IMG/VR virus record: IMGVR_UViG_3300008106_000048
Span: 1-33,239 of that record
Source: a virus
Strand: one strand, 5' to 3'
Length of the DNA stretch: 33,239 nucleotides
Part shown: positions 1-33,239 of the stretch, piece by piece
Position numbering within the stretch: position 1 is the stretch's first letter
How the letters are laid out: each line of letters begins with the position of its first letter
Notes under the pieces: model-generated
Seen by the model: only the letters and a program-made list of their open reading frames with translations
Database searches by the model: none
Told to the model about the DNA's origin: nothing
Made by a program: the position numbers and the translations under genes

Positions 1-114
1 GGTTTTGATGTTGTCTTTATCGATGGTCTTGATGTATATAACGCCCCTAATTGGAAAAAATTGCTTTATGTAGCTCTCACACGAGCTAAACAAAAAGTTT
101 TCATCAAAGAATAA
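1..114 (+). CDS. C-terminal end of an SF1 (UvrD/Rep-like) DNA helicase, partial
   Basis: The window opens inside a reading frame that ends at the TAA at 112-114. The 37 visible residues contain YVALTRAK, which matches helicase motif VI of the UvrD/Rep/RecB superfamily 1 (VALTRA), followed by a short tail (QKVFIKE). The preceding V-x-I-D-G segment is compatible with a UvrD-type C-terminal domain. Enzymes of this family unwind DNA using ATP in replication or repair. The start, the Walker motifs and the family subtype lie outside the window, so only the superfamily is supported. A strong terminator follows 7 bases after the stop. Confidence 0.7.
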   Translation, partial: GFDVVFIDGLDVYNAPNWKKLLYVALTRAKQKVFIKE

Positions 115-120
115 TTTTTA

Positions 121-149
121 AAACCCACCCGTAATATAGGTGGGTTTTT
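121..149 (+). terminator. Rho-independent terminator after the helicase
   Basis: AAACCCACC and GGTGGGTTT form a 9-bp stem around a short loop, followed by a T-run. It closes the helicase transcript immediately before the next promoter. Confidence 0.85.
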
Positions 150-150
150 C

Positions 151-179
151 TTGACCATTTCCGTCAACCGTGCTATGAT
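151..179 (+). promoter_or_regulatory. Sigma70-type promoter
   Basis: TTGACC (151-156), a 17-bp spacer and TATGAT (174-179). It lies directly behind the terminator and 28 bp ahead of the ATG at 208. Confidence 0.85.
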
Positions 180-207
180 TAAACTAATCAATTTGGAGTC
201 CTCCCCT

Positions 208-780
208 ATGAACCATACAGAAGCTGAAACCGTTAGTTCTTTAGTTACGCTTATCTCTAATAGACAATTTTCTACCTATTTGAAAACCTTACAGGTTTCT
301 AAAGTTCCTTTAAAGTACAAAATGACTCTAAACCTTTACACTCTTGAAGCTGTTAAAGACCTTTTTCCTTCTTTAATAGACGAGTATTTTGTTTGGCGTA
401 ACAAATGTTACCCTCTAGAGTCCATTCAAGATTGGTATGAATTTTTGCCCCCTGAAGAACAAGGAAAAAAATACCCTTTTGAACATCTTTTCGATTCTCC
501 TGAATCTTGTCTCGAATACCTAAGCCATAATTATCATGCTTGGTTTTTAAGTTTTATGCTTATTCGTGAACAGCAATACTTTGATTATATTCAAGCTTTT
601 CGTCTTTCTCGTTTACCTCTGCTTTCCAAATTTATTCTTCACAATGCTATCCTTTACGCTTGGGAATGGGATAAAAATTCACCAAATGACGTGGATGACG
701 ATACCCTAGATAATGATTTAAATTTGCTGTCTTTCATTGAGGATAATTATGGCTCCATAATTAATGCTTTAGCTGAATGA
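208..780 (+). CDS. Hypothetical protein, 190 aa
   Basis: I do not recognise this protein. The reading frame is open from 151, but the promoter at 151-179 and a ribosome binding site GGAG at 195-198, 9 bases ahead of ATG 208, fix the start at 208. The product is rich in aromatic and acidic residues (many Tyr, Trp, Phe, Asp), has no signal peptide or clear membrane segment, and ends in an acidic stretch (DVDDDTLDNDLN) before its last helix-like segment. It is a single-gene unit between a terminator and a LAGLIDADG gene. Codons strongly favour T in third position, like the RNR large subunit and the polymerase, so it belongs to the native gene set of the element. Confidence 0.75.
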   Translation: MNHTEAETVSSLVTLISNRQFSTYLKTLQVSKVPLKYKMTLNLYTLEAVKDLFPSLIDEYFVWRNKCYPLESIQDWYEFLPPEEQGKKYPFEHLFDSPESCLEYLSHNYHAWFLSFMLIREQQYFDYIQAFRLSRLPLLSKFILHNAILYAWEWDKNSPNDVDDDTLDNDLNLLSFIEDNYGSIINALAE

Positions 781-838
781 TTTCGGTATTTCTAATTCTT
801 TCACATAGTCCCTCTACCAATTTGTACCAAAATTTATT

Positions 839-1336
839 ATGTCCAACAGTCTGATTCACACGCTATCTCCCCTCGAAACTGCTTATGTCGCTGGTATGAT
901 TGAAGCCAAAGCCTCTATTAGCTTAATGCGTCATAAAAACTTTGTTACCCCTGCCATCGAATTTCATCACAAAAATATTAATTATTTGCATCTAGTTAGT
1001 CAAATGTTAGGGGGAACTGTTTATATCGCAAAACCTCCCAATCGTAACAAAAAATGGATTATCAAAGGTCAATTAGCTATCGACATTTTGACCTCTATTC
1101 AACCTTATTGCATTGTCTTTTCACCCTTAATTGATGTCCTAATCGAATATCAAACTTGGTATCTTAATAGACCAAAATTTAAAGGTCTGGGTGACGTGCA
1201 TCAACGACAAACTATTGATTCCTATATTAAGAAAGTTAAAGATTTTAAAGCTAATGTAGAAATGGCTAAAGTCACTAACCGTCCAGAAAATTATTTACAC
1301 GCTCGAACTAGAAAACACTTCACTGGCAGTGTCTAA
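839..1336 (+). CDS. Single-motif LAGLIDADG protein, probably nuclease-dead
   Basis: The 165-aa protein has one LAGLIDADG-like segment near residues 15-27 (AYVAGMIEAKASI). Beyond it is the usual layout of single-motif homing endonucleases: a basic strand region (KPPNRNKKW), then a segment like G-x-x-A-x-x-x-L near residues 75-82, then a conserved I/V-rich helix. In active members the motif ends D-A-D-G or D-G-E-G. Here the last acidic residue, which binds the catalytic metal, is Lys, and the Gly is Ala. The fold may still bind DNA, but cleavage is unlikely. It could be a decayed homing endonuclease or a domesticated regulator. There is no visible SD sequence at the ATG at 839. Confidence 0.65.
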   Translation: MSNSLIHTLSPLETAYVAGMIEAKASISLMRHKNFVTPAIEFHHKNINYLHLVSQMLGGTVYIAKPPNRNKKWIIKGQLAIDILTSIQPYCIVFSPLIDVLIEYQTWYLNRPKFKGLGDVHQRQTIDSYIKKVKDFKANVEMAKVTNRPENYLHARTRKHFTGSV

Positions 1337-1444
1337 ACGACTTCACCCTGTCGCTCAAACCATTACTATTAATTGTAGTGCTGTCGTTGCTTCTTAACCT
1401 TTTTCCTCAATAAAATCCAACAAATTTGTTGTTGCTCATTATGT

Positions 1445-1656
1445 TACTAACCCCGTCCTAAAGGTGCGGGGCTTGCCTAGACCAATTTAAGCAACGCAAG
1501 TAGCGACTACCGCATTGAGACACAATCTGTCCCAGACTTACGAATCCTTCCCTCGTTCGGACTATCTCTAAGCTTTATTGGTAAAGCGTTGTTAGACAAG
1601 ACATCTTGATTGTGTTGCGGTAAAGGACATTAACTTCACTCTTAAGGATTATCTCC
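1445..1656 (+). ncRNA. Probable HEARO / omegaRNA-like leader of the IscB relic
   Basis: The 320-base gap between the LAGLIDADG gene and the IscB relic has no gene. It begins with a stable hairpin (CCCCG at 1451-1455 paired with CGGGG at 1467-1471, then CTTGCC). It continues with short stems and GC-richer segments unlike the surrounding DNA, and ends directly at the ATG of the RRXRR reading frame. IscB/IsrB genes are typically preceded by a structured guide RNA of roughly 200-300 nt (HEARO, omegaRNA). Position, length and the leading hairpin fit this. The identity is inferred from the context, not from a covariance model. Confidence 0.5.
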
Positions 1657-2548
1657 ATGCAAAGAATACCTGTAATCTCTTCAGACAATCGACCTCTAAT
1701 GCCGACTAAACCTAGTCGGGCTAGACGGTGGATTAAAGAAGGAAAAGCCATCGGTAAATTCAACGACTTAGGACAATTCTATGTCCAACTGATAGCAGAA
1801 CCTTCTGACAATGATAAAGTAATAGAGAATCTTGGGCGTGGTAATCCACCCCAAAGACCGCAATTAACACCCTTGTCTGAGGAGGAAAGTGAGCTTCGTA
1901 GGCCTTTACCACCGGAGATATTAATTGATGCTTTACAAGATTCTATTCATAGTGATGTTGGACGTTCTAGACCTGCTAAAACATTGAGGAGTGGTCAAAA
2001 TCGCAGTGGGAAGCAAACAGATTGATCTCATTAACAATGAGTTACAAACACGGTGTCAAGGGGATTTTGTTTTAGGATAACAGTGATTTGTTCATCGATT
2101 TAATCCTCAATTTCCTCTTACACCTGATTCTACAAAGCAAGATGATCAAGAAAATAAAACTCAACCTATTTCTGTAGGAATTGACCCCAGCAAATTGTTT
2201 TCTGGAATTAATGTCCCATCTTCTGGTTTTACTCTGTAGACGGCTCACCTAGAGCTTCCCTTTAAACGAGTTGAAAAACGGATGGATAGTAGTCGTTTAA
2301 TGCGACGAGGAAGACGAGGGAGACGAATTAACCGTAAGTTTCCTTTTCCCCTGAGAGCGCATCGACAAAAGCGATTCTCTAACCAGAGAAATTCTAAGTT
2401 AGCACCAAGTATGATTATTAATTTATTAAGGTTTTTAACATCGACTACAACCATTGTCAATGTTTTTTTGTTTTTCCCCTCCCCGCTCAATCCTTGCTGT
2501 GTGATTATTCCATCCCCTGTCAATATTTCAACCTTGACAAAAGATTAA
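1657..2548 (+). pseudogene. iscB-like: Decayed IscB/IsrB-like RRXRR nuclease gene
   Basis: The first frame (1657-2025) begins with the typical IscB N-terminus: M-Q-x-I-P-V-I, a PLMP motif, then a KPSRARRWIKEGKA segment of the RRXRR (PLMP) domain. A frameshift near 1990 moves the coding to another frame. There a RuvC-I motif (GIDPSKLFSGI, about 2177-2209) and an arginine-rich bridge helix (MRRGRRGRRINRK, about 2299-2337) follow, broken by in-frame TAA, TGA and TAG stops. After the bridge helix the sequence loses family character, and neither an HNH domain nor the later RuvC motifs can be found. It is therefore a truncated and mutated copy of an OMEGA-type nuclease. Its purine-rich coding strand contrasts with the pyrimidine-rich strand of neighbouring genes, a sign of transfer. 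It lies immediately upstream of the polymerase promoter. Confidence 0.75.
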
Positions 2549-2562
2549 CTTTGTACGATACT
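2534..2562 (+). promoter_or_regulatory. Sigma70-type promoter of the DNA polymerase gene
   Basis: TTGACA (2534-2539), a 17-bp spacer and GATACT (2557-2562), 32 bp ahead of ATG 2595. It supports 2595 as the true 5' end of the polymerase gene. Confidence 0.7.
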
Positions 2563-2594
2563 TAAAATGTAAACCACTTAAAATAAAACCGTGT

Positions 2595-4281
2595 ATGTCT
2601 AGAAAAAATGCTGTAGGGATTCCTTTGATTTCTGAATCCTTAAGGGAGCAATTATTTGGGGATTTAGAAAACCACCCAAGCAAAACTGCTCGTGACGAAG
2701 CCAAAAGACAGTTACAGAGCTTCAATCTGAGTGGCTCGAACATTCCTACTCCTCCTACTATTGAATTTGATTTACCCCCTCTTGAAGGACCCTATGGATG
2801 GGTCGGAACCCTATTCTGTCCCTTACCCTCTTGAGATGTCCATTGTTTATGACTGTGAGGTTGCTGTTACTAGCTCTAATTACCCTGTCATGGCTTGTGC
2901 TGTTTCTTCTGTCGCTTGGTATTTTTGGGTTTCCCCTAAACTGGTTTCAAACGGTTCTGATACTCTTTGTCCTTTGGGTAAATCCGACAAATTTGTTGTT
3001 GCTCATTATGCCAGTTATGACCGTGCAAGAACCTTAGAAACTTATGACCTCAAACTCTCAGGCGTTCGTTTTTGGGATACTTTGTCTATGCACCAATGCG
3101 TCGCTGGTCTAAGTTCAAAACAACGTCCTCTTAGCATCAAACATAATAAAGCTCTTGATGAGCAAGGTGAGTCTCCTTTTTATTTTGATTGGCTTGAGGT
3201 TTCTAGCGGTAATTCTTTAGCCGAAACTTCAAGATTGCATTTAGGTTATTCTATTTCCAAATCCGACCGTGATTATTTTGTTACCGGTACTCTTTTGGAA
3301 ATAAAAAATCGTTTTCAGCAATTAGCTCAATACTGTGCTAATGATGTTAAAGTCACTTTTCAACTTTATCAAGTTTTATGGTTCCGCTTTAAGGAAAAAT
3401 GCCCTTCTGCTGTGACTTTTTGCGGAATGTTGCAAATGGGTACTGCTATCCTTCCTGTTACCCGTGAAAGTTGGTATGGCTATATCAATCGGTGTGAAGA
3501 GTTGTTTCAGTCCGAACGCTTAAAAATTAATTCCCACTTGCAAATGTTGGCTGATGATGCAGTTTCTAAGTTTATTAGCGGTGAATTAGACCCTAACTCT
3601 GATGCTTGGCTTCGTCATTTAGATTGGTCTATGCCTTCTTCACGGGCTAAAAAACATAAAGACAAACCAGAATGGTATCGTAAGCTATTCAAGGGTGATA
3701 AACTGAACCTTACTGTTCGTTCCCAATGTACCCCCTATCTTTTACGTCTCTCTTGGATGGGTTTCCCTCTTTATCATCATAAGGATCGTAAGTGGGGTTT
3801 TCTTGCCACTCAGGGTGCTGATGTTTCTTCCAATACCACACCTTTGCTTCTTGAAAACTTTATCTCTCACGATGGTGGTCTTTCTTATGTCGATACTCTG
3901 TATTATCCCCTACCTCACAAAGCCGGTGAAAATTCCAATGTTGGTTCGCCTTTGTCTAAAGATTATCTGTCTGAAATGGAAGGAGGTATTCTTGATTCTG
4001 ACTTCCCTGAAGCTAAATTAGCCCTCCAATCTGCTATTTCTTGCGCTTATTGGGTTTCTGTTCAAGACCGAGTAAAAAATCAATTTGTTGTTCTGTCTTC
4101 TGACAATCGAACTGGTTTTATTTGTCCTCAATTAATTACTGCCGGTACTGTCACTGGTCGTGCTGTTGAAAACACTTGGCTTACTGCGGCTAACCCCCGG
4201 GCTAATCGCATTGGAAGTGAAATTAAAACCACTGTTCGTATGCCACAAGGCTATGTTCAAATTGGTGCTGACGTGGACAGT
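2595..4281 (+). CDS. DNA polymerase gamma-like family A polymerase, 5' exon (frameshifted at about 2803)
   Basis: The encoded protein follows mitochondrial DNA polymerase gamma through its whole length. The N-terminal part (2595 to about 2803) contains G-I-x-L-I-S-E-S-L-R-E-Q-L-F-G and LPPLEG, as in Pol gamma. The frame then shifts +1, apparently at GGG 2802-2804. The next frame carries the 3'-5' exonuclease motifs: VYDCEV (Exo I, Asp and Glu present), AHYASYDRA (Exo II) and YCANDV (Exo III). Then come the spacer, the WYRKL and LPHKAGENSNVGSP segments, ITAGTVTGRAVENTWLTA, and motif A ending GADVDS at 4281. A possible in-frame start for the second part alone is ATG 2794 or 2836, but that would lose the N-terminal domain. 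The spacer is shorter than in animal enzymes. The coding sequence is interrupted after AGT 4279-4281 by a group I intron and resumes at 5176. Confidence 0.85.
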
Positions 4282-5175
4282 TAACACAATGGCTGTCGTT
4301 AAACTCCTCTAATTGCTGGAAACTCCAGTTAAGCCTTTACACCACAATCCCTTTAGGATACAATTGGGATAGCGTTTAAAAAGATAAAGGTTATGGACAA
4401 TCAGCGGGAAAGCCTAGTTACAATCCCCGGATTTAGTAAGTACAGCGTTACTAAAACGGGTCGTATCTACTCCCACCGAGTCAAGCGTTTTATGTCACCA
4501 GCAGTCAATAAAAGTGGATATATGGCAACTGTCCTAACAAATGACTCAGGGGAAACTAAAAACATCATGGTTCACCGTATGGTAGCCCTAGCCCATCTAC
4601 CCAACCCAGACAATCTCCCCGTAGTCCACCACAAAGACGATTGCAAGACCAATAACAATCTTGAAAATCTTGAATGGTGTACAATTTCCCACAATATCTC
4701 TGAAGACTATCGGCTAAAGGGCGACAAACGCCCCCAAGGTAGAAAAAACCAACACTCGGACTTCAGAGATATTCACCGGGAAGAAGTAATGGAACTATGG
4801 GTACAGGGTTACACCACCCGAAAAATAGCGGAGATGGTGGGCATGAACAGAACCACAGTGGGAAGGATTGTACAGGACTCTTCAACGACTAGAGAAACGT
4901 CTAGATTCAAGTTAACCACAGAAGATATTGTAAAAATCTTCAATTCTGACTTACCAGATGAACAATTAGCTAAAGAGCATGGAGTACAGAAGTCCCATGT
5001 GGCTAACATCAAGAAGGGTAAAGCATATAAGGGTATCTTGAAAGAACTAGGCTTATTATCGTAGGGCTTAAGCAAGCTCGAAACGGGGAGATACGGGAAA
5101 CCGTATATGATATAGTCTCAACACTGGGGAGACTCAGTGAGAATAGTCGGAAGCGGGCTATTCGTAAGAAACTTG
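4282..5175 (+). other. Group I intron in polymerase motif A
   Basis: The 894-nt insertion splits the polymerase codons for D-V-D-S and Q-E-L-W. The exon ends ...GACAGT, and GCTGTC at 4292-4297 can pair with it to form helix P1 with a U.G pair at the splice site. The last intron base is G (5175), as group I chemistry requires. A P7-3'-like GATATAGTC lies at about 5110-5118 behind a small stem (ACGG-GAAA-CCGT), and ACGACTAGA near 4884 could be its partner. Removal joins the two polymerase exons in frame. A free-standing HNH gene is inside. The same arrangement, HNH-bearing introns in family A polymerase genes, is known from Bacillus phages such as SPO1. Confidence 0.85.
4393..5064 (+). CDS. HNH homing endonuclease with NUMOD4 and HTH modules
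   Basis: The 223-aa protein shows an N-terminal NUMOD4-like segment (IPGFSKYSVTKTGRIYS, about residues 12-28). An HNH_3-type core follows (VHRMVALAHLPNP, VVHHKDDCKTNN, LENLEWCTISHN, about residues 58-102), with the catalytic His pair and the Asn residues in place. Two helix-turn-helix modules come after (TTRKIAEMVGMNRTTVGRIV and DEQLAKEHGVQKSHVANIKKG) that would bind the target. Such enzymes cut intron-less alleles, here presumably the polymerase motif A codons, and so spread the intron. The gene lies wholly inside the intron, and both its ends come close to or overlap likely core elements. Its A-rich coding strand differs from the host polymerase gene, consistent with independent origin. It looks intact. 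Confidence 0.88.
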   Translation: MDNQRESLVTIPGFSKYSVTKTGRIYSHRVKRFMSPAVNKSGYMATVLTNDSGETKNIMVHRMVALAHLPNPDNLPVVHHKDDCKTNNNLENLEWCTISHNISEDYRLKGDKRPQGRKNQHSDFRDIHREEVMELWVQGYTTRKIAEMVGMNRTTVGRIVQDSSTTRETSRFKLTTEDIVKIFNSDLPDEQLAKEHGVQKSHVANIKKGKAYKGILKELGLLS

Positions 5176-6030
5176 CAAGAGTTATGGATTTCTGACCTTA
5201 TAGCTGATGCTCATGTTGGCATTATTGGTGGTACGCCTTCCTCTTTTCAAACACTTGTTGGCTGTAAAGAAGATGGCACTGACCCTCATTCTATGACTGC
5301 TTCTTTATTAGGTATCAGTCGTGATAATGCTAAAACTGTCGTCTATAGCCGTCGATATTCTGCTGGTCTTAAATCGATGATTAATTATATGCGGGAGTTC
5401 CGTAAAACTTTGACTTCTGCTGAGGCTAAACAGCTTGCTTCTGATATGTTTGCCAAAACAAAAGGTAAAAAAATTGAAGGACGTTGGCGTTTAGGTACTG
5501 AGTCCGTTATGTTTAACGAACTTGAACGTATTGCTACTTCTAGTGACCCTCGCACTCCTACCTTAAAACGTACTATGAGTGATGCCATTCATCCTCGTTT
5601 TACTGGTCACAAAGATTATCTAACTAGCAAAATTAATTTTTGTGTTCAAAGCTCCGGTGTTGATTTTTTACACATCTGTCTTACTGCTGTTGATTATCTT
5701 TGTTCCAAATACGACATTGATGCTCGACTTTGTATCACTATTCATGATGAATACCGGTACATTGTTCTTGCTAAAGATTCTGCTCGTTTTTGTTTAGCTT
5801 TGCAAATAGCTCACCTTTGGACTAGGGCTTATATCTCTTATTCTGTTGGACTTTATGATTTACCAGCTTCTGTTGCTTGGTTCTCAGGTGTCGATATTGA
5901 CTTCACTATTCGTAAGTCCCCCGACCAGCACGCTATCACTCCTTCTCAACCTTTAGGTCTTTCTTTAGGGCGAGTCACTACCATTCAAGAGATTCTTGAG
6001 GTGACTAAAGGTTCCCTTTTGAAATATTAG
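5176..6030 (+). CDS. DNA polymerase gamma-like polymerase, 3' exon
   Basis: This exon encodes 284 residues from QELW of motif A to the C-terminus. Motif B is ISRDNAK...YSRRYSAG (about 5311-5364), with the nucleotide-binding Arg and Lys present. Motif C is ITIHDEYRY (catalytic Asp codon 5746-5748). Between them are the Pol gamma landmarks GTESVMFNELERIATS, DPRTPTL, CVQSSGVDFLH and DLPASVAWFSGVDID, and it closes with EVTKGSL as in the mitochondrial enzyme. All polymerase active-site residues are present, so the domain should be functional once the intron is removed. The frame is open upstream to 5137, but those codons are intron sequence. Pol gamma-type enzymes have been reported from some cyanophages, from memory. 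Confidence 0.9.
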   Translation, partial: QELWISDLIADAHVGIIGGTPSSFQTLVGCKEDGTDPHSMTASLLGISRDNAKTVVYSRRYSAGLKSMINYMREFRKTLTSAEAKQLASDMFAKTKGKKIEGRWRLGTESVMFNELERIATSSDPRTPTLKRTMSDAIHPRFTGHKDYLTSKINFCVQSSGVDFLHICLTAVDYLCSKYDIDARLCITIHDEYRYIVLAKDSARFCLALQIAHLWTRAYISYSVGLYDLPASVAWFSGVDIDFTIRKSPDQHAITPSQPLGLSLGRVTTIQEILEVTKGSLLKY

Positions 6031-6161
6031 TACGCCAGATTTCCTTAATTCTGAAGGTTCTCGCTCAAAATCAAAATTGTCTTAGCTCTTTTTCGTGGTG
6101 TCATTGATACTCTAACTATTGGTATCTTTGACCCACCTTTACAAAAAATCATTTCCTTTTT

Positions 6162-6377
6162 ATGAATAAAAAGAATGTCTTGAAAAAAACTAGCACTACT
6201 ATCAATATAAACCTTTTAAAATATATCGCAAATCATAAAACAATTTGGACAAAACCTTATGACCCTGATTTCCAACCTCTTTTAAATTTAGGCTTAATCA
6301 AAAAAGTTGCTGTTGGTCGTGACCTTGAACTTTTTATGATAACACTTGCTGGTGAGTTTTTTGTCAAGAATTTCTAA
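6162..6377 (+). CDS. Small protein, 71 aa, possibly winged-helix-like
   Basis: I do not recognise this protein. It is basic at its N-terminus (MNKKNVLKKTS), with a central helix-rich part (NLLKYIANHKTIW) followed by PLLNLGLIKKVAVGRDLELFMITLAGEFFV. The pattern recalls a winged-helix core (helix-helix-strand-strand), but this is a guess. The ATG overlaps the TGA of a preceding short open stretch (about 6055-6164, no good start codon), which suggests translational coupling or a remnant. Its stop overlaps the stop of the convergent minus-strand gene by 4 bases. The coding strand is less T-rich than that of the polymerase. Confidence 0.55.
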   Translation: MNKKNVLKKTSTTININLLKYIANHKTIWTKPYDPDFQPLLNLGLIKKVAVGRDLELFMITLAGEFFVKNF

Positions 6378-6796
6378 TCTTCAAAAACTTCAGTTAAAAT
6401 CCATGACAGCCAAACACTAAATATTGCTTGTATGCTACTCATTATAGTAAAATATGTGGAAAATACGCTTAACGTGGGAATAGGTAATACTCTTAACAGA
6501 TTGGTTAAACTTATTGCTATTCCGTAAACTCTCGCCACTCCTAACACTATACTGCTTCCCTCTAATGTAAACTTAATTGTTGGTTTTTTGGCTTCTCCTC
6601 TTATAAAATATTTCAAAATAGGTATGCTAAAATTTGTCACAGATGATAATAATAGCAACAATGTATATTGAAATTGCTCGTCTGTTAAACCCCCTATTAC
6701 TCTCACCAAAGTTGTAGTCCAAAATATAAAACCTATGGCTATAAAGTATTCTTTTCCTAATTTTTGCTTAATCTCTAGTGTCTGTTTTGGGTTCAC
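6374..6796 (-). CDS. Membrane protein, 140 aa, holin-like position
   Basis: The protein has about four hydrophobic segments (YFIAIGFIFWTTTLVRVIGG; YTLLLLLSSVTNFSIPILKYF; SSIVLGVARVYGIAISLTNL; a C-terminal segment ending SVWLSWILTEVF). They are separated by short charged loops, with a charged N-terminus. It overlaps the upstream gene by 29 bases, so the two are probably translated together. Size, topology and the presence of a cell-wall-enzyme-like gene two genes upstream fit a holin or another lysis membrane protein, but no holin family is recognised. This is a context-based guess. Confidence 0.6.
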   Translation of the reverse strand: MNPKQTLEIKQKLGKEYFIAIGFIFWTTTLVRVIGGLTDEQFQYTLLLLLSSVTNFSIPILKYFIRGEAKKPTIKFTLEGSSIVLGVARVYGIAISLTNLLRVLPIPTLSVFSTYFTIMSSIQAIFSVWLSWILTEVFED

Positions 6797-7400
6797 TTAT
6801 TGCTTTTCCTAAATCTGCTAAAAACCTTTCTAAATACTCCTTAACATTGTGGGCGGATTCACCTTCTAATTGGGTAAATTCTTTGCTTGGAGGGGGTAAA
6901 AAAGGGTTTCCTGAAGCTATTTTAACGGTTGCTATTAAATAAAGTTTATAATCATCTTTACTTCCCGCTACAAATAAAACCATTCTCACTTTTTCCCACC
7001 CTAAAAAATTTATTTGCCTTTTAGTATAACCTAAATCCACTAATATTTCGTAATTATTTGATTTTAAAATTGTTGACTCTGGATACTTTGTAGAAACGTA
7101 TGTTATAATATTTTCTAACAGTATTTCTTTGTTCTCTTTATTTAATCCTATTCCTTTCGGCATTTTTAAAGTTGTACTTTTGGTTATGTACCCATCTAAT
7201 AAATAAACTAAATTTTCTGTATCCTTTGTAACTGTAATGTTATCTTTTGTTTTTACGTATTTTTGAAGAATTACTTTTTCTTTTGTATCTATTTTCTCTT
7301 GTCCCCAAATTTGAAAATAAATCACTAAAATATTCACGCTTATATTTACCGCATAAATTAATAATCTTTTTGTTACTACCCGTTTTAAGAAGTTAAACAT
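6768..7400 (-). CDS. Membrane-anchored protein, 210 aa, unknown
   Basis: The frame is open to 7463, but the natural start is probably the ATG at 7400 (MFNFLKRVVTKR), which puts a basic N-terminus directly before one membrane helix (LLIYAVNISVNILVIYFQIW). The remaining 170 residues are predicted soluble and outside the membrane, rich in Lys and Asp, with a proline cluster (NPFLPPPSKEF) near the end. Topology resembles an inner-membrane spanin or a periplasmic anchored factor. It lies between the L,D-transpeptidase-like gene and the multi-span membrane gene and may form a lysis cluster with them. Its start is only 10 bp from the divergent ClpP-like gene, so its promoter must lie inside that gene. 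Confidence 0.6.
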   Translation of the reverse strand: MFNFLKRVVTKRLLIYAVNISVNILVIYFQIWGQEKIDTKEKVILQKYVKTKDNITVTKDTENLVYLLDGYITKSTTLKMPKGIGLNKENKEILLENIITYVSTKYPESTILKSNNYEILVDLGYTKRQINFLGWEKVRMVLFVAGSKDDYKLYLIATVKIASGNPFLPPPSKEFTQLEGESAHNVKEYLERFLADLGKAISEPKTDTRD

Positions 7401-7410
7401 TTTATAATCT

Positions 7411-7776
7411 ATGGAATTATTACCTGATTTTAAGCCATCTATTTCCGTTATTAACCACGACACAATTCCCTATTTTATCGCATTACAAAAATTAAATGTA
7501 AATAGGATTTTTGTAAATTCTAAAGGGGGAGACATTCTTTCAGCTATCCATATCGCTGAAATTTGTCACACCCCTTTAATTGTAATTAAGGCTATTAGTT
7601 CTTCAGCAGTTATGACCTTGCTTATTAAGCCTCAGTTTCGTTTTGTTTTACCCAGTGGTTTCCTTTTTTTGCACCCTCTAACCTGTAATAAATCTTCTTG
7701 GCTTAAAGGTCGGTGTTTTTCTGATAATGAATTACAAAACCTTTTTAGTTTCTCATTAGCTAAAATTGACTTTTAA
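7411..7776 (+). CDS. ClpP-like (S14 family) serine protease, short
   Basis: The 121-aa protein carries the core of the ClpP/SppA fold: FVNSKGGDILSAIHIAE (strand and GG-D turn, about residues 34-50), then IKAISSSAVMTLL, whose Ser aligns with the nucleophile segment, then FRFVLPSGFLFLHPL, with the catalytic His in the position of ClpP M-I-H-Q-P. It stops soon after, well short of the ~200 aa of ClpP, so the third catalytic residue and the oligomerisation region may be missing. Phages use relatives of this fold for head maturation. The gene is embedded between two minus-strand genes and overlaps the 3' end of the L,D-transpeptidase-like gene by 21 bases. Confidence 0.55.
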   Translation: MELLPDFKPSISVINHDTIPYFIALQKLNVNRIFVNSKGGDILSAIHIAEICHTPLIVIKAISSSAVMTLLIKPQFRFVLPSGFLFLHPLTCNKSSWLKGRCFSDNELQNLFSFSLAKIDF

Positions 7777-8220
7777 CGGGATTCTAAGTATTTTTGCATT
7801 TTTCGCTTTTAACATTAAAGGGACTATTGTTTTTAAAAAACTGTTTTTGTTTTCTATCACAATACATCCGGCTGAACCAGGTACGTTTGCGTCAAAATGC
7901 AACCCTAATTCAGACCTTCCATAGATAGGGACAGGACTAGGTTCTATCGGATAAAACATACCTTCGATTCCTTTTGTTGCTAATCGATACCCATCGGTTC
8001 TGATTTGAAATTTGTCATAGGGCGGAATCAATCCCTTTCCTATCCTTTGAAAATCTGTCCAATTTTGATACCCTGCCGCCCCAGATGTAGCCACTACCGC
8101 ACATAATTGTTTTTGGTCTTTATCTCTTAGTACAAATGTACCATATAGTAACTTTGCACTTCTCTGGGGCTTGAATAGATATTCCGCAAATGTGGGAATT
8201 TGTTGTTCGTTATTTGACAT
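7756..8220 (-). CDS. L,D-transpeptidase-like / peptidoglycan-acting protein
   Basis: The 154-aa protein has near its C-terminus SELGLHFDANVPGSAGCIVI. A His followed about 9 residues later by G-S-x-G-C-I is the signature of YkuD-type L,D-transpeptidases and related cell-wall enzymes (catalytic Cys and His). The N-terminal half has short strands and a YxxWTDFQRIGKGLIPP segment. There is no signal peptide, so release would need a holin, which fits the downstream membrane genes 6768-7400 and 6374-6796. The substrate is presumably cyanobacterial peptidoglycan. A lytic rather than cross-linking role is inference. The gene is divergent from the DUF4417-like gene, with a 53-bp gap that must hold both promoters. 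Confidence 0.6.
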   Translation of the reverse strand: MSNNEQQIPTFAEYLFKPQRSAKLLYGTFVLRDKDQKQLCAVVATSGAAGYQNWTDFQRIGKGLIPPYDKFQIRTDGYRLATKGIEGMFYPIEPSPVPIYGRSELGLHFDANVPGSAGCIVIENKNSFLKTIVPLMLKAKNAKILRIPLKVNFS

Positions 8221-8273
8221 TTCTTTTTTCCTTATGCTAAGATATATCTTTACTTTGAGTGAAATCTTTTTTC

Positions 8274-8978
8274 ATGGCTATCAAAGAATTGTTAAATCCC
8301 ATAGGTAATAATATTGTAACTTGGATGTTTCCCACTGACAATGAATGGGGCATCCCTGTCCTTCCTTTGAATATGGCGGGTAAATGGCCAGAAACTCCTA
8401 TTAATATTTGGGGGGCTAAGGCTCGCAACAAATCACTTACCGGTACTGTCTTTCACTATACCGACGATTATCGCTTTAATGGTCATTGGAAAAATCCTTC
8501 TAAATTAATCGATACTTCAATCACTCTTGTTGGTGAAGTTAACTACACCATTACTCTTCAAACTCCTAAAGCTATCGCTATTGAACTAATTTTTAAAAAA
8601 CGTTGGCTTTCTCGTTATTGGGCTGAAGCAGGTATTCGTATTCTTGTTGATGTAAATGTTCCTACTGAATTTCAGGATATTGCTCTTTTAGGCGTTCCTA
8701 AAGGTTGGGATGCTTACTGTACTCATGGCTATTCCGATGGTATTGCCGCTACCTATGAAGAATTTGATATGGCTTGTCGCCACGCTGGTACTTCTGACAT
8801 TTTTTTCACTGTTTATGGAGGAGGACGCAAAGTTAAAGAAGAATGTCAAAAAATGGGCTGGTGTCATGTTATAGAGGAGTCTGATAGAGCTAGGGGTCGT
8901 TTTAAGGATGATTTTAATGTCTCTACCTACCTGAAGACAGAAAATAAAGCTTCGCTTACACAATCTGTCGGTATTTGA
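8274..8978 (+). CDS. DUF4417-like phage/plasmid protein
   Basis: The 234-aa protein reads like the DUF4417 family found in phages and plasmids. An N-terminal WGIPVLPLN leads to FHYTDDYRFNGHWKNPSKLI, then a strand and KRWLSRYWAEAGIRILVDVNVP, then LLGVPKGWDAYCTHGYSD and FFTVYGGGRKVKEECQKMGWCHV. These correspond to the conserved F-x-x-D-D-Y-R-F-E, N-R-W-x-G-x-Y-W-Q, G-I-P-K-G and V-Y-G segments of that family. Its biochemical role is not established; links to replication have been suggested by context. ATG 8274 is preferred over the in-frame GTG at 8259. Codons end mostly in T, as in the polymerase. Confidence 0.7.
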   Translation: MAIKELLNPIGNNIVTWMFPTDNEWGIPVLPLNMAGKWPETPINIWGAKARNKSLTGTVFHYTDDYRFNGHWKNPSKLIDTSITLVGEVNYTITLQTPKAIAIELIFKKRWLSRYWAEAGIRILVDVNVPTEFQDIALLGVPKGWDAYCTHGYSDGIAATYEEFDMACRHAGTSDIFFTVYGGGRKVKEECQKMGWCHVIEESDRARGRFKDDFNVSTYLKTENKASLTQSVGI

Positions 8979-8987
8979 ACTTATTTA

Positions 8988-9016
8988 TTGACATTTTGTC
9001 TTGAATGTGCTATATT
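8988..9016 (+). promoter_or_regulatory. Sigma70-type promoter
   Basis: TTGACA (8988-8993), a 17-bp spacer and TATATT (9011-9016). It drives the small gene at 9054. Confidence 0.85.
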
Positions 9017-9053
9017 ATGTAAATAAGTGCAAAACGTCTAAGGAGCAAAAAAA

Positions 9054-9242
9054 ATGATTAGTTACGGAGGTGCAATAGCTATCAAAAGTGTTTGCGATAA
9101 TTTACCTAAATCAACAAAAGATTTTATCGCTGATTTAGTCAATGAAGCAAAACAAAAACCACAGTTTTCAGCATTGCTTAAACATTGTTACAACCGCACT
9201 ATTGCCAATGGCTTAAAAAGAATACTAATCTTTTTGCTGTAA
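9054..9242 (+). CDS. Small protein, 62 aa, possibly frameshifted
   Basis: A clear SD (AAGGAGC at about 9040-9046) precedes the ATG, and a near-consensus promoter lies upstream, so expression is very likely. The visible product is a small helical protein (SYGGAIAIKSVCDN, then KSTKDFIADLVNEAKQKPQFSALLKHC) that ends in a hydrophobic tail. If the frame slips by -1 at the A5 run 9215-9219, it continues through a better membrane helix (LFAVTIAIASIIFV) to 9349 and adds about 46 residues. Either the short form is real or there is a frameshift or sequencing indel. I recognise no family. Confidence 0.65.
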   Translation: MISYGGAIAIKSVCDNLPKSTKDFIADLVNEAKQKPQFSALLKHCYNRTIANGLKRILIFLL

Positions 9243-9280
9243 CTATTGCAATAGCTTCAATTATATTTGTAGAAGGAGAG

Positions 9281-9349
9281 ATGTCTTGCTTATATTTTCT
9301 CAGTCTAGAATATCTTAATCTAGAAAATCTTAAGTATGCAATAAAATAG
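9281..9349 (+). CDS. Tiny ORF, 22 aa, or C-terminus of the upstream gene
   Basis: An ATG at 9281 sits behind AGAAGGAGAG, a good ribosome binding site, and encodes 22 residues rich in Leu, Tyr and Asn. Alternatively it is the tail of the gene at 9054 after a -1 shift, because its frame is open back across 9220. The DNA contains the partial repeat TCTAGAATATCTTAA / TCTAGAAAATCTTAA. The call is weak. Confidence 0.3.
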   Translation: MSCLYFLSLEYLNLENLKYAIK

Positions 9350-9359
9350 GACAAAACAC

Positions 9360-9656
9360 ATGATTATTTTAGAAACTATATCCGTCTCTAACCAGTGCCA
9401 TTCTACCTATTACCAAGCTCAACACTCCGCTATTCGTCACTCTCTTTATGGGCAAATACTCGACTTTGTTTTAGAAAAATTGCCTCCCAATACTCCTTTT
9501 CAACTAGATTTTTCTGAGCATCTTAGAACGTTTCCAGCCAATAATGGCTCTTTTGTTGAAACTACCGTTACTGCCAACTTATTAGTTAGTCCCGAAACCA
9601 AAAACAGTCTTTTGCCGTCGATAGATGGTCAATACGAAGTTTTGGGTGATAATTAA
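9360..9656 (+). CDS. Hypothetical protein, 98 aa
   Basis: I do not recognise this protein. It is soluble, with no Cys cluster and no membrane segment. It has a helix-prone middle part (SIRHSLYGQILDFVLEKL is approximately residues 25-42) and a strand-prone C-terminal half (FVETTVTANLLVS). T-ending codons match the native gene set. There is no obvious promoter of its own, so it is probably read from the 8988 promoter together with 9054. It is followed by a long weak hairpin with a T8 run. Confidence 0.6.
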   Translation: MIILETISVSNQCHSTYYQAQHSAIRHSLYGQILDFVLEKLPPNTPFQLDFSEHLRTFPANNGSFVETTVTANLLVSPETKNSLLPSIDGQYEVLGDN

Positions 9657-9668
9657 TCCTCGTTCAAG

Positions 9669-9720
9669 CAAAAAAAATTGGTCACGCTCGCTTTTCTAGT
9701 GTAGTGTTTCCAATTTTTTT
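9669..9720 (+). terminator. Weak terminator-like hairpin
   Basis: An AAAAAAATTGG arm and a CCAATTTTTTT arm can pair across a loop of about 30 bases, ending in a T-run next to the ATG at 9722. The loop is long, so efficiency is doubtful. Confidence 0.4.
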
Positions 9721-9721
9721 T

Positions 9722-9859
9722 ATGGTAAAAACTTCTGGTGGGGATGGTCGTCAAGAAAGTCGTAAACGGTCTAATGATTCCCCTAAACAACCCCGCAAAA
9801 CTACTTCTAATCCCGTTGAATCCGTTTTCGCCCTTCGTAAAAAAGCTCGCAATTCTTAA
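9722..9859 (+). CDS. Small basic protein, 45 aa
   Basis: The ORF starts directly after a T-run at 9714-9721 and encodes a strongly basic, Ser/Pro/Arg/Lys-rich, probably disordered peptide (SRKRSNDSPKQPRKTTSNP, with a C-terminal ALRKKARNS). Codons end in T or C as in neighbouring native genes, which supports it as real. There is no SD sequence. Basic disordered peptides of this size in phages can bind nucleic acid, but nothing here proves that. Confidence 0.45.
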   Translation: MVKTSGGDGRQESRKRSNDSPKQPRKTTSNPVESVFALRKKARNS

Positions 9860-9881
9860 AAATTTTTTTTCTCAAACCCCC

Positions 9882-9910
9882 TTGACATCATAACTACCAT
9901 CTGTTATACT
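9882..9910 (+). promoter_or_regulatory. Strong sigma70-type promoter
   Basis: TTGACA (9882-9887), a 17-bp spacer and TATACT (9905-9910). A perfect palindrome GGGTTTAACCC (9911-9921) overlaps the expected start point and could be an operator. Confidence 0.85.
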
Positions 9911-9916
9911 GGGTTT

Positions 9917-10092
9917 AACCCAACAAAATTAGTTAGGCGAAAACCAAGCTTAATTATAACGGGTCAAAACCCCTTTTAACTAGGGTAAAGCGGGCAGTTA
10001 GCTCGTGTTAGCTTGTGGAGTGGTGTTAGGACGTCCTTACCACAGTGAAGCAAGAAATGAATGTTAACATTTTTTATAACGGAGAAATAACA
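9917..10092 (+). ncRNA. Structured 5' leader, possible cis-regulatory RNA
   Basis: About 175 nt separate the promoter at 9882 from ATG 10093. The leader has the duplicated segment GTTAGCTCGT / GTTAGCTTGT (about 9998-10015). It also has a strong hairpin at 10020-10043, GTGGT paired with ACCAC around the self-complementary AGGACGTCCT. It matches no riboswitch class that I can name. It could control the downstream gene or be a free small RNA. Confidence 0.45.
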
Positions 10093-10341
10093 ATGGACGC
10101 TAAACAAGTTCTTAAAGAGTTAGTACAATCGGTCAACGAAACTGATTTATACAATTTTTTATTCTGTTTCTCAATTATAGGAATTAAGATTGAAAATGAA
10201 GTTGATGATGAAGTCGATTATGGAGCAATTAGACACGATCAAATTAATGCTTGGATTGATAAAGCCAAAGAAGCGACTTACGAAAAATCAGAAGAAAATG
10301 ACCGTCCTAATATTGAAGGAATGCTAGTATTATCAGGGTAG
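10093..10341 (+). CDS. Acidic protein, 82 aa
   Basis: The ATG at 10093 is preceded by GGAG at 10081-10084 (8-base spacing). The frame is open further up to a GTG at 10045, but that start has no ribosome binding site and falls beside the leader hairpin. The product is very acidic (NEVDDEVDYG, KSEENDRPNIEG), with an amphipathic N-terminal half (AKQVLKELVQSVNETDLYNF). The purine-rich coding strand differs from its flanking genes. The strong promoter and long leader suggest a highly expressed early or regulated factor. I recognise no family. Confidence 0.7.
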   Translation: MDAKQVLKELVQSVNETDLYNFLFCFSIIGIKIENEVDDEVDYGAIRHDQINAWIDKAKEATYEKSEENDRPNIEGMLVLSG

Positions 10342-10418
10342 TACAACAATAAATACTATTTACGAAACTCTGTTCAAATTTACTTCAAGCCTGTTTTAGA
10401 ACCTGAAAATTTCTGCTT

Positions 10419-10781
10419 ATGCCTGTTTTAAACCCTGAAAATTATCCTGAAGACGAGCCAACCATCTTTGCTCACACCCGCTCTTTTCACAATGAAGAAG
10501 AGAATCGTTTAGATATTGCTCAAAATCTTTCCCTGCCTAACCAATTCGAGTTAGCACGAATGATGCTTGAAGTCGATAAAGCTTTTAGCTGTGATTTTTT
10601 GCCCCGTAATGCCACTCATATTCGGTTTTCTATCCCAGATTTAAATGCTCGCAGTGAACGCATCAAAGAGTTAATTACTTTGCTGTTTCAAAAAACTGTC
10701 TCTCAGCATATTCTTTTGTTGACGATGCAAAAACAGTCTCTTGGTTTAGAGACTCCCCCTTTCAATAAACCACCTCAATAA
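10419..10781 (+). CDS. Hypothetical protein, 120 aa
   Basis: The protein is unrecognised, soluble and slightly acidic. It has a helix-rich C-terminal half (NARSERIKELITLLFQKTVS) and ends in a Pro-rich tail. The start region lies on an imperfect direct repeat: CCTGTTTTAGAACCTGAAAA (about 10390) and CCTGTTTTAAACCCTGAAAA (about 10421). The codons before the ATG therefore duplicate the first codons after it, and the annotated start may be secondary. The gene ends 50 bp before the RNR large subunit and uses the same T-ending codons, so both are probably on one transcript. Confidence 0.65.
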   Translation: MPVLNPENYPEDEPTIFAHTRSFHNEEENRLDIAQNLSLPNQFELARMMLEVDKAFSCDFLPRNATHIRFSIPDLNARSERIKELITLLFQKTVSQHILLLTMQKQSLGLETPPFNKPPQ

Positions 10782-10831
10782 TTTTTGAGTCTTCTTTTTG
10801 TCAACCTTTTTACTTTTTTGGAGATTTTTCA

Positions 10832-12364
10832 ATGATTGAATCCGAACGTCAAGCTTTAAAAAATGACCTTTTTAACGAAATCCCACATGGATTAGCTCTT
10901 ACTGGTCGTGTTCGGGATTGGGGCGAAGGTCGTCTTCCTGTTAGTTGTACTGTCTTCCATGTCGAAGACTCTATGGAAGGTGATAATGGCATTGAAGCTA
11001 GTTGGATTTTTACTTCTCATGCTCTTCGTAATGCCGCAGGCTGTGCTATTGACCTTAACTCTTTACGCCCCTCTGGTTCTACTAACGATAAAGGTCTTGT
11101 CGCTTCTGGTGCTGTTAGTTTTATGTCTCTTTACTCTCGACTTAATGAAACTCTTCGTCGAGGAGGGGTTTTTAAAAATGGGGCTGTTACTGTTTATCTA
11201 GACTACGATAACCCTGACGCTTTGGCTTTTTTAAATGCTGACGAATTTGAAAATGCTTGGATTAAATTAGCCATGTACGTTGATGATGGTCTAAAAACTC
11301 ATCCTATCAAAGCAAAATTAGCTGAAGCTGTTGACAATGGTACTGTTTGGTTAGCTAAAAAGCAATACGATAAACATGGTGAACGTCTTTATAGTAATGT
11401 TTGTTTAGAAATTTTACTAAAAAGTCGGGCTACCTGTCTTATCTCTAATATCAATTTGGGTTTACTTTCTCCTCATGAGATTCCCACTGCTTTCCGTCAA
11501 GGGGCTGAATGGTTAGCTCGTTTACATCCTCTTACTGGTGTTGGTGAAACTGGTCAATATCTTTCCCCTGCCGAAGACAAACAAATTGGACTTGGTGTTA
11601 TTGGTTTAGCTTCTTTTTTAGCTATCCATGATGTTTCCTATTCCGATTTCGTTTCTGCTTTAGAGTCCATTGAAGAGATGACTTCTGGTTTCCGTCCTGA
11701 TATTCTCCGTTGTACTCTTCCGTTTGTTTCTTCTTTCCATCTTCCCCAACAAATTGCTTTCTATCTTGCTTTAGGCTACCATGAAGCGGCTGATATTGGT
11801 CAGCTTTACAACTTTGACCGTGTTTTCTGCGTTGCTCCTACCGCAACCTCTTTTACTAAGCATTTTGATTCTCAAGGCTTCTCTATTACTCCTGAAATTA
11901 GCCCTCCTTTAAGTCGTTCTATTGAACGTACCTCTGAAACTTTTGGTTCTCAAATTTTTCATTTTCACCCCAACGTTCAAATTGCTTCCCATGTCGGTTG
12001 GGATACTCAATGGCGACTTCTTAATATTTGGCAACGTTTAATGGACTCTACTGGTCTTAGCCATTCTATTTCCGCTAATATTTGGGATACTTGTCCTGTT
12101 GATGAATCTTTTATTGATACTTTCCTTGCTTCTGACCTCAAAACTACTTACTACCGTCTGGCAACTCTCCAATCTTCTAACGATAAGTCTCGTGTCATTT
12201 CCGATGAGGCTCTTGATGCTCTTTCCTATCTGCCTAATTCTCAATCTGTATCAGACGTTGACTTTGATGCTTTATTTGATTCTGACGACTACCCTTTTTC
12301 TTCTTCTGATGTTGTTGTCTGTAATCTCGATTCCCAATATTGTGAAGCTTGTGCCGGTGATTAA
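10832..12364 (+). CDS. nrdA: Ribonucleotide reductase large (alpha) subunit, compact form
   Basis: The enzyme reduces ribonucleotides to deoxyribonucleotides for DNA synthesis. The 510-aa product has the alpha-subunit landmarks in order: SCTVF with the first redox Cys (about residue 39), YLDYDNPDALAFL (about 122-134), NVCLEI with the N-x-C-x-E catalytic triad (N189, C191, E193), TCLISNINL with the partner Cys (about 202), the phosphate-binding PTATSF, and a C-terminal C-x-x-C (CEACAGD) that regenerates the active site. It lacks the ATP-cone and much of the N-terminal region of the 750-aa cellular enzymes, as in compact phage forms. GGAG precedes ATG 10832. A terminator follows directly. Its probable partner, the small subunit, lies 9 kb away at 21457. 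Confidence 0.85.
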   Translation: MIESERQALKNDLFNEIPHGLALTGRVRDWGEGRLPVSCTVFHVEDSMEGDNGIEASWIFTSHALRNAAGCAIDLNSLRPSGSTNDKGLVASGAVSFMSLYSRLNETLRRGGVFKNGAVTVYLDYDNPDALAFLNADEFENAWIKLAMYVDDGLKTHPIKAKLAEAVDNGTVWLAKKQYDKHGERLYSNVCLEILLKSRATCLISNINLGLLSPHEIPTAFRQGAEWLARLHPLTGVGETGQYLSPAEDKQIGLGVIGLASFLAIHDVSYSDFVSALESIEEMTSGFRPDILRCTLPFVSSFHLPQQIAFYLALGYHEAADIGQLYNFDRVFCVAPTATSFTKHFDSQGFSITPEISPPLSRSIERTSETFGSQIFHFHPNVQIASHVGWDTQWRLLNIWQRLMDSTGLSHSISANIWDTCPVDESFIDTFLASDLKTTYYRLATLQSSNDKSRVISDEALDALSYLPNSQSVSDVDFDALFDSDDYPFSSSDVVVCNLDSQYCEACAGD

Positions 12365-12380
12365 TTAAACTTTTTCTAAC

Positions 12381-12411
12381 AAGTCAACTCTAAAATAGTT
12401 GACTTTTTTTC
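12381..12411 (+). terminator. Rho-independent terminator, copy 1 of a repeated cassette
   Basis: AAGTCAACT and AGTTGACTT form the stem around CTAAAAT, with a T-run. The same sequence is repeated at 12679. TTGACT in the 3' arm doubles as a -35 box for the next gene. Confidence 0.85.
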
Positions 12412-12428
12412 AAGTTTTCGCTTATAAT
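12399..12428 (+). promoter_or_regulatory. Promoter overlapping the terminator
   Basis: TTGACT (12399-12404, inside the terminator arm), an 18-bp spacer and a perfect TATAAT (12423-12428), ahead of the small ORF at 12480. Confidence 0.65.
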
Positions 12429-12479
12429 ACCTAAAATGTGCGATTATTTTTTTTTTTTATTCCCTAGAGGACTTTACCC

Positions 12480-12605
12480 ATGACAGACGATGAATTAATT
12501 GCTCAAAAATTTCTAGTAGCCAAAAACTACCACCAGTTTTTTTTCGTGGGATTGTTTGTGCTTACACTTTGGCTTCACCACTCAATCTTTTCTGTCTCTT
12601 TTTAA
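12480..12605 (+). CDS. Small ORF, 41 aa; frame may shift at a T8 run
   Basis: AGAGG at about 12465-12469 precedes the ATG, and a TATAAT promoter lies 52 bp upstream. The visible product is MTDDELIAQKF followed by a hydrophobic tail (FFFVGLFVLTLWL). A one-base slip in the T8 run (12537-12544) would instead lead through a soluble frame ending YQQAKIQEIRNYLESHFPEN at 12672. That reading looks more protein-like and makes about 63 residues. Either the short membrane peptide is real or the gene is frameshifted or mis-sequenced here. It is flanked by two identical terminators. Confidence 0.5.
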   Translation: MTDDELIAQKFLVAKNYHQFFFVGLFVLTLWLHHSIFSVSF

Positions 12606-12678
12606 CAGCTATCAACAGGCAAAAATTCAGGAAATTAGGAACTATTTGGAGTCTCATTTCCCTGAAAATTAATTTTGA

Positions 12679-12711
12679 AAGTCAACTCTAAAATAGTTGA
12701 CTTTTTTTTTT
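12679..12711 (+). terminator. Rho-independent terminator, copy 2 of the cassette
   Basis: The stem AAGTCAACT / AGTTGACTT and loop are identical to those at 12381, followed by T10. The 3' arm again supplies a TTGACT. Confidence 0.85.
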
Positions 12712-12727
12712 GGACTTAAGCTATACT
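12697..12727 (+). promoter_or_regulatory. Promoter overlapping terminator copy 2
   Basis: TTGACT (12697-12702), a 19-bp spacer and TATACT (12722-12727), ahead of the kinase-like gene at 12761. The spacer is slightly long. Confidence 0.5.
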
Positions 12728-12760
12728 ATATTGTATAGTTTAATCCTACCACTTTTTCCT

Positions 12761-13594
12761 ATGTCTAGTATTGCTTCCCCCAATTTATCAATTCTACCTA
12801 AATTGGTTCTTATCTTTGGTGATTCTGGTTCTGGTAAATCCGTTGCTCAAAACGCTTTTCAGGAACATTCTTTTGTTCCTCTCCATCCTATTCAAGACCT
12901 AAAAACCTTCTTAGAGTCTATGTGCGATTTACCGTCCGGTTCTTTGCATACCCCTGAAGGTAAGGCTTCTGTTCCAAATTTTTACCGTTTTCTTAATAAC
13001 AAAATGGGTATTCTTTTTGACAGATGTTTTGAATTTCTACACCGTCATTACTCTAATACCTCTTTGGCTTCCTATCATTATTGTTCCAAGTTTTATTCTG
13101 ACACTTATGGTGCTTATAATGTTTCTCTTTATGACATGACTCACCGTTTTATCACCCATATTCTTTTGCCCGATAGTGTTGACCATCTTTCTTTAAAAGA
13201 TTTGGAAATCTGCTCTTGGTCTGTTATGCGTGATAAAATTGACCCAGAGTTTTCTGCCCCTTTTCTTCGTCATTCTTTAGATTTTTTGCTTCTCCAACGT
13301 CGTCATGATGTTGTTATTGGTGCTATCCGTAATCCTCATGAATTATCCATTCTCCAATCTTATATCCTTTCTCAATCCTGTATTCCTTATTGTATTTCTA
13401 TTCAACGTCCCGGTATTACTTCTCTTAATACTGACGTTGACCAACCTAAACTTTTAAGCTGGTGTTTAACCAATCTCCCTTCTGAACAATGCTTTAATCT
13501 TTCTAATTCCCGTTCCCTTGAACATTGGAGTTCCTTTAATCGTCAGTTAGCTTTTGACATCAAATATCGACTTGGTTCTACCTGTTCTCTTTGA
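12761..13594 (+). CDS. P-loop kinase, possibly deoxynucleoside monophosphate kinase
   Basis: The 277-aa protein (ATG 12761 chosen because the promoter TATACT at 12722 excludes upstream starts) has a Walker A motif LIFGDSGSGKSVAQNAF near residues 18-34. It also has VVIGAIRNPHELSIL near residue 187 and a CISIQRPGI segment after it. This order resembles phage dNMP kinases, where a conserved V-x-D-V-R-x-x-N-E segment and an I-x-R-x segment follow the P-loop. That role fits beside the RNR large subunit: phosphorylation of dNMPs to feed the polymerase. The central part is not conserved enough for me to be sure, and a general adenylate-kinase-like NTPase is possible. A terminator follows the stop. 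Confidence 0.55.
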   Translation: MSSIASPNLSILPKLVLIFGDSGSGKSVAQNAFQEHSFVPLHPIQDLKTFLESMCDLPSGSLHTPEGKASVPNFYRFLNNKMGILFDRCFEFLHRHYSNTSLASYHYCSKFYSDTYGAYNVSLYDMTHRFITHILLPDSVDHLSLKDLEICSWSVMRDKIDPEFSAPFLRHSLDFLLLQRRHDVVIGAIRNPHELSILQSYILSQSCIPYCISIQRPGITSLNTDVDQPKLLSWCLTNLPSEQCFNLSNSRSLEHWSSFNRQLAFDIKYRLGSTCSL

Positions 13595-13624
13595 TTTCCA
13601 CTTTAGCCGTTTAACCCTTCTTTT

Positions 13625-13649
13625 AGTCCCAAAAGAGGGGCTTTTTTTG
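13625..13649 (+). terminator. Rho-independent terminator after the kinase
   Basis: AGTCCC and GGGGCT pair around AAAAGA, followed by seven Ts. Confidence 0.75.
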
Positions 13650-13670
13650 TTGTTTTTCGCTGTACTCAAA

Positions 13671-13860
13671 AAACTGTACTACCCCTCTAAAAATCAATAA
13701 AACTCAATCTTATTAAGGGTTTTAACATTTTTGACTTTAAAAAACACCATTTAAAAATCAATAAAATTCAGTCATAGCATAGCTTAGACCTGTTTGTACT
13801 ATGTAGTAGGGGGGATAACTTTATTTTTTTTATCTACTACACTTTTAATCATCGCAGTTT
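13671..13860 (+). repeat. IR1 left arm (190 bp)
   Basis: This segment is repeated in inverted orientation at 14364-14553 with few differences. Landmarks are two AATCAATAAAA elements, AAGGGTTTTA-type and AACACCATTT segments, then TAGCTTAGACCTGTTTGTAC, TATGTAGTAGGGGGG and ATAACTTTATTTTTTTTAT. The same core, more diverged, occurs in the IR2 arms at 29083 and 30062. There is no gene here. Confidence 0.9.
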
Positions 13861-13930
13861 AAAAACTCTCATACTTTTTTGCCTCTCTCCCTTACCCCAC
13901 CCCCCAAAAAAAATATTTTTCCACTACCCC

Positions 13931-13960
13931 TTGACATTTTGTTTATACCCATGCTATGCT
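13931..13960 (+). promoter_or_regulatory. Promoter inside IR1
   Basis: TTGACA (13931-13936), an 18-bp spacer and TATGCT (13955-13960), overlapping a CTATG...CATAG palindrome (about 13954-13970). No ORF follows, so it may make an untranslated RNA. Confidence 0.6.
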
Positions 13961-13999
13961 ATATACATAGCGAAAAAAAAAAAAATAGAATGGGGGATA

Positions 14000-14031
14000 G
14001 GATACTAGATTACTTTAATTCTAGGGTATTC
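14000..14031 (+). ncRNA. Stem-loop downstream of the IR1 promoter
   Basis: GGATACTAGA and TCTAGGGTATTC pair around an AT-rich loop about 40 bp after the -10 box. A stem-loop beginning with the related GGATACGAGA occurs in the same place in IR2. Confidence 0.45.
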
Positions 14032-14363
14032 AAAAATCAACCTACCAAAAATTAAATACATATTTTAAATATTTAGCCCACATTTGCTCATTTACCCATT
14101 TTTAACCCCTTAGACCATTACAAATTCGTTTAATAGTAAAAGTATCACGACCCGCTCTGAAGTGTGGTAAAAGGCTGTTTATTATTGTCTGTAGTGTATG
14201 TCCACCTTAAAGTGGAACAATGCTAAAAGAAAAAAGCCACTATACGGAAAAGTCTAAAACCCGCCCTGTTAAAGCAAAAAAAAAAAAAAACAGACTCACC
14301 TTATTAGGACTTCCGAATGCTTTAATTTGCTCATTCTATATAGTTTATGTTTTTTTTGTACCT

Positions 14364-14553
14364 AAACTGCGATGATTAAAGGCGTAGTAGATAAAAAAAA
14401 AATAAAGTTATCCCCCCTACTACATAGTACAAACAGGTCTAAGCTATACTATGACTGGGCTTTATTGATTTTAAAATGGTGTTTTTTAAAGTAAAAACGC
14501 TAAAACCCTTGATATGATTGAGTTTTATTGATTTTGGTTAAGTAGTACAGTTT
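14364..14553 (-). repeat. IR1 right arm (190 bp)
   Basis: Reverse complement of 13671-13860 with scattered substitutions and one-base indels in homopolymers. The inner ends (AAACTGCGATGATTAAA) and the outer ends (GTAGTACAGTTT) are both sharply defined. Confidence 0.9.
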
Positions 14554-14679
14554 TACGCCTAAATTGATTTTTCATTTTCAAAAAAAAAATTTAGGACAAA
14601 AAGGAGGCACTTTCTTTTTTAGCCTAAAAGAGGGGTAGGGGTATCACCTGCATAAATTTTACTTTTTGTCAAGTCCTAT

Positions 14680-14761
14680 TGTGACACTTTTTAAACTGGC
14701 ACATTGGGACTTGACATTTTTACCTTTTTATGGTAGGTGTGCCAATTTATAAACTGGCACA
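14680..14761. repeat. Palindrome ladder a, two 24-bp sites
   Basis: Sites at 14680-14703 (TGTGACA form) and 14738-14761 (TGTGCCA form) are 58 bp apart, with a TTGACA between them. The consensus is TGTGnCA-N10-TGnCACA. Confidence 0.85.
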
Positions 14762-14776
14762 TTTCCTATTGACATT

Positions 14777-15052
14777 TTACGCTTTTCTTGCTAGAGATTC
14801 TCGGTAAAGCTCTTCACTCAATATCCAAAAATGAGCATTAGGTAAACCGAAAGCATTCTCCAATTTGCAAGCAATACTATCAGTAATCTCGGTTTCACTT
14901 GCCAGCAGTCGAAAGGCTTCCTTTCTTGACATCTCCATCCGATTAGCGAATATTCGTAAGGGTATTCCTCTGTCTCTCATGATGTAGTCAATGATTTCTC
15001 CAGGGGGCGAAAACCAATCTGATGTGTATTCGTTCTCAATTGTGTTAGTCAT
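14777..15052 (-). CDS. HigA-like XRE-family HTH protein
   Basis: The 91-aa protein has the HigA antitoxin layout. A PPGEIIDYIMRDRGIPL segment (about residues 16-32) leads into a helix-turn-helix (IFANRMEMSRKEAFRLLAS), then the antitoxin-type SIACKLENAFGLPNAHFW. Such proteins repress their own promoter and usually neutralise a HigB RNase. No HigB-like gene is adjacent, so this may be a solitary regulator, and it is a candidate binder of the palindromes. It has its own promoter at 15089-15117 and a GGAGTTCC ribosome site. A paralogue lies at 16394-16714. The last codons and the downstream DNA are shared with the KTSC gene's end, a sign of recombination. Confidence 0.75.
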   Translation of the reverse strand: MTNTIENEYTSDWFSPPGEIIDYIMRDRGIPLRIFANRMEMSRKEAFRLLASETEITDSIACKLENAFGLPNAHFWILSEELYRESLARKA

Positions 15053-15088
15053 AGATTGTGGAACTCCTTTGTTTTTCTTTATATTACT

Positions 15089-15117
15089 ATTATGTCATCT
15101 TTTTTTAGATTTGTCTA
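15089..15117 (-). promoter_or_regulatory. Cassette promoter for 14777-15052
   Basis: TAGACA, 17 bp, CATAAT on the minus strand. A palindrome site lies 7 bp upstream of the -35 box. Confidence 0.8.
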
Positions 15118-15124
15118 TGCCATA

Positions 15125-15344
15125 TGTGACACTTTCTAAACTGGCGCTGTGACACTTTATGAACTGGCACATTTCCTATTGACATTTTTACTTTTTTGTG
15201 GTAGATGTGACACTTTATGAACTGGCACATTTCCTATTGACATTTTTACTTTTTTGTGGTAGATGTGACACTTTATAAACTGGCACATTACCTATTGACA
15301 TTTTTACTTTTTGTGGTAGATGTGCCAATTACTAAACTGGCACA
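15125..15344. repeat. Palindrome ladder b, five sites
   Basis: Sites start at 15125 (partial right end), 15148, 15206, 15264 and 15321. The last four are 57-58 bp apart, and each is followed by T-rich DNA with TTGACA 7 bp away. Together with the promoter at 15089 this fills the 327-bp gap between genes. Confidence 0.9.
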
Positions 15345-15379
15345 TTTCCTATTGACTCTTTAGTAGTTTGCCGTCTTCA

Positions 15380-16135
15380 CTAAAAACGGTATTCACGATA
15401 TAAGTTTTCAAATTGTGCTGAGTTTTGTGTGATTGTATATCTCAAGAAATCTCGACGCAGAAAGACAATCAATCCTAGATTAGATTGCTTAATTTCTGTT
15501 AATTTATTCGGTAAATGATCGATCAAAGCTTTCAAGGCTTTTCGTTGAAGGTTATCGTTATCATTGGCGACATTAGGAAAAGCATCTTCTAATCCATCAA
15601 TTAAAAATATAATCTTCGAGTTTTTTTGTTTAAGGTATTCATGCAGTTTATTTAGTTGATAATTTTCCTGATTATACCCTAAAACTCTCGAAAATTCTTT
15701 GACCCAAAATTTTGCCCAATCTACCTCGTTCCAATCTTGATTAGATAGAGACTGCGTTATTCTGTCTTTAAAATCCGATATGGAAAATTGACAATTATGA
15801 TTGAGTGTATTATTTACATTTAGCCGTGCTTGTTCAAGAATATTTTTGGACTTATCATTTAAATTTTGTGATTGGAGTAAAGGAAATATTAAACCCAGAT
15901 TTTCTCCGGAATTTTCTTGATTTTTAGGATCAACTTTATTTAAAAAATTTCCCCAAGACTGTAGGCGAGATAGCTGAATATAATTAAAGGTTTTTCCCGC
16001 ATCTTTAGCACCAATTGAGATAACTACCGGTAGTTTATCTTGAAAATTACTAGCCATGTTTTTTAATAGCTGTTCATAACCGACAGCTAATAAGTCAGAG
16101 GATTTAACTTCAATCAGGAAGGTGTCGTAACTCAT
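15380..16135 (-). CDS. Chimeric gene: KTSC-like N-terminus fused to a P-loop ATPase fragment
   Basis: The first 24 residues (MSYDTFLIEVKSSDLLAVGY) copy the start of the KTSC protein at 17243-17491. The rest is unrelated to KTSC. It has a Walker A (ISIGAKDAGKTFNYIQL, about residue 40), a long helical insert, and a Walker B (KIIFLIDGLEDAF, about residue 174), followed by LGLIVFLRRDFLRY, as in STAND/KAP-like ATPases. The 251-aa protein stops shortly afterwards, so it probably represents only the front of a larger cellular ATPase. It uses the standard cassette promoter and GGAACTCC-type leader. The chimera suggests capture of a host gene fragment behind an existing promoter and start codon. Function is unclear. 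Confidence 0.6.
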   Translation of the reverse strand: MSYDTFLIEVKSSDLLAVGYEQLLKNMASNFQDKLPVVISIGAKDAGKTFNYIQLSRLQSWGNFLNKVDPKNQENSGENLGLIFPLLQSQNLNDKSKNILEQARLNVNNTLNHNCQFSISDFKDRITQSLSNQDWNEVDWAKFWVKEFSRVLGYNQENYQLNKLHEYLKQKNSKIIFLIDGLEDAFPNVANDNDNLQRKALKALIDHLPNKLTEIKQSNLGLIVFLRRDFLRYTITQNSAQFENLYREYRF

Positions 16136-16166
16136 GCGGAACTCCTTTGTTTTTCTTTATATTACT

Positions 16167-16195
16167 ATTATGTCATCTTCTTTTAGAATTGTCTA
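16167..16195 (-). promoter_or_regulatory. Cassette promoter for 15380-16135
   Basis: TAGACA, 17 bp, CATAAT on the minus strand, with a palindrome 7 bp upstream. Confidence 0.8.
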
Positions 16196-16202
16196 TACCG
16201 TA

Positions 16203-16347
16203 TGTGACACTTTCTAAACTGGCATAATTTGACTTGACATTTTGACCTTTTTGTGGTAGATGTGACTCTTTTTAAACTGGTTCATTACTTCCTGCATAAA
16301 CTTTGCTTTTTGTTAAGTCCTATTGTGCCAATTAATAAACTGGCACA
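16203..16347. repeat. Palindrome ladder c, three sites
   Basis: Sites at 16203-16226, 16261-16284 (weaker right half, GGTTCA) and 16324-16347 (TGTGCCA form). The first two are 58 bp apart. Confidence 0.85.
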
Positions 16348-16393
16348 TCTGGACTTGACATTTACGCTTTTTTTGTTACTTTTAGCACTTGTA

Positions 16394-16714
16394 CTACTGT
16401 ACAGTCGTATCTGTTTCGGATAGTACGATTGAACTATTGTTCCCTAGATTCTGCATTACATTGTTTTGATTTGCTAGAGATTCTCGGTAAAGTCTTTCAC
16501 GCTCTTTCCAAAAATGAGCAGTAGGTAAGCCGAAAGCATACTGCAATTTGCAAGCAATACGACCTGTAATCTCAGTTTCACTTGCCAGCAGTCGAAAGGC
16601 TTCCTTTCTTGACATTTCCATCCGATTAGCAAATATTCGTAAGGGTATTCCTCTCTCTTTCAAGATGTCGGAAATGGTTTCTCCAGGGGGTGTGTTCTCA
16701 ATTGTGTTAGTCAT
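16394..16714 (-). CDS. HigA-like HTH protein with a foreign C-terminal tail
   Basis: This is a paralogue of 14777-15052. The segment GIPLRIFANRMEMSRKEAFR and the following LLASETEIT are identical, with small changes elsewhere. The N-terminus is shorter (a deletion before PPGE). The last ~24 residues (NVMQNLGNNSSIVLSETDTT) are encoded by DNA homologous to the 3' end of the KTSC gene at 17243 but read in another frame. The gene is therefore a recombinant between a HigA-like cassette and a KTSC cassette. The DNA-binding part is intact. It has its own promoter at 16751-16779. No toxin partner is seen. Confidence 0.75.
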   Translation of the reverse strand: MTNTIENTPPGETISDILKERGIPLRIFANRMEMSRKEAFRLLASETEITGRIACKLQYAFGLPTAHFWKERERLYRESLANQNNVMQNLGNNSSIVLSETDTTVQ

Positions 16715-16750
16715 AGATTGTGGAACTCCTTTGTTTTTCTTTATATTACT

Positions 16751-16779
16751 ATTATGTCATCTTTTTTTAGATTTGTCTA
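16751..16779 (-). promoter_or_regulatory. Cassette promoter for 16394-16714
   Basis: TAGACA, 17 bp, CATAAT on the minus strand, practically identical to the promoter at 15089. Confidence 0.8.
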
Positions 16780-16958
16780 TGCCATATGTGACACTTTCTA
16801 AACTGGCTCATGTATAAGTATTCTTTGCGTACCGTTGCAGGACTTTGATTTTCAACTTCACATTCTACTTTTTTCTGGTTAGGTATCGTAGCCATAAATA
16901 AAAGTCCGATAATTAATACTGAAAATAATACTGAAATTATTAGGTCGATAGTTTTCAT
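16767..16958 (-). CDS. Small membrane protein, 63 aa, C-terminus running into the repeat
   Basis: MKTIDLIISVLFSVLIIGLL gives one clear N-terminal membrane helix, followed by a short polar tail. The final ~14 residues (MSQFRKCHIWHRQI) are translated from the palindrome and promoter repeat of the next cassette, so the original 3' end has probably been lost by recombination at the repeat. The gene overlaps the -35 region of the downstream cassette promoter. Its ribosome site (GGAGTTCC) and promoter at 16990 are standard for this block. Confidence 0.6.
   Translation of the reverse strand: MKTIDLIISVLFSVLIIGLLFMATIPNQKKVECEVENQSPATVRKEYLYMSQFRKCHIWHRQI
16787..16810. repeat. Palindrome site, single
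   Basis: TGTGACA half, N10, TGGCTCA half. It lies upstream of the promoter at 16751 and inside the 3' end of the membrane-protein gene. Confidence 0.75.
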
Positions 16959-16989
16959 ATGGAACTCCTGTGTTTTTCTCTATATAACT

Positions 16990-17018
16990 ATAATGTCATC
17001 TTTTTTTAGATTTGTCTA
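16990..17018 (-). promoter_or_regulatory. Cassette promoter for 16767-16958
   Basis: TAGACA, 17 bp, CATTAT on the minus strand, with a palindrome 7 bp upstream. Confidence 0.75.
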
Positions 17019-17025
17019 TACCGTA

Positions 17026-17228
17026 TGTGACACTTTCTAAACTGGCATAATTGGACTTGACATTTTGACTTTTTTGTGGTAGCTATGACACTTTATGAAC
17101 TGGTACATTTTCACCTGCATTGACTTTACTCTCTGTCAAGTCCTATTGTGACACTTTCTAAACTGGCATAATTGGACTTGACATTTTTACTTTTTTGTGG
17201 TAGCTGTGCCAATTAATAAACTGGCACA
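17026..17228. repeat. Palindrome ladder d, four sites
   Basis: Sites start at 17026, 17084 (degenerate, TATGACA/TGGTACA), 17147 and 17205. Spacings are 58, 63 and 58 bp. Confidence 0.85.
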
Positions 17229-17242
17229 TTACCTATTGACAT

Positions 17243-17491
17243 TTACGCTTTTCTTGCTACTTTTAACTCTTGTACTAGAGTACAATCGTATTTGTTACGA
17301 ATAGTACGATTGAACTCTCGTCCTATAGATTCTGCATTACAGAGATTTTGATACACCTGAATTGGTACTCCTGTATATTTGTACTCACTTCCAGATTTAA
17401 ATACTATTCTTAATGTTTCGCTAATTGGCTCATAACCTACAAACATTAAGACAGAGGATTCAACTTCAAACAGGGGGATGTCGTAAATCAT
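17243..17491 (-). CDS. KTSC-domain protein
   Basis: The 82-aa protein is almost entirely a KTSC domain: V-E-S-S near residue 9, then VGYEPISETLRIVFKSG, EYKYTGVPIQVYQNL, and NAESIGREFNRTIRNKYDC. The conserved G-Y, F-x-S-G, Y-x-Y-x-x-V-P and A-x-S-x-G-x-x-F elements are all present. The domain is found alone or next to nucleic-acid enzymes in bacteria and phages; its activity is not firmly known. This copy is the intact parent of the fragments at 15380-16135 (5' part) and 16394-16714 (3' part). The promoter is at 17523 and the ribosome site is GGAGTTCC. Confidence 0.85.
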   Translation of the reverse strand: MIYDIPLFEVESSVLMFVGYEPISETLRIVFKSGSEYKYTGVPIQVYQNLCNAESIGREFNRTIRNKYDCTLVQELKVARKA

Positions 17492-17522
17492 TTGGAACTC
17501 CTGTGTTTTTCTTTATATTACT

Positions 17523-17551
17523 ATTATGTCATCTTTTTTTAGAAATGTCTA
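17523..17551 (-). promoter_or_regulatory. Cassette promoter for 17243-17491
   Basis: TAGACA, 17 bp, CATAAT on the minus strand, with a palindrome 7 bp upstream. Confidence 0.8.
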
Positions 17552-17558
17552 TACCCTA

Positions 17559-17875
17559 TGTGACACTTTCTAAACTGGCACATTACCTATTGACATTTTT
17601 ACTTTTTGTGGTAGATGTGCCAATTACTAAACTGGCACATTACCTATTGACATTTTGACCTTTTTATGATAGCTGTGACACTTTCTAAACTGGCACATTT
17701 CCTATTGACAGTTTGACTTTTTTGTTGTAGCTGTGACACTTTATGAACTGGCACATTTCCACCTGCATTGACTTTACTCTTTGTTAAGTCCTATTGTGCC
17801 AATTTATAAACTGGCACATTACCTATTGACATTTTTACCTTTTGTGATAGATGTGCCAATTAATAAACTGGCACA
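17559..17875. repeat. Palindrome ladder e, six sites
   Basis: Sites start at 17559, 17616, 17674, 17732, 17795 and 17852, at spacings of 57-58 bp with one of 63. They alternate TGTGACA and TGTGCCA left halves and nearly all end TGGCACA. T-rich DNA with TTGACA lies between most of them. There is no gene in this 398-bp stretch. Confidence 0.9.
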
Positions 17876-17889
17876 TTACCTATAGACAT

Positions 17890-18033
17890 TTAGCTAAACA
17901 ATAGTTTTTTTAACCATTTAGCTTTTTTTTTCCAATTATTTGTGGGCATAAAATTATAGATCACTACTATTTCTTTACCCCGTTTAGCCACAATATGTTT
18001 AGCAGATAATTTGATTCTGAGTGGGTTAATCAT
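17890..18033 (-). CDS. Small basic protein, 47 aa
   Basis: ATG at 18033 follows the block's standard leader (GGAGTTTC) and a promoter at 18065-18093. This supports the gene despite its size. The product is basic, with a strand-prone first half (RIKLSAKHIVAKRGKEIVVI) and a Lys/Trp-rich end (NNWKKKAKWLKKLLF). It could bind nucleic acid or membrane, but the family is unknown. It is wedged between ladders e and f. Confidence 0.6.
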   Translation of the reverse strand: MINPLRIKLSAKHIVAKRGKEIVVIYNFMPTNNWKKKAKWLKKLLFS

Positions 18034-18064
18034 TTGAAACTCCTGTGTTTTTCTTTATATTACT

Positions 18065-18093
18065 ATTATGCCATCTTTTTTTAGAAACGTCTA
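18065..18093 (-). promoter_or_regulatory. Cassette promoter for 17890-18033
   Basis: TAGACG, 17 bp, CATAAT on the minus strand, with a palindrome 7 bp upstream. Confidence 0.75.
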
Positions 18094-18100
18094 TACCCTT

Positions 18101-18240
18101 TGTGACACTTTCTAAACTGGCATAATTTGACTTGACATTTTTACTTTTTTGTGGTAGATGTGACAATTAATAAACTGGCACAATCGGTATTGACATTTTT
18201 ACTTTTTTGTGGTAGATGTGCCAATTTATAAACTGGCACA
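18101..18240. repeat. Palindrome ladder f, three sites
   Basis: Sites start at 18101, 18159 and 18217, exactly 58 bp apart. Confidence 0.9.
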
Positions 18241-18259
18241 TCTGGACTTGACATTTAGC

Positions 18260-18604
18260 TTAGATAAGTCTTAGTATCTCTTGATACTTAGCATAGTTTT
18301 TATCGTCCTCCCAATTTACACTTAAATAGTGTCCATCACTTAACTCAATCTGACAATCATAATCCGTTACTGAACTAAAATCAACACTCCAAAAGCCATG
18401 AGGTTCATAAATACCTATAGCCCTCAACCATTGATTTATCACCTCTCTCGCTTCTTTTTCGGATTCTCCTAATCCTAATCCTAAGTTTTCTAATTCCCCT
18501 ACGTCATACTTGCCTAACTCTATCTCCATTGTACGAGTCTTACCATTCCAATCTTGCCCTAATATTCTGAACCAAGTTAGTTCACCGTTTACCGTGTTAG
18601 TCAT
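18260..18604 (-). CDS. Paralogue family A, member 1 (114 aa)
   Basis: This is an unknown acidic protein. It shares with 26278-26670 the segments TWFRILGQDW, GELENLGLGLGESEKEAREV and VTDYDCQIELSDG, plus a D-W-E-D-D-x-N-Y-A-K-Y end. The more distant copy is 26875-27204. The pattern (strands, then a Glu-rich helix, then strands ending in a charged turn) suggests a compact alpha/beta domain. The start MTNT repeats that of the HigA-like genes, pointing to an exchanged 5' end. AGGAGTTCC precedes the ATG. There is no standard CATAAT promoter directly upstream, unlike most neighbours. Role unknown; small acidic early phage proteins often act on host enzymes, but that is only an analogy. Confidence 0.75.
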   Translation of the reverse strand: MTNTVNGELTWFRILGQDWNGKTRTMEIELGKYDVGELENLGLGLGESEKEAREVINQWLRAIGIYEPHGFWSVDFSSVTDYDCQIELSDGHYLSVNWEDDKNYAKYQEILRLI

Positions 18605-18652
18605 TTGGAACTCCTGGTGATACCTCTTAAACTAGCACTTTTGGAATAGGCT

Positions 18653-18853
18653 CTAAGGTTTCTTAGGCGGTTCATCATTTTGTTTAGGATGTTCATCACT
18701 TTGTTTGGCTAAGGTGATAACTGACGTTATTAGCACCGCTGTTATTTCTACAACGTTTCGCCCGAATTTGTCAGGGTTTTGAATAGCCAATACGCTAACC
18801 CCTAATAAGCCTACTGAAGACATTATTACTAACCAATTTTTTATTAGATTCAT
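18653..18853 (-). CDS. Small two-span membrane protein, 66 aa
   Basis: Residues 6-25 (NWLVIMSSVGLLGVSVLAIQ) and 35-50 (VVEITAVLITSVITLA) form two membrane segments, followed by a charged proline tail (DEHPKQNDEPPKKP) that would face the cytoplasm. The layout resembles small holins or immunity peptides, but no family is recognised. It begins just after a terminator hairpin (18862-18892) and has no SD sequence, so expression may rely on read-through from the upstream 22-aa ORF. Confidence 0.6.
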   Translation of the reverse strand: MNLIKNWLVIMSSVGLLGVSVLAIQNPDKFGRNVVEITAVLITSVITLAKQSDEHPKQNDEPPKKP

Positions 18854-18861
18854 AACTTTTA

Positions 18862-18892
18862 TTTTAATAAAATAGGACGGGATACACCGTCC
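18862..18892 (-). terminator. Minus-strand terminator or attenuator
   Basis: GGACGG and CCGTCC pair around 6 bases, followed on the minus strand by TATTTTATT. It lies between the 22-aa ORF and the membrane gene. Confidence 0.6.
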
Positions 18893-18901
18893 TTATCTTG
18901 A

Positions 18902-18970
18902 CTATTTAGAAGGTTTAACCGGCTTTGGAGTAACCTTTTTAATCTTCTTACCGCACGATTTCTTTTTCAT
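18902..18970 (-). CDS. Tiny basic ORF, 22 aa
   Basis: MKKKSCGKKIKKVTPKPVKP is very basic. The ORF is followed at once by the hairpin terminator at 18862-18892, but no SD sequence or promoter is visible. It could be a leader peptide for the membrane gene. The call is weak. Confidence 0.3.
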   Translation of the reverse strand: MKKKSCGKKIKKVTPKPVKPSK

Positions 18971-18995
18971 TGTAGCTTTATAAATAAACACTCAC

Positions 18996-19391
18996 TTAAA
19001 TATTGAGCGAACTATTTATCCGTTTTAGATTTTTATTTTCTCTGATTAGCTTGGATTTCCAAAGTCCTAAGTTTATCTCAAATATTTTATTAACTAAACC
19101 TAAGTCCTCACCTGAATCACTTTTTATATCTAAACGGTAATTTTGGTCGTAGGAGTACCAGTAAGAAAGTTCCCAGTAAGGAAAATCACTTAATGTAACA
19201 TTAGATTCTATTCCTAAATTTGAACAATACTCACAAACATTTTCTAATTTATCCGCCGTCAACTCTAACCATCCAAAATTATCATAGTCTTCTATGTCAT
19301 CTAGTGATACCTGACACTTAGTGTTTAAGTCAATGACCCCCGCATCAAACAAATAAAGTCGTCGTGTATAGCTTAATCTTACTTTAATCAT
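18996..19391 (-). CDS. Paralogue family B, member 1 (131 aa)
   Basis: This is an unknown acidic protein that shares with 19763-20110 the blocks LFDAGVIDL, EDYDNFGWLEL, CEYC-x-x-LGIESN and a Tyr-rich Y-W-Y-S-x-D-x-N-Y segment. The conserved C-E-Y-C pair and tryptophans suggest a stable small domain; the C-x-x-C spacing alone is not enough to claim metal binding. The promoter at 19426-19454 is the second promoter type of the block (TTGACA-17-CATAAT), with a palindrome at 19471. The ribosome site is AGGGG. Probably a cassette gene of the early block; function unknown. Confidence 0.75.
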   Translation of the reverse strand: MIKVRLSYTRRLYLFDAGVIDLNTKCQVSLDDIEDYDNFGWLELTADKLENVCEYCSNLGIESNVTLSDFPYWELSYWYSYDQNYRLDIKSDSGEDLGLVNKIFEINLGLWKSKLIRENKNLKRINSSLNI

Positions 19392-19425
19392 TGTCTAACC
19401 CCTGTACTTTTTGGCTTATTTCTCT

Positions 19426-19454
19426 ATTATGCCACTGTTCTATTGAATTGTCAA
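19426..19454 (-). promoter_or_regulatory. Promoter for 18996-19391
   Basis: TTGACA, 17 bp, CATAAT on the minus strand. Confidence 0.85.
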
Positions 19455-19470
19455 GGAGATTTAATTAGAT

Positions 19471-19494
19471 TGTGACAGTTTTTTAATTGTCACA
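19471..19494. repeat. Palindrome site, opposite orientation
   Basis: A TGTGACA / TGTCACA form whose internal asymmetry (G at position 8, T at 17) is reversed relative to the ladder sites. It lies 16 bp upstream of the -35 box at 19449-19454. Confidence 0.8.
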
Positions 19495-19509
19495 ATCCCT
19501 CTGGCTCTC

Positions 19510-19671
19510 TTATTTTTCCTGAATTTGTACCCTTGCACTATCTCTTAATGTACCACCATTTTTGAAATGGTTATACTGCTCGATTACTCCCCAGAGAAAC
19601 ATAAGAATCAGCAGTTCTATCAATGCTATTCTATGTAAGCCGTTAAACTGTGAAAACAATTTTTTTCGCAT
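19510..19671 (-). CDS. Small membrane protein, 53 aa
   Basis: The ATG at 19671 encodes a basic N-terminus (MRKKLFSQFNGLHR), one membrane helix (ALIELLILMFLWGVI) and a polar tail (TLRDSARVQIQEK). The ORF is compact and ends 16 bp before the palindrome at 19471. There is no clear SD sequence or consensus promoter, so it is either weakly expressed or read through from 19763-20110 past the intervening terminator. Confidence 0.45.
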   Translation of the reverse strand: MRKKLFSQFNGLHRIALIELLILMFLWGVIEQYNHFKNGGTLRDSARVQIQEK

Positions 19672-19726
19672 TCTTTAAATGGTACAAACATGATAATTTA
19701 CCCTTGCACTCGATTAGACACAAATT

Positions 19727-19761
19727 AAAAGGTTGAGCTATTGCTCTCAACCTTTTTTTTT
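19727..19761. terminator. Bidirectional terminator
   Basis: AAAAGGTTGAGC and GCTCTCAACCTTTT pair around TATT. The T-run is perfect on the plus strand and shorter on the minus strand. It ends the gene at 19763-20110. Confidence 0.8.
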
Positions 19762-19762
19762 G

Positions 19763-20110
19763 TTAGCTTTCGTTTTTAATTAATTTTAACCCCTCTAGCT
19801 TTAAGTTGATTTCTCCAATTTTAACCTCTAAGTTTTCAGACTGGTCACTTTTTAACTCTAAATGGTAGTTCATGTCCGCAGAATACCAGTAACGAAAATC
19901 ACCTAATGAACCATTAGACTCTATACCTAACTCTGCACAATATTCACAAATTGCCTCTAAATTTTTACTCGTTAACTCTAACCATCCAAAATTATCATAG
20001 TCTTCTATTTCTGATAGGGATACCTGAGACTTAGTTTTTAAGTCAATAACCCCAGCATCAAACAAAATAAAGAGGTCGTCGATATTGTGATAGCTTAATC
20101 TTACAAACAT
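19763..20110 (-). CDS. Paralogue family B, member 2 (115 aa)
   Basis: This protein is similar over its length to 18996-19391 (LFDAGVIDLKTKSQVSL, EDYDNFGWLELTS, CEYCAELGIESN), with a shorter Tyr-rich loop and an acidic end (KSDQSENLEVKIGEINLKL). The two copies are neighbours separated by a small membrane gene, so they arose by local duplication. The promoter is at 20144-20172 and the ribosome site is GGAGTC. No function can be assigned. Confidence 0.75.
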   Translation of the reverse strand: MFVRLSYHNIDDLFILFDAGVIDLKTKSQVSLSEIEDYDNFGWLELTSKNLEAICEYCAELGIESNGSLGDFRYWYSADMNYHLELKSDQSENLEVKIGEINLKLEGLKLIKNES

Positions 20111-20143
20111 AATTGGTGACTCCTATTTTTTGCTTATGTGTCT

Positions 20144-20172
20144 ATTATGCCACTGTTCTATTGAATTGTCAA
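20144..20172 (-). promoter_or_regulatory. Promoter for 19763-20110
   Basis: TTGACA, 17 bp, CATAAT on the minus strand. Confidence 0.85.
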
Positions 20173-20189
20173 GGGGTTTTTTGGTGTTT

Positions 20190-20213
20190 TAGGACAGTTT
20201 ATAAACTGGCACA
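20190..20213. repeat. Palindrome site, single
   Basis: A GGACAG left half and an AAACTGGCACA right half, the same as at 21276. It is followed 7 bp later by TTGACT on the plus strand. Confidence 0.75.
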
Positions 20214-20232
20214 TAGCCCCTTGACTTTTTTC

Positions 20233-20646
20233 TCAACTCTGTTGAATTTTTTCTATCAATTGTTGTTTTGTCATACTTCCATAACCTTTAATTTTTAATT
20301 CTCTGGCCATCACTTTTAATTGTCTGATTGATACCACTTCTGATTCTACCAGTTCCTGTTTAATCGCCACTTGAGATATTGACTCTATTTTAGACACTAA
20401 ATTTAAGTCTTCCTCTAGATTTTCTAAATTAGGAATTTGGGTATCAATTTGTGTATCGGTCGTGTCCATATTATGCAAGTTTTGAGGATAAAATATTCGG
20501 CTATCCACCCCCTCTAAAATGCCCCAAAATGCGTGCAAAACACCCGATATTATCATCATTACGGTAAAGAATACAACGGTAGCGTTAAATGCCCAATATG
20601 CCCCAATTGCGATATAATCTAAAATCATTGTGTCTAGTGTAGTCAT
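20233..20646 (-). CDS. Membrane protein with a C-terminal SAP/Rho-N-like motif, 137 aa
   Basis: The start at 20646 is chosen because CGGAGTT precedes it and the promoter (20679-20707) lies inside any longer frame. An N-terminal segment (residues ~11-45) contains one or two membrane helices (YIAIGAYWAFNATVVFFTVM, IISGVLHAFWGIL). A linker rich in Asp, Thr and Glu follows. The last ~32 residues (SIRQLKVMARELKIKGYGSM, TKQQLIEKIQ) match the SAP / Rho N-terminal helix-extended-helix fold that binds nucleic acid. This would tether DNA or RNA to a membrane, possibly a replication or segregation anchor. The domain reading is by eye. Confidence 0.65.
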   Translation of the reverse strand: MTTLDTMILDYIAIGAYWAFNATVVFFTVMMIISGVLHAFWGILEGVDSRIFYPQNLHNMDTTDTQIDTQIPNLENLEEDLNLVSKIESISQVAIKQELVESEVVSIRQLKVMARELKIKGYGSMTKQQLIEKIQQS

Positions 20647-20678
20647 GGTTGGTAACTCCGGTTTTCGTTTATGTTTAT

Positions 20679-20707
20679 AGTATGTCATCTTTTTCAAAAA
20701 ATGTCAA
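20679..20707 (-). promoter_or_regulatory. Promoter for 20233-20646
   Basis: TTGACA, 17 bp, CATACT on the minus strand. No palindrome is seen upstream. Confidence 0.75.
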
Positions 20708-20890
20708 TACTTTTAGTTTTGTCTTTTTTTATCTGTTTTAGGTATTGTCATAAGTTTATCTAATATTATTTTTGCTTATAATTTTGTCCTATCGTCATAA
20801 GATTACCTAATATAACTTTTGATTATCCTTGTAATAAGTTTTTATTATGTGCTAACCTCATGCACACACCTGCAATTGTTATTTTAGATT

Positions 20891-20925
20891 AAAGCAGTGA
20901 TTCTTACCACTGCTTTAGCTTTTTT
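20891..20925. terminator. Bidirectional terminator
   Basis: AAAGCAGTG and CACTGCTTT pair around 8 bases, with a T-run on the plus side. It lies just beyond the stop of 20932-21177. Confidence 0.75.
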
Positions 20926-20931
20926 GGTCTG

Positions 20932-21177
20932 TTAATCTAGTTCAGATTCTAGTTCAGATTCTATTTCTGATGAATCTTTGACATCCCAGCCCTTTTTAAA
21001 AACTACATACTCTTTCATTAATGCCTCACTAAAAATATCATGTAAGTAGTCCTTAACGTTGTCCTCATTTTTACCAGTTATTCGGATGTTTATTTCGTCC
21101 TCAAAACTAGGTGTTATTACTACTTGATGCTCTGTCCATTGTCTTATGATTGGATGCCAATACGCTGTGTCTATCAC
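20932..21177 (-). CDS. Acidic protein, 81 aa, GTG start
   Basis: The product is acidic at its C-terminus (KDSSEIESELESELD, itself a small repeat of SELE units). It has an alpha/beta-looking core (HQVVITPSFEDEINIRITGK, then NVKDYLHDIFSEALMKEYVV). The start is GTG 21177, with no clear SD sequence, although the promoter at 21231-21259 is strong. No family is recognised. It is divergent from the RNR small subunit gene across 279 bp that hold both promoters and one palindrome. Confidence 0.6.
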   Translation of the reverse strand: MIDTAYWHPIIRQWTEHQVVITPSFEDEINIRITGKNEDNVKDYLHDIFSEALMKEYVVFKKGWDVKDSSEIESELESELD

Positions 21178-21230
21178 TATTCTTTTGTGAGTTGATTTTA
21201 GGGATATAATGCTTTTTTGTTTATGTCTCT

Positions 21231-21259
21231 ATTATGTAACTTATCTCTTGTAATGTCAA
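21231..21259 (-). promoter_or_regulatory. Promoter for 20932-21177
   Basis: TTGACA, 17 bp, CATAAT on the minus strand. It is back to back with the plus-strand promoter at 21307. Confidence 0.85.
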
Positions 21260-21275
21260 GGGGTTTTTGGTGTTT

Positions 21276-21299
21276 TGGGACAGTTTATAAACTGGCACA
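21276..21299. repeat. Palindrome site between divergent promoters
   Basis: A GGACAG / CTGGCACA form located between the promoters of 20932-21177 and the RNR small subunit, 7 bp from the plus-strand -35 box. Confidence 0.75.
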
Positions 21300-21306
21300 T
21301 ATCCGC

Positions 21307-21336
21307 TTGACTTTTTGGCTTTTTAGTGCATATACT
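21307..21336 (+). promoter_or_regulatory. Promoter of the RNR small subunit, distal
   Basis: TTGACT (21307-21312), an 18-bp spacer and TATACT (21331-21336). A second, extended -10 type promoter, TGTTATAAT (21372-21380), lies 44 bp closer to the gene. Confidence 0.7.
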
Positions 21337-21456
21337 ACCATGATTTTTTTATTTTTAAAAATTTTTTATTGTGTTATAATGCAGGGGTAATCTTTCCTTC
21401 AAGGGGTTCACTCAATCCTTTAATACAAGGAAAAATTTTTTACTGGTAAAAACTTT

Positions 21457-22227
21457 ATGTCTGATCAATTAATTTTTCAACGTCTATTAAACGCTAAACG
21501 AGATTGGGCAGTTATGCCTATTCAAAACGGTCACTGTGTTCGGGGTGCGGAAAAAACTATCCAAAAAGCATTAGAGGCTCGACACTTAGAGTTACCCGTT
21601 GGTCAATGGATTAAAGAGTGTGCTAGTCGAGAGAGAAAATGGTTATCTGATTACGGTATTTTATTATTAGCCTCTAATTTTAAAGACGAAAAAAAACATG
21701 ACTCTCAGTTAAATTATGCCTATTCAAATATCTCTTTAGCTAATCTTACTGATAAACTACAAATTGAGTCTGAATCTCGTTCTTTAGTCTCTAAATGGTT
21801 AAAAATGGGAGAGAAATATCACCCCGTTTTAGTTACTTGGGTCGCCGAACAATCTATCTTTTTTCCGGTCTTAACTTTATACCGCCGTTTAGGTGGTACT
21901 CAGTTAGCTATGGTTTCCGCAGAGATTAGCAGGGACGAGACAATTCACGCTAGAACTAACGGCACTATCGCTAAAATGTTAGGACTTTCTATTCCCCCTG
22001 ACTTGGATGACCTTAGACAGGAAACCATCGAGTGGCTTGTTTCAGACCTTGATGATTCTGGGATTGAAGGTAAATACGGTCAATCTAAAAATTATATTGA
22101 CCAGTCTTTTCAATTACTTCATCAAGGTTCTTACGCTAAGTTTAAAGATACCTCCTTCGCTGTTTTGCCCGGTTTCTTTGAAACACATCGTAGTCATTTA
22201 CCTAAATATGGTAAGGTAGCTAACTAA
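21457..22227 (+). CDS. nrdB: Ribonucleotide reductase small (beta) subunit
   Basis: This subunit makes the radical used by the large subunit. The 256-aa protein has ferritin-like diiron motifs in order: E78-K-K-H81, E131 (WVAEQSIFF) and E161-T-I-H164 within EISRDETIHARTNG, which closely matches R2 R-D-E-A-L-H. A first acidic ligand is probably E45. The residue at the canonical radical-Tyr place, four after the first His, is Leu (a Tyr is two further), so the metal or radical chemistry may differ. At 256 aa it is shorter than cellular R2 (~320-375). It is the only plus-strand gene in this region, with a 100-nt leader and no clear SD sequence. Its partner is at 10832-12364. Confidence 0.82.
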   Translation: MSDQLIFQRLLNAKRDWAVMPIQNGHCVRGAEKTIQKALEARHLELPVGQWIKECASRERKWLSDYGILLLASNFKDEKKHDSQLNYAYSNISLANLTDKLQIESESRSLVSKWLKMGEKYHPVLVTWVAEQSIFFPVLTLYRRLGGTQLAMVSAEISRDETIHARTNGTIAKMLGLSIPPDLDDLRQETIEWLVSDLDDSGIEGKYGQSKNYIDQSFQLLHQGSYAKFKDTSFAVLPGFFETHRSHLPKYGKVAN

Positions 22228-22241
22228 CAATTTACATCTAA

Positions 22242-22276
22242 AAATAGGGTAACTTTTTTTAGGCTACCCTATTTCT
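22242..22276. terminator. Convergent bidirectional terminator
   Basis: AATAGGGTA and TACCCTATT pair, with T/A-runs on both strands. It separates the RNR small subunit from the convergent gene 22280-22711. Confidence 0.8.
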
Positions 22277-22279
22277 TTG

Positions 22280-22711
22280 TCAAGGTGTTTTTCTTACCTC
22301 GAACATCTCATTTATTGCATCAAATATTTGAGGTAATACTATCTGATTGATTCTGTCAACCTCTGCTTTATTTTTGATTACCTCTGCTAACGGGTTTACC
22401 GTTACATGAGAACCACCTCTACCTAATATTTCCGCTACTTCCTTTAATCCATAAGCTGTTTTCGCTAGTTCGTAAAACTTCCATAGGTTATCCCCTCTCA
22501 ATTTTACGTTTAAAGTGTAGTCTCTTTCTAGAGCCTCTTGCCAGTTGATATTCCCATAGTTGCTCAAGTGGTAATGTTCCCCTTTTGCCCTTAAATACCC
22601 GAAAGACCAGTACCAATCACAATCCCATGTCGGGGCGGCTATATATATTAGTTTTCCGTCTTTTTTTCGTTTTCCCAGATAGTGTATTTCTGTCCATTTT
22701 GTGCTATACAT
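22280..22711 (-). CDS. Phage-type hypothetical protein with WDCDWYWSFGY motif, 143 aa
   Basis: The N-terminal half contains KDGKLIYIAAPTWDCDWYWS and FGYLRAKGEHYHL, a pattern I associate with uncharacterised phage proteins (W-D-C-x-W-Y-W-x-F-G-Y). The C-terminal half is helical (WKFYELAKTAYGLKEVAEIL, then EVIKNKAEVDRINQIVLPQI). The Cys/His/Trp-rich front could bind a metal or ligand, but no activity is known. It has its own promoter at 22744-22772. Confidence 0.6.
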   Translation of the reverse strand: MYSTKWTEIHYLGKRKKDGKLIYIAAPTWDCDWYWSFGYLRAKGEHYHLSNYGNINWQEALERDYTLNVKLRGDNLWKFYELAKTAYGLKEVAEILGRGGSHVTVNPLAEVIKNKAEVDRINQIVLPQIFDAINEMFEVRKTP

Positions 22712-22743
22712 TGTCTTTTTCCTCTTTGTTTGCTTATGTACCC

Positions 22744-22772
22744 ATTATGCTATCTTTTCAGTCCTGTGTCAA
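22744..22772 (-). promoter_or_regulatory. Promoter for 22280-22711
   Basis: TTGACA, 17 bp, CATAAT on the minus strand. No palindrome lies beside this one. Confidence 0.8.
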
Positions 22773-22950
22773 TACTTTTCGTATTTTATTTTCTTATCCC
22801 TATCCGCCCTTGCTATAACTTTACCTTATATAATTTTTTCTTATCTTTGTTATTAGTTTTGCTTATATACAAACCTGATACACATACCTGCATTATTCAT
22901 TCTTTATTACACAACTCCTACATATTTCTGCCTTGTTTGGTATAGACAAG

Positions 22951-22979
22951 AAAAGGTGAGTACATTAACTCACCCTTTT
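22951..22979. terminator. Terminator after 22987-23568
   Basis: AAAAGGTGAGT and AACTCACCCTTTT pair around ACATT. It would work from either strand. Confidence 0.75.
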
Positions 22980-22986
22980 GTTTATG

Positions 22987-23568
22987 TTAGTTTTCCTCAG
23001 TTCGGCTTAAAATGTCCTCTAGTCTTTTCAGTAGCAATTCCTTCTCAGACTCGCTAAAATTAAAACTAATACTAAAATCGTCTAGATTCGCAAAATCGTT
23101 AGCAAAATCCTCAATTAACTCACCTAACTCATCACTGGTTAATACACACTTATTATCCAGACTCGTTACTCGTTCATCATCTTTTAACTCAGGTATTGCT
23201 ATTAACAATTCCTTAAAACACTCAATATATCCCCAATTTGACCAATACTCATACCACTGCTCATATTCTAAGTCAGACAAGTCTTGTTCATCTAGTATTG
23301 AGTAGTCTTCCAAGCTTTTCTTTTTCTCATCTATTGCTTCTAATAGCAAAGAATCTTTATGAATCATTAAAGCTTTAAATTCCATGCAACCCCCAAAACT
23401 AAACTCTTCTAAGTCTGGAAATAATCGATGCCATACTCGATAATTACTCATATCTACTGAATCACTCTGCTCTGATTCAGCCGCTACTACATAGAAGTCC
23501 GTTAAATCCATCCCTAAATAATTTGGTGCTTCTGTCCATTTTTTAAGATATTGCGGTTGATAGTTCAT
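22987..23568 (-). CDS. Acidic hypothetical protein, 193 aa
   Basis: The largest of the small-gene block apart from the ATPase chimera. It is very acidic throughout, with helix-rich stretches (SLLLEAIDEKKKSLEDYSIL, then DLSDLEYEQWYEYWSNWGYI) and an acidic C-terminal pair of helices (ELGELIEDFANDFANL, SESEKELLLKRLEDIL). Four Cys residues are scattered, so no zinc site is evident. There is no membrane segment. Such acidic, aromatic-rich phage proteins can mimic DNA or bind host enzymes; this is only a possibility. The promoter is at 23600 and the ribosome site is GGGAGT. Confidence 0.7.
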   Translation of the reverse strand: MNYQPQYLKKWTEAPNYLGMDLTDFYVVAAESEQSDSVDMSNYRVWHRLFPDLEEFSFGGCMEFKALMIHKDSLLLEAIDEKKKSLEDYSILDEQDLSDLEYEQWYEYWSNWGYIECFKELLIAIPELKDDERVTSLDNKCVLTSDELGELIEDFANDFANLDDFSISFNFSESEKELLLKRLEDILSRTEEN

Positions 23569-23599
23569 GATGTACTCCCGTTTTTTTGCTTATGTACCT

Positions 23600-23628
23600 A
23601 TTATGTCATTTATCTCTTGGATTGTCAA
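23600..23628 (-). promoter_or_regulatory. Promoter for 22987-23568
   Basis: TTGACA, 17 bp, CATAAT on the minus strand. Confidence 0.85.
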
Positions 23629-23645
23629 GGGGTTTTTTGGTAGGT

Positions 23646-23669
23646 TGTGACAATTTATAAACTGTCACA
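23646..23669. repeat. Palindrome site with compensatory change
   Basis: TGTGACA at the left and TGTCACA at the right. Both half-sites have changed together relative to TGTGCCA/TGGCACA, which supports a symmetric binding site or an RNA stem. Confidence 0.85.
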
Positions 23670-23718
23670 TATACTCTTGACTTTTTGGCTTTTTTTACTG
23701 ATAACTGATAACTCCTAC

Positions 23719-23910
23719 TTAATCTTCTATATCCCAACTATTTTCGAGTAATCCCAGATTATCGCTAACTATCTCTATCAATTGGTTCCCGTCATTTTCT
23801 ATGCTGATTTGAGTGTATAAATCGTCAAACATTGACGACGCTTCTTTTCTGTTTTTTGCCTTAACCGTGACCTCAATTGTGAGGTTTAAACTCCCTGTAT
23901 ATTCCTTCAT
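23719..23910 (-). CDS. Small acidic protein, 63 aa
   Basis: A short alpha/beta protein: a strand (GSLNLTIEVTVKA), a helix (NRKEASSMFDDLYTQI), a strand, and an acidic end (ENSWDIED). The pattern strand-helix-strand with A-K-N-R-K-E-A resembles small phage proteins that are otherwise uncharacterised. It is the last gene of a probable seven-gene operon that starts at the promoter 25752. TAGGAGT precedes the ATG. Heptamer repeats separate it from the next gene upstream. Confidence 0.65.
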   Translation of the reverse strand: MKEYTGSLNLTIEVTVKAKNRKEASSMFDDLYTQISIENDGNQLIEIVSDNLGLLENSWDIED

Positions 23911-23933
23911 TTTTTTACTCCTATTATGTGTTA

Positions 23934-23979
23934 ATTACTGATAACTGATAACTGATAACTGATAACTGATAACTGATTA
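23934..23979. repeat. ACTGATA heptamer tandem repeat
   Basis: Six consecutive ACTGATA-like units (reverse TATCAGT) lie between two genes, with shorter runs near 23696-23711, 24331-24348, 24587-24602 and 24746-24768. Heptamer arrays of this kind are common in cyanobacterial intergenic DNA. Confidence 0.8.
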
Positions 23980-23980
23980 A

Positions 23981-24304
23981 TTAAAAGTCCTTAATAATTA
24001 CACCACCCTCAAATTGAATTACGGTCGTCCGATCCTCCAAATATTTAAGTGCCTCCGCTTCTATCTCATCCTCATCCTCATCATCGGGGGGAATAAAATC
24101 ATAATGTTCCGCCGCCTCTAGGACGCTATCATATTCTGAAAAATCACACCGCAAAGCGACTCTATCAAATTTGATAGGCTTATCACTATCCTCTAAGTTT
24201 TCTAGGTACTCAATTAAAGCTGTAGCACCCTCCCATGACCAACCAGCACTATGATCATATTTCAGTAATTTAATAGCTTCATCGGTGCTTAATTTTTGGT
24301 ACAT
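23981..24304 (-). CDS. Acidic hypothetical protein, 107 aa
   Basis: Starts MYQKLSTDEAIKLLKYD, with a helical first half including SWEGATALIEYLENLEDSDK. The middle reads RVALRCDFSEYDSVLEAAEHYDF, then an acidic D-D-E-D-E-D-E-I-E linker, and finally RTTVIQFEGGVIIKDF. The last segment (a strand, GG, a strand) looks like the end of a small alpha/beta fold. Proteins with an F-x-E-Y-x-S-x-x-E-A-A centre occur in phages without known function. TAGGAGT ribosome site. Part of the 25722-23719 operon. Confidence 0.65.
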   Translation of the reverse strand: MYQKLSTDEAIKLLKYDHSAGWSWEGATALIEYLENLEDSDKPIKFDRVALRCDFSEYDSVLEAAEHYDFIPPDDEDEDEIEAEALKYLEDRTTVIQFEGGVIIKDF

Positions 24305-24356
24305 TTTTCTACTCCTAAATGGTTAATGTTTACCGATAACTGATAACTGGAACTGA

Positions 24357-24560
24357 TTAAAAATAAGGCTCGATCAAAACTTCTAAATGTTTCTCGTAGC
24401 TAGGGAAAACTTCATAGTTAGGATTGCCATTTTCCCATAATTCCTTAAGGGTATCGACTTGTTTTAAGAAGATTTCAGCATCCTCACCCTGTAGTAAAAT
24501 GTCGGTTTCCCCATTGGTCAATTTCACTGCATAGCCTAGATCAAAAAAGGTAAAGTTCAT
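24357..24560 (-). CDS. Small acidic protein, 67 aa
   Basis: MNFTFFDLGYAVKLTNGETD gives two strands, followed by the helix-rich ILLQGEDAEIFLKQVDTLKE and a final EKHLEVLIEPYF. It has no membrane segment or Cys. TAGGAGT precedes the ATG by 10 bases. It belongs to the same operon, flanked on both sides by short ACTGATA repeats. Unrecognised. Confidence 0.65.
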   Translation of the reverse strand: MNFTFFDLGYAVKLTNGETDILLQGEDAEIFLKQVDTLKELWENGNPNYEVFPSYEKHLEVLIEPYF

Positions 24561-24608
24561 CTTTTTGGTACTCCTAAATAATGGCTACTGATAACTGATA
24601 CCTGGTCA

Positions 24609-24710
24609 TTAATCCTCTATCTCCCAATCGGCTGTGTCGATATGAGTATCCCAATCAATGAGTTCAGGTATCTCATCCTCTATGTCATACCTGTTTAACT
24701 CTATGTCCAT
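24609..24710 (-). CDS. Tiny acidic ORF, 33 aa, possible paralogue fragment
   Basis: The first residues (MDIELNRYDIEDE) resemble the family A segment IELNKYDIGELEN of 26278-26670, and the end (DTADWEIED) resembles the end of 23719-23910. It may be a recombinant remnant of two block genes rather than an active gene. There is no SD sequence. Confidence 0.35.
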   Translation of the reverse strand: MDIELNRYDIEDEIPELIDWDTHIDTADWEIED

Positions 24711-24767
24711 ATAGCTTAAACTGATAAGCGGGTAGATATTTTTTTACTGATAACTGATACCTGATAA

Positions 24768-25064
24768 TTAATGCTTCACAACTTTCTCAACATCCACATC
24801 ATACCACGAAAAAAGGAGCGTATAAGTCCTTGAAATAGAATCAAAGACATAAGCATCTATTCCGATTTTTCGATCATCTGGCATCCAAGCCTTTAATGTT
24901 TTCCCCGTTGATTTTAGGTGAGAAATTACCTGCTTATCGGTCAACTCAGCTAAGTCAAAGCTAATCCGTGTGTTGTCAGTTGTTTCGTCGCACGGAATAA
25001 GTTTTCCGTCCTTATCCCTTACCTTAACCAAAAAGCTGTAATTTCTTTTGTTGTCCTGTGTCAT
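24768..25064 (-). CDS. Hypothetical protein, 98 aa
   Basis: MTQDNKRNYSFLVKVRDKDG and later RISFDLAELTDKQVISHLKS, WMPDDRKIGIDAYVFDSISR and LLFSWYDVDVEK indicate a mainly beta protein. It has no Cys cluster or membrane segment. AGGAGG 5 bases before the ATG is the best ribosome site in this operon. It starts 10 bp after the stop of the preceding paralogue gene. Unrecognised. Confidence 0.65.
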   Translation of the reverse strand: MTQDNKRNYSFLVKVRDKDGKLIPCDETTDNTRISFDLAELTDKQVISHLKSTGKTLKAWMPDDRKIGIDAYVFDSISRTYTLLFSWYDVDVEKVVKH

Positions 25065-25073
25065 GATACCCTC

Positions 25074-25406
25074 CTATAATTGGGCTATGTTTTTGCTTCT
25101 TACCTTTATGGCAGTTCTGGGTATTCTTTTCAGAACCTTTAGATTATACCCGTAATGATTTTCTAGGTAATTTTTGTCCTCTAGATATTGACTTTCAGTA
25201 GCAAGTTTTGAACCCTTAATTACTACTTCAGGATTGCATGGACTCCAAGAATTAATATCACCATATTCTCCGACTCTTTGCCATGAATCACAATCTAAGA
25301 ATGACAGTGATACTATTTCCTCTGGGAATATTGCGATTATGCCTTGTTTAGGGTCTATATCTTTATTCCATTTACGGAATATTACTTTAGTTTTTTGAGT
25401 GTCCAT
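25074..25406 (-). CDS. Paralogue family C, member 1 (110 aa)
   Basis: This is a tandem duplicate of 25387-25722. Both share TKVIFRKWNK, QGIIAIFPE, a C-x-x-W-x-x-V-G-E segment, the helix YLE-x-K-NYLENHYGY and a final R-x-x-A-I-x-x-R motif. The start codon overlaps the 3' end of the upstream copy by 20 bases. Proteins with an F-R-K-W start and G-I-I-A-I-F-P are seen as uncharacterised proteins in phages and plasmids. Acts presumably as a small cytoplasmic protein; role unknown. Confidence 0.75.
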   Translation of the reverse strand: MDTQKTKVIFRKWNKDIDPKQGIIAIFPEEIVSLSFLDCDSWQRVGEYGDINSWSPCNPEVVIKGSKLATESQYLEDKNYLENHYGYNLKVLKRIPRTAIKVRSKNIAQL

Positions 25407-25722
25407 TACCTATCTCCCGGATTTTTTGTTGTCTGATTTCTATGGCATTGTAACGTAGTCTTTGGTTAACCTCTAACTTGTACCCGTAATGATTTTCTAG
25501 GTAATTTTTGATTTCTTGGTATTCAATCTCTTTAGCAGGTTTTGAGTTTTTGATTACCTCCGCAGGGTCACAAGCACCATGTTCACCTACCCATTCCCAC
25601 GCACTACAAGTATAACTTGACATTGTTCCAATATCTTCAGGGAATATTGCGATAATTCCTTGTTCTTTGTCCACCGACTTATTCCATTTACGGAATATTA
25701 CTTTAGTGATTTCAGTCTCCAT
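25387..25722 (-). CDS. Paralogue family C, member 2 (111 aa)
   Basis: First gene of the operon read from the promoter 25752-25780. It has the same domain as 25074-25406 (VIFRKWNKSVDKEQGIIAIF near the start, then CSAWEWVGEHG, AKEIEYQEIKNYLENHYGY), with a different C-terminal tail (IREIGNGHSKN). The two copies differ mainly in the central loop, where this one is shorter. The ribosome site is AGGAGT. Confidence 0.75.
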   Translation of the reverse strand: METEITKVIFRKWNKSVDKEQGIIAIFPEDIGTMSSYTCSAWEWVGEHGACDPAEVIKNSKPAKEIEYQEIKNYLENHYGYKLEVNQRLRYNAIEIRQQKIREIGNGHSKN

Positions 25723-25751
25723 TTATTTACTCCTAACTTACTAATGTCTCT

Positions 25752-25780
25752 ATTATGTCACAATCTGCATTACTTGTCAA
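25752..25780 (-). promoter_or_regulatory. Promoter of the 25722-23719 operon
   Basis: TTGACA, 17 bp, CATAAT on the minus strand, overlapping the 3' end of the zinc-ribbon gene. Confidence 0.8.
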
Positions 25781-26078
25781 GTGTGTCAAATTCTAAACTG
25801 TCCCCGAATTTACCATTAAATTTTTTGACCCCTGAAAAGGTTCTTTTGCAGTCCTTACATTGAAACATTGGGTATTTCTCTCCCTTAGCTGTTTCTTTAT
25901 ACGCCCTGATTACCACATCATAACTTCCACAATGTGGACACTGGCGACCCTCTAGAATTTTGTAGAACTTATCACAGGTACTCAGAAATTCTTGATCTGT
26001 TACTGTTTTGTTACCCCATTCTACTATTAATGGTAACAATCTCTTTACTAACGGTTCTCTCGAATGTGACGGTGACAT
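25770..26078 (-). CDS. Zinc-ribbon protein, 102 aa
   Basis: The N-terminal half is helical (LVKRLLPLIVEWGNKTVTDQ). The C-terminal half is a zinc ribbon: CPHCGSYDVVIRAY followed about 20 residues later by FQCKDCKRTFSG. The C-x-x-C...C-x-x-C pattern and the R-T-F-S-G end resemble the InsA-type zinc ribbon of IS1 transposases and related DNA-binding ribbons. No catalytic transposase domain or inverted ends are present, so it is more likely a DNA- or RNA-binding regulator. It has its own promoter at 26109. The 3' end overlaps the next promoter and a degenerate palindrome. Confidence 0.75.
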   Translation of the reverse strand: MSPSHSREPLVKRLLPLIVEWGNKTVTDQEFLSTCDKFYKILEGRQCPHCGSYDVVIRAYKETAKGEKYPMFQCKDCKRTFSGVKKFNGKFGDSLEFDTLDK

Positions 26079-26108
26079 TTTAGCTCCTGTTTCTTTGCTT
26101 ATGTACCT

Positions 26109-26137
26109 ATTATGGCATTCTTTAACTTCTTTGTCAA
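26109..26137 (-). promoter_or_regulatory. Promoter for 25770-26078
   Basis: TTGACA, 17 bp, CATAAT on the minus strand, with a palindrome 6-7 bp upstream. Confidence 0.85.
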
Positions 26138-26143
26138 TTTGTT

Positions 26144-26167
26144 TGTGACACTTTTCAAATTGGCATA
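26144..26167. repeat. Palindrome site, single
   Basis: TGTGACA, N10, TGGCATA; the centre is TTTTCAAA instead of TTTnTAAA. Confidence 0.75.
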
Positions 26168-26277
26168 TCTTTGTTCTCTCTACGTTACTTTCCTTTTTTT
26201 ATGTAACCCCCCCCCCCTATTTTGGTATTTTTAAATTACCTTTTCGGGGGTGTTCTCAGGATTTATTGAGGTTTATA

Positions 26278-26670
26278 CTATTCCTCATCACCATACATTG
26301 CTTCATACATTGCCTCTTGGTAACTAAGCATTATTTCTCGATACTTAGCATAGTTTGTATCGTCTTCCCAATCTAGACTAAAATAACTTCCATCACTTAG
26401 CTCAATCTGACAATCATAATCCGTTACAGAACTAAAATCAGGATTCCAAAAGCCTTGTGGGTCATAAATATCGGCGGCCAACAACCATTGGTTTATCACC
26501 TCTCTCGCTTCTTTTTCGGATTCTCCTAATCCTAATCCTAAGTTTTCTAATTCTCCTATGTCATACTTGTTTAACTCTATGTCCAGTGTACAAGTCTTAC
26601 CAAACCAATCTTGCCCTAGTATTCTGAACCATGTTACATCCCCGTTATCGAGTGCCTTTGTGTAAGTCAT
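26278..26670 (-). CDS. Paralogue family A, member 2 (130 aa)
   Basis: This is the closest relative of 18260-18604, identical in long stretches (GELENLGLGLGESEKEAREV, VTDYDCQIELSDG). It has a longer C-terminus repeating Glu-Ala-Met-Tyr (EAMYEAMYGDEE). The high identity of paralogues 8 kb apart suggests recent duplication or gene conversion. AGGAGT ribosome site. Unknown function. Confidence 0.75.
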   Translation of the reverse strand: MTYTKALDNGDVTWFRILGQDWFGKTCTLDIELNKYDIGELENLGLGLGESEKEAREVINQWLLAADIYDPQGFWNPDFSSVTDYDCQIELSDGSYFSLDWEDDTNYAKYREIMLSYQEAMYEAMYGDEE

Positions 26671-26705
26671 TTTTGTTACTCCTGTGTTTCTTTGCTTATG
26701 TACCT

Positions 26706-26734
26706 ATTATGGCATCCTTCATCTACTTTGTCAA
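26706..26734 (-). promoter_or_regulatory. Promoter for 26278-26670
   Basis: TTGACA, 17 bp, CATAAT on the minus strand, with a palindrome 6-7 bp upstream. Confidence 0.85.
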
Positions 26735-26740
26735 CTTGTT

Positions 26741-26764
26741 TGTGACACTTTTCAAATTGGCATA
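26741..26764. repeat. Palindrome site, single
   Basis: Identical to the site at 26144, including flanking DNA, so this whole promoter segment is duplicated. Confidence 0.75.
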
Positions 26765-26874
26765 TCTTTGTCCTCTCTATGTTACTTTACTTTTTTATGT
26801 AACCCCCTATTTTGGTCTTTTTTAATTACCACTTCGGGGGTTTTCTCAGGATTTTTTGAGGTTTATACTAATCC

Positions 26875-27204
26875 TCATAACCACGGTAGATTGGCTAAAC
26901 GACCCGTGCAGTCCATATATTCCCACTCGCTATCTTCGTTTAGCCAATCTAACGTAACATTACTCCCATCTCCTAACTCTATGTCAGCTTCAAAGTCTAA
27001 GATTATTTGAAAATCCCCGCTATTCTTTGCTAACCATCCTTCAATTACCTCTCTTTTTTGTTCTTTGCTCAATTCCGCACTTAATCCTGAGTCTTCTAAA
27101 TTACCTACGTCATAGCGTTTTAACTCTTTAAACATTGCACAAGTCTGCCCGTACCAATTTAATCCTACGATTCTGATTATGCTTATGATTTCTGTGTACT
27201 TCAT
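26875..27204 (-). CDS. Paralogue family A, member 3, divergent (109 aa)
   Basis: This protein keeps the family A order: R-I-V-G-L-N-W-x-G-Q-T-C, then KRYDVGNLEDSGLSAELSKE, REVIEGWL, an E-A-D-I-E-L-G-D-G segment and a W-x-x-E-D end. It is clearly older than the other two copies. AGGAGG ribosome site, promoter at 27239. It is the last gene of the block before the 1-kb gene-free stretch. Confidence 0.7.
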   Translation of the reverse strand: MKYTEIISIIRIVGLNWYGQTCAMFKELKRYDVGNLEDSGLSAELSKEQKREVIEGWLAKNSGDFQIILDFEADIELGDGSNVTLDWLNEDSEWEYMDCTGRLANLPWL

Positions 27205-27238
27205 TTTTGACCTCCTATGGTCTTTTCTCTATGTACCT

Positions 27239-27268
27239 ATTATGTCACTATTTATCTTGACTTGTCCC
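27239..27268 (-). promoter_or_regulatory. Promoter for 26875-27204
   Basis: GGGACA, 18 bp, CATAAT on the minus strand, weaker than its relatives. Confidence 0.6.
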
Positions 27269-27274
27269 GCTCTA

Positions 27275-27298
27275 GTGGACACTTTCAGAATTGGCACA
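27275..27298. repeat. Palindrome site, degenerate
   Basis: A GTGGACA left half and a TTGGCACA right half. It is the last of the 31 sites in this direction. Confidence 0.6.
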
Positions 27299-27905
27299 CA
27301 TCTCCTATTTTTCCTCTATATATATATATTCCATTTTTTAACCGTCTTTCACCTCACAGTAGCTCGTCCTTTACCCTCTTTGATAGGGTTAGAAACATCA
27401 TTTTATCTGGTTTTCCCTGTGATAGCTAGTGGTCTAAGTATTTATACTCATAGTATCCATGTCCTAACCTTTATTACAAGTGGTCTAAGTATTTATACTT
27501 ATAGTATGCCTGTCCTAACCTAACCTTTTTTGTTTCTTACTCGCTCGTGGCTCGAACCCCAATTTTACCCCTGCATTTCTTTTAATTTTTTAGCTTTTTT
27601 TTTTTTACATTGGCGCAAACTCTATTTTTACCCCTGCATTTCTTTTTCTTTTTTAGCTTTTCTTACACATGGCGCAAACTCCAATTTTGCCCCTGCATTT
27701 CTTTTTATCACAAGGAGGTTGTGATTTGTGTCACAGGGTTTTGAATTGTATGACTTTTGTGTGACATTCATATTGCAATTTTGTGTCACAGGTTTTGAGC
27801 CTTTGTGTGTGTGGTCTAGGTATTTATACTCATGGCATCCCTGTCCTGCCCTCCCCTTAATTTGTAGACTAAAGTATTCACAGGTTTAGAGTCTTTGTGT
27901 AAAAT

Positions 27906-27924
27906 GAGAATGATTATCATTCTC
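27906..27924. promoter_or_regulatory. Fur-box-like palindrome, copy 1
   Basis: GAGAATGATTATCATTCTC is a perfect 19-bp palindrome that differs from the classical Fur box (GATAATGATAATCATTATC) at three positions. No promoter is recognised beside it. Confidence 0.6.
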
Positions 27925-27948
27925 AGGTTTTAGGACTTTGTGTAAAAT

Positions 27949-27967
27949 GAGAATGATTATCATTCTC
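27949..27967. promoter_or_regulatory. Fur-box-like palindrome, copy 2
   Basis: Identical 19-bp palindrome 43 bp downstream, within a repeated TTTGTGTAAAAT...CTCAGGTTTTA unit. Confidence 0.6.
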
Positions 27968-28226
27968 AGGTTTTACGACTTTGTGTGTGTCACCCTCCCG
28001 CTTTCCTTTCTCTCTATCTCTTCTTTTTACTTTCACCCCTTTTCTCATTTTTCTCTCATATTTCTCTCATCTGGCATTATTGGTACTTTTTACCATAATT
28101 GCTTTTTCATATTTTTCTCATTTTTCTTTCATAATTCTCTCATCTGGCATTATTGGTACTTTTTACCATAATTGCTTTCTCATATTTTTCTCATGGGTCG
28201 ACCTTCTTTTATTCTTATCTAAATAT

Positions 28227-28254
28227 ACCATAAGCTTGATAGAAAGCTTATGGT
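28227..28254. terminator. Strong hairpin at the end of 28262-28723
   Basis: ACCATAAGCTT and AAGCTTATGGT form an 11-bp perfect stem with a 6-base loop, 8 bp after the stop of the minus-strand gene. The T-run on the minus side is imperfect. One arm (TACCATAAGCTT) recurs at 28763-28774 upstream of the same gene. Confidence 0.6.
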
Positions 28255-28261
28255 AAGAAGT

Positions 28262-28723
28262 CTAAAGATTTTTTGGGATACCAGTCTTTACACCAAAACC
28301 TATAGCCCAACCTTTATAAAAGTTAAATTTAGTAGTATCAATATAAAGAGGAAACCCTAATACTTCCCAGCATTCTAATAGTCTTGGCACGTCAACAGTC
28401 TGAGCCTTATAATTTGTTCCTGTTTCAGTAATAAGAAATTTTTCAAAAATTTCTGGTGCGATGTAAACACGAAGGCTAGGAACATCAGCATGAGTTGAAA
28501 ACAAATTATCAGACTCTTCGGCTAATTCAGAGGTAATCCCGACTGAAATATCGGTTACAAGCAATTCTTTAATAACTGAATCGCTTCCACCAGGAAAAAC
28601 CCTTGCAATAAATCTAACAATATACTCAGGTTTTAATTCTACAACTTGATCTTTGACAATCTTTCCAGCTACACTATAAACAGGAGCATTAAAATTTAGT
28701 TGTACTTTTGGAGAATTAGACAT
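28262..28723 (-). CDS. Hypothetical protein, 153 aa
   Basis: Unrecognised. The start reads MSNSPKVQLNFNAPVYSVAG, and the rest alternates strands and acidic loops (VIKELLVTDISVGITSELAE, then LRVYIAPEIFEKFLITETG), with a C-terminal VPRLLECWEVLGFPLYIDTT. The opening resembles the coiled or pentamer-forming N-termini of some cyanobacterial stress proteins, but this is not solid. It is divergent from a truncated RHH-like ORF at 28782, an arrangement often seen with regulator pairs. There is no SD sequence. Balanced base composition sets it apart from the T-rich block to its left. Confidence 0.6.
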   Translation of the reverse strand: MSNSPKVQLNFNAPVYSVAGKIVKDQVVELKPEYIVRFIARVFPGGSDSVIKELLVTDISVGITSELAEESDNLFSTHADVPSLRVYIAPEIFEKFLITETGTNYKAQTVDVPRLLECWEVLGFPLYIDTTKFNFYKGWAIGFGVKTGIPKNL

Positions 28724-28781
28724 AACTTAAGGCAGAAAAAGATGCTAAACTATATTTAGTTATACCATAAGCTTACAGGAA

Positions 28782-28877
28782 ATGTCAAGTAAAAAGCCTA
28801 GAAATTATTATACTCTTAAAGTCCGTACCTCATTATCTGAATATGAAAGACTAAAAAAATACTGTGATAAGGTTTAA
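28782..28877 (+). pseudogene. Truncated ribbon-helix-helix-like ORF, 31 aa
   Basis: MSSKKPRNYYTLKVRTSLSE then YERLKKYCDKV looks like the strand and first helix of a ribbon-helix-helix repressor (V-R-T-S-L-S-E-Y-E-x-L-K-K-Y-C). It stops before helix 2, so it lacks half the DNA-binding domain. AGGA precedes the ATG. It may be a remnant. Confidence 0.4.
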
Positions 28878-29082
28878 TAGCCTAACCCAAATTAGCTCTG
28901 AAACACTTCTCAAGGGTAAAATGCCCAAAAATACGCAATTTTTTCGGTTTTGAGTTTTGAGTAAGATTAGCAATTAAGTTGCAATCACCAAAACCTTCAA
29001 GTCTAATCCTTAGCTAATTTCTTAATTTTAGCCTCAATAGGCTGTCTAGCTTTTTTTAGGTAGTTTAGTATTTCCGTCCTAT

Positions 29083-29353
29083 AGTGACACCTTAAGTGTA
29101 CTACTTTGTGAAAATCAATAAAACTCAATCATATCAAGGGTTTTGTAATTTTGAGACAGTTTAAATACTGTTTAAAAATCAATAAAACCTAATCACAGTA
29201 TAGGTTTAGTCTGTTTTGTACTATGTAGTGGGGGGGATAACTTTATTTTTTTTATGATAGGGGTATCTAATCAACACAGTGAAAAACCCCTAAAAAAAGC
29301 TTTTCGTACCTTTTGAGAGCATTTGGAAGCTACAAGTACCTTTGAGTACCTTT
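29083..29353 (+). repeat. IR2 left arm (about 271 bp)
   Basis: Nearly exact inverted copy of 30062-30334. Landmarks are GTGACACCT, two AATCAATAAAA elements, ATCAAGGGTTTT, AGACAGTTTAAATACTGTTT, GTTTTGTACTATGTAGTGGG, ATAACTTTATTTTTTTTAT, GATAGGGGTATCTAATCAAC and repeated GTACCTTT units. The central ~180 bp matches the IR1 arms. Confidence 0.9.
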
Positions 29354-29795
29354 CGTTTATAGCTTTAACAATTTGTCTTGTTTTAAAAAGCTTTGCAAGT
29401 TTTTGATGTTCGGGCTTTAAAGGACTGGGTGATAGGTATAATTACTTAGGTACAAATACTTAAACCACTGGCCTATCCTTTCTTGTGAGTAGTTCACTCG
29501 TTTTTAATCCTTTCACTCTCGGTCTTTCTCCAATTGCTACTTTTTAACACCTTAAAGACATTTTTACCCGTTTAGGCTATATTCACTCTCTTAATAAGAC
29601 TGTAAGGTTTACAGGGCTATTTTCTACCCCTTCCTCACACTCCAACCCCCTTAGACAATACCACGTTTACCCTATTAGGCCATGTTAAGCATATTAAAAC
29701 ATAAGGAAAAAAATGTTAAAAGTGTTGAAATCCTCTCTGAGAAAGGCTTTAGGGTGGGAAATCTTTTGGAAAAAGAAAAATCTTTAAAAAACCTC

Positions 29796-29824
29796 TTGAC
29801 ATTTCGCTCAAAACCGTATATGAT
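29796..29824 (+). promoter_or_regulatory. Promoter inside IR2
   Basis: TTGACA (29796-29801), a 17-bp spacer and TATGAT (29819-29824), close to consensus. It probably makes an untranslated RNA. Confidence 0.8.
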
Positions 29825-29837
29825 ATAAGCATGGATA

Positions 29838-29865
29838 CGAGACTAGGAATTACCCTAGGGTCTTG
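29838..29865 (+). ncRNA. Stem-loop at the start of the IR2 transcript
   Basis: CTAGG and CCTAG pair around AATTAC, with AGA/TCT outside and a two-base bulge. It is preceded by GGATACGAGA, like GGATACTAGA in IR1, so the two transcripts seem related. Confidence 0.5.
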
Positions 29866-30061
29866 AAACATTTAACCTAACAAAAAAAAAAAGATATAAT
29901 ATATATAGATATGCCAGATTTTTGTGTAAAAATTGGCTGAAACCTATGCAGTGTAAGGGTTTCACGGTTTAGTATAAGGAGTGGTCAAAGAACAAAACCT
30001 TGAAAACACATTAAAAAAGATGACCTACGCCAAAACACAACTAATTGGGAAACTAAATCTT

Positions 30062-30334
30062 CAAAGGTACTTAAAGGTACTCGTAGCTTCCAAATACTCT
30101 CAAAAGGTACTTGTTTCTCATTTTAGAGGAAAAACCACTGTGTTGATTAGATACCCCTATCATAAAAAAAAATAAAGTTATCCCCCCCACTACATAGTAC
30201 AAAACAGACTAAACCTATACTGTGATTAGGTTTTATTGATTTTTAAACAGTATTTAAACTGTCCCAAAAATTTAAAACCCTTGATATGACTGAATCTTAT
30301 TGATTTTTACTGAGTAGTACAGGTTAGGTGTCAC
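30062..30334 (-). repeat. IR2 right arm (about 273 bp)
   Basis: Reverse complement of 29083-29353 with few differences. It includes AAAGGTACTTAAAGGTACT at its inner end and GTAGTACAGG...AGGTGTCAC at its outer end. Confidence 0.9.
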
Positions 30335-30425
30335 ATTCTAAGTATCAAAAAGGGGTTCACACTTGTTCAGGAATAGATTTAAGGTTAACTATTAAAGGGG
30401 TTAACTGAGCGAATAAAGACAGATT

Positions 30426-30455
30426 TTGACAAATATAGTTATGTAAACTTAAAAT
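30426..30455 (+). promoter_or_regulatory. Promoter for 30486-30974
   Basis: TTGACA (30426-30431), an 18-bp spacer and TAAAAT (30450-30455), 30 bp before the gene. Confidence 0.65.
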
Positions 30456-30485
30456 TTAGGTGTCACAGTTGAGGTAATTTTTTCG

Positions 30486-30974
30486 ATGAAAGCAAAAACA
30501 AATAAAACCAAAGAAGAAATCAAAACACAGACAGAAACGTTGTTTGAAATCTATAAGCTAGGGGGAGTATCGGTTAGAAGTTTAGCTGAAAGATATGGAA
30601 TCCCGTGGACAACATTAAGAGACAGATTTAAAAATAGGTATGGAAAAATCTATACAAAGTATAGGGCAGATGAGGGTACGGTGCATGGAATCATAAAAGA
30701 ACACTTGACCAAATTAAAAGGAAAACAATTAAAGGAGGTTTCTGATTGGTATAAAGAACATAAACAGGAATTATTGTTAATGTCGTTAGATGACCAATTA
30801 AACCCAAATAGTACGAAAATATACACAGAACATCGTATGGATACGGAAACAAAAGCTCAATGCAGATTGCCGTATAGTTTAGGAGATTCCCCATATTTAA
30901 CTGGAAAATATGAACCAACAATTGATGGTGAAGAAATAGAAGGGGATTTGCCAATATCTTGGTGGACAGATTGA
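30486..30974 (+). CDS. HTH protein, possibly a terminase-small-subunit-like DNA-binding protein
   Basis: Residues 20-50 form a helix-turn-helix: ETLFEIYKLGGVSVRSLAER, then YGIPWTTLRDRFKNRY, the pattern of Psq/resolvase-type HTH and of small terminase subunits (S-x-R-x-L-A-x-x-Y-G-I-P-x-x-T-L). A helical middle follows (TVHGIIKEHLTKLKGKQLKE, VSDWYKEHKQELLLM), then an acidic, proline-containing tail. It could recognise a packaging or origin site such as the adjacent IR2, or act as a regulator. GAGG precedes ATG 30486. Its purine-rich coding strand contrasts with the pyrimidine-rich genes left of IR2. No large terminase lies next to it. Confidence 0.6.
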   Translation: MKAKTNKTKEEIKTQTETLFEIYKLGGVSVRSLAERYGIPWTTLRDRFKNRYGKIYTKYRADEGTVHGIIKEHLTKLKGKQLKEVSDWYKEHKQELLLMSLDDQLNPNSTKIYTEHRMDTETKAQCRLPYSLGDSPYLTGKYEPTIDGEEIEGDLPISWWTD

Positions 30975-31062
30975 TAAAATCGCCCAAATTGATATGTAGG
31001 TGCGAAACGTTTAGACGTTTACCCCAAATTCCACGTTATTTTTTAAAGTAGGTGATTCAAAT

Positions 31063-31362
31063 ATGCCTTTAGTTTATACCCCCGCAGTCAAAGGGGGAGC
31101 AAATCCAGCCAGTGGTAGCTATCTACTTGACCCCCAATATGTAAATAGTGGTGTAGATATTCTCCGGGCAACCTATGGTTACAATATTAATGGTTCGGCA
31201 AATGCTGACCAATTATTGCAACGAGACGCTATTTTAGCTATTCTTGAATTTGCTCTTAAAGATACCGCTTTTGTAAATGCTATTCAGGCTGTTGCGGCTG
31301 GTGCTGGGGTCACTACTCCTGCTAGTTTTGTTAGCGCCTGTGTGACTAAACTTACAGCTTAG
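31063..31362 (+). CDS. Small Ala/Gly-rich protein, 99 aa, possibly structural
   Basis: The protein opens with PLVYTPAVKGGANPASGSYL and LDPQYVNSGVDILRATYGYN. It then turns into small-residue-rich helices (RDAILAILEFALKDTAFVNA, IQAVAAGAGVTTPASFVSA). The composition (Ala, Gly, Thr, Val, few charges) suits a virion or assembly component, but no family is recognised. T-ending codons return here after the purine-rich HTH gene. A strong terminator follows 20 bp after the stop. Confidence 0.6.
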   Translation: MPLVYTPAVKGGANPASGSYLLDPQYVNSGVDILRATYGYNINGSANADQLLQRDAILAILEFALKDTAFVNAIQAVAAGAGVTTPASFVSACVTKLTA

Positions 31363-31382
31363 TTTGCTCCTGTGTTTTTCTC

Positions 31383-31417
31383 AAAAAGCCAATTCTGTAG
31401 GGGATTGGCTCTTTTTT
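31383..31417 (+). terminator. Rho-independent terminator
   Basis: AGCCAAT and ATTGGCT pair around TCTGTAGGGG, followed by T6. Confidence 0.8.
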
Positions 31418-31431
31418 AAGGATAAAAAAAA

Positions 31432-31602
31432 ATGGAATTAATTTTATTAACTGGCTTGATTTTAGGTTTTTTTATCGTTTTGTTTGGTATGTTTTTAGTG
31501 ACAGTGATTGCCATTAACAAAAAAGATGAAGAAGACTTTGCGCCAACAATGGACGATGAGATTGATAATTTTATCATGATGAGTCAAGCGAATGATAACT
31601 GA
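31432..31602 (+). CDS. Small membrane protein, 56 aa
   Basis: One membrane helix (LILLTGLILGFFIVLFGMFL, residues 3-22) is followed by a charged linker (INKKDEEDF) and an acidic tail. GGAT precedes the ATG at a short distance after the terminator, so it is expressed either by read-through or from an unseen promoter. The layout is common among small phage membrane proteins. No family is assigned. It is convergent with the FGE-fold gene. Confidence 0.55.
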   Translation: MELILLTGLILGFFIVLFGMFLVTVIAINKKDEEDFAPTMDDEIDNFIMMSQANDN

Positions 31603-31620
31603 TAAATAGCTAATTAGTAA

Positions 31621-32253
31621 TTAATTGTCACAGACTACCCGAAAACCATAGTTAAAATCTGAGATGGAGTGATGGAGAAAGCCTCGGTAGGGGCAATAGC
31701 AGTTAATTTCATCGTTAACCCAAGAGCCTCCCCGACGCACGACAATATCTTTGTAAGATTTATTGCTAATTTCTATCCAAGCACTGCCGTCTGTTGGTGC
31801 GCCGCCATAACTAGCGCACCATTCCCAAACATTACCAATCATGTCATAAAGTCCCCAATTATTAGGCTTTTTTTGCCCTACGGGATGGGTTGTTCCCTGA
31901 GAATTTCTGAAATACCAAGCGTAGTCTCCTAACTCATTAGCATCATTGCCATAATAAAAGCGAGTAGTAGTACCAGCCCGACAAGCATATTCCCATTGGG
32001 CTTCCGTTGGTGGGCGATAGGTTTTCCCTGTTATTTGACTTAATTTCTGACAAAAAGCTTGAGCGTCGTCAAAACTGACTTGTTCTACTGGATTTTGTGG
32101 ATTGTTTTTGAAATAAGAGGGGTTGGTTCCCATTACAGACTGATATTGTGCCTGAGTCACTGGATATTTCCCAAAATTAAAATTTGCATTGGGAATTTGA
32201 ACTAAGTCAATTGAGCTTAGACAAGCAGATAGGGTTAGAGTATGGTTAGTCAT
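31621..32253 (-). CDS. Formylglycine-generating-enzyme-fold (SUMF1/C-type lectin) protein, DGR-target-like
   Basis: The 210-aa protein is an FGE-sulfatase domain: GKYPVTQAQYQSVMGTNPSY (about residues 28-47), PVEQVSFDDAQAFCQKLSQ, YRPPTEAQWEYACRAG, NNWGLYDMIGNVWEWCASY (about 130-148) and RRGGSWVNDEINCYCPYRG, ending YGFRVV. The final R-x-G-G-S-W...R...G-F-R-V layout is that of the variable C-type-lectin module of diversity-generating-retroelement targets. It lacks the usual membrane anchor or signal peptide. The usual enzyme Cys pair is not evident, so ligand binding is more likely than catalysis. It is the third gene of a minus-strand operon, and its ATG overlaps the upstream TGA. No RT, Avd or template repeat is visible. 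Confidence 0.8.
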   Translation of the reverse strand: MTNHTLTLSACLSSIDLVQIPNANFNFGKYPVTQAQYQSVMGTNPSYFKNNPQNPVEQVSFDDAQAFCQKLSQITGKTYRPPTEAQWEYACRAGTTTRFYYGNDANELGDYAWYFRNSQGTTHPVGQKKPNNWGLYDMIGNVWEWCASYGGAPTDGSAWIEISNKSYKDIVVRRGGSWVNDEINCYCPYRGFLHHSISDFNYGFRVVCDN

Positions 32254-32675
32254 TTTTTTTTTGGTTTAATCAAAGAATCGATTGTGTTGATTGCTTTGAT
32301 TATAACAGATAAATCGGTAGTAGTGTGCAAAGAAAGATTTTCAGACCATTGGTAAATGGCTTTTACCTGTTTTTTTAGGCGAAGGATGCGGGAATAGTTC
32401 TCGTAGAGCTTTTGAATAGCCTCAGTAACTAAAACAGCATCGACACCACCATAAGAACCGTGAAAATGATAGAAAGCAATGCCGTCTTGATAATAAGGTG
32501 TACGGTCGAGGGTAAACACGACATCTTTGAGTCTTTGGCTATTGGTACAGAAAGCACGACAGCGTTTAGCAGATACATGGTCAATATGGAATATATTAAA
32601 ATATTCGCTCCCACATGATTTTCCAGCAAAACCTATACTTGCAACTTTGTCACCAATATTTAATAATTTAGACAT
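32250..32675 (-). CDS. Hypothetical protein, 141 aa, SH3-like N-terminus
   Basis: The start at 32675 is chosen because GGAGG precedes it and it overlaps the upstream stop (GATGTCTAA). The longer frame to 32747 would run through the upstream gene. An N-terminal beta part (LLNIGDKVASIGFAG) resembles the first part of 32668-33198 (TGDKLFALERR). A helical second half follows (LVTEAIQKLYENYSRILRLK and onward). The two neighbours may share an origin. Function unknown; the tight coupling to the FGE-fold gene suggests a joint role, for example assembly or anchoring. Confidence 0.6.
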   Translation of the reverse strand: MSKLLNIGDKVASIGFAGKSCGSEYFNIFHIDHVSAKRCRAFCTNSQRLKDVVFTLDRTPYYQDGIAFYHFHGSYGGVDAVLVTEAIQKLYENYSRILRLKKQVKAIYQWSENLSLHTTTDLSVIIKAINTIDSLIKPKKK

Positions 32676-33198
32676 CAGAAAAATCCTCCAAAATTTGATT
32701 AAATGTTTGAACTTCCAAAAGTTTAAGTTCAGTTTCAGAAAAAACAAGGTCTTTAGATTTAGAAGGCGACAAACTGTTTAAAGTTTCAAATAGCCGAGTT
32801 AAAGTCTCAAAAACTTTTAAATTTTGGCGAAAGTTATCAGAATTTAAAAAGTCAGATTGGCTTCTTAAACAGTTAAGATACCGTTTGATTTTGAGATTTA
32901 AGGCTGATTGAAGGTATTCTATTTTACAGACTTCATCCCATAGCCACAGATAGTCGAAGCTAGAAGAGAAAGCAGGGTGAGGTTTTCCTCTCCAATTAGC
33001 TATAAATCTGGATTCATGAGAGACTAAGGTACGATAAACTGTGTATTTAGACGATTGTTGGTAGTCATTATTGTCAAAAGGTTGAATATAGGCAAGTTTA
33101 GGGGTAACTGAGTGTACTACGAAAACATAAGGGAAGGTGTCAACACAGTATAACCTGCGTTCTAGAGCAAATAATTTATCACCGGTTTTTAATTCCAT
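32668..33198 (-). CDS. Hypothetical protein, 176 aa, SH3-like N-terminus and helical C-terminus
   Basis: First gene of the 33198-31621 operon. MELKTGDKLFALERRLYCVD and FPYVFVVHSVTPKLAYIQPF indicate a small beta barrel. The second half is a series of helices (YLQSALNLKIKRYLNCLRSQ; LKVFETLTRLFETLNSL; ELKLLEVQTFNQILEDF) that could form a bundle or coiled coil. The promoter should lie at or beyond the window end. Unrecognised. Confidence 0.6.
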   Translation of the reverse strand: MELKTGDKLFALERRLYCVDTFPYVFVVHSVTPKLAYIQPFDNNDYQQSSKYTVYRTLVSHESRFIANWRGKPHPAFSSSFDYLWLWDEVCKIEYLQSALNLKIKRYLNCLRSQSDFLNSDNFRQNLKVFETLTRLFETLNSLSPSKSKDLVFSETELKLLEVQTFNQILEDFSDV

Positions 33199-33239
33199 AA
33201 GAATAGTAGGTGTGGCTGTTTAACTTGATTGAAACCAAT

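Follow-up and report, generated by a model that had tools for sequence, protein, structure and literature searches.

The DNA of animal and fungal mitochondria is copied by Pol gamma, a replicase of debated origin for which a cyanophage source has been proposed (Chan 2011, cited in PMC3914683 and PMC7156551). Should the polymerases of one phage lineage, the Mic1 type, truly be the sister group of the mitochondrial enzyme, the question of origin becomes testable: a dense sample of that lineage and of early opisthokonts should root the split. The stretch of viral DNA analysed here (the window; 33,239 nucleotides) carries at 2595–6030 an interrupted family A DNA polymerase gene, which raises the question of whether this gene is of the Pol gamma type, in what state it is and how it is related to the mitochondrial replicase.

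The polymerase gene of a Mic1-like phage

Judging from its megablast match to Mic1, the window comes from a Mic1-like siphophage of the bloom-forming cyanobacterium Microcystis, of whose genome it is a fragment. Positions 2595–6030 represent, by sequence comparison, a Pol gamma-type family A polymerase gene split by a group I intron and correspond to Mic1 gp86–gp85 (MN013189), published in 2020 as an intron-split Pol gamma (PMC7156551). The DNA is 96.4% identical over 79% of 2595–6030, and the readable part of the window protein is 98% identical to the Mic1 protein. Because of the approximately 96% DNA identity to the published gene, the kind of gene and its intron were already known; the window polymerase is thus a further example of a kind known from Mic1, and the phenomenon itself is not new. 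The initial annotation had called the pairing of a full exonuclease with an intron unusual, a description that falls because Mic1 carries both. The gene lies at the equivalent place in the two phages, with the intron at the identical codon, but the Mic1 intron has 298 bp (PMC7156551) and no HNH ORF, whereas that of the window has 894 nt and an HNH ORF. Mic1 also has 137 bp missing from the window and is without the IscB insertion at that place. We consider it about 90% probable that the locus is the replicative Pol gamma gene of a Mic1-like phage, belonging to the Mic1-type lineage and carrying a mobile group I intron and a 5′ deletion (Table 1).

Table 1. Features of the polymerase locus and its upstream neighbours, in positions of the window
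Feature	Positions	Strand	Remarks
Mic1 gp87 orthologue	839–1336	+	Translation compared by eye with Mic1_87; neighbour, outside the polymerase
Insertion of about 1.02 kb with IscB-like N-terminal relic (ORF 1657–2025)	1393–2410		PF14239 (RRXRR), E 1.1e-10
Gene start, part of the N-terminal domain	2595–2834	+	About 65 homologous codons; aligns with Mic1 8001–8194 in L002
Deletion point	2788–2789		137 bp of Mic1 and L004 missing; BLASTN gaps between 8194 and 8332 (L002) and between 4076 and 4214 (L004)
Exon 1 as readable	2794–4281	+	ATG restart; 3′–5′ exonuclease domain, spacer, start of motif A (GADVDS); open frame
Group I intron	4282–5175	+	894 nt with a terminal G; interrupts polymerase motif A midway; absent from L007 and L008 at the identical codon
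Intron ORF, putative NUMOD4-HNH homing endonuclease with helix–turn–helix region	4393–5064	+	223 aa; Pfam
Exon 2	5176–6030	+	Motif A from QELW on, followed by motifs B and C (HDE); C-terminus EVTKGSLLKY

Homology to Pol gamma

Spliced together, the two exons (2794–4281 and 5176–6030) give a Pol gamma-type protein of 780 aa without a stop. In phmmer, exon 2 matched Pol gamma structures at E 5.9e-65, against E 0.44 for the best non-gamma polymerase; in Pfam it matched PF00476 (E 1.5e-9), and the exonuclease part matched PF18136, the mitochondrial polymerase exonuclease (E 1.3e-58). The gene is thus nearer to Pol gamma than to Pol I or T7 polymerase, as had been proposed. The exonuclease translation contains YDCEV, YDR and YCxxDV, which we take to be the residues of motifs ExoI–III. 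Polymerase motifs A, B and C, aligned with human and yeast, occur as GADVDSQELW, SRDNAKTVVYSRRYSAG (with its lysine and both tyrosines retained) and IHDE; the Pol gamma motifs quoted in the initial annotation are therefore present, and, just as described there, the reading of GADVDSQELW spans the intron. A cyanophage Pol gamma HMM profile aligned the region of the gene start with the N-termini of yeast Mip1 and human POLG, demonstrating homology to the animal and fungal enzymes over the whole length (N-terminal domain, exonuclease and polymerase). The gene would hence encode a replicative DNA polymerase with an N-terminal domain, a proofreading exonuclease and a polymerase domain, its role as replicase being presumed from the type of enzyme.

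A six-sequence cyanophage profile scored 814 bits with yeast Mip1, approximately 740 with the human enzyme and 45 with the best Pol I. The predicted structure of the intronless relative L007 (pLDDT 85) gave a query-normalised TM score of 0.88 to human Pol gamma versus 0.39 to T7. The Mic1 protein is 42% identical to human and 38% to yeast Pol gamma, which are 43% identical to each other; besides this identity of about 40%, the animal and fungal enzymes differ in having no phage intron, and the human enzyme has a longer spacer, visible as alignment gaps. Related cyanophage genes do exist, as had been stated: besides that of Mic1, further Pol gammas are known from A-HIS1, A-HIS2, S-TIM5 and S-CBWM1. 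These and their relatives on viral contigs share the domain plan and the family with the Mic1 type; however, the four named enzymes are only 32%–33% identical to Mic1, they belong to separate lineages, and the codon of the intron site is uninterrupted in those read.

The 5′ end and its upstream neighbours

A one-base frameshift had been assumed at 2804. Comparison with Mic1 and L004 reveals instead the absence of 137 bp at 2788/2789, and a programmed frameshift at 2804 was rejected on account of this gap in the alignment with relatives. The deletion is out of frame and removes 46 residues from the end of the N-terminal domain, so that the gene start runs out of frame and stops; the protein joined as initially proposed consequently has an artificial seam and is 46 residues short. 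Joining a single contig by hand is thus risky, the presumed one-base frameshift having been a 137-bp gap. All seven Mic1-type relatives covering the region (Mic1 and L004–L009; in L006, L008 and L009 by head, tail and coordinates only) have the whole N-terminal domain in a single frame, unlike the window.

The lesion may be biological, with either a Pol gamma minus 46 N-terminal-domain residues translated from the ATG at 2794 or an inactive gene. In line with this, the deletion places GAAGGA 4 nt upstream of that in-frame ATG, the 780-residue reading retains all exonuclease and polymerase motifs, and downstream of the lesion most codon differences from Mic1 are synonymous (48, compared with 18 that are not, among 767 codons). 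However, the window is also without 102 bp at approximately 7697 that are present in L003, L004 and Mic1, and without 121 bp at approximately 9211 that are present in the near-identical L003, both gaps being clean and free of long repeats. Three similar gaps within 7 kb suggest an assembly error. Furthermore, the 25-mer across the junction at 2788/2789 was found in no other viral contig, and the seven covering Mic1-type genes all keep the 137 bp. A biological lesion is thus rather unlikely, and an assembly error or a deletion in a minor strain is probably a better explanation than a working arrangement.

The IscB relic that had been noted upstream is real, as its RRXRR match indicates, but it is not part of the polymerase gene: it belongs to a separate insertion, whose site is empty in Mic1 (between 7801 and 7817 of L002) and in L004. 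Relatives of the insertion occur in other Microcystis phages, namely LMM01/MaMV phages, and a link between IscB and the polymerase was rejected on these grounds. The ORF at 839–1336 had no Pfam match at 0.01; its Mic1 orthologue gp87 is named DNA endonuclease I-CreI in a Mic1 transcriptome paper (PMC11237433).

A group I intron within motif A

In the intronless relatives L007 and L008 the gene is one open frame of 913 codons (stop to stop), and because both read through, the exon junction between GADVDS and QELW within motif A is fixed. The group I assignment made previously agrees with this absence from L007 and L008, with a P1 pairing and with similarity to Rfam RF00028. In P1, exon GACAGU pairs with intron GCUGUC with a U.G at the 5′ splice site (−9.3 kcal/mol, compared with −2.9 kcal/mol in a control with the intronless exon). 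The terminal G is present in seven of seven intron-plus loci, and the strands of a P7 pair (GACUA/UAUAGUC) were located by pattern. The window intron scored 19 bits with RF00028 (E 0.032) and the orthologous 298-nt Mic1 intron 45.5 bits (E 1.3e-10), both below the gathering cut-off of 50; the match in the window is broken up by the long intron ORF. The transcript would fold with exon GACAGU on intron GCUGUC, and the ribozyme would excise itself, joining GADVDS to QELW; splicing is predicted from these features. HNH group I introns in phage family A polymerase genes have been described from SPO1 (I-HmuI), SP82 (I-HmuII), Bastille (I-BasI) and Pf-WMP3 (I-PfoP3I) (PMC3428280). Pf-WMP3 is, in addition, a freshwater cyanophage; its intron, however, lies upstream of motif A, between SSSKP and NIQQIP, whereas that of the window lies inside the motif. 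An insertion site in common with the SPO1/Pf-WMP3 introns was thus rejected, the codon being different from that of Pf-WMP3.

The intron ORF matched HNH_3 (9.8e-8) and NUMOD4 (4.9e-5), both passing their cut-offs, and HTH_23 (2.6e-7). It overruns the P7 5′ motif of the intron at 4881–4891 (TTCAACGACTA at 4881, with a counterpart in L005). The HNH enzyme would nick intronless alleles, and repair would copy the intron together with flanking polymerase sequence into them. Of the 20 blocks of 90 nt that precede the intron block, 19 are 89%–100% identical between the otherwise near-identical contigs L006 (with intron) and L007 (intronless), and one is 81% identical; from the intron block on, identity is 78%, 66%, 51%, 72%, 76% and 77%, then 96%–100% in the last four. 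Such sharp divergence over approximately 540 nt from the intron onward is consistent with homing and co-conversion. Against this, L006 is just modestly nearer Mic1 than L007 within the tract. Ordinary mosaic recombination among phages, which would produce such a tract independently of homing, is suggested by the 81% block far from the intron and by the patches at 3843–4272 and 6003–6704 in which the window and L003 differ. Nevertheless, the intron marks the beginning of the largest dip, which coincides with the change in intron state. The exon string at the site also tracks the intron, being GACAGT in seven of seven intron-plus loci and GATTCA in both intronless loci, several of these loci being near-copies. 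Homing with co-conversion may thus account for the tract better than mosaic recombination, which we regard as the less probable source.

Relationship to the mitochondrial enzymes

Among the polymerases compared, the Mic1-type enzymes are the closest to animal and fungal mitochondrial Pol gamma. Unrooted likelihood trees place them as sister to the human and yeast enzymes and separate from the other cyanophage Pol gammas, with good support: 100/98 with 24 rows, 100/100 with 20 rows, 99/99 for the polymerase domain with six outgroups, and 100/99 and 99/98 for the two protein halves separately. Fourteen rows were chosen from 49 non-Mic1-type viral loci. The long-branched L063, L064, L068 and L070 were included in the 24-row tree and excluded from the 20-row, outgroup and protein-half trees; L004, L033, L041 and L060 were also omitted from the outgroup tree and the root tests, and L066, L067 and L073, incomplete or interrupted, were not used. 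Just two full mitochondrial sequences entered the trees, those of human and yeast taken from PDB, the human row having an odd composition and the yeast row a long branch. AU tests rejected the grouping of mitochondria with A-HIS (p 2.8e-8), of the Mic1 type with A-HIS (p 1.1e-8) and of human with the Mic1 type (p 0.0034). The Mic1 type and mitochondria share 22 exclusive fixed columns, compared with 2 to 10 in the nine other pairs of groups.

In the proposed family A tree the type was represented by Mic1, L006 and L007 in place of the broken window copy; the six outgroups were T7, E. coli Pol I, P-SSP7, Pf-WMP3 and a pair of T7-like enzymes from phages. Membership of family A with a match to PF00476 would also suit a standard phage enzyme of the T7 or Pol I kind that resembles Pol gamma through chance motif similarity. 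However, the matches span the whole protein including the N-terminal domain, single-sequence PDB searches gave only Pol gammas below E 0.4, and Pol gamma including the Mic1 type was split from the six outgroups at 100/100. The trees thus refute this explanation, which is almost certainly wrong, and leave the Pol gamma grouping intact.

Direction of transfer

The locus had also been said to bear on the origin of the mitochondrial replicase. It does so through the sister relation, a well-supported refinement of the origin of Pol gamma; the origin is not solved by it. Root tests rejected neither a single clade uniting every phage Pol gamma (p 0.288) nor one uniting every non-Mic1-type phage Pol gamma (p 0.418), and the trees thus do not fix the direction of transfer. 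We tentatively propose, at somewhat less than even odds, that the Mic1 type, from phages of freshwater cyanobacteria, is the specific sister lineage of the animal and fungal replicase, that a phage of this lineage was the donor (phages as recipients being less likely) and that homing HNH introns reshuffle the region of motifs A–B.

Conversely, Mic1-type phages may have taken Pol gamma from a eukaryote. The sister position alone permits this, as the root is not fixed and a single all-phage clade was not rejected. Furthermore, a profile search with PF03796 (DnaB_C), presumably the family that includes Twinkle, found no member in the three Mic1-type records while 14 of 14 controls were positive, so that the rest of a 'mitochondrial' replisome was not seen alongside the polymerase. 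However, the Mic1 type lies outside human plus yeast, as the rejection of human with the Mic1 type indicates, and the best rooted tree with six outgroups nests mitochondria among phages. Transfer from mitochondria to phages is therefore unlikely, and a phage donor is preferred.

A scan of viral contigs with A2 for intermediates between the Mic1 type and mitochondria gave just the seven known Mic1-type contigs. Two scans of genome contigs for a bacterial Pol gamma gave 31 and 73 pattern matches and no relative, although short patterns can miss distant ones. PF00940, the phage/mitochondrial RNA polymerase, was found in none of the three Mic1-type records but also in none of the 14 controls and is thus uninformative. 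Mic1 gp89 is a helicase of the SF1 type.

Results and discussion

Exon 2 of the polymerase gene alone (284 aa) gave strong E-values in the PDB for mitochondrial Pol gammas only (5.9e-65), the next match being Pol I (0.44), and the exonuclease part matched PF18136 (E 1.3e-58); the kind of enzyme named in the initial annotation, Pol gamma, was correct. A profile built from six cyanophage Pol gammas covered yeast Mip1 almost end to end (814 bits) and scored approximately 740 bits with human POLG versus 45 bits with the best Pol I. For L007, a relative without the intron, the AlphaFold model (mean pLDDT 85.4; 16-row alignment) showed a TM of 0.88 to human Pol gamma and 0.39 to T7 polymerase. Alignment showed the catalytic motifs to be conserved. 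The polymerase is real, and it has already been published in a near-identical phage, Microcystis phage Mic1. Mic1 matched the first 20 kb of the 33,239-base viral record with 91.6% identity over 60% and the second part with 86.8% identity over 58%, indicating that the window represents part of the genome of a Mic1-like phage. In the polymerase region, identity was 96.4% over 79%, and the Mic1 annotation there is DNA polymerase gamma (two ORFs).

In the full alignment, Mic1 shared 42% identity with human and 38% with yeast Pol gamma, which were 43% identical to each other, and 32–33% with A-HIS1, A-HIS2, S-TIM5, and S-CBWM1. IQ-TREE analyses (LG+C20+F+G4 by PMSF), in which two sequences made up the mitochondrial rows, placed the Mic1-type lineage (Mic1 and relatives) and the mitochondrial rows on one side of a branch with support of 100/98 (24 rows) and 100/100 (20 rows), 99/99 for a 22-row set of polymerase domains that included six outgroups, and 100/99 and 99/98 for the N- and C-terminal halves apart. 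The AU test returned p values of 2.8e-8 for mitochondrial plus A-HIS, 1.1e-8 for Mic1-type plus A-HIS, and 0.0034 for human plus Mic1-type sequences. Fixed residues common to exactly two groups numbered 22 for the Mic1-type/mitochondrial pair versus 2–10 for the nine other pairs. In the rooted tree, mitochondria were nested among phages; grouping all phage Pol gammas (p 0.288), or all non-Mic1-type ones (p 0.418), into one clade was not rejected. Judged from sequence, a sister relation between Mic1-type and mitochondrial Pol gamma is thus well supported in unrooted form, for two mitochondrial sequences only, and would be compatible with transfer in either direction.

In its Pol gamma section, PMC7156551 reports the Mic1 enzyme with its 298-bp intron and, on the basis of a neighbour-joining tree without a root, infers that this enzyme and the opisthokont Pol gammas share an origin; the text does not state that Mic1 is nearer to mitochondria than other cyanophages. 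A cyanophage enzyme has been considered a possible source of Pol gamma, with reference to Chan 2011, and Pol gamma is reported to be retained only in opisthokonts (both PMC3914683); gp85–gp86 are among the Mic1 genes peaking 4 h post infection (PMC11237433), and other phage polymerase genes hold HNH group I introns (PMC3428280). Among the titles listed by further searches of open-licence PMC text, none was of a paper stating the sister relation or describing this intron. No published account was found there of the tested sister relation, of alleles without the intron, or of the homing-like tract.

In L007 and L008, the gene is a single intronless open frame of 913 codons stop to stop (891 residues from the ATG in L007), which fixes the insertion point between S and Q in GADVDS/QELW. 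Intron lengths from coordinates were 894 nt in the window and L003, 898 nt in L005, L006, and L009, 294 nt in L004, and 298 nt in Mic1, in agreement with its published length. The exon ended in GACAGT in all seven intron-plus loci, and the sequence there was GATTCA in both intronless ones; GACAGU pairs with intron GCUGUC at −9.3 and −9.2 kcal/mol in two intron-plus alleles, versus −2.9 kcal/mol in the control with the intronless exon. Rfam RF00028 scored 45.5 bits (E 1.3e-10) for the Mic1 intron and 19 bits (E 0.032) for that of the window, both below the curated cut-off of 50. In 90-nt blocks, L006 (intron) and L007 (no intron) were 89–100% identical in 19 of 20 blocks upstream of the intron block (81% in the remaining one), then 78, 66, 51, 72, 76, and 77% from it onward, with 96–100% in the last four. 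This pattern would be the trace expected of co-conversion by homing; ordinary mosaic recombination is a possible source of the same tract, mosaic patches being present elsewhere too.

The initial annotation joined 2595–2803 to 2805–4281 by removing one extra base. This one-base frameshift was rejected: 137 bp are missing relative to Mic1 (L002) and L004, which costs the N-terminal domain 46 residues at its end and changes the frame. Reading from the ATG at 2794, with GAAGGA four bases upstream, gives 780 residues once spliced, without stops. The junction 25-mer was absent from all other viral contigs scanned, a set possibly excluding the window's own record. Two more gaps, clean relative to the near-identical contig L003, suggest an assembly error in the window contig, towards which we lean for the 137-bp lesion.

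The IscB relic annotated upstream is there, but it is an incidental neighbour: neither Mic1 nor L004 has the insertion at this site. The gp87 orthologue is possibly a free-standing LAGLIDADG-like homing endonuclease; gp87 is called I-CreI in PMC11237433.

Features of the window and of two other Pol gamma loci
Feature	Locus	Position	Remark
Mic1 gp87 orthologue	Window	839–1336	Upstream of polymerase
Insertion with IscB N-terminal (RRXRR) relic	Window	1393–2410	~1 kb; relatives in LMM01, MaMV phages
Polymerase region	Window	2595–6030	
137-bp gap	Window	2788/2789	
Intron	Window	4282–5175	
Intron ORF	Window	4393–5064	NUMOD4 + HNH_3; overlaps P7 5′ motif at 4881
Exon 2	Window	5176–6030	
Missing 102-bp stretch	Window	~7697	Present in L003, L004, Mic1
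Missing 121-bp stretch	Window	~9211	Present in L003
Dispersed repeat of Mic1-like phages	Window	13663–14554, 29094–29253, 30164–30325	
FGE-sulfatase domain ORF	Window	31621–32253	E 2.8e-37
Interrupted frame	L067	3182–3420	
Truncated frame	L066	3989–6085	

In L066, the Pol gamma frame ends past motif A, and tblastn did not find the C-terminal half in the locus. In L067, a different Pol gamma, the frame meets a stop between motifs A and B, then picks up again ~190–240 bp on, perhaps across another intron. The window also encodes a formylglycine-generating enzyme-like domain, and its repeat stretches (~160–200 bp) resemble many places in Mic1, in both orientations.

Follow-up and report, generated by a model that had tools for sequence, protein, structure and literature searches.

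In bacteriophage T4, the origins oriF and oriG consist of a promoter followed within about 120 bp by an A+T-rich unwinding stretch, with several origins per genome; as set out in part of PMC3016281, T4 origins lie near switches in transcription strand and in base composition, the latter location being typical of them and not common to all. Baculovirus hrs, several paralogous non-coding inverted-repeat loci per genome, are regarded as both origins and enhancers in the share of that literature available to us. The hrs are made of short palindromes in tandem. Iteron-type origins of phages and plasmids place direct-repeat boxes beside an AT-rich stretch, the yeast 2-micron plasmid undergoes inversion between inverted copies that flank its origin, and the phage-plasmid N15 carries centromere sites dispersed over its genome.

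Here we describe IR1 (13671-14553), an inverted-repeat locus in a window of 33,239 nucleotides (the whole stretch of viral DNA analysed), together with its paralogues, which are named A to D in Microcystis phage Mic1, whose host genus is a bloom-forming cyanobacterium. With T4 origins the family has in common a promoter followed by an A+T-rich stretch, several copies per genome, a position near transcription-strand switches and, for locus B, a base-composition switch. T4 oriF and oriG have little sequence in common, whereas the Microcystis-phage copies are all paralogues, and to our knowledge T4 has no long inverted-repeat arms, unlike the Mic1-type loci. Baculoviruses are unrelated viruses, and the 190-bp arms of the Mic1-type loci differ from hrs in enclosing a promoter core. 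The boxes, repeated at a fixed 64-bp step with an AT-rich stretch nearby, resemble iterons, but the arms are mirrored around the promoter and the boxes are candidate initiator sites only. Loci A and D recall the 2-micron arrangement, although no Flp-like recombinase is linked to Mic1-type loci.

Anatomy and neighbourhood of IR1

Judged by its sequence, the window is a fragment of a Mic1-like genome, with 48% of bases 1-25000 covered by Mic1 at 91.6% (megablast). For bases 13600-14600, blastn returned a single match in the phage collection, again Mic1 (81% over 93% of the query), and zero matches in the plasmid collection. The left arm of IR1 (13671-13864, plus strand) gives a minus-strand BLAST match within the window at an E-value of 7e-69, far above chance, and the right arm, located by BLAST and the arm profile, occupies 14363-14553 on the minus strand. 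The inverted arms recognized in a first-pass annotation of this DNA are real and about 190 bp long, as it stated, but at 90% identity (BLAST) they are less alike than its "nearly identical" suggests. Each arm contains two AATCAATAAAA boxes spaced 64 bp apart, accompanied in the left arm by an inner TTGTACTATGTAGTAGGGGGGATAACTTTATTTTTTTT block. The arm elements that had been called conserved, AATCAATAAAAC and GTACTATGTAGTAGGGGGG, are both present, but in each arm only the outer copy matches the full AATCAATAAAAC exactly; the inner ones end in AT or GC. The interior is free of genes, as had been claimed, with no ORF of at least 60 aa within 13671-14553. The spacer has the reported size (503 bp had been given; we find about 500 bp), and its GC content of 32.9% is only slightly below that of its surroundings (about 32-36%). 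It is not featureless: it contains a conserved core, the most informative part of the locus.

The ORFs closest to IR1 are one that ends at 13594 on the plus strand and one at 14777-15052 on the minus strand. A terminator-like hairpin (13615-13642, plus strand) follows the last gene of the DNA-metabolism operon, a kinase gene, and precedes the left arm, and the operon beyond IR1 runs toward the locus. Because the kinase operon has its terminator before IR1 and the other operon converges on it, the promoter in IR1 serves neither. Similar hairpin-like sequences, seen by eye and unscored, flank Mic1 locus C on either side and also occur past the right arm of IR1. We infer that the core promoter of C, which points from the kinase gene to where the early block ends, most probably drives an untranslated RNA. 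A reading of the arms themselves as intrinsic terminators was rejected, the terminator-like hairpins being located outside them.

Other parts of the window deserve brief description. The gene for a gamma-type DNA polymerase (2731-6030) is split into exonuclease and polymerase parts, with an HNH/NUMOD4 homing-endonuclease-like ORF (4393-5064) between them. A long series of tandem 58-bp units, which include a TTGACA and a palindrome of the TGTGCCA-N10-TGGCACA kind, covers 14622-18314 and continues to about 23.7 kb; it probably serves the early block as an operator-promoter array, and related repeats are listed as promoters in the Mic1 genome paper, as far as its text was available (PMC7156551). 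A tandem 7-bp repeat, GATAACT (23936-23989), is like the ATCAGTT repeat of Mic1, which the same partial source traces to the host (PMC7156551).

A family of inward-facing loci

IR1-type arms occur again within the window at 29094-29255 and 30165-30325, with 79-80% identity (BLAST). This second pair, IR2 (29084-30334), has its left arm at 29084-29281 (plus strand) and its right arm at 30136-30334 (minus strand), around a longer spacer than that of IR1. In Mic1 (MN013189.1), an arm profile search found 13 arms in four loci, A (19.6-23.0 kb), B (53.9-55.5 kb), C (about 72.2-73.5 kb) and D (88.9-89.6 kb). By their neighbour genes, IR1 is locus C and IR2 is locus B. Locus C has the same place and the same neighbours in Mic1 as in the window, and is unannotated in Mic1. 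The 96.8-kb IMG/VR contig G001 also has four loci, one of them spanning the contig ends. In total, 58 full-length arms (45 distinct) were found across 16 records, some of them near-identical in DNA. The search for the arms in relatives that the annotation had proposed was thus positive, in Mic1 and in other fetched Mic1-like records.

The arms in these records fall into 26 clusters, and plus-strand arms precede minus-strand arms in 22 of the 22 clusters that contain both, so that the arms face inward; a G005 cluster at 23.3-27.4 kb consists of two inward-facing loci side by side. Arms occur singly or doubled, and are doubled at Mic1 C. The best-kept parts of the 45 distinct arms, in a consensus that excluded arms covering fewer than about 170 model positions, are the outer TGTACTAC, the two AATCAATAAAA boxes 64 bp apart and an inner TTGTACTATGTAGT-G-run-ATAACTTTATTTTTTTT block. 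Two further loci, E and F, are extra copies present in some genomes only. A 9,963-base contig (L042) has an arm at 3-162 beside gp4, a position without such a locus in Mic1 or G001.

A foldback or other terminal-inverted-repeat transposon without a gene of its own could account for long inverted repeats at the termini that share the outer edge TGTACTAC, and for the additional copies E and F. However, neither the 18 locus edges examined nor the empty site of locus E shows a target-site duplication, syntenic copies are retained across genotypes, and the core is conserved without coding sequence; we consider a transposon very improbable.

Distant relatives (G006-G012) gave no significant arm or core match, the best arm match having an E-value of 0.02 over 17 bases by BLAST and 0.14 by profile. 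Six of them have a capsid protein 82% identical to that of Mic1 and a GC content of about 0.41, and the lack of the module in relatives with so similar a capsid counts against a family of origins; G012 is a near relative (97%), but merely an 18.9-kb fragment. Two exact-pattern scans of genome contigs for copies in hosts or prophages gave 0 hits, for those exact words only.

As for the published record, the Mic1 genome paper describes, in the text available, early-region repeats and a parS-like palindrome, and the word "inverted" is absent from its main text (PMC7156551). The words "promoter", "intergenic" and "origin of replication" are likewise absent from the main text of the Mic1 transcriptome paper (PMC11237433); the accessible text of PMC12510456 holds nothing bearing on these loci, and nothing on them was found in the literature, as available in part, on inverted-repeat phage origins, double rolling circles and cyanophage origins.

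A conserved promoter and hairpin in the locus centre

The core of IR1 consists of a promoter (13931-13960, plus strand; TTGACA-18-TATGCT with an extended -10 TG), a hairpin just 3' of it (14000-14031, plus strand; GGATAC-TAGATT..AATTCTA-GG-GTATTC, with a 2-nt GG bulge) and an AT-rich tract (14047-14076, plus strand) that reads as a candidate unwinding element. IR2 has its promoter at 29796-29824 (plus strand; TTGACA-17-TATGAT, 11/12) and its hairpin at 29838-29865 (plus strand; CGAGAC-TAGG..CCTA-GG-GTCTTG). A sigma70-type promoter, hairpin and AT-rich tract are present in all 17 aligned centres (L009 was omitted as a duplicate), none of which contains a gene. The promoter consensus is TTGACAT-N17/18-TATGCT or TATGAT, with a single -35 base change in L018 and another in L028. 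The order of promoter and A+T-rich unwinding element seen in T4-type origins is thus found in the core. Spacers of the A, C and D types all match each other, and those of Mic1 A and D are 97% identical and lie in opposite genomic orientation; B-type spacers have a shorter part in common. The tree of locus centres has little support, with 2 of 13 inner branches starred, and none of our conclusions draws on it.

The hairpin was examined in an alignment of 16 of 18 distinct core segments, L026 and L032 being omitted as near-duplicates and L027 having no segment. Its 12 pairs are standard in 94.3% of cells. Cells changed on both sides number 13, against a shuffle mean of 5.4, and the covariation score is 0.260, against 0.132 in shuffled alignments; 0 of 500 shuffles were as high in either measure. 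Pairs with two-sided change number 3, however, a value that shuffled alignments also reach (434 of 500), and two of these three differ essentially between B-type sequences and all others. The two pairs closest to the loop are unpaired in 5 and 6 of the 16 sequences. G-U pairs occur, as expected for RNA or single strands and not for a duplex palindrome. The folding energy of the leader is unremarkable (z from 0.03 to -1.65; 0.03 for the IR1 copy). A known RNA family was rejected, since Rfam gave 0 matches at gathering score in the window and a lone weak match, to a snoRNA model (E-value 0.048, 23.5 bits against a gathering score of 44). As regards the annotation's alternative of an RNA locus, the promoter, the covarying hairpin and the flanking terminators suggest an RNA.

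The only two GC-free 30-mers of Mic1 lie in cores A (22389-22418) and D (89212-89241). Its 30-mers with at most 2 G/C form eight clusters, C among them, and locus B is absent from the most AT-rich 30-mers.

A promoter and conserved hairpin in every core, at loci placed at operon boundaries, would also suit regulatory islands, in which the core promoter drives a small structured RNA or sets transcription timing, the arms act as operator arrays and the skew switch at B is a separate coincidence. The early genes of Mic1, gp49-gp73, correspond to the B-to-C block, according to the accessible part of PMC11237433. On the other hand, both neighbour operons at C converge and end before the locus, so that no gene needs C, and the flanking genes belong to different temporal classes. 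Promoters in the arms that point outward were sought and none was convincing, the candidates lying outside the arms: gp48 (in Mic1 and the window, 11/12) and gp18 (in G003, 10/12) have their own promoter there, and most other flanking genes have none outside the arm or a weak one. We regard a purely regulatory role as possible, if doubtful.

A role as dispersed parS-like centromeres of a phage-plasmid state, as in N15, would agree with the dispersal of the inverted repeats over the genome. The Mic1 annotation includes ParA and ParB, and its authors, in the text available, propose a lysogenic state (PMC7156551). Yet Pfam assigns no family, and so no ParB domain, to the window protein at 6768-7463, the positional counterpart of Mic1 gp82, and detects no ParA domain in Mic1 gp5; the parS of the Mic1 authors is a different palindrome (8828-8850), and a promoter and hairpin are unexpected in a centromere. 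Such a role appears very improbable. The homologue of Mic1 gp5, annotated as ParA, lies at 15380-16135 in the early block of the window and also has no ParA domain by Pfam; in Mic1, gp5 is beside gp4.

Replication signal at locus B

The full skew test covered Mic1 and G001, which have common ancestry and hence are not independent. In Mic1 the cumulative GC skew is lowest at 52,596 and highest at 9,490, and a two-arc fit with block bootstrap places the switch at 52.6 kb (90% interval 50.6-54.4 kb), with a log-likelihood gain of 157, whereas the best of 300 block shuffles gained 89. The switch in G001 is at 1.0 kb (interval -2.0 to 2.4 kb), at its locus B, with a gain of 141 against at most 67 in 300 block shuffles. 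The minimum in the window, at 30280, is inside the right arm of IR2. In Mic1, third-codon skew on the top strand is negative at 45-52.5 kb and positive in the blocks 56.9-71.9, 73.6-88.2 and 89.7-92.5 kb, in each case in genes of both strands. This single sign per replichore in genes of both strands, wherever both are present, indicates an effect of replication, not transcription. A point against the origin reading is that locus B also lies at the boundary between early and late transcription. A TnpB-like gene, gp49 (L007 6211-7455; Mic1 52610-53854), lies between gp48 and the first arm of B; a 39% identical homologue is found elsewhere in G001 (62.1 kb), near locus X.

Neither IR1/C nor A or D has a skew switch in Mic1 or G001. 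The candidate replication origin proposed for IR1 therefore has its skew signal at the sister locus, IR2/B, and not at IR1 itself. GGTACT/AGTACC words occur 8 times in B and 54 times in all of Mic1, with 0 each in A, C and D, and the centre of B is about twice as long as those of A, C and D; origin activity may thus be B's alone. The skew minima of two fragments, G004 (6477) and G005 (27064), adjoin or lie inside locus X; they probably reflect local gene bias, as G001 lacks a lasting switch at X. The minimum of G011 (33,441) falls on a dispersed promoter repeat, so that repeats of other kinds may likewise be found at a skew minimum. G007 and G011 have no module and carry dispersed TTGACA-17-TATACT promoters with a GGGTTAACCC palindrome, for example at L071 13332-13559 (G011 33332-33559).

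No initiator gene was recognized among 10 proteins scanned in PHROGs or 30 entries (28 distinct) in Pfam. Mic1 has a Dda-like helicase (phrog_325, E-value 1e-66), which is compatible with a transcription-primed origin.

Inversion between loci A and D

Mic1 and G001 are collinear over Mic1 1-22.8 and 89.4-92.6 kb, and the stretch of about 66 kb between (22.8-89.4 kb) is reversed (matches of at least 700 bases), with both breakpoints inside loci A and D. The junctions in Mic1 are antirepressor-A-gp18 and gp93-D-gp94. The gp18-locus-gp94 junction is found in G001, G002, G003, G005, L008, L025 and L026 (three distinct genotypes), and antirepressor-locus-gp93 in G001, G004 and G005. In all 19 locus instances for which a marker neighbour could be seen (C 3, B 4, X/D 4, Y/A 8; some contigs are near-identical), the core keeps one polarity relative to its neighbours, and a local switch that inverts between a locus's own arms was rejected, as single loci do not flip. 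The recombination or inversion site of the annotation thus finds support in a large inversion at two family loci, not in a flip between the arms of IR1. At the level of the family, arms in relatives and signals of replication and inversion are all present, the reverse of the outcome that the annotation had said would speak against it.

Recombination between opposite copies, yielding genome isomers or a changed replication mode, could even be the primary role of the loci. The Mic1 A and D cores are 97% identical to each other, above the 85-87% to the G001 copies X and Y, and B stays near the middle of the inverted segment, at distances of about 31 and 35 kb from its ends. However, no recombinase is linked to the loci, passive recombination is open to any dispersed repeat, and the second arrangement is seen in Mic1 alone. 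According to the text available, the Mic1 assembly consisted of 12 contigs of Illumina reads, whose order was established by PCR (PMC7156551), so that a PCR or assembly artefact at the repeats, whose longest exact A-D match is 162 bp, is possible. We judge recombination as the primary role unlikely.

Proposed mechanism

Based on the above data, we propose that the family represents the origin modules of Mic1-type Microcystis phages, with B as the main origin, a proposal that we hold tentatively and to which we assign somewhat less than an even chance. Readings as a transposon, terminator, local inversion switch or ParB-dependent centromere are disfavoured. The promoter and the AT-rich stretch fit a transcription-primed origin, as do the location of the loci at strand switches and the skew switch seen at B. 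Host RNA polymerase would initiate at the core promoter, and the transcript would fold its leader hairpin and then invade the AT-rich tract behind it as an R-loop. The 3' end of this transcript could prime the phage polymerase for leading-strand synthesis, and binding of a phage protein to the inward-facing arms may open or hold the region. Bidirectional replication would start mainly from the IR2 (locus B) copy. Its paralogue IR1 (locus C), set apart between two convergent operon ends, would either be dormant or serve as an origin of an auxiliary or conditional kind; that IR1 itself has origin activity is doubtful. IR1 is not classed as an origin of the T4 type, as the composition switch sought there was not found; a persistent R-loop and autonomous replication are predictions. 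Lastly, because the copies are similar and some are mutually inverted, they may also recombine and can invert the segment around the origin.

A more elaborate version would make the inverted paralogous origins the recombination sites themselves, with theta replication from B, flips of the A-D type, isomers, double rolling-circle concatemers and a primer RNA at each copy. We think this distinctly unlikely; if true, it would amount to 2-micron-like amplification in a tailed phage.

For freshwater cyanophages whose DNA polymerase is of the mitochondrial (gamma) type, we know of no account of where or how replication starts. In the present case the sequence by itself singles out one locus as the probable origin, and its compact conserved core and paralogues can be tested singly. 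If the copies isomerise the genome, short-read maps of Mic1-type phages would be unreliable at these loci, and copies of an origin would become connected with genome inversion in tailed phages.

Follow-up and report, generated by a model that had tools for sequence, protein, structure and literature searches.

Related regulatory systems

The late promoters of phages P2 and P4 have a dyad near -55, work with a poor -35, and are served by the small zinc-binding activators Ogr and Delta. MotA-dependent middle promoters of T4 also combine a poor -35 with an activator box; this MotA box stands near -30, in place of the -35. PeSL cassettes of T4-type phages are repeated promoter/stem-loop units that precede small early genes in hyperplastic regions; the palindrome in them is a terminator that forms an RNA stem-loop. 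In the operator/stoperator sets of lambdoid phages and mycobacteriophages, one regulator acts on many operator copies.

The palindrome described here has in common with the P2/P4 promoters the dyad near -55 and, in T4-like cyanophages, the company of a poor -35. In contrast, the P2 dyad is TGT-N12-ACA and is used late, whereas the present one is TGTGnCA-N10-TGnCACA and is used early. The different dyad spacing, and a zinc-ribbon protein without an Ogr/Delta match, set it apart from the Ogr/Delta group. A poor -35 with an activator box is likewise shared with the MotA promoters, but here the dyad lies near -54 and its use is early. As in PeSL, repeated regulatory cassettes stand before small early genes; however, the halves of the palindrome do not covary and the site is upstream of the promoter, which separates it from an RNA stem-loop adjoining an early promoter. 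The stoperator sets also have many copies for one regulator, but the present sites have no linked repressor gene or lysogeny module, are confined to the early block, and show the geometry of an upstream activator.

In published accounts, the early promoters of cyanophages are ordinary sigma-70 promoters of the host type, and MotA and AsiA are missing from T4-like cyanophages (PMC5780444). A strictly placed dyad, common to two unrelated cyanophage groups, is a concrete and testable answer to how early genes are told apart. The palindrome is probably an upstream activator site for cyanophage early promoters, centred near -54 and bound by a dimer. Its sharing between Mic1-like siphophages and Kyanoviridae appears nowhere in the literature searched. 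Some of the repeats were already noted in the Mic1 genome paper (PMC7156551).

The palindrome in the Microcystis siphophage fragment

The window, the whole 33,239-nucleotide stretch analysed, is a fragment of a siphophage of the bloom cyanobacterium Microcystis, with Mic1 as a close relative. The 24-letter consensus is TGTGnCAnTT-N4-AAnTGnCACA, and TGTGCCAGTTTATAAACTGGCACA is an example of its form. Mismatches were counted against 16 defining positions (pattern TGTGnCAnTTnnnnAAnTGnCACA). In the window, 18 sites have no mismatch, 26 at most one, 29 at most two, and 32 at most three, against means of 0, 0, 0, and 0.2 in 60 dinucleotide shuffles of the window. A looser pattern gives 48 matches compared to 9.4 in the control. 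All 32 sites lie between 14680 and 27298, in six clusters and nine single sites. The first-pass annotation had counted about 31 copies in seven clusters and seven single sites; the total is borne out, but the grouping is not.

The first cluster (14680..14761), with sites 14680 and 14738 placed 58 bp apart, forms the left edge of the early block. The second (15125..15344) comprises sites 15125, 15148, 15206, 15264, and 15321; site 15125 is promoter-proximal for the HigA-like helix-turn-helix gene 14777..15052 (minus strand), and an example of an early-gene core promoter, TAGACA-17-CATAAT (15089..15118, minus strand), lies 7 bp from it. The third cluster (16203..16347; sites 16203, 16261, 16324) is upstream of gene 15380-16135 (minus strand), and the fourth (17026..17228; sites 17026, 17084, 17147, 17205) is upstream of ORF 16767-16958 (minus strand). 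The fifth (17559..17875) contains six sites (17559, 17616, 17674, 17732, 17795, 17852) upstream of the KTSC gene 17243-17491 (minus strand), and the sixth (18101..18240) contains sites 18101, 18159, and 18217.

Among the single sites, 16787..16810 is promoter-proximal to the second HigA-like gene, 16394..16714 (minus strand), with a minus-strand TAGACA-17-CATAAT. The site at 19471..19494 is a perfect match and that at 20190..20213 has 2 mismatches. Divergent promoters flank 21276..21299; the plus-strand one, TTGACT with TATACT (a 5/6 match at +32), faces the nrdB-like gene 21457-22227. The site at 23646..23669 has TGTGACA in both halves. A weak site with 3 mismatches, 25782..25805, is at the 3' end of the zinc-ribbon ORF and upstream of gene 25387-25722 (minus strand), while 26144..26167 is upstream of the zinc-ribbon gene, with a minus-strand TTGACA 6 bp off. 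The last two are 26741..26764, upstream of gene 26278-26670 (minus strand), and the weak 27275..27298, with 3 mismatches, upstream of gene 26875-27204 (minus strand).

Spacings below 80 bp between sites are 57 (three cases), 58 (ten), and 63 (three), as expected from the proposed 57-58 bp ladder with a few 63, plus one overlap-type pair, 15125/15148, at 23 bp. The period corresponds to about 5.5 helical turns and thus places neighbouring sites on opposite faces of the DNA. Every site is intergenic or at an ORF 3' end, again as first described, with 16787 and 25782 overlapping ORF ends. A TTGACA match of at least 5/6 lies exactly 7 bp from 25 of the 32 sites on one or both strands, and at 6 bp from two more, in agreement with the claim of a -35 hexamer 7 bp from most sites on either strand. 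At the inner ladder sites, the adjoining TTGACA points away from the genes and lacks a good -10, a feature that the activator model leaves unexplained. Within the window, the ladders and the stretches upstream of genes repeat one another almost identically.

Mic1 and its relatives

The genome of Mic1 contains 47 sites, all at 57,329-72,125, in the early block gp50-gp73 (3.07 per kb there). The whole-genome scan finds none in the remaining 77 kb and none within any gene. Of the sites before a gene, the nearest always stands 68-80 bp ahead of the start codon. Another contig, 3300007094_000006 (G004), has 38 sites. In contrast, a 66% relative of Mic1 (G005) has none, and its early block carries a stem-loop before TTGACA in place of the palindrome; an early block of this kind can therefore do without the element. 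MaMV phages also have none. Conservation in Mic1 and G004, confinement to the early block, and locking to promoters support well the idea of one dimeric regulator for the whole early block.

Part of this DNA element has been printed before. The Mic1 genome paper gives GTGCCAGTTYATAAAGTGTCACAATTAGAYTTGACA..., in 8 copies at 67,047-69,344, together with another promoter motif in 10 copies; these are some copies of the same element (PMC7156551). The passages concerned present it as a promoter repeat and not as a palindromic operator, and do not include the other sites, the restriction to the early block, the fixed geometry, or the sharing with T4-like cyanophages (PMC7156551).

Timing is taken from the literature for Mic1 only, in which RNA-seq shows gp49-gp73 as early, except gp61 and gp67, and gp49 and gp69-gp73 as immediate-early, with a peak at 0.5 h (PMC11237433). 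Combining these lists with the site positions computed here, at least two upstream sites are found for 5 of 6 immediate-early genes compared to 1 of the remaining 17 early genes (Fisher p ~0.001). The exceptions are gp49, which is immediate-early without a site, and gp68, which has four sites and is not immediate-early. Genes expressed immediately after infection may thus be served by ladders of several sites, and later early genes by one.

The repeats could instead serve mainly recombination, as PeSL-like promoter and palindrome cassettes through which small early genes are duplicated, swapped, and lost. The near-identity of the window repeats, the duplicated copies in Mic1 (gp69/70, gp68/71, gp73), and the small-ORFan setting of the marine sites are in line with this. 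It is nevertheless distinctly improbable as the main role, as it explains neither the fixed 29-30 bp to TATAAT and the polarity, nor the 16 positions kept between phages with otherwise different flanks. Recombination may be a by-product of the sites.

Iterated palindromes also recall a partition-type array, as the first-pass annotation had suggested, which would be a centromere for a ParB-like protein, and ParA and ParB genes are named in the Mic1 paper (PMC7156551). The window homologues of those genes, 15380-16135 and 6768-7463, have no ParA/ParB family match, and the parS candidate in the paper's own account is a different palindrome (PMC7156551). The sites, moreover, are promoter-locked and common to T4-like phages, and a partition array is exceedingly unlikely.

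Marine T4-like cyanophages and promoter geometry

Among the matches listed in an exact-pattern scan of IMG/VR (at least 120 stretches), 7 loci are Mic1-like; of the 113 others, 110 encode proteins like those of Kyanoviridae. Whole genomes contain 12 sites in P-SSM2, 11 in S-SSM7, 9 in P-RSM4, 8 in S-SKS1, 7 in S-PM2, 6 in P-HM2, 4 in P-SSM4, 3 in Syn9, and 1 in Bellamy; the same scan finds none in T4, P-SSP7, PSS2, S-TIM5, S-CBWM1, A-HIS1, and MaMV. A reversed-pattern control gives 0-1 in phage genomes. Within the freely accessible literature searched, only the Mic1 papers mention the motif in cyanophages. Marine sites are located within regions of small ORFans, and GC-rich hairpins adjoin some of them.

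Exact TATAAT starts at +30 in 111 and at +31 in 39 of 902 marine flanks, and at any other offset in 6 or fewer. These 150 flanks show the fixed, phased distance expected of an activator upstream of the -35. A TATAAT-like hexamer at +29..32 is present on at least one side of 364 of 513 marine sites, against 4.4% per side at random. TTGACA (at least 5/6) is at +8 in 87 of the 902 flanks. The marine -35 match averages 3.18 of 6 compared to 2.41 in shuffles; Kyanoviridae sites precede TATAAT by 29-30 bp, and a good -35 is often lacking there. The early promoters of Mic1-like phages have near-consensus -35 and -10 elements. The two halves are also unequal, with C at position 5 in 84% of proximal and 58% of distal halves (discordant pairs 62 vs 19).

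The geometry is consistent with a dimeric DNA-binding protein that would grip the two TGTGnCA halves, about two helical turns apart. Centred some 54 bp ahead of the transcription start, it would recruit host RNA polymerase to promoters of the TATAAT type, both those of Mic1-like phages, where the -35 may be good, and those of T4-like cyanophages, where it may be poor. One site could serve promoters on both sides.

The same sites could be stoperator-like operators of a phage-encoded repressor, as first proposed. Host RNA polymerase would then transcribe from the strong early promoters at once, and an early protein would bind the sites and shut the block, which would explain the fall of transcripts after 0.5-2 h. 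The quick drop of early transcripts, one operator common to many promoters, and the near-consensus -35/-10 of Mic1-like early promoters agree with this. However, a fixed distance keeps the site clear of the core promoter, T4-like cyanophages have a weak -35 at promoters with the site, the promoter-nearest half is better conserved, as polymerase contact would predict, and no repressor common to both phage groups was found by blastp or phmmer. Repression is therefore rather unlikely, and less likely than activation.

A perfect 24-bp palindrome could also fold as RNA, and the GC-rich hairpins beside some marine sites suit stem-loops or terminators at gene ends. Half-sites, however, vary independently or avoid complementarity, with no compensatory pairing across relatives; the likeness of the two halves is not above chance (0.47 vs 0.52; 0.25 vs 0.43). 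The change to A in both halves of site 23646, earlier read as paired, is present but loses its value as a sign of base pairing, since elsewhere the halves vary independently or avoid likeness. Most sites are upstream of the promoter and therefore outside the transcript begun there, which makes an RNA role very unlikely.

Candidate binding proteins and host genomes

Under the activator reading, the binder may come from the host and be exploited by unrelated cyanophages, or the phages may encode proteins that look unrelated but share one specificity. The HigA-like proteins (14777 and 16394), suggested earlier, are disfavoured; their genes are found in MaMV phages and G005, which have no sites, but not in Mic1 (47 sites) or G004 (38 sites). 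The zinc-ribbon protein (25770..26078, minus strand; Mic1 gp52, 88% identity), also suggested earlier, is a possible phage-encoded binder within the Mic1-like phages only. Its searches gave no Ogr/Delta family match, and other zinc ribbons matched weakly. Predicted structures are of low confidence (pLDDT 58 for the zinc-ribbon protein and 66 for a gp73-like protein). The KTSC protein, suggested by phmmer as a shared regulator, is judged to be cargo; a Pfam scan of 25 phage records finds KTSC in Mic1-like phages, weakly in P-SSP7, and not in the site-bearing Kyanoviridae. Searches by blastp and phmmer found no regulator common to Mic1-like phages and Kyanoviridae, and with the distribution of the HigA-like genes this gives no cognate repressor gene in every site-bearing phage.

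It is possible, though doubtful, that an undescribed host protein present at infection reads the site as a universal early activator in freshwater siphophages and marine T4-like myophages. The dyad could serve as a DNA bait for the protein with which infection begins in cyanobacteria that abound in the ocean and in blooms, and it is a marker of early promoters for viral contigs that lack annotation. Plasmids searched for similar DNA gave none. Across 201 picocyanobacteria and 293 genomes of the order of the metagenome-assembled genome G011, there are scattered sites only and no broad matching regulon. The picocyanobacteria have 12 sites with at most one mismatch, and 6 matches to the promoter-level pattern vs 1 in the control. 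The 293 genomes have 16 matches in 10 genomes, against 0 in controls, with 5 of the matches in G011, where four of the five sites have TTGACA at exactly 7 bp. In G305, four related sites with TTGACA, three of them at 57-bp spacing, are upstream of a sucrose-synthase-like gene. The sites in these two genomes leave room for host use.

Identity of the cassette block

The window comes from an IMG/VR virus record of 33,239 bases. Its DNA polymerase is a mitochondrial-type family A enzyme, 97.8% identical over 96% of the query to that of Microcystis phage Mic1 (MN013189, 92,627 bp), and Mic1 gp50-gp72 are the counterparts of the window block genes. This makes the cassette block the early block of a cyanophage of the Mic1 type. 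The pol gamma-like polymerase gene (2731-6030) is interrupted: an HNH endonuclease ORF (4393-5064) separates its two ORFs, as a homing insertion would leave it. An FGE-sulfatase domain protein lies at 31621-32253, close to the right end of the window.

Sites in Mic1-like phages

The first-pass annotation counted about 31 copies of a 24-bp palindrome. At up to 3 mismatches over 16 defining positions the window has 32, 18 of them perfect, against 0.2 in shuffles. The claimed period of 57-58 bp with a few 63 agrees with the spacings of 57, 58, and 63 bp within clusters. The palindrome is conserved in related phages, with 47 sites in Mic1 and 38 in a third Mic1-like contig, 3300007094_000006 (G004), where the same spacings recur. 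All Mic1 sites fall in 57,329-72,125, with none elsewhere in the genome and none inside genes, and the gene-nearest site ends 68-80 bp ahead of the start codon of every early gene having one. The published Mic1 transcriptome places gp49-gp73 in the early class, except gp61 and gp67, and transcripts of gp49 and gp69-gp73 reach their maximum at 0.5 h (PMC11237433). The gaps upstream of gp69, gp70, gp71, gp72, and gp73 contain 5, 18, 2, 4, and 4 sites; the remaining early genes have 0 or 1, except gp68 with 4. Two extra gene copies in Mic1, at 68674-68916 and 67623-67796 of MN013189, are an unannotated second gp73 (99% identity) and a third copy of the KTSC gene. The Mic1 genome paper already reports two repeated promoter motifs, one being part of the palindrome element (PMC7156551). 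The element may have been described earlier in subscription literature, as our search covered an open collection.

Sites in unrelated phages

Scanning IMG/VR for the exact pattern gave at least 120 stretches, and the tally that follows is a sample. Among the 120 listed, 7 are Mic1-like and 113 are others, 110 of which encode proteins resembling those of P-SSM2, S-PM2, Syn9, S-SSM7, Bellamy, or P-RSM4, and are thus T4-like cyanophages. Nine Kyanoviridae-type phages have 1-12 sites per whole genome. No sites occur in the whole genomes of T4, P-SSP7, PSS2, S-TIM5, S-CBWM1, A-HIS1, MaMV-DC, and MaMV-DL01, and reversed-pattern controls for both sets give 0-1. G005 and G006, remoter relatives of Mic1 with 66% polymerase identity, also have no sites. 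In place of the palindrome, G005 has the inverted repeat ATAAGGATTTCTTAT-N9-ATAAGAAATCCTTAT before TTGACA.

Promoter geometry and mechanism

The asserted distance of 7 bp to a -35 hexamer on either strand is found in 25 of the 32 window sites, with TTGACA (at least 5/6) at exactly 7 bp on one or both strands. In most clusters the site closest to the gene is accompanied by a full predicted promoter, TAGACA-17-CATAAT, on the gene strand. Inner ladder sites have TTGACA on the opposite strand without a good -10 there. On the plus strand of 14680-18240, ladder units retain a perfect TTGACA that faces away from the genes and is followed by no -10. Among 902 flanks of marine sites, TATAAT starts at +30 in 111 and +31 in 39, and in at most 6 at any other offset. 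TTGACA-like hexamers reach their maximum at +8 (87), and the -35 is weak in the marine set. A TATAAT-like hexamer at +29 to +32 is present on at least one side of 71% of marine sites, compared to 4.4% per side at random positions. Assuming a predicted transcription start 6-7 bp past the -10, the dyad centre would be near -54. Of the two halves, the one nearer the promoter is the better conserved, and RNA-stem-like covariation between them was not found in marine sites. A fixed-phase upstream dyad, a weak -35, and a better-kept proximal half are the expected trace of an activator, whose putative binding at the dyad would allow contact with RNA polymerase. The sites are possibly targets of a repressor instead, because Mic1 early transcripts fall rapidly. 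The ladder period of 57-58 bp corresponds to about 5.5 helical turns, so neighbouring dimers would not lie on one DNA face. It nearly equals the length of a site-plus-promoter unit, and tandem duplication may account for it.

Candidate binding proteins

The HigA-like proteins (14777-15052 and 16394-16714, minus strand), named earlier for a gel-shift check, are disfavoured as the binder, as their genes are absent from site-rich Mic1 and G004 and present in site-free G005 and MaMV phages. The zinc-ribbon protein (gp52; 25770-26078, minus strand) was named for the same check. All 3 Mic1-like phages retain its gene, and the search of G005 did not find it. Within the Mic1-like group it is thus the leading phage-encoded candidate, but Kyanoviridae showed no homologue. 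In blastp of all Mic1 ORFs against Syn9, S-PM2, and P-SSM2, the shared proteins were limited to Dam, NrdA, and PhoH, plus a weak match for MazG. Phmmer of early proteins added only a KTSC protein with marginal scores, rejected as shared binder because its distribution does not follow the sites. Immediate-early use of the sites and their occurrence in unrelated phages would both be in keeping with a host protein. However, only 12 sites occur in 201 picocyanobacterial genomes, with no notable promoter-level excess. In 293 genomes of the order of G011, a cyanobacterial MAG, there are 16 matches in 10 genomes and none in controls; G011 itself has five sites, with TTGACA at exactly 7 bp in four and TTGCCT in one. 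Phage-encoded factors have close to an even chance of being the putative binder, a host factor is only slightly less likely, and a virion-borne factor is improbable. Another cyanobacterial genome (G305, 1514-1710 of L254) has four related sites upstream of a sucrose-synthase-like gene, three at 57-bp spacing and the fourth 59 bp further, with TTGACA 7 bp away.

Other repeats and Par annotations

The products of 15380-16135 and 6768-7463, homologues of Mic1 genes annotated ParA/ParB (gp05, gp82), gave no ParA/ParB family match, and the published ParABS reading of Mic1 therefore looks doubtful. Two mutually similar large inverted-repeat structures, at 13688-14535 and 29084-30334, lie one on each side of the early block, with arms of up to 170 bp, 92% complementarity, and 560-910 nt between them. 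Related TAAAAC-N15-GTTTTA palindromes also recur in Mic1 and G004. Tandem GATAACT heptamers are located between small genes at 23930-24780, and the Mic1 paper reports this repeat in the host genome as well.

Follow-up and report, generated by a model that had tools for sequence, protein, structure and literature searches.

The window analysed here is a virus fragment of 33,239 nt from IMG/VR (record IMGVR_UViG_3300008106_000048). It is collinear, in reversed orientation, with the circular 92.6 kb genome of Microcystis phage Mic1 (MN013189), and is a fragment of a Mic1 relative, a virus of the bloom-forming cyanobacterium Microcystis. It carries two inverted-repeat loci, IR1 and IR2, each a pair of facing arms around a gap (Table 1). 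No ORF of at least 80 aa occurs in 13,595-14,776 (IR1) or in 28,724-30,485 (IR2); IR2 lies at a divergent gene boundary, and IR1 between convergent genes. The relatives compared include G004, a 96.8-kb sequence from locus L014 in which IR2 spans the contig ends.

The gene for an HTH DNA-binding protein, the homologue of Mic1 gp48, adjoins IR2 in L011-L014; in Mic1 itself, gp49 lies between gp48 and IR2. A structure prediction from a three-row alignment gave a mean pLDDT of 43.8 and no usable fold, and 11 other contigs, which are fragments, contained no match to the protein. On its sequence it could be a candidate origin (arm)-binding protein or a small terminase. Mic1 gp49 is TnpB-like and stands directly beside the IR2 arm (52573-53913); it is absent from that place in the window (30337-30391) and in G004. 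The product of window 31063-31362 is closely related to the Mic1 capsid cement protein, whose structure has been solved (6j3q).

Table 1. Features of the two loci and their relatives (window coordinates unless Mic1 is named)
Feature	Position	Strand	Basis or remarks
IR2 left arm (unit and GTACCTTT iterons)	29084..29353	+	
IR2-type unit: TGTACTAC, two AAATCAATAAAA boxes 64 bp apart, TTTGTACTATGTAGTGGGGGGGATAACTTTATTTTTTTT, AATCAACACA	29094..29285	+	nhmmer, alignment
Three GTACCTTT iterons, left arm	29306, 29336, 29346 (29306..29353)	+	
Strongly conserved block upstream of IR2 promoter (TAGACAATACCACGTTTACCC...)	29652..29685		four-phage alignment
IR2 sigma70-like promoter, TTGACA-17-TATGAT	29796..29824	+	11/12; kept in Mic1 and G004, first hexamer one base off in L013
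IR2 hairpin, 5' end of predicted RNA, GGATACGAGACTAG..CTAGGGTCTT	29833..29864	+	three compensatory pairs
IR2 AT-rich block, candidate DNA unwinding element	29882..29915		position common to all paired loci
Second IR2 stem-loop, GAAACC...GGTTTC	29939..29963	+	kept in IR2 loci of Mic1, G004 and L013
IR2 right arm	30063..30334	-	
Three GTACCTTT iterons, right arm	30063, 30073, 30103 (30063..30110)	-	
Second IR2-type unit, facing the first	30135..30327	-	nhmmer
HTH (Psq-like) DNA-binding protein, Mic1 gp48 homologue	30486..30974	+	PF05225, E=3.7e-5, above its cut-off
IR1 left unit	13670..13862	+	nhmmer
IR1 promoter, TTGACA-18-TATGCT	13931..13960	+	
IR1 hairpin, GGATAGGATACTAG..CTAGGGTATT	13995..14030	+	
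IR1 AT-rich block	14047..14076		
IR1 right unit	about 14361..14554	-	nhmmer
Mic1 unit, single	19.55 kb		
Mic1 units	22.0/22.6/22.8 kb		
Mic1 units, IR2	53.9/54.9/55.3 kb		
Mic1 units, IR1	72.26/72.45/73.1/73.3 kb		
Mic1 units	88.85/89.4 kb		

An earlier note on this DNA had described IR2 arms of about 272 bp, a core of some 180 bp shared with IR1, and four copies of it in two opposed pairs 15 kb apart. Each of these observations was borne out. The IR2 arms are opposed and 88.2% identical over 272 bp (2 gap openings, E=2.6e-98), the IR1 arms are 89.7% identical over 194 bp, and all four contain a common unit of ∼190 bp. As the note had also said, arms are more alike within a locus than between loci: aligned over the four arms, unit identity is 93.1% in IR2 and 90.6% in IR1, and 73-75% between the two. 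The suggestion that the arms of a locus are homogenised holds in part, given that the pairs of window IR2, window IR1, L044 and L042 each group by locus in a tree of the arms, whereas those of Mic1 are mixed across loci. Two Mic1 gaps at distant loci (22218-22585 and 89045-89426) are 96.9% identical in inverted orientation, which indicates recent exchange between loci as well.

Besides the two AAATCAATAAAA boxes, the arms carry TACTATGTAGTA and a G-run that leads into a T-run. The units give little sign of a conserved RNA fold on either the plus strand (alifold −4.8, with 3 of 100 column shuffles equally good) or the minus strand (−2.0, with 14 of 100). With so weak a signal the arms resemble protein-binding DNA rather than RNA, and to judge by their sequence they look like putative DNA-binding sites.

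By length, the gaps enclosed by these arms are either of the IR1 type (361-499 nt) or of the IR2 type (819-850 nt), and in every sequenced gap between paired units there is a single sigma70-like promoter, together with one hairpin RNA and an AT-rich block. A leader motif, GGATA[GC]GA[TG]AC, is present in all 21 different gap sequences, downstream of a TTGACA-like/TATGMT promoter and upstream of the AT-rich block; the first hexamer departs by a single base in the promoters of L052 and L013. The most AT-rich 50-nt windows of the IR2 locus, at 82% AT, start at 29860-29880. In the second IR2 stem-loop, L013 has a change at the last base of the 5' strand.

Each pair of arms in the window (2/2), Mic1 (4/4) and G004 (4/4) encloses a single copy of the hairpin motif, and these three sequences, of which the latter two are complete genomes, have no copy elsewhere; all 21 matches to it in IMG/VR lie at loci that also hold arms. 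Across the alignment, 94.6% of cells in the 12-pair stem are paired, as against 30-50% with slid partners. Three pairs covary (G-C/C-G, U-A/G-C and G-C/A-U), of which two split the same two subfamilies, IR2 and IR1, and so may represent one event. An invariant G.U pair in the stem is possible on the promoter strand only; thus the hairpin signal is strand-specific. A variant with an outer stem failed, the pairing string having been tested partly out of register. We found no tRNA and no Rfam match above the gathering score, and leader peptide coding was rejected because, read by eye, indels that distinguish the copies disrupt the frame.

The unit belongs to a family. Mic1 contains 13 copies, all between annotated genes, and G004 likewise contains 13. 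An exact scan for the unit core recovered 26 stretches in IMG/VR and none from 84,980 prokaryote genomes, and plasmids contained nothing that matched IR2; as far as such scans can tell, the family is phage-specific. Neighbouring units less than 2.5 kb apart are convergent in 25 cases, tandem in 12 and divergent in none, counts that include contigs that are near-duplicates of one phage. Promoter orientation is the same in Mic1 and G004 at 4/4 paired loci.

The block between IR1 and IR2 is the counterpart of the genes that Mic1 transcribes early, gp49/gp50-gp73 (PMC11237433), and has identical orientation and order in the window, Mic1 and the contigs G001, G002 and G004. Within the window it holds 26 copies of a 60-nt repeat (14660-18256 and 20170-23685), many of them 58 bp apart; in several, a TGTGCCA-N10-TGGCACA palindrome precedes TTGACA. 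From their sequence these look like an operator-promoter array of early genes, and the Mic1 paper notes a repeat akin to them. Two duplicated antitoxin-like HTH genes lie in the same block (14777-15052 and 16394-16714), one of them HigA-like below the curated cut-off, as does a homologue of the Mic1 "ParA" (15380-16135; 8.3-8.8 kb in Mic1), which resembles the Sll1717 P-loop ATPase family (below the model cut-off) and not ParA. The heptamer ACTGATA, common to Mic1 and the Microcystis host genome according to the Mic1 paper, is clustered at 23696-24784.

Mic1 encodes a gamma-type DNA polymerase (PMC7156551), and its homologue lies at 2731-6030 of the window. The gene is interrupted by an intron-like stretch (4285-5136) that contains an HNH-type ORF (4393-5064) and matches group I introns weakly (E=0.03, below gathering); at the matching site Mic1 has only a 298-bp intron. 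An RRXRR-domain ORF region at 1442-1811 is 86-87% identical to the Microcystis myophages LMM01 and MaMV-DC, which otherwise share little by megablast with the window's first 25 kb.

Several features set IR2 apart from its paralogues. Its units form a separate clade (support 100/99), and each of its arms carries three iterons; all six copies of GTACCTTT in the 33-kb window are within the IR2 arms, and IR1 and the other paired loci have the same core without them. Upstream of its promoter the IR2 gap is also longer by several hundred bases, which can be aligned between four phages.

Strand bias singles out the same locus. We computed cumulative GC skew for the window, Mic1 and G004, and in all three the minimum falls at IR2 or within ∼1.5 kb of it. 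In the window it is at 30,280, inside IR2. In Mic1, where IR2 occupies 53.9-55.5 kb, it is at 52.6 kb for all bases, 54,569 for noncoding sequence and 53,751 for third codon positions; in G004 it is at 964, near the IR2 at the contig ends. The skew reaches its maximum about half-way round both Mic1 and G004 (arc fractions of 0.53 and 0.49, respectively), far beyond permutation nulls. A two-arc fit places the G004 origin at −1.4 to 3.5 kb, with IR2 inside, and the Mic1 origin at 52.75 kb (95% interval 51.0-54.4), an interval that touches IR2 at its edge only. Between the two replichores of Mic1 the skew changes from +0.113 to −0.095 in plus-strand genes, from +0.052 to −0.123 in minus-strand genes and from +0.105 to −0.048 in noncoding sequence, and G004 shows the same pattern. 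A bias that is present in all three of these classes of sequence argues for replication, not transcription, as its cause. In Mic1 the other three paired loci have the same core but lie away from the skew extremes; possession of that core is thus not enough for a locus to be a primary origin. The hint in the earlier note that these loci might have replication activity is thus strengthened for IR2, insofar as a skew minimum can speak to it.

Our interpretation is that IR2 is probably the primary bidirectional (theta) replication origin of a Mic1-like Microcystis phage. An origin role is well supported by sequence: IR2 combines a strand switch that has an opposite terminus (the Mic1 fit being slightly offset) and is independent of gene strand with iterons and a candidate AT-rich unwinding element, and has a promoter directly upstream of that element, as in the T4-type layout. 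From this layout we infer that initiation at IR2 is primed by a transcript. A phage or host protein would bind the boxes that recur in the arms, RNA polymerase of the host would transcribe from the internal promoter, and the transcript would either stay paired within the AT-rich block, as an R-loop, or melt it. The resulting primer or entry site would then be used by the phage helicase, primase and gamma-type DNA polymerase, with forks leaving IR2 in both directions. IR1 and the other paired loci would be paralogues, at most secondary or accessory origins; alternatively, IR1-type loci may be titration sites for the arm-binding protein. We identified no initiator protein.

There are other possible explanations for these loci. 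One is that they are multicopy genes for a regulatory small RNA, with arms that control or insulate them, and that IR2 is near the origin only by virtue of its divergent gene boundary. The presence of a promoter and hairpin at all paired loci, including those away from the skew extremes, is what such genes would predict, and the convergent setting of IR1 suits them too. However, they do not account for the iterons and long conserved gap specific to IR2, for the AT-rich block after the hairpin at every locus, or for a skew switch that ignores gene strand, and we consider this explanation rather unlikely.

We are more sceptical that the loci are centromeres or partition sites scattered along the genome, of the parS-like kind known from the plasmid-prophage N15, with the arms as binding sites in low-copy lysogeny. 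Mic1 was annotated with ParA and ParB and a plasmid-like state was proposed for it (PMC7156551), and several loci per genome would be in keeping with such sites, yet the window homologues of the annotated proteins have no ParA or ParB match in Pfam, PHROGs or NCBIfam, and the promoter, hairpin and skew are left unexplained. Such a role is very unlikely.

The earlier note had proposed that the 15-kb block might be inverted, amplified or mobilised with IR1 and IR2 as its brackets. The two loci do flank it, and the block is that of the Mic1 early genes; the flanking is incidental, however, and further loci exist, Mic1 having 13 units. The inverted arms are long enough for homologous recombination and, being homogenised, probably recombine. 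Against this, the orientation and order of the block and the orientation of the paired loci are conserved as described above, and no inverted or excised form of the block occurs among the records compared. A single orientation everywhere, together with the further loci, means that nothing points to inversion or mobilisation, and we regard the bracket as highly improbable.

Equally improbable is that IR2 is a pac site for headful packaging with gp48 as the small terminase subunit: headful packaging is indicated by TerL phylogeny (PMC7156551) and gp48 is a small HTH protein located beside IR2 and before the capsid genes, but there are further loci of the same type, and gp48 has no small-terminase similarity in Pfam, PHROGs or NCBIfam. 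Finally, arms around a non-coding gap in several copies per genome might recall a non-autonomous, MITE-like transposable element with long terminal inverted repeats, or the known insertion sequence that the earlier note had allowed for, an explanation that is hardly credible when syntenic positions and orientations are kept between phages, the gap has no ORF, no target-site duplication was seen, and the prokaryote genomes and plasmids scanned gave no match.

Returning to IR2 as an origin, its closest parallel is found in the T4 origins oriF and oriG, where a promoter is combined with a DNA unwinding element, a persistent transcript hybrid forms in that element, and there are several origins per genome (PMC4412123). 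The order of promoter and unwinding element and the occurrence of several such loci per genome are alike in the two. Unlike IR2, T4 uses middle-mode promoters, and an R-loop at IR2 is a proposal from layout. We know of no T4 origin with facing 190-bp arms or a conserved leader hairpin. Iteron-type theta origins of plasmids and phages similarly have short repeated boxes by an AT-rich segment at a skew switch, but here the boxes lie in two facing arms about 700-800 bp apart. Gammaherpesvirus lytic origins also contain repeats, an AT-rich element and an RNA promoter inside the origin, though their sequences and machinery are unrelated.

The gamma-type polymerase of Mic1-like phages has been proposed to share ancestry with the mitochondrial one, and the transcription-primed mitochondrial origin is like IR2 in its gamma-type polymerase, in a promoter-proximal structured transcript (predicted here) and in a G-run; the likeness is loose, because the G-run lies in the arms and not immediately downstream of the promoter. 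A gamma-polymerase phage with an internal-promoter transcript and a structured leader conserved across dispersed, arm-enclosed modules may be a multi-origin RNA-primed replicon that preserves ancestral mitochondrial replication logic, a speculation that we ourselves find doubtful.

A phage theta origin has been located experimentally by read-depth mapping in ICP1 (PMC7145576). In a text search, the Mic1 papers describe repeats and mention neither a replication origin nor these inverted repeats. What appears to be new here is a candidate phage origin with promoter and unwinding element in facing arms and with paralogous copies, a combination for which a limited literature search found no match. 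The origin reading would explain a conspicuous repeat family in Mic1-like genomes, and the unit and its locus would provide a defined marker of a phage family that occurs in blooms of freshwater cyanobacteria. A concrete candidate origin, in which a promoter precedes a conserved leader hairpin, would make transcript-primed initiation in gamma-polymerase phages directly testable.
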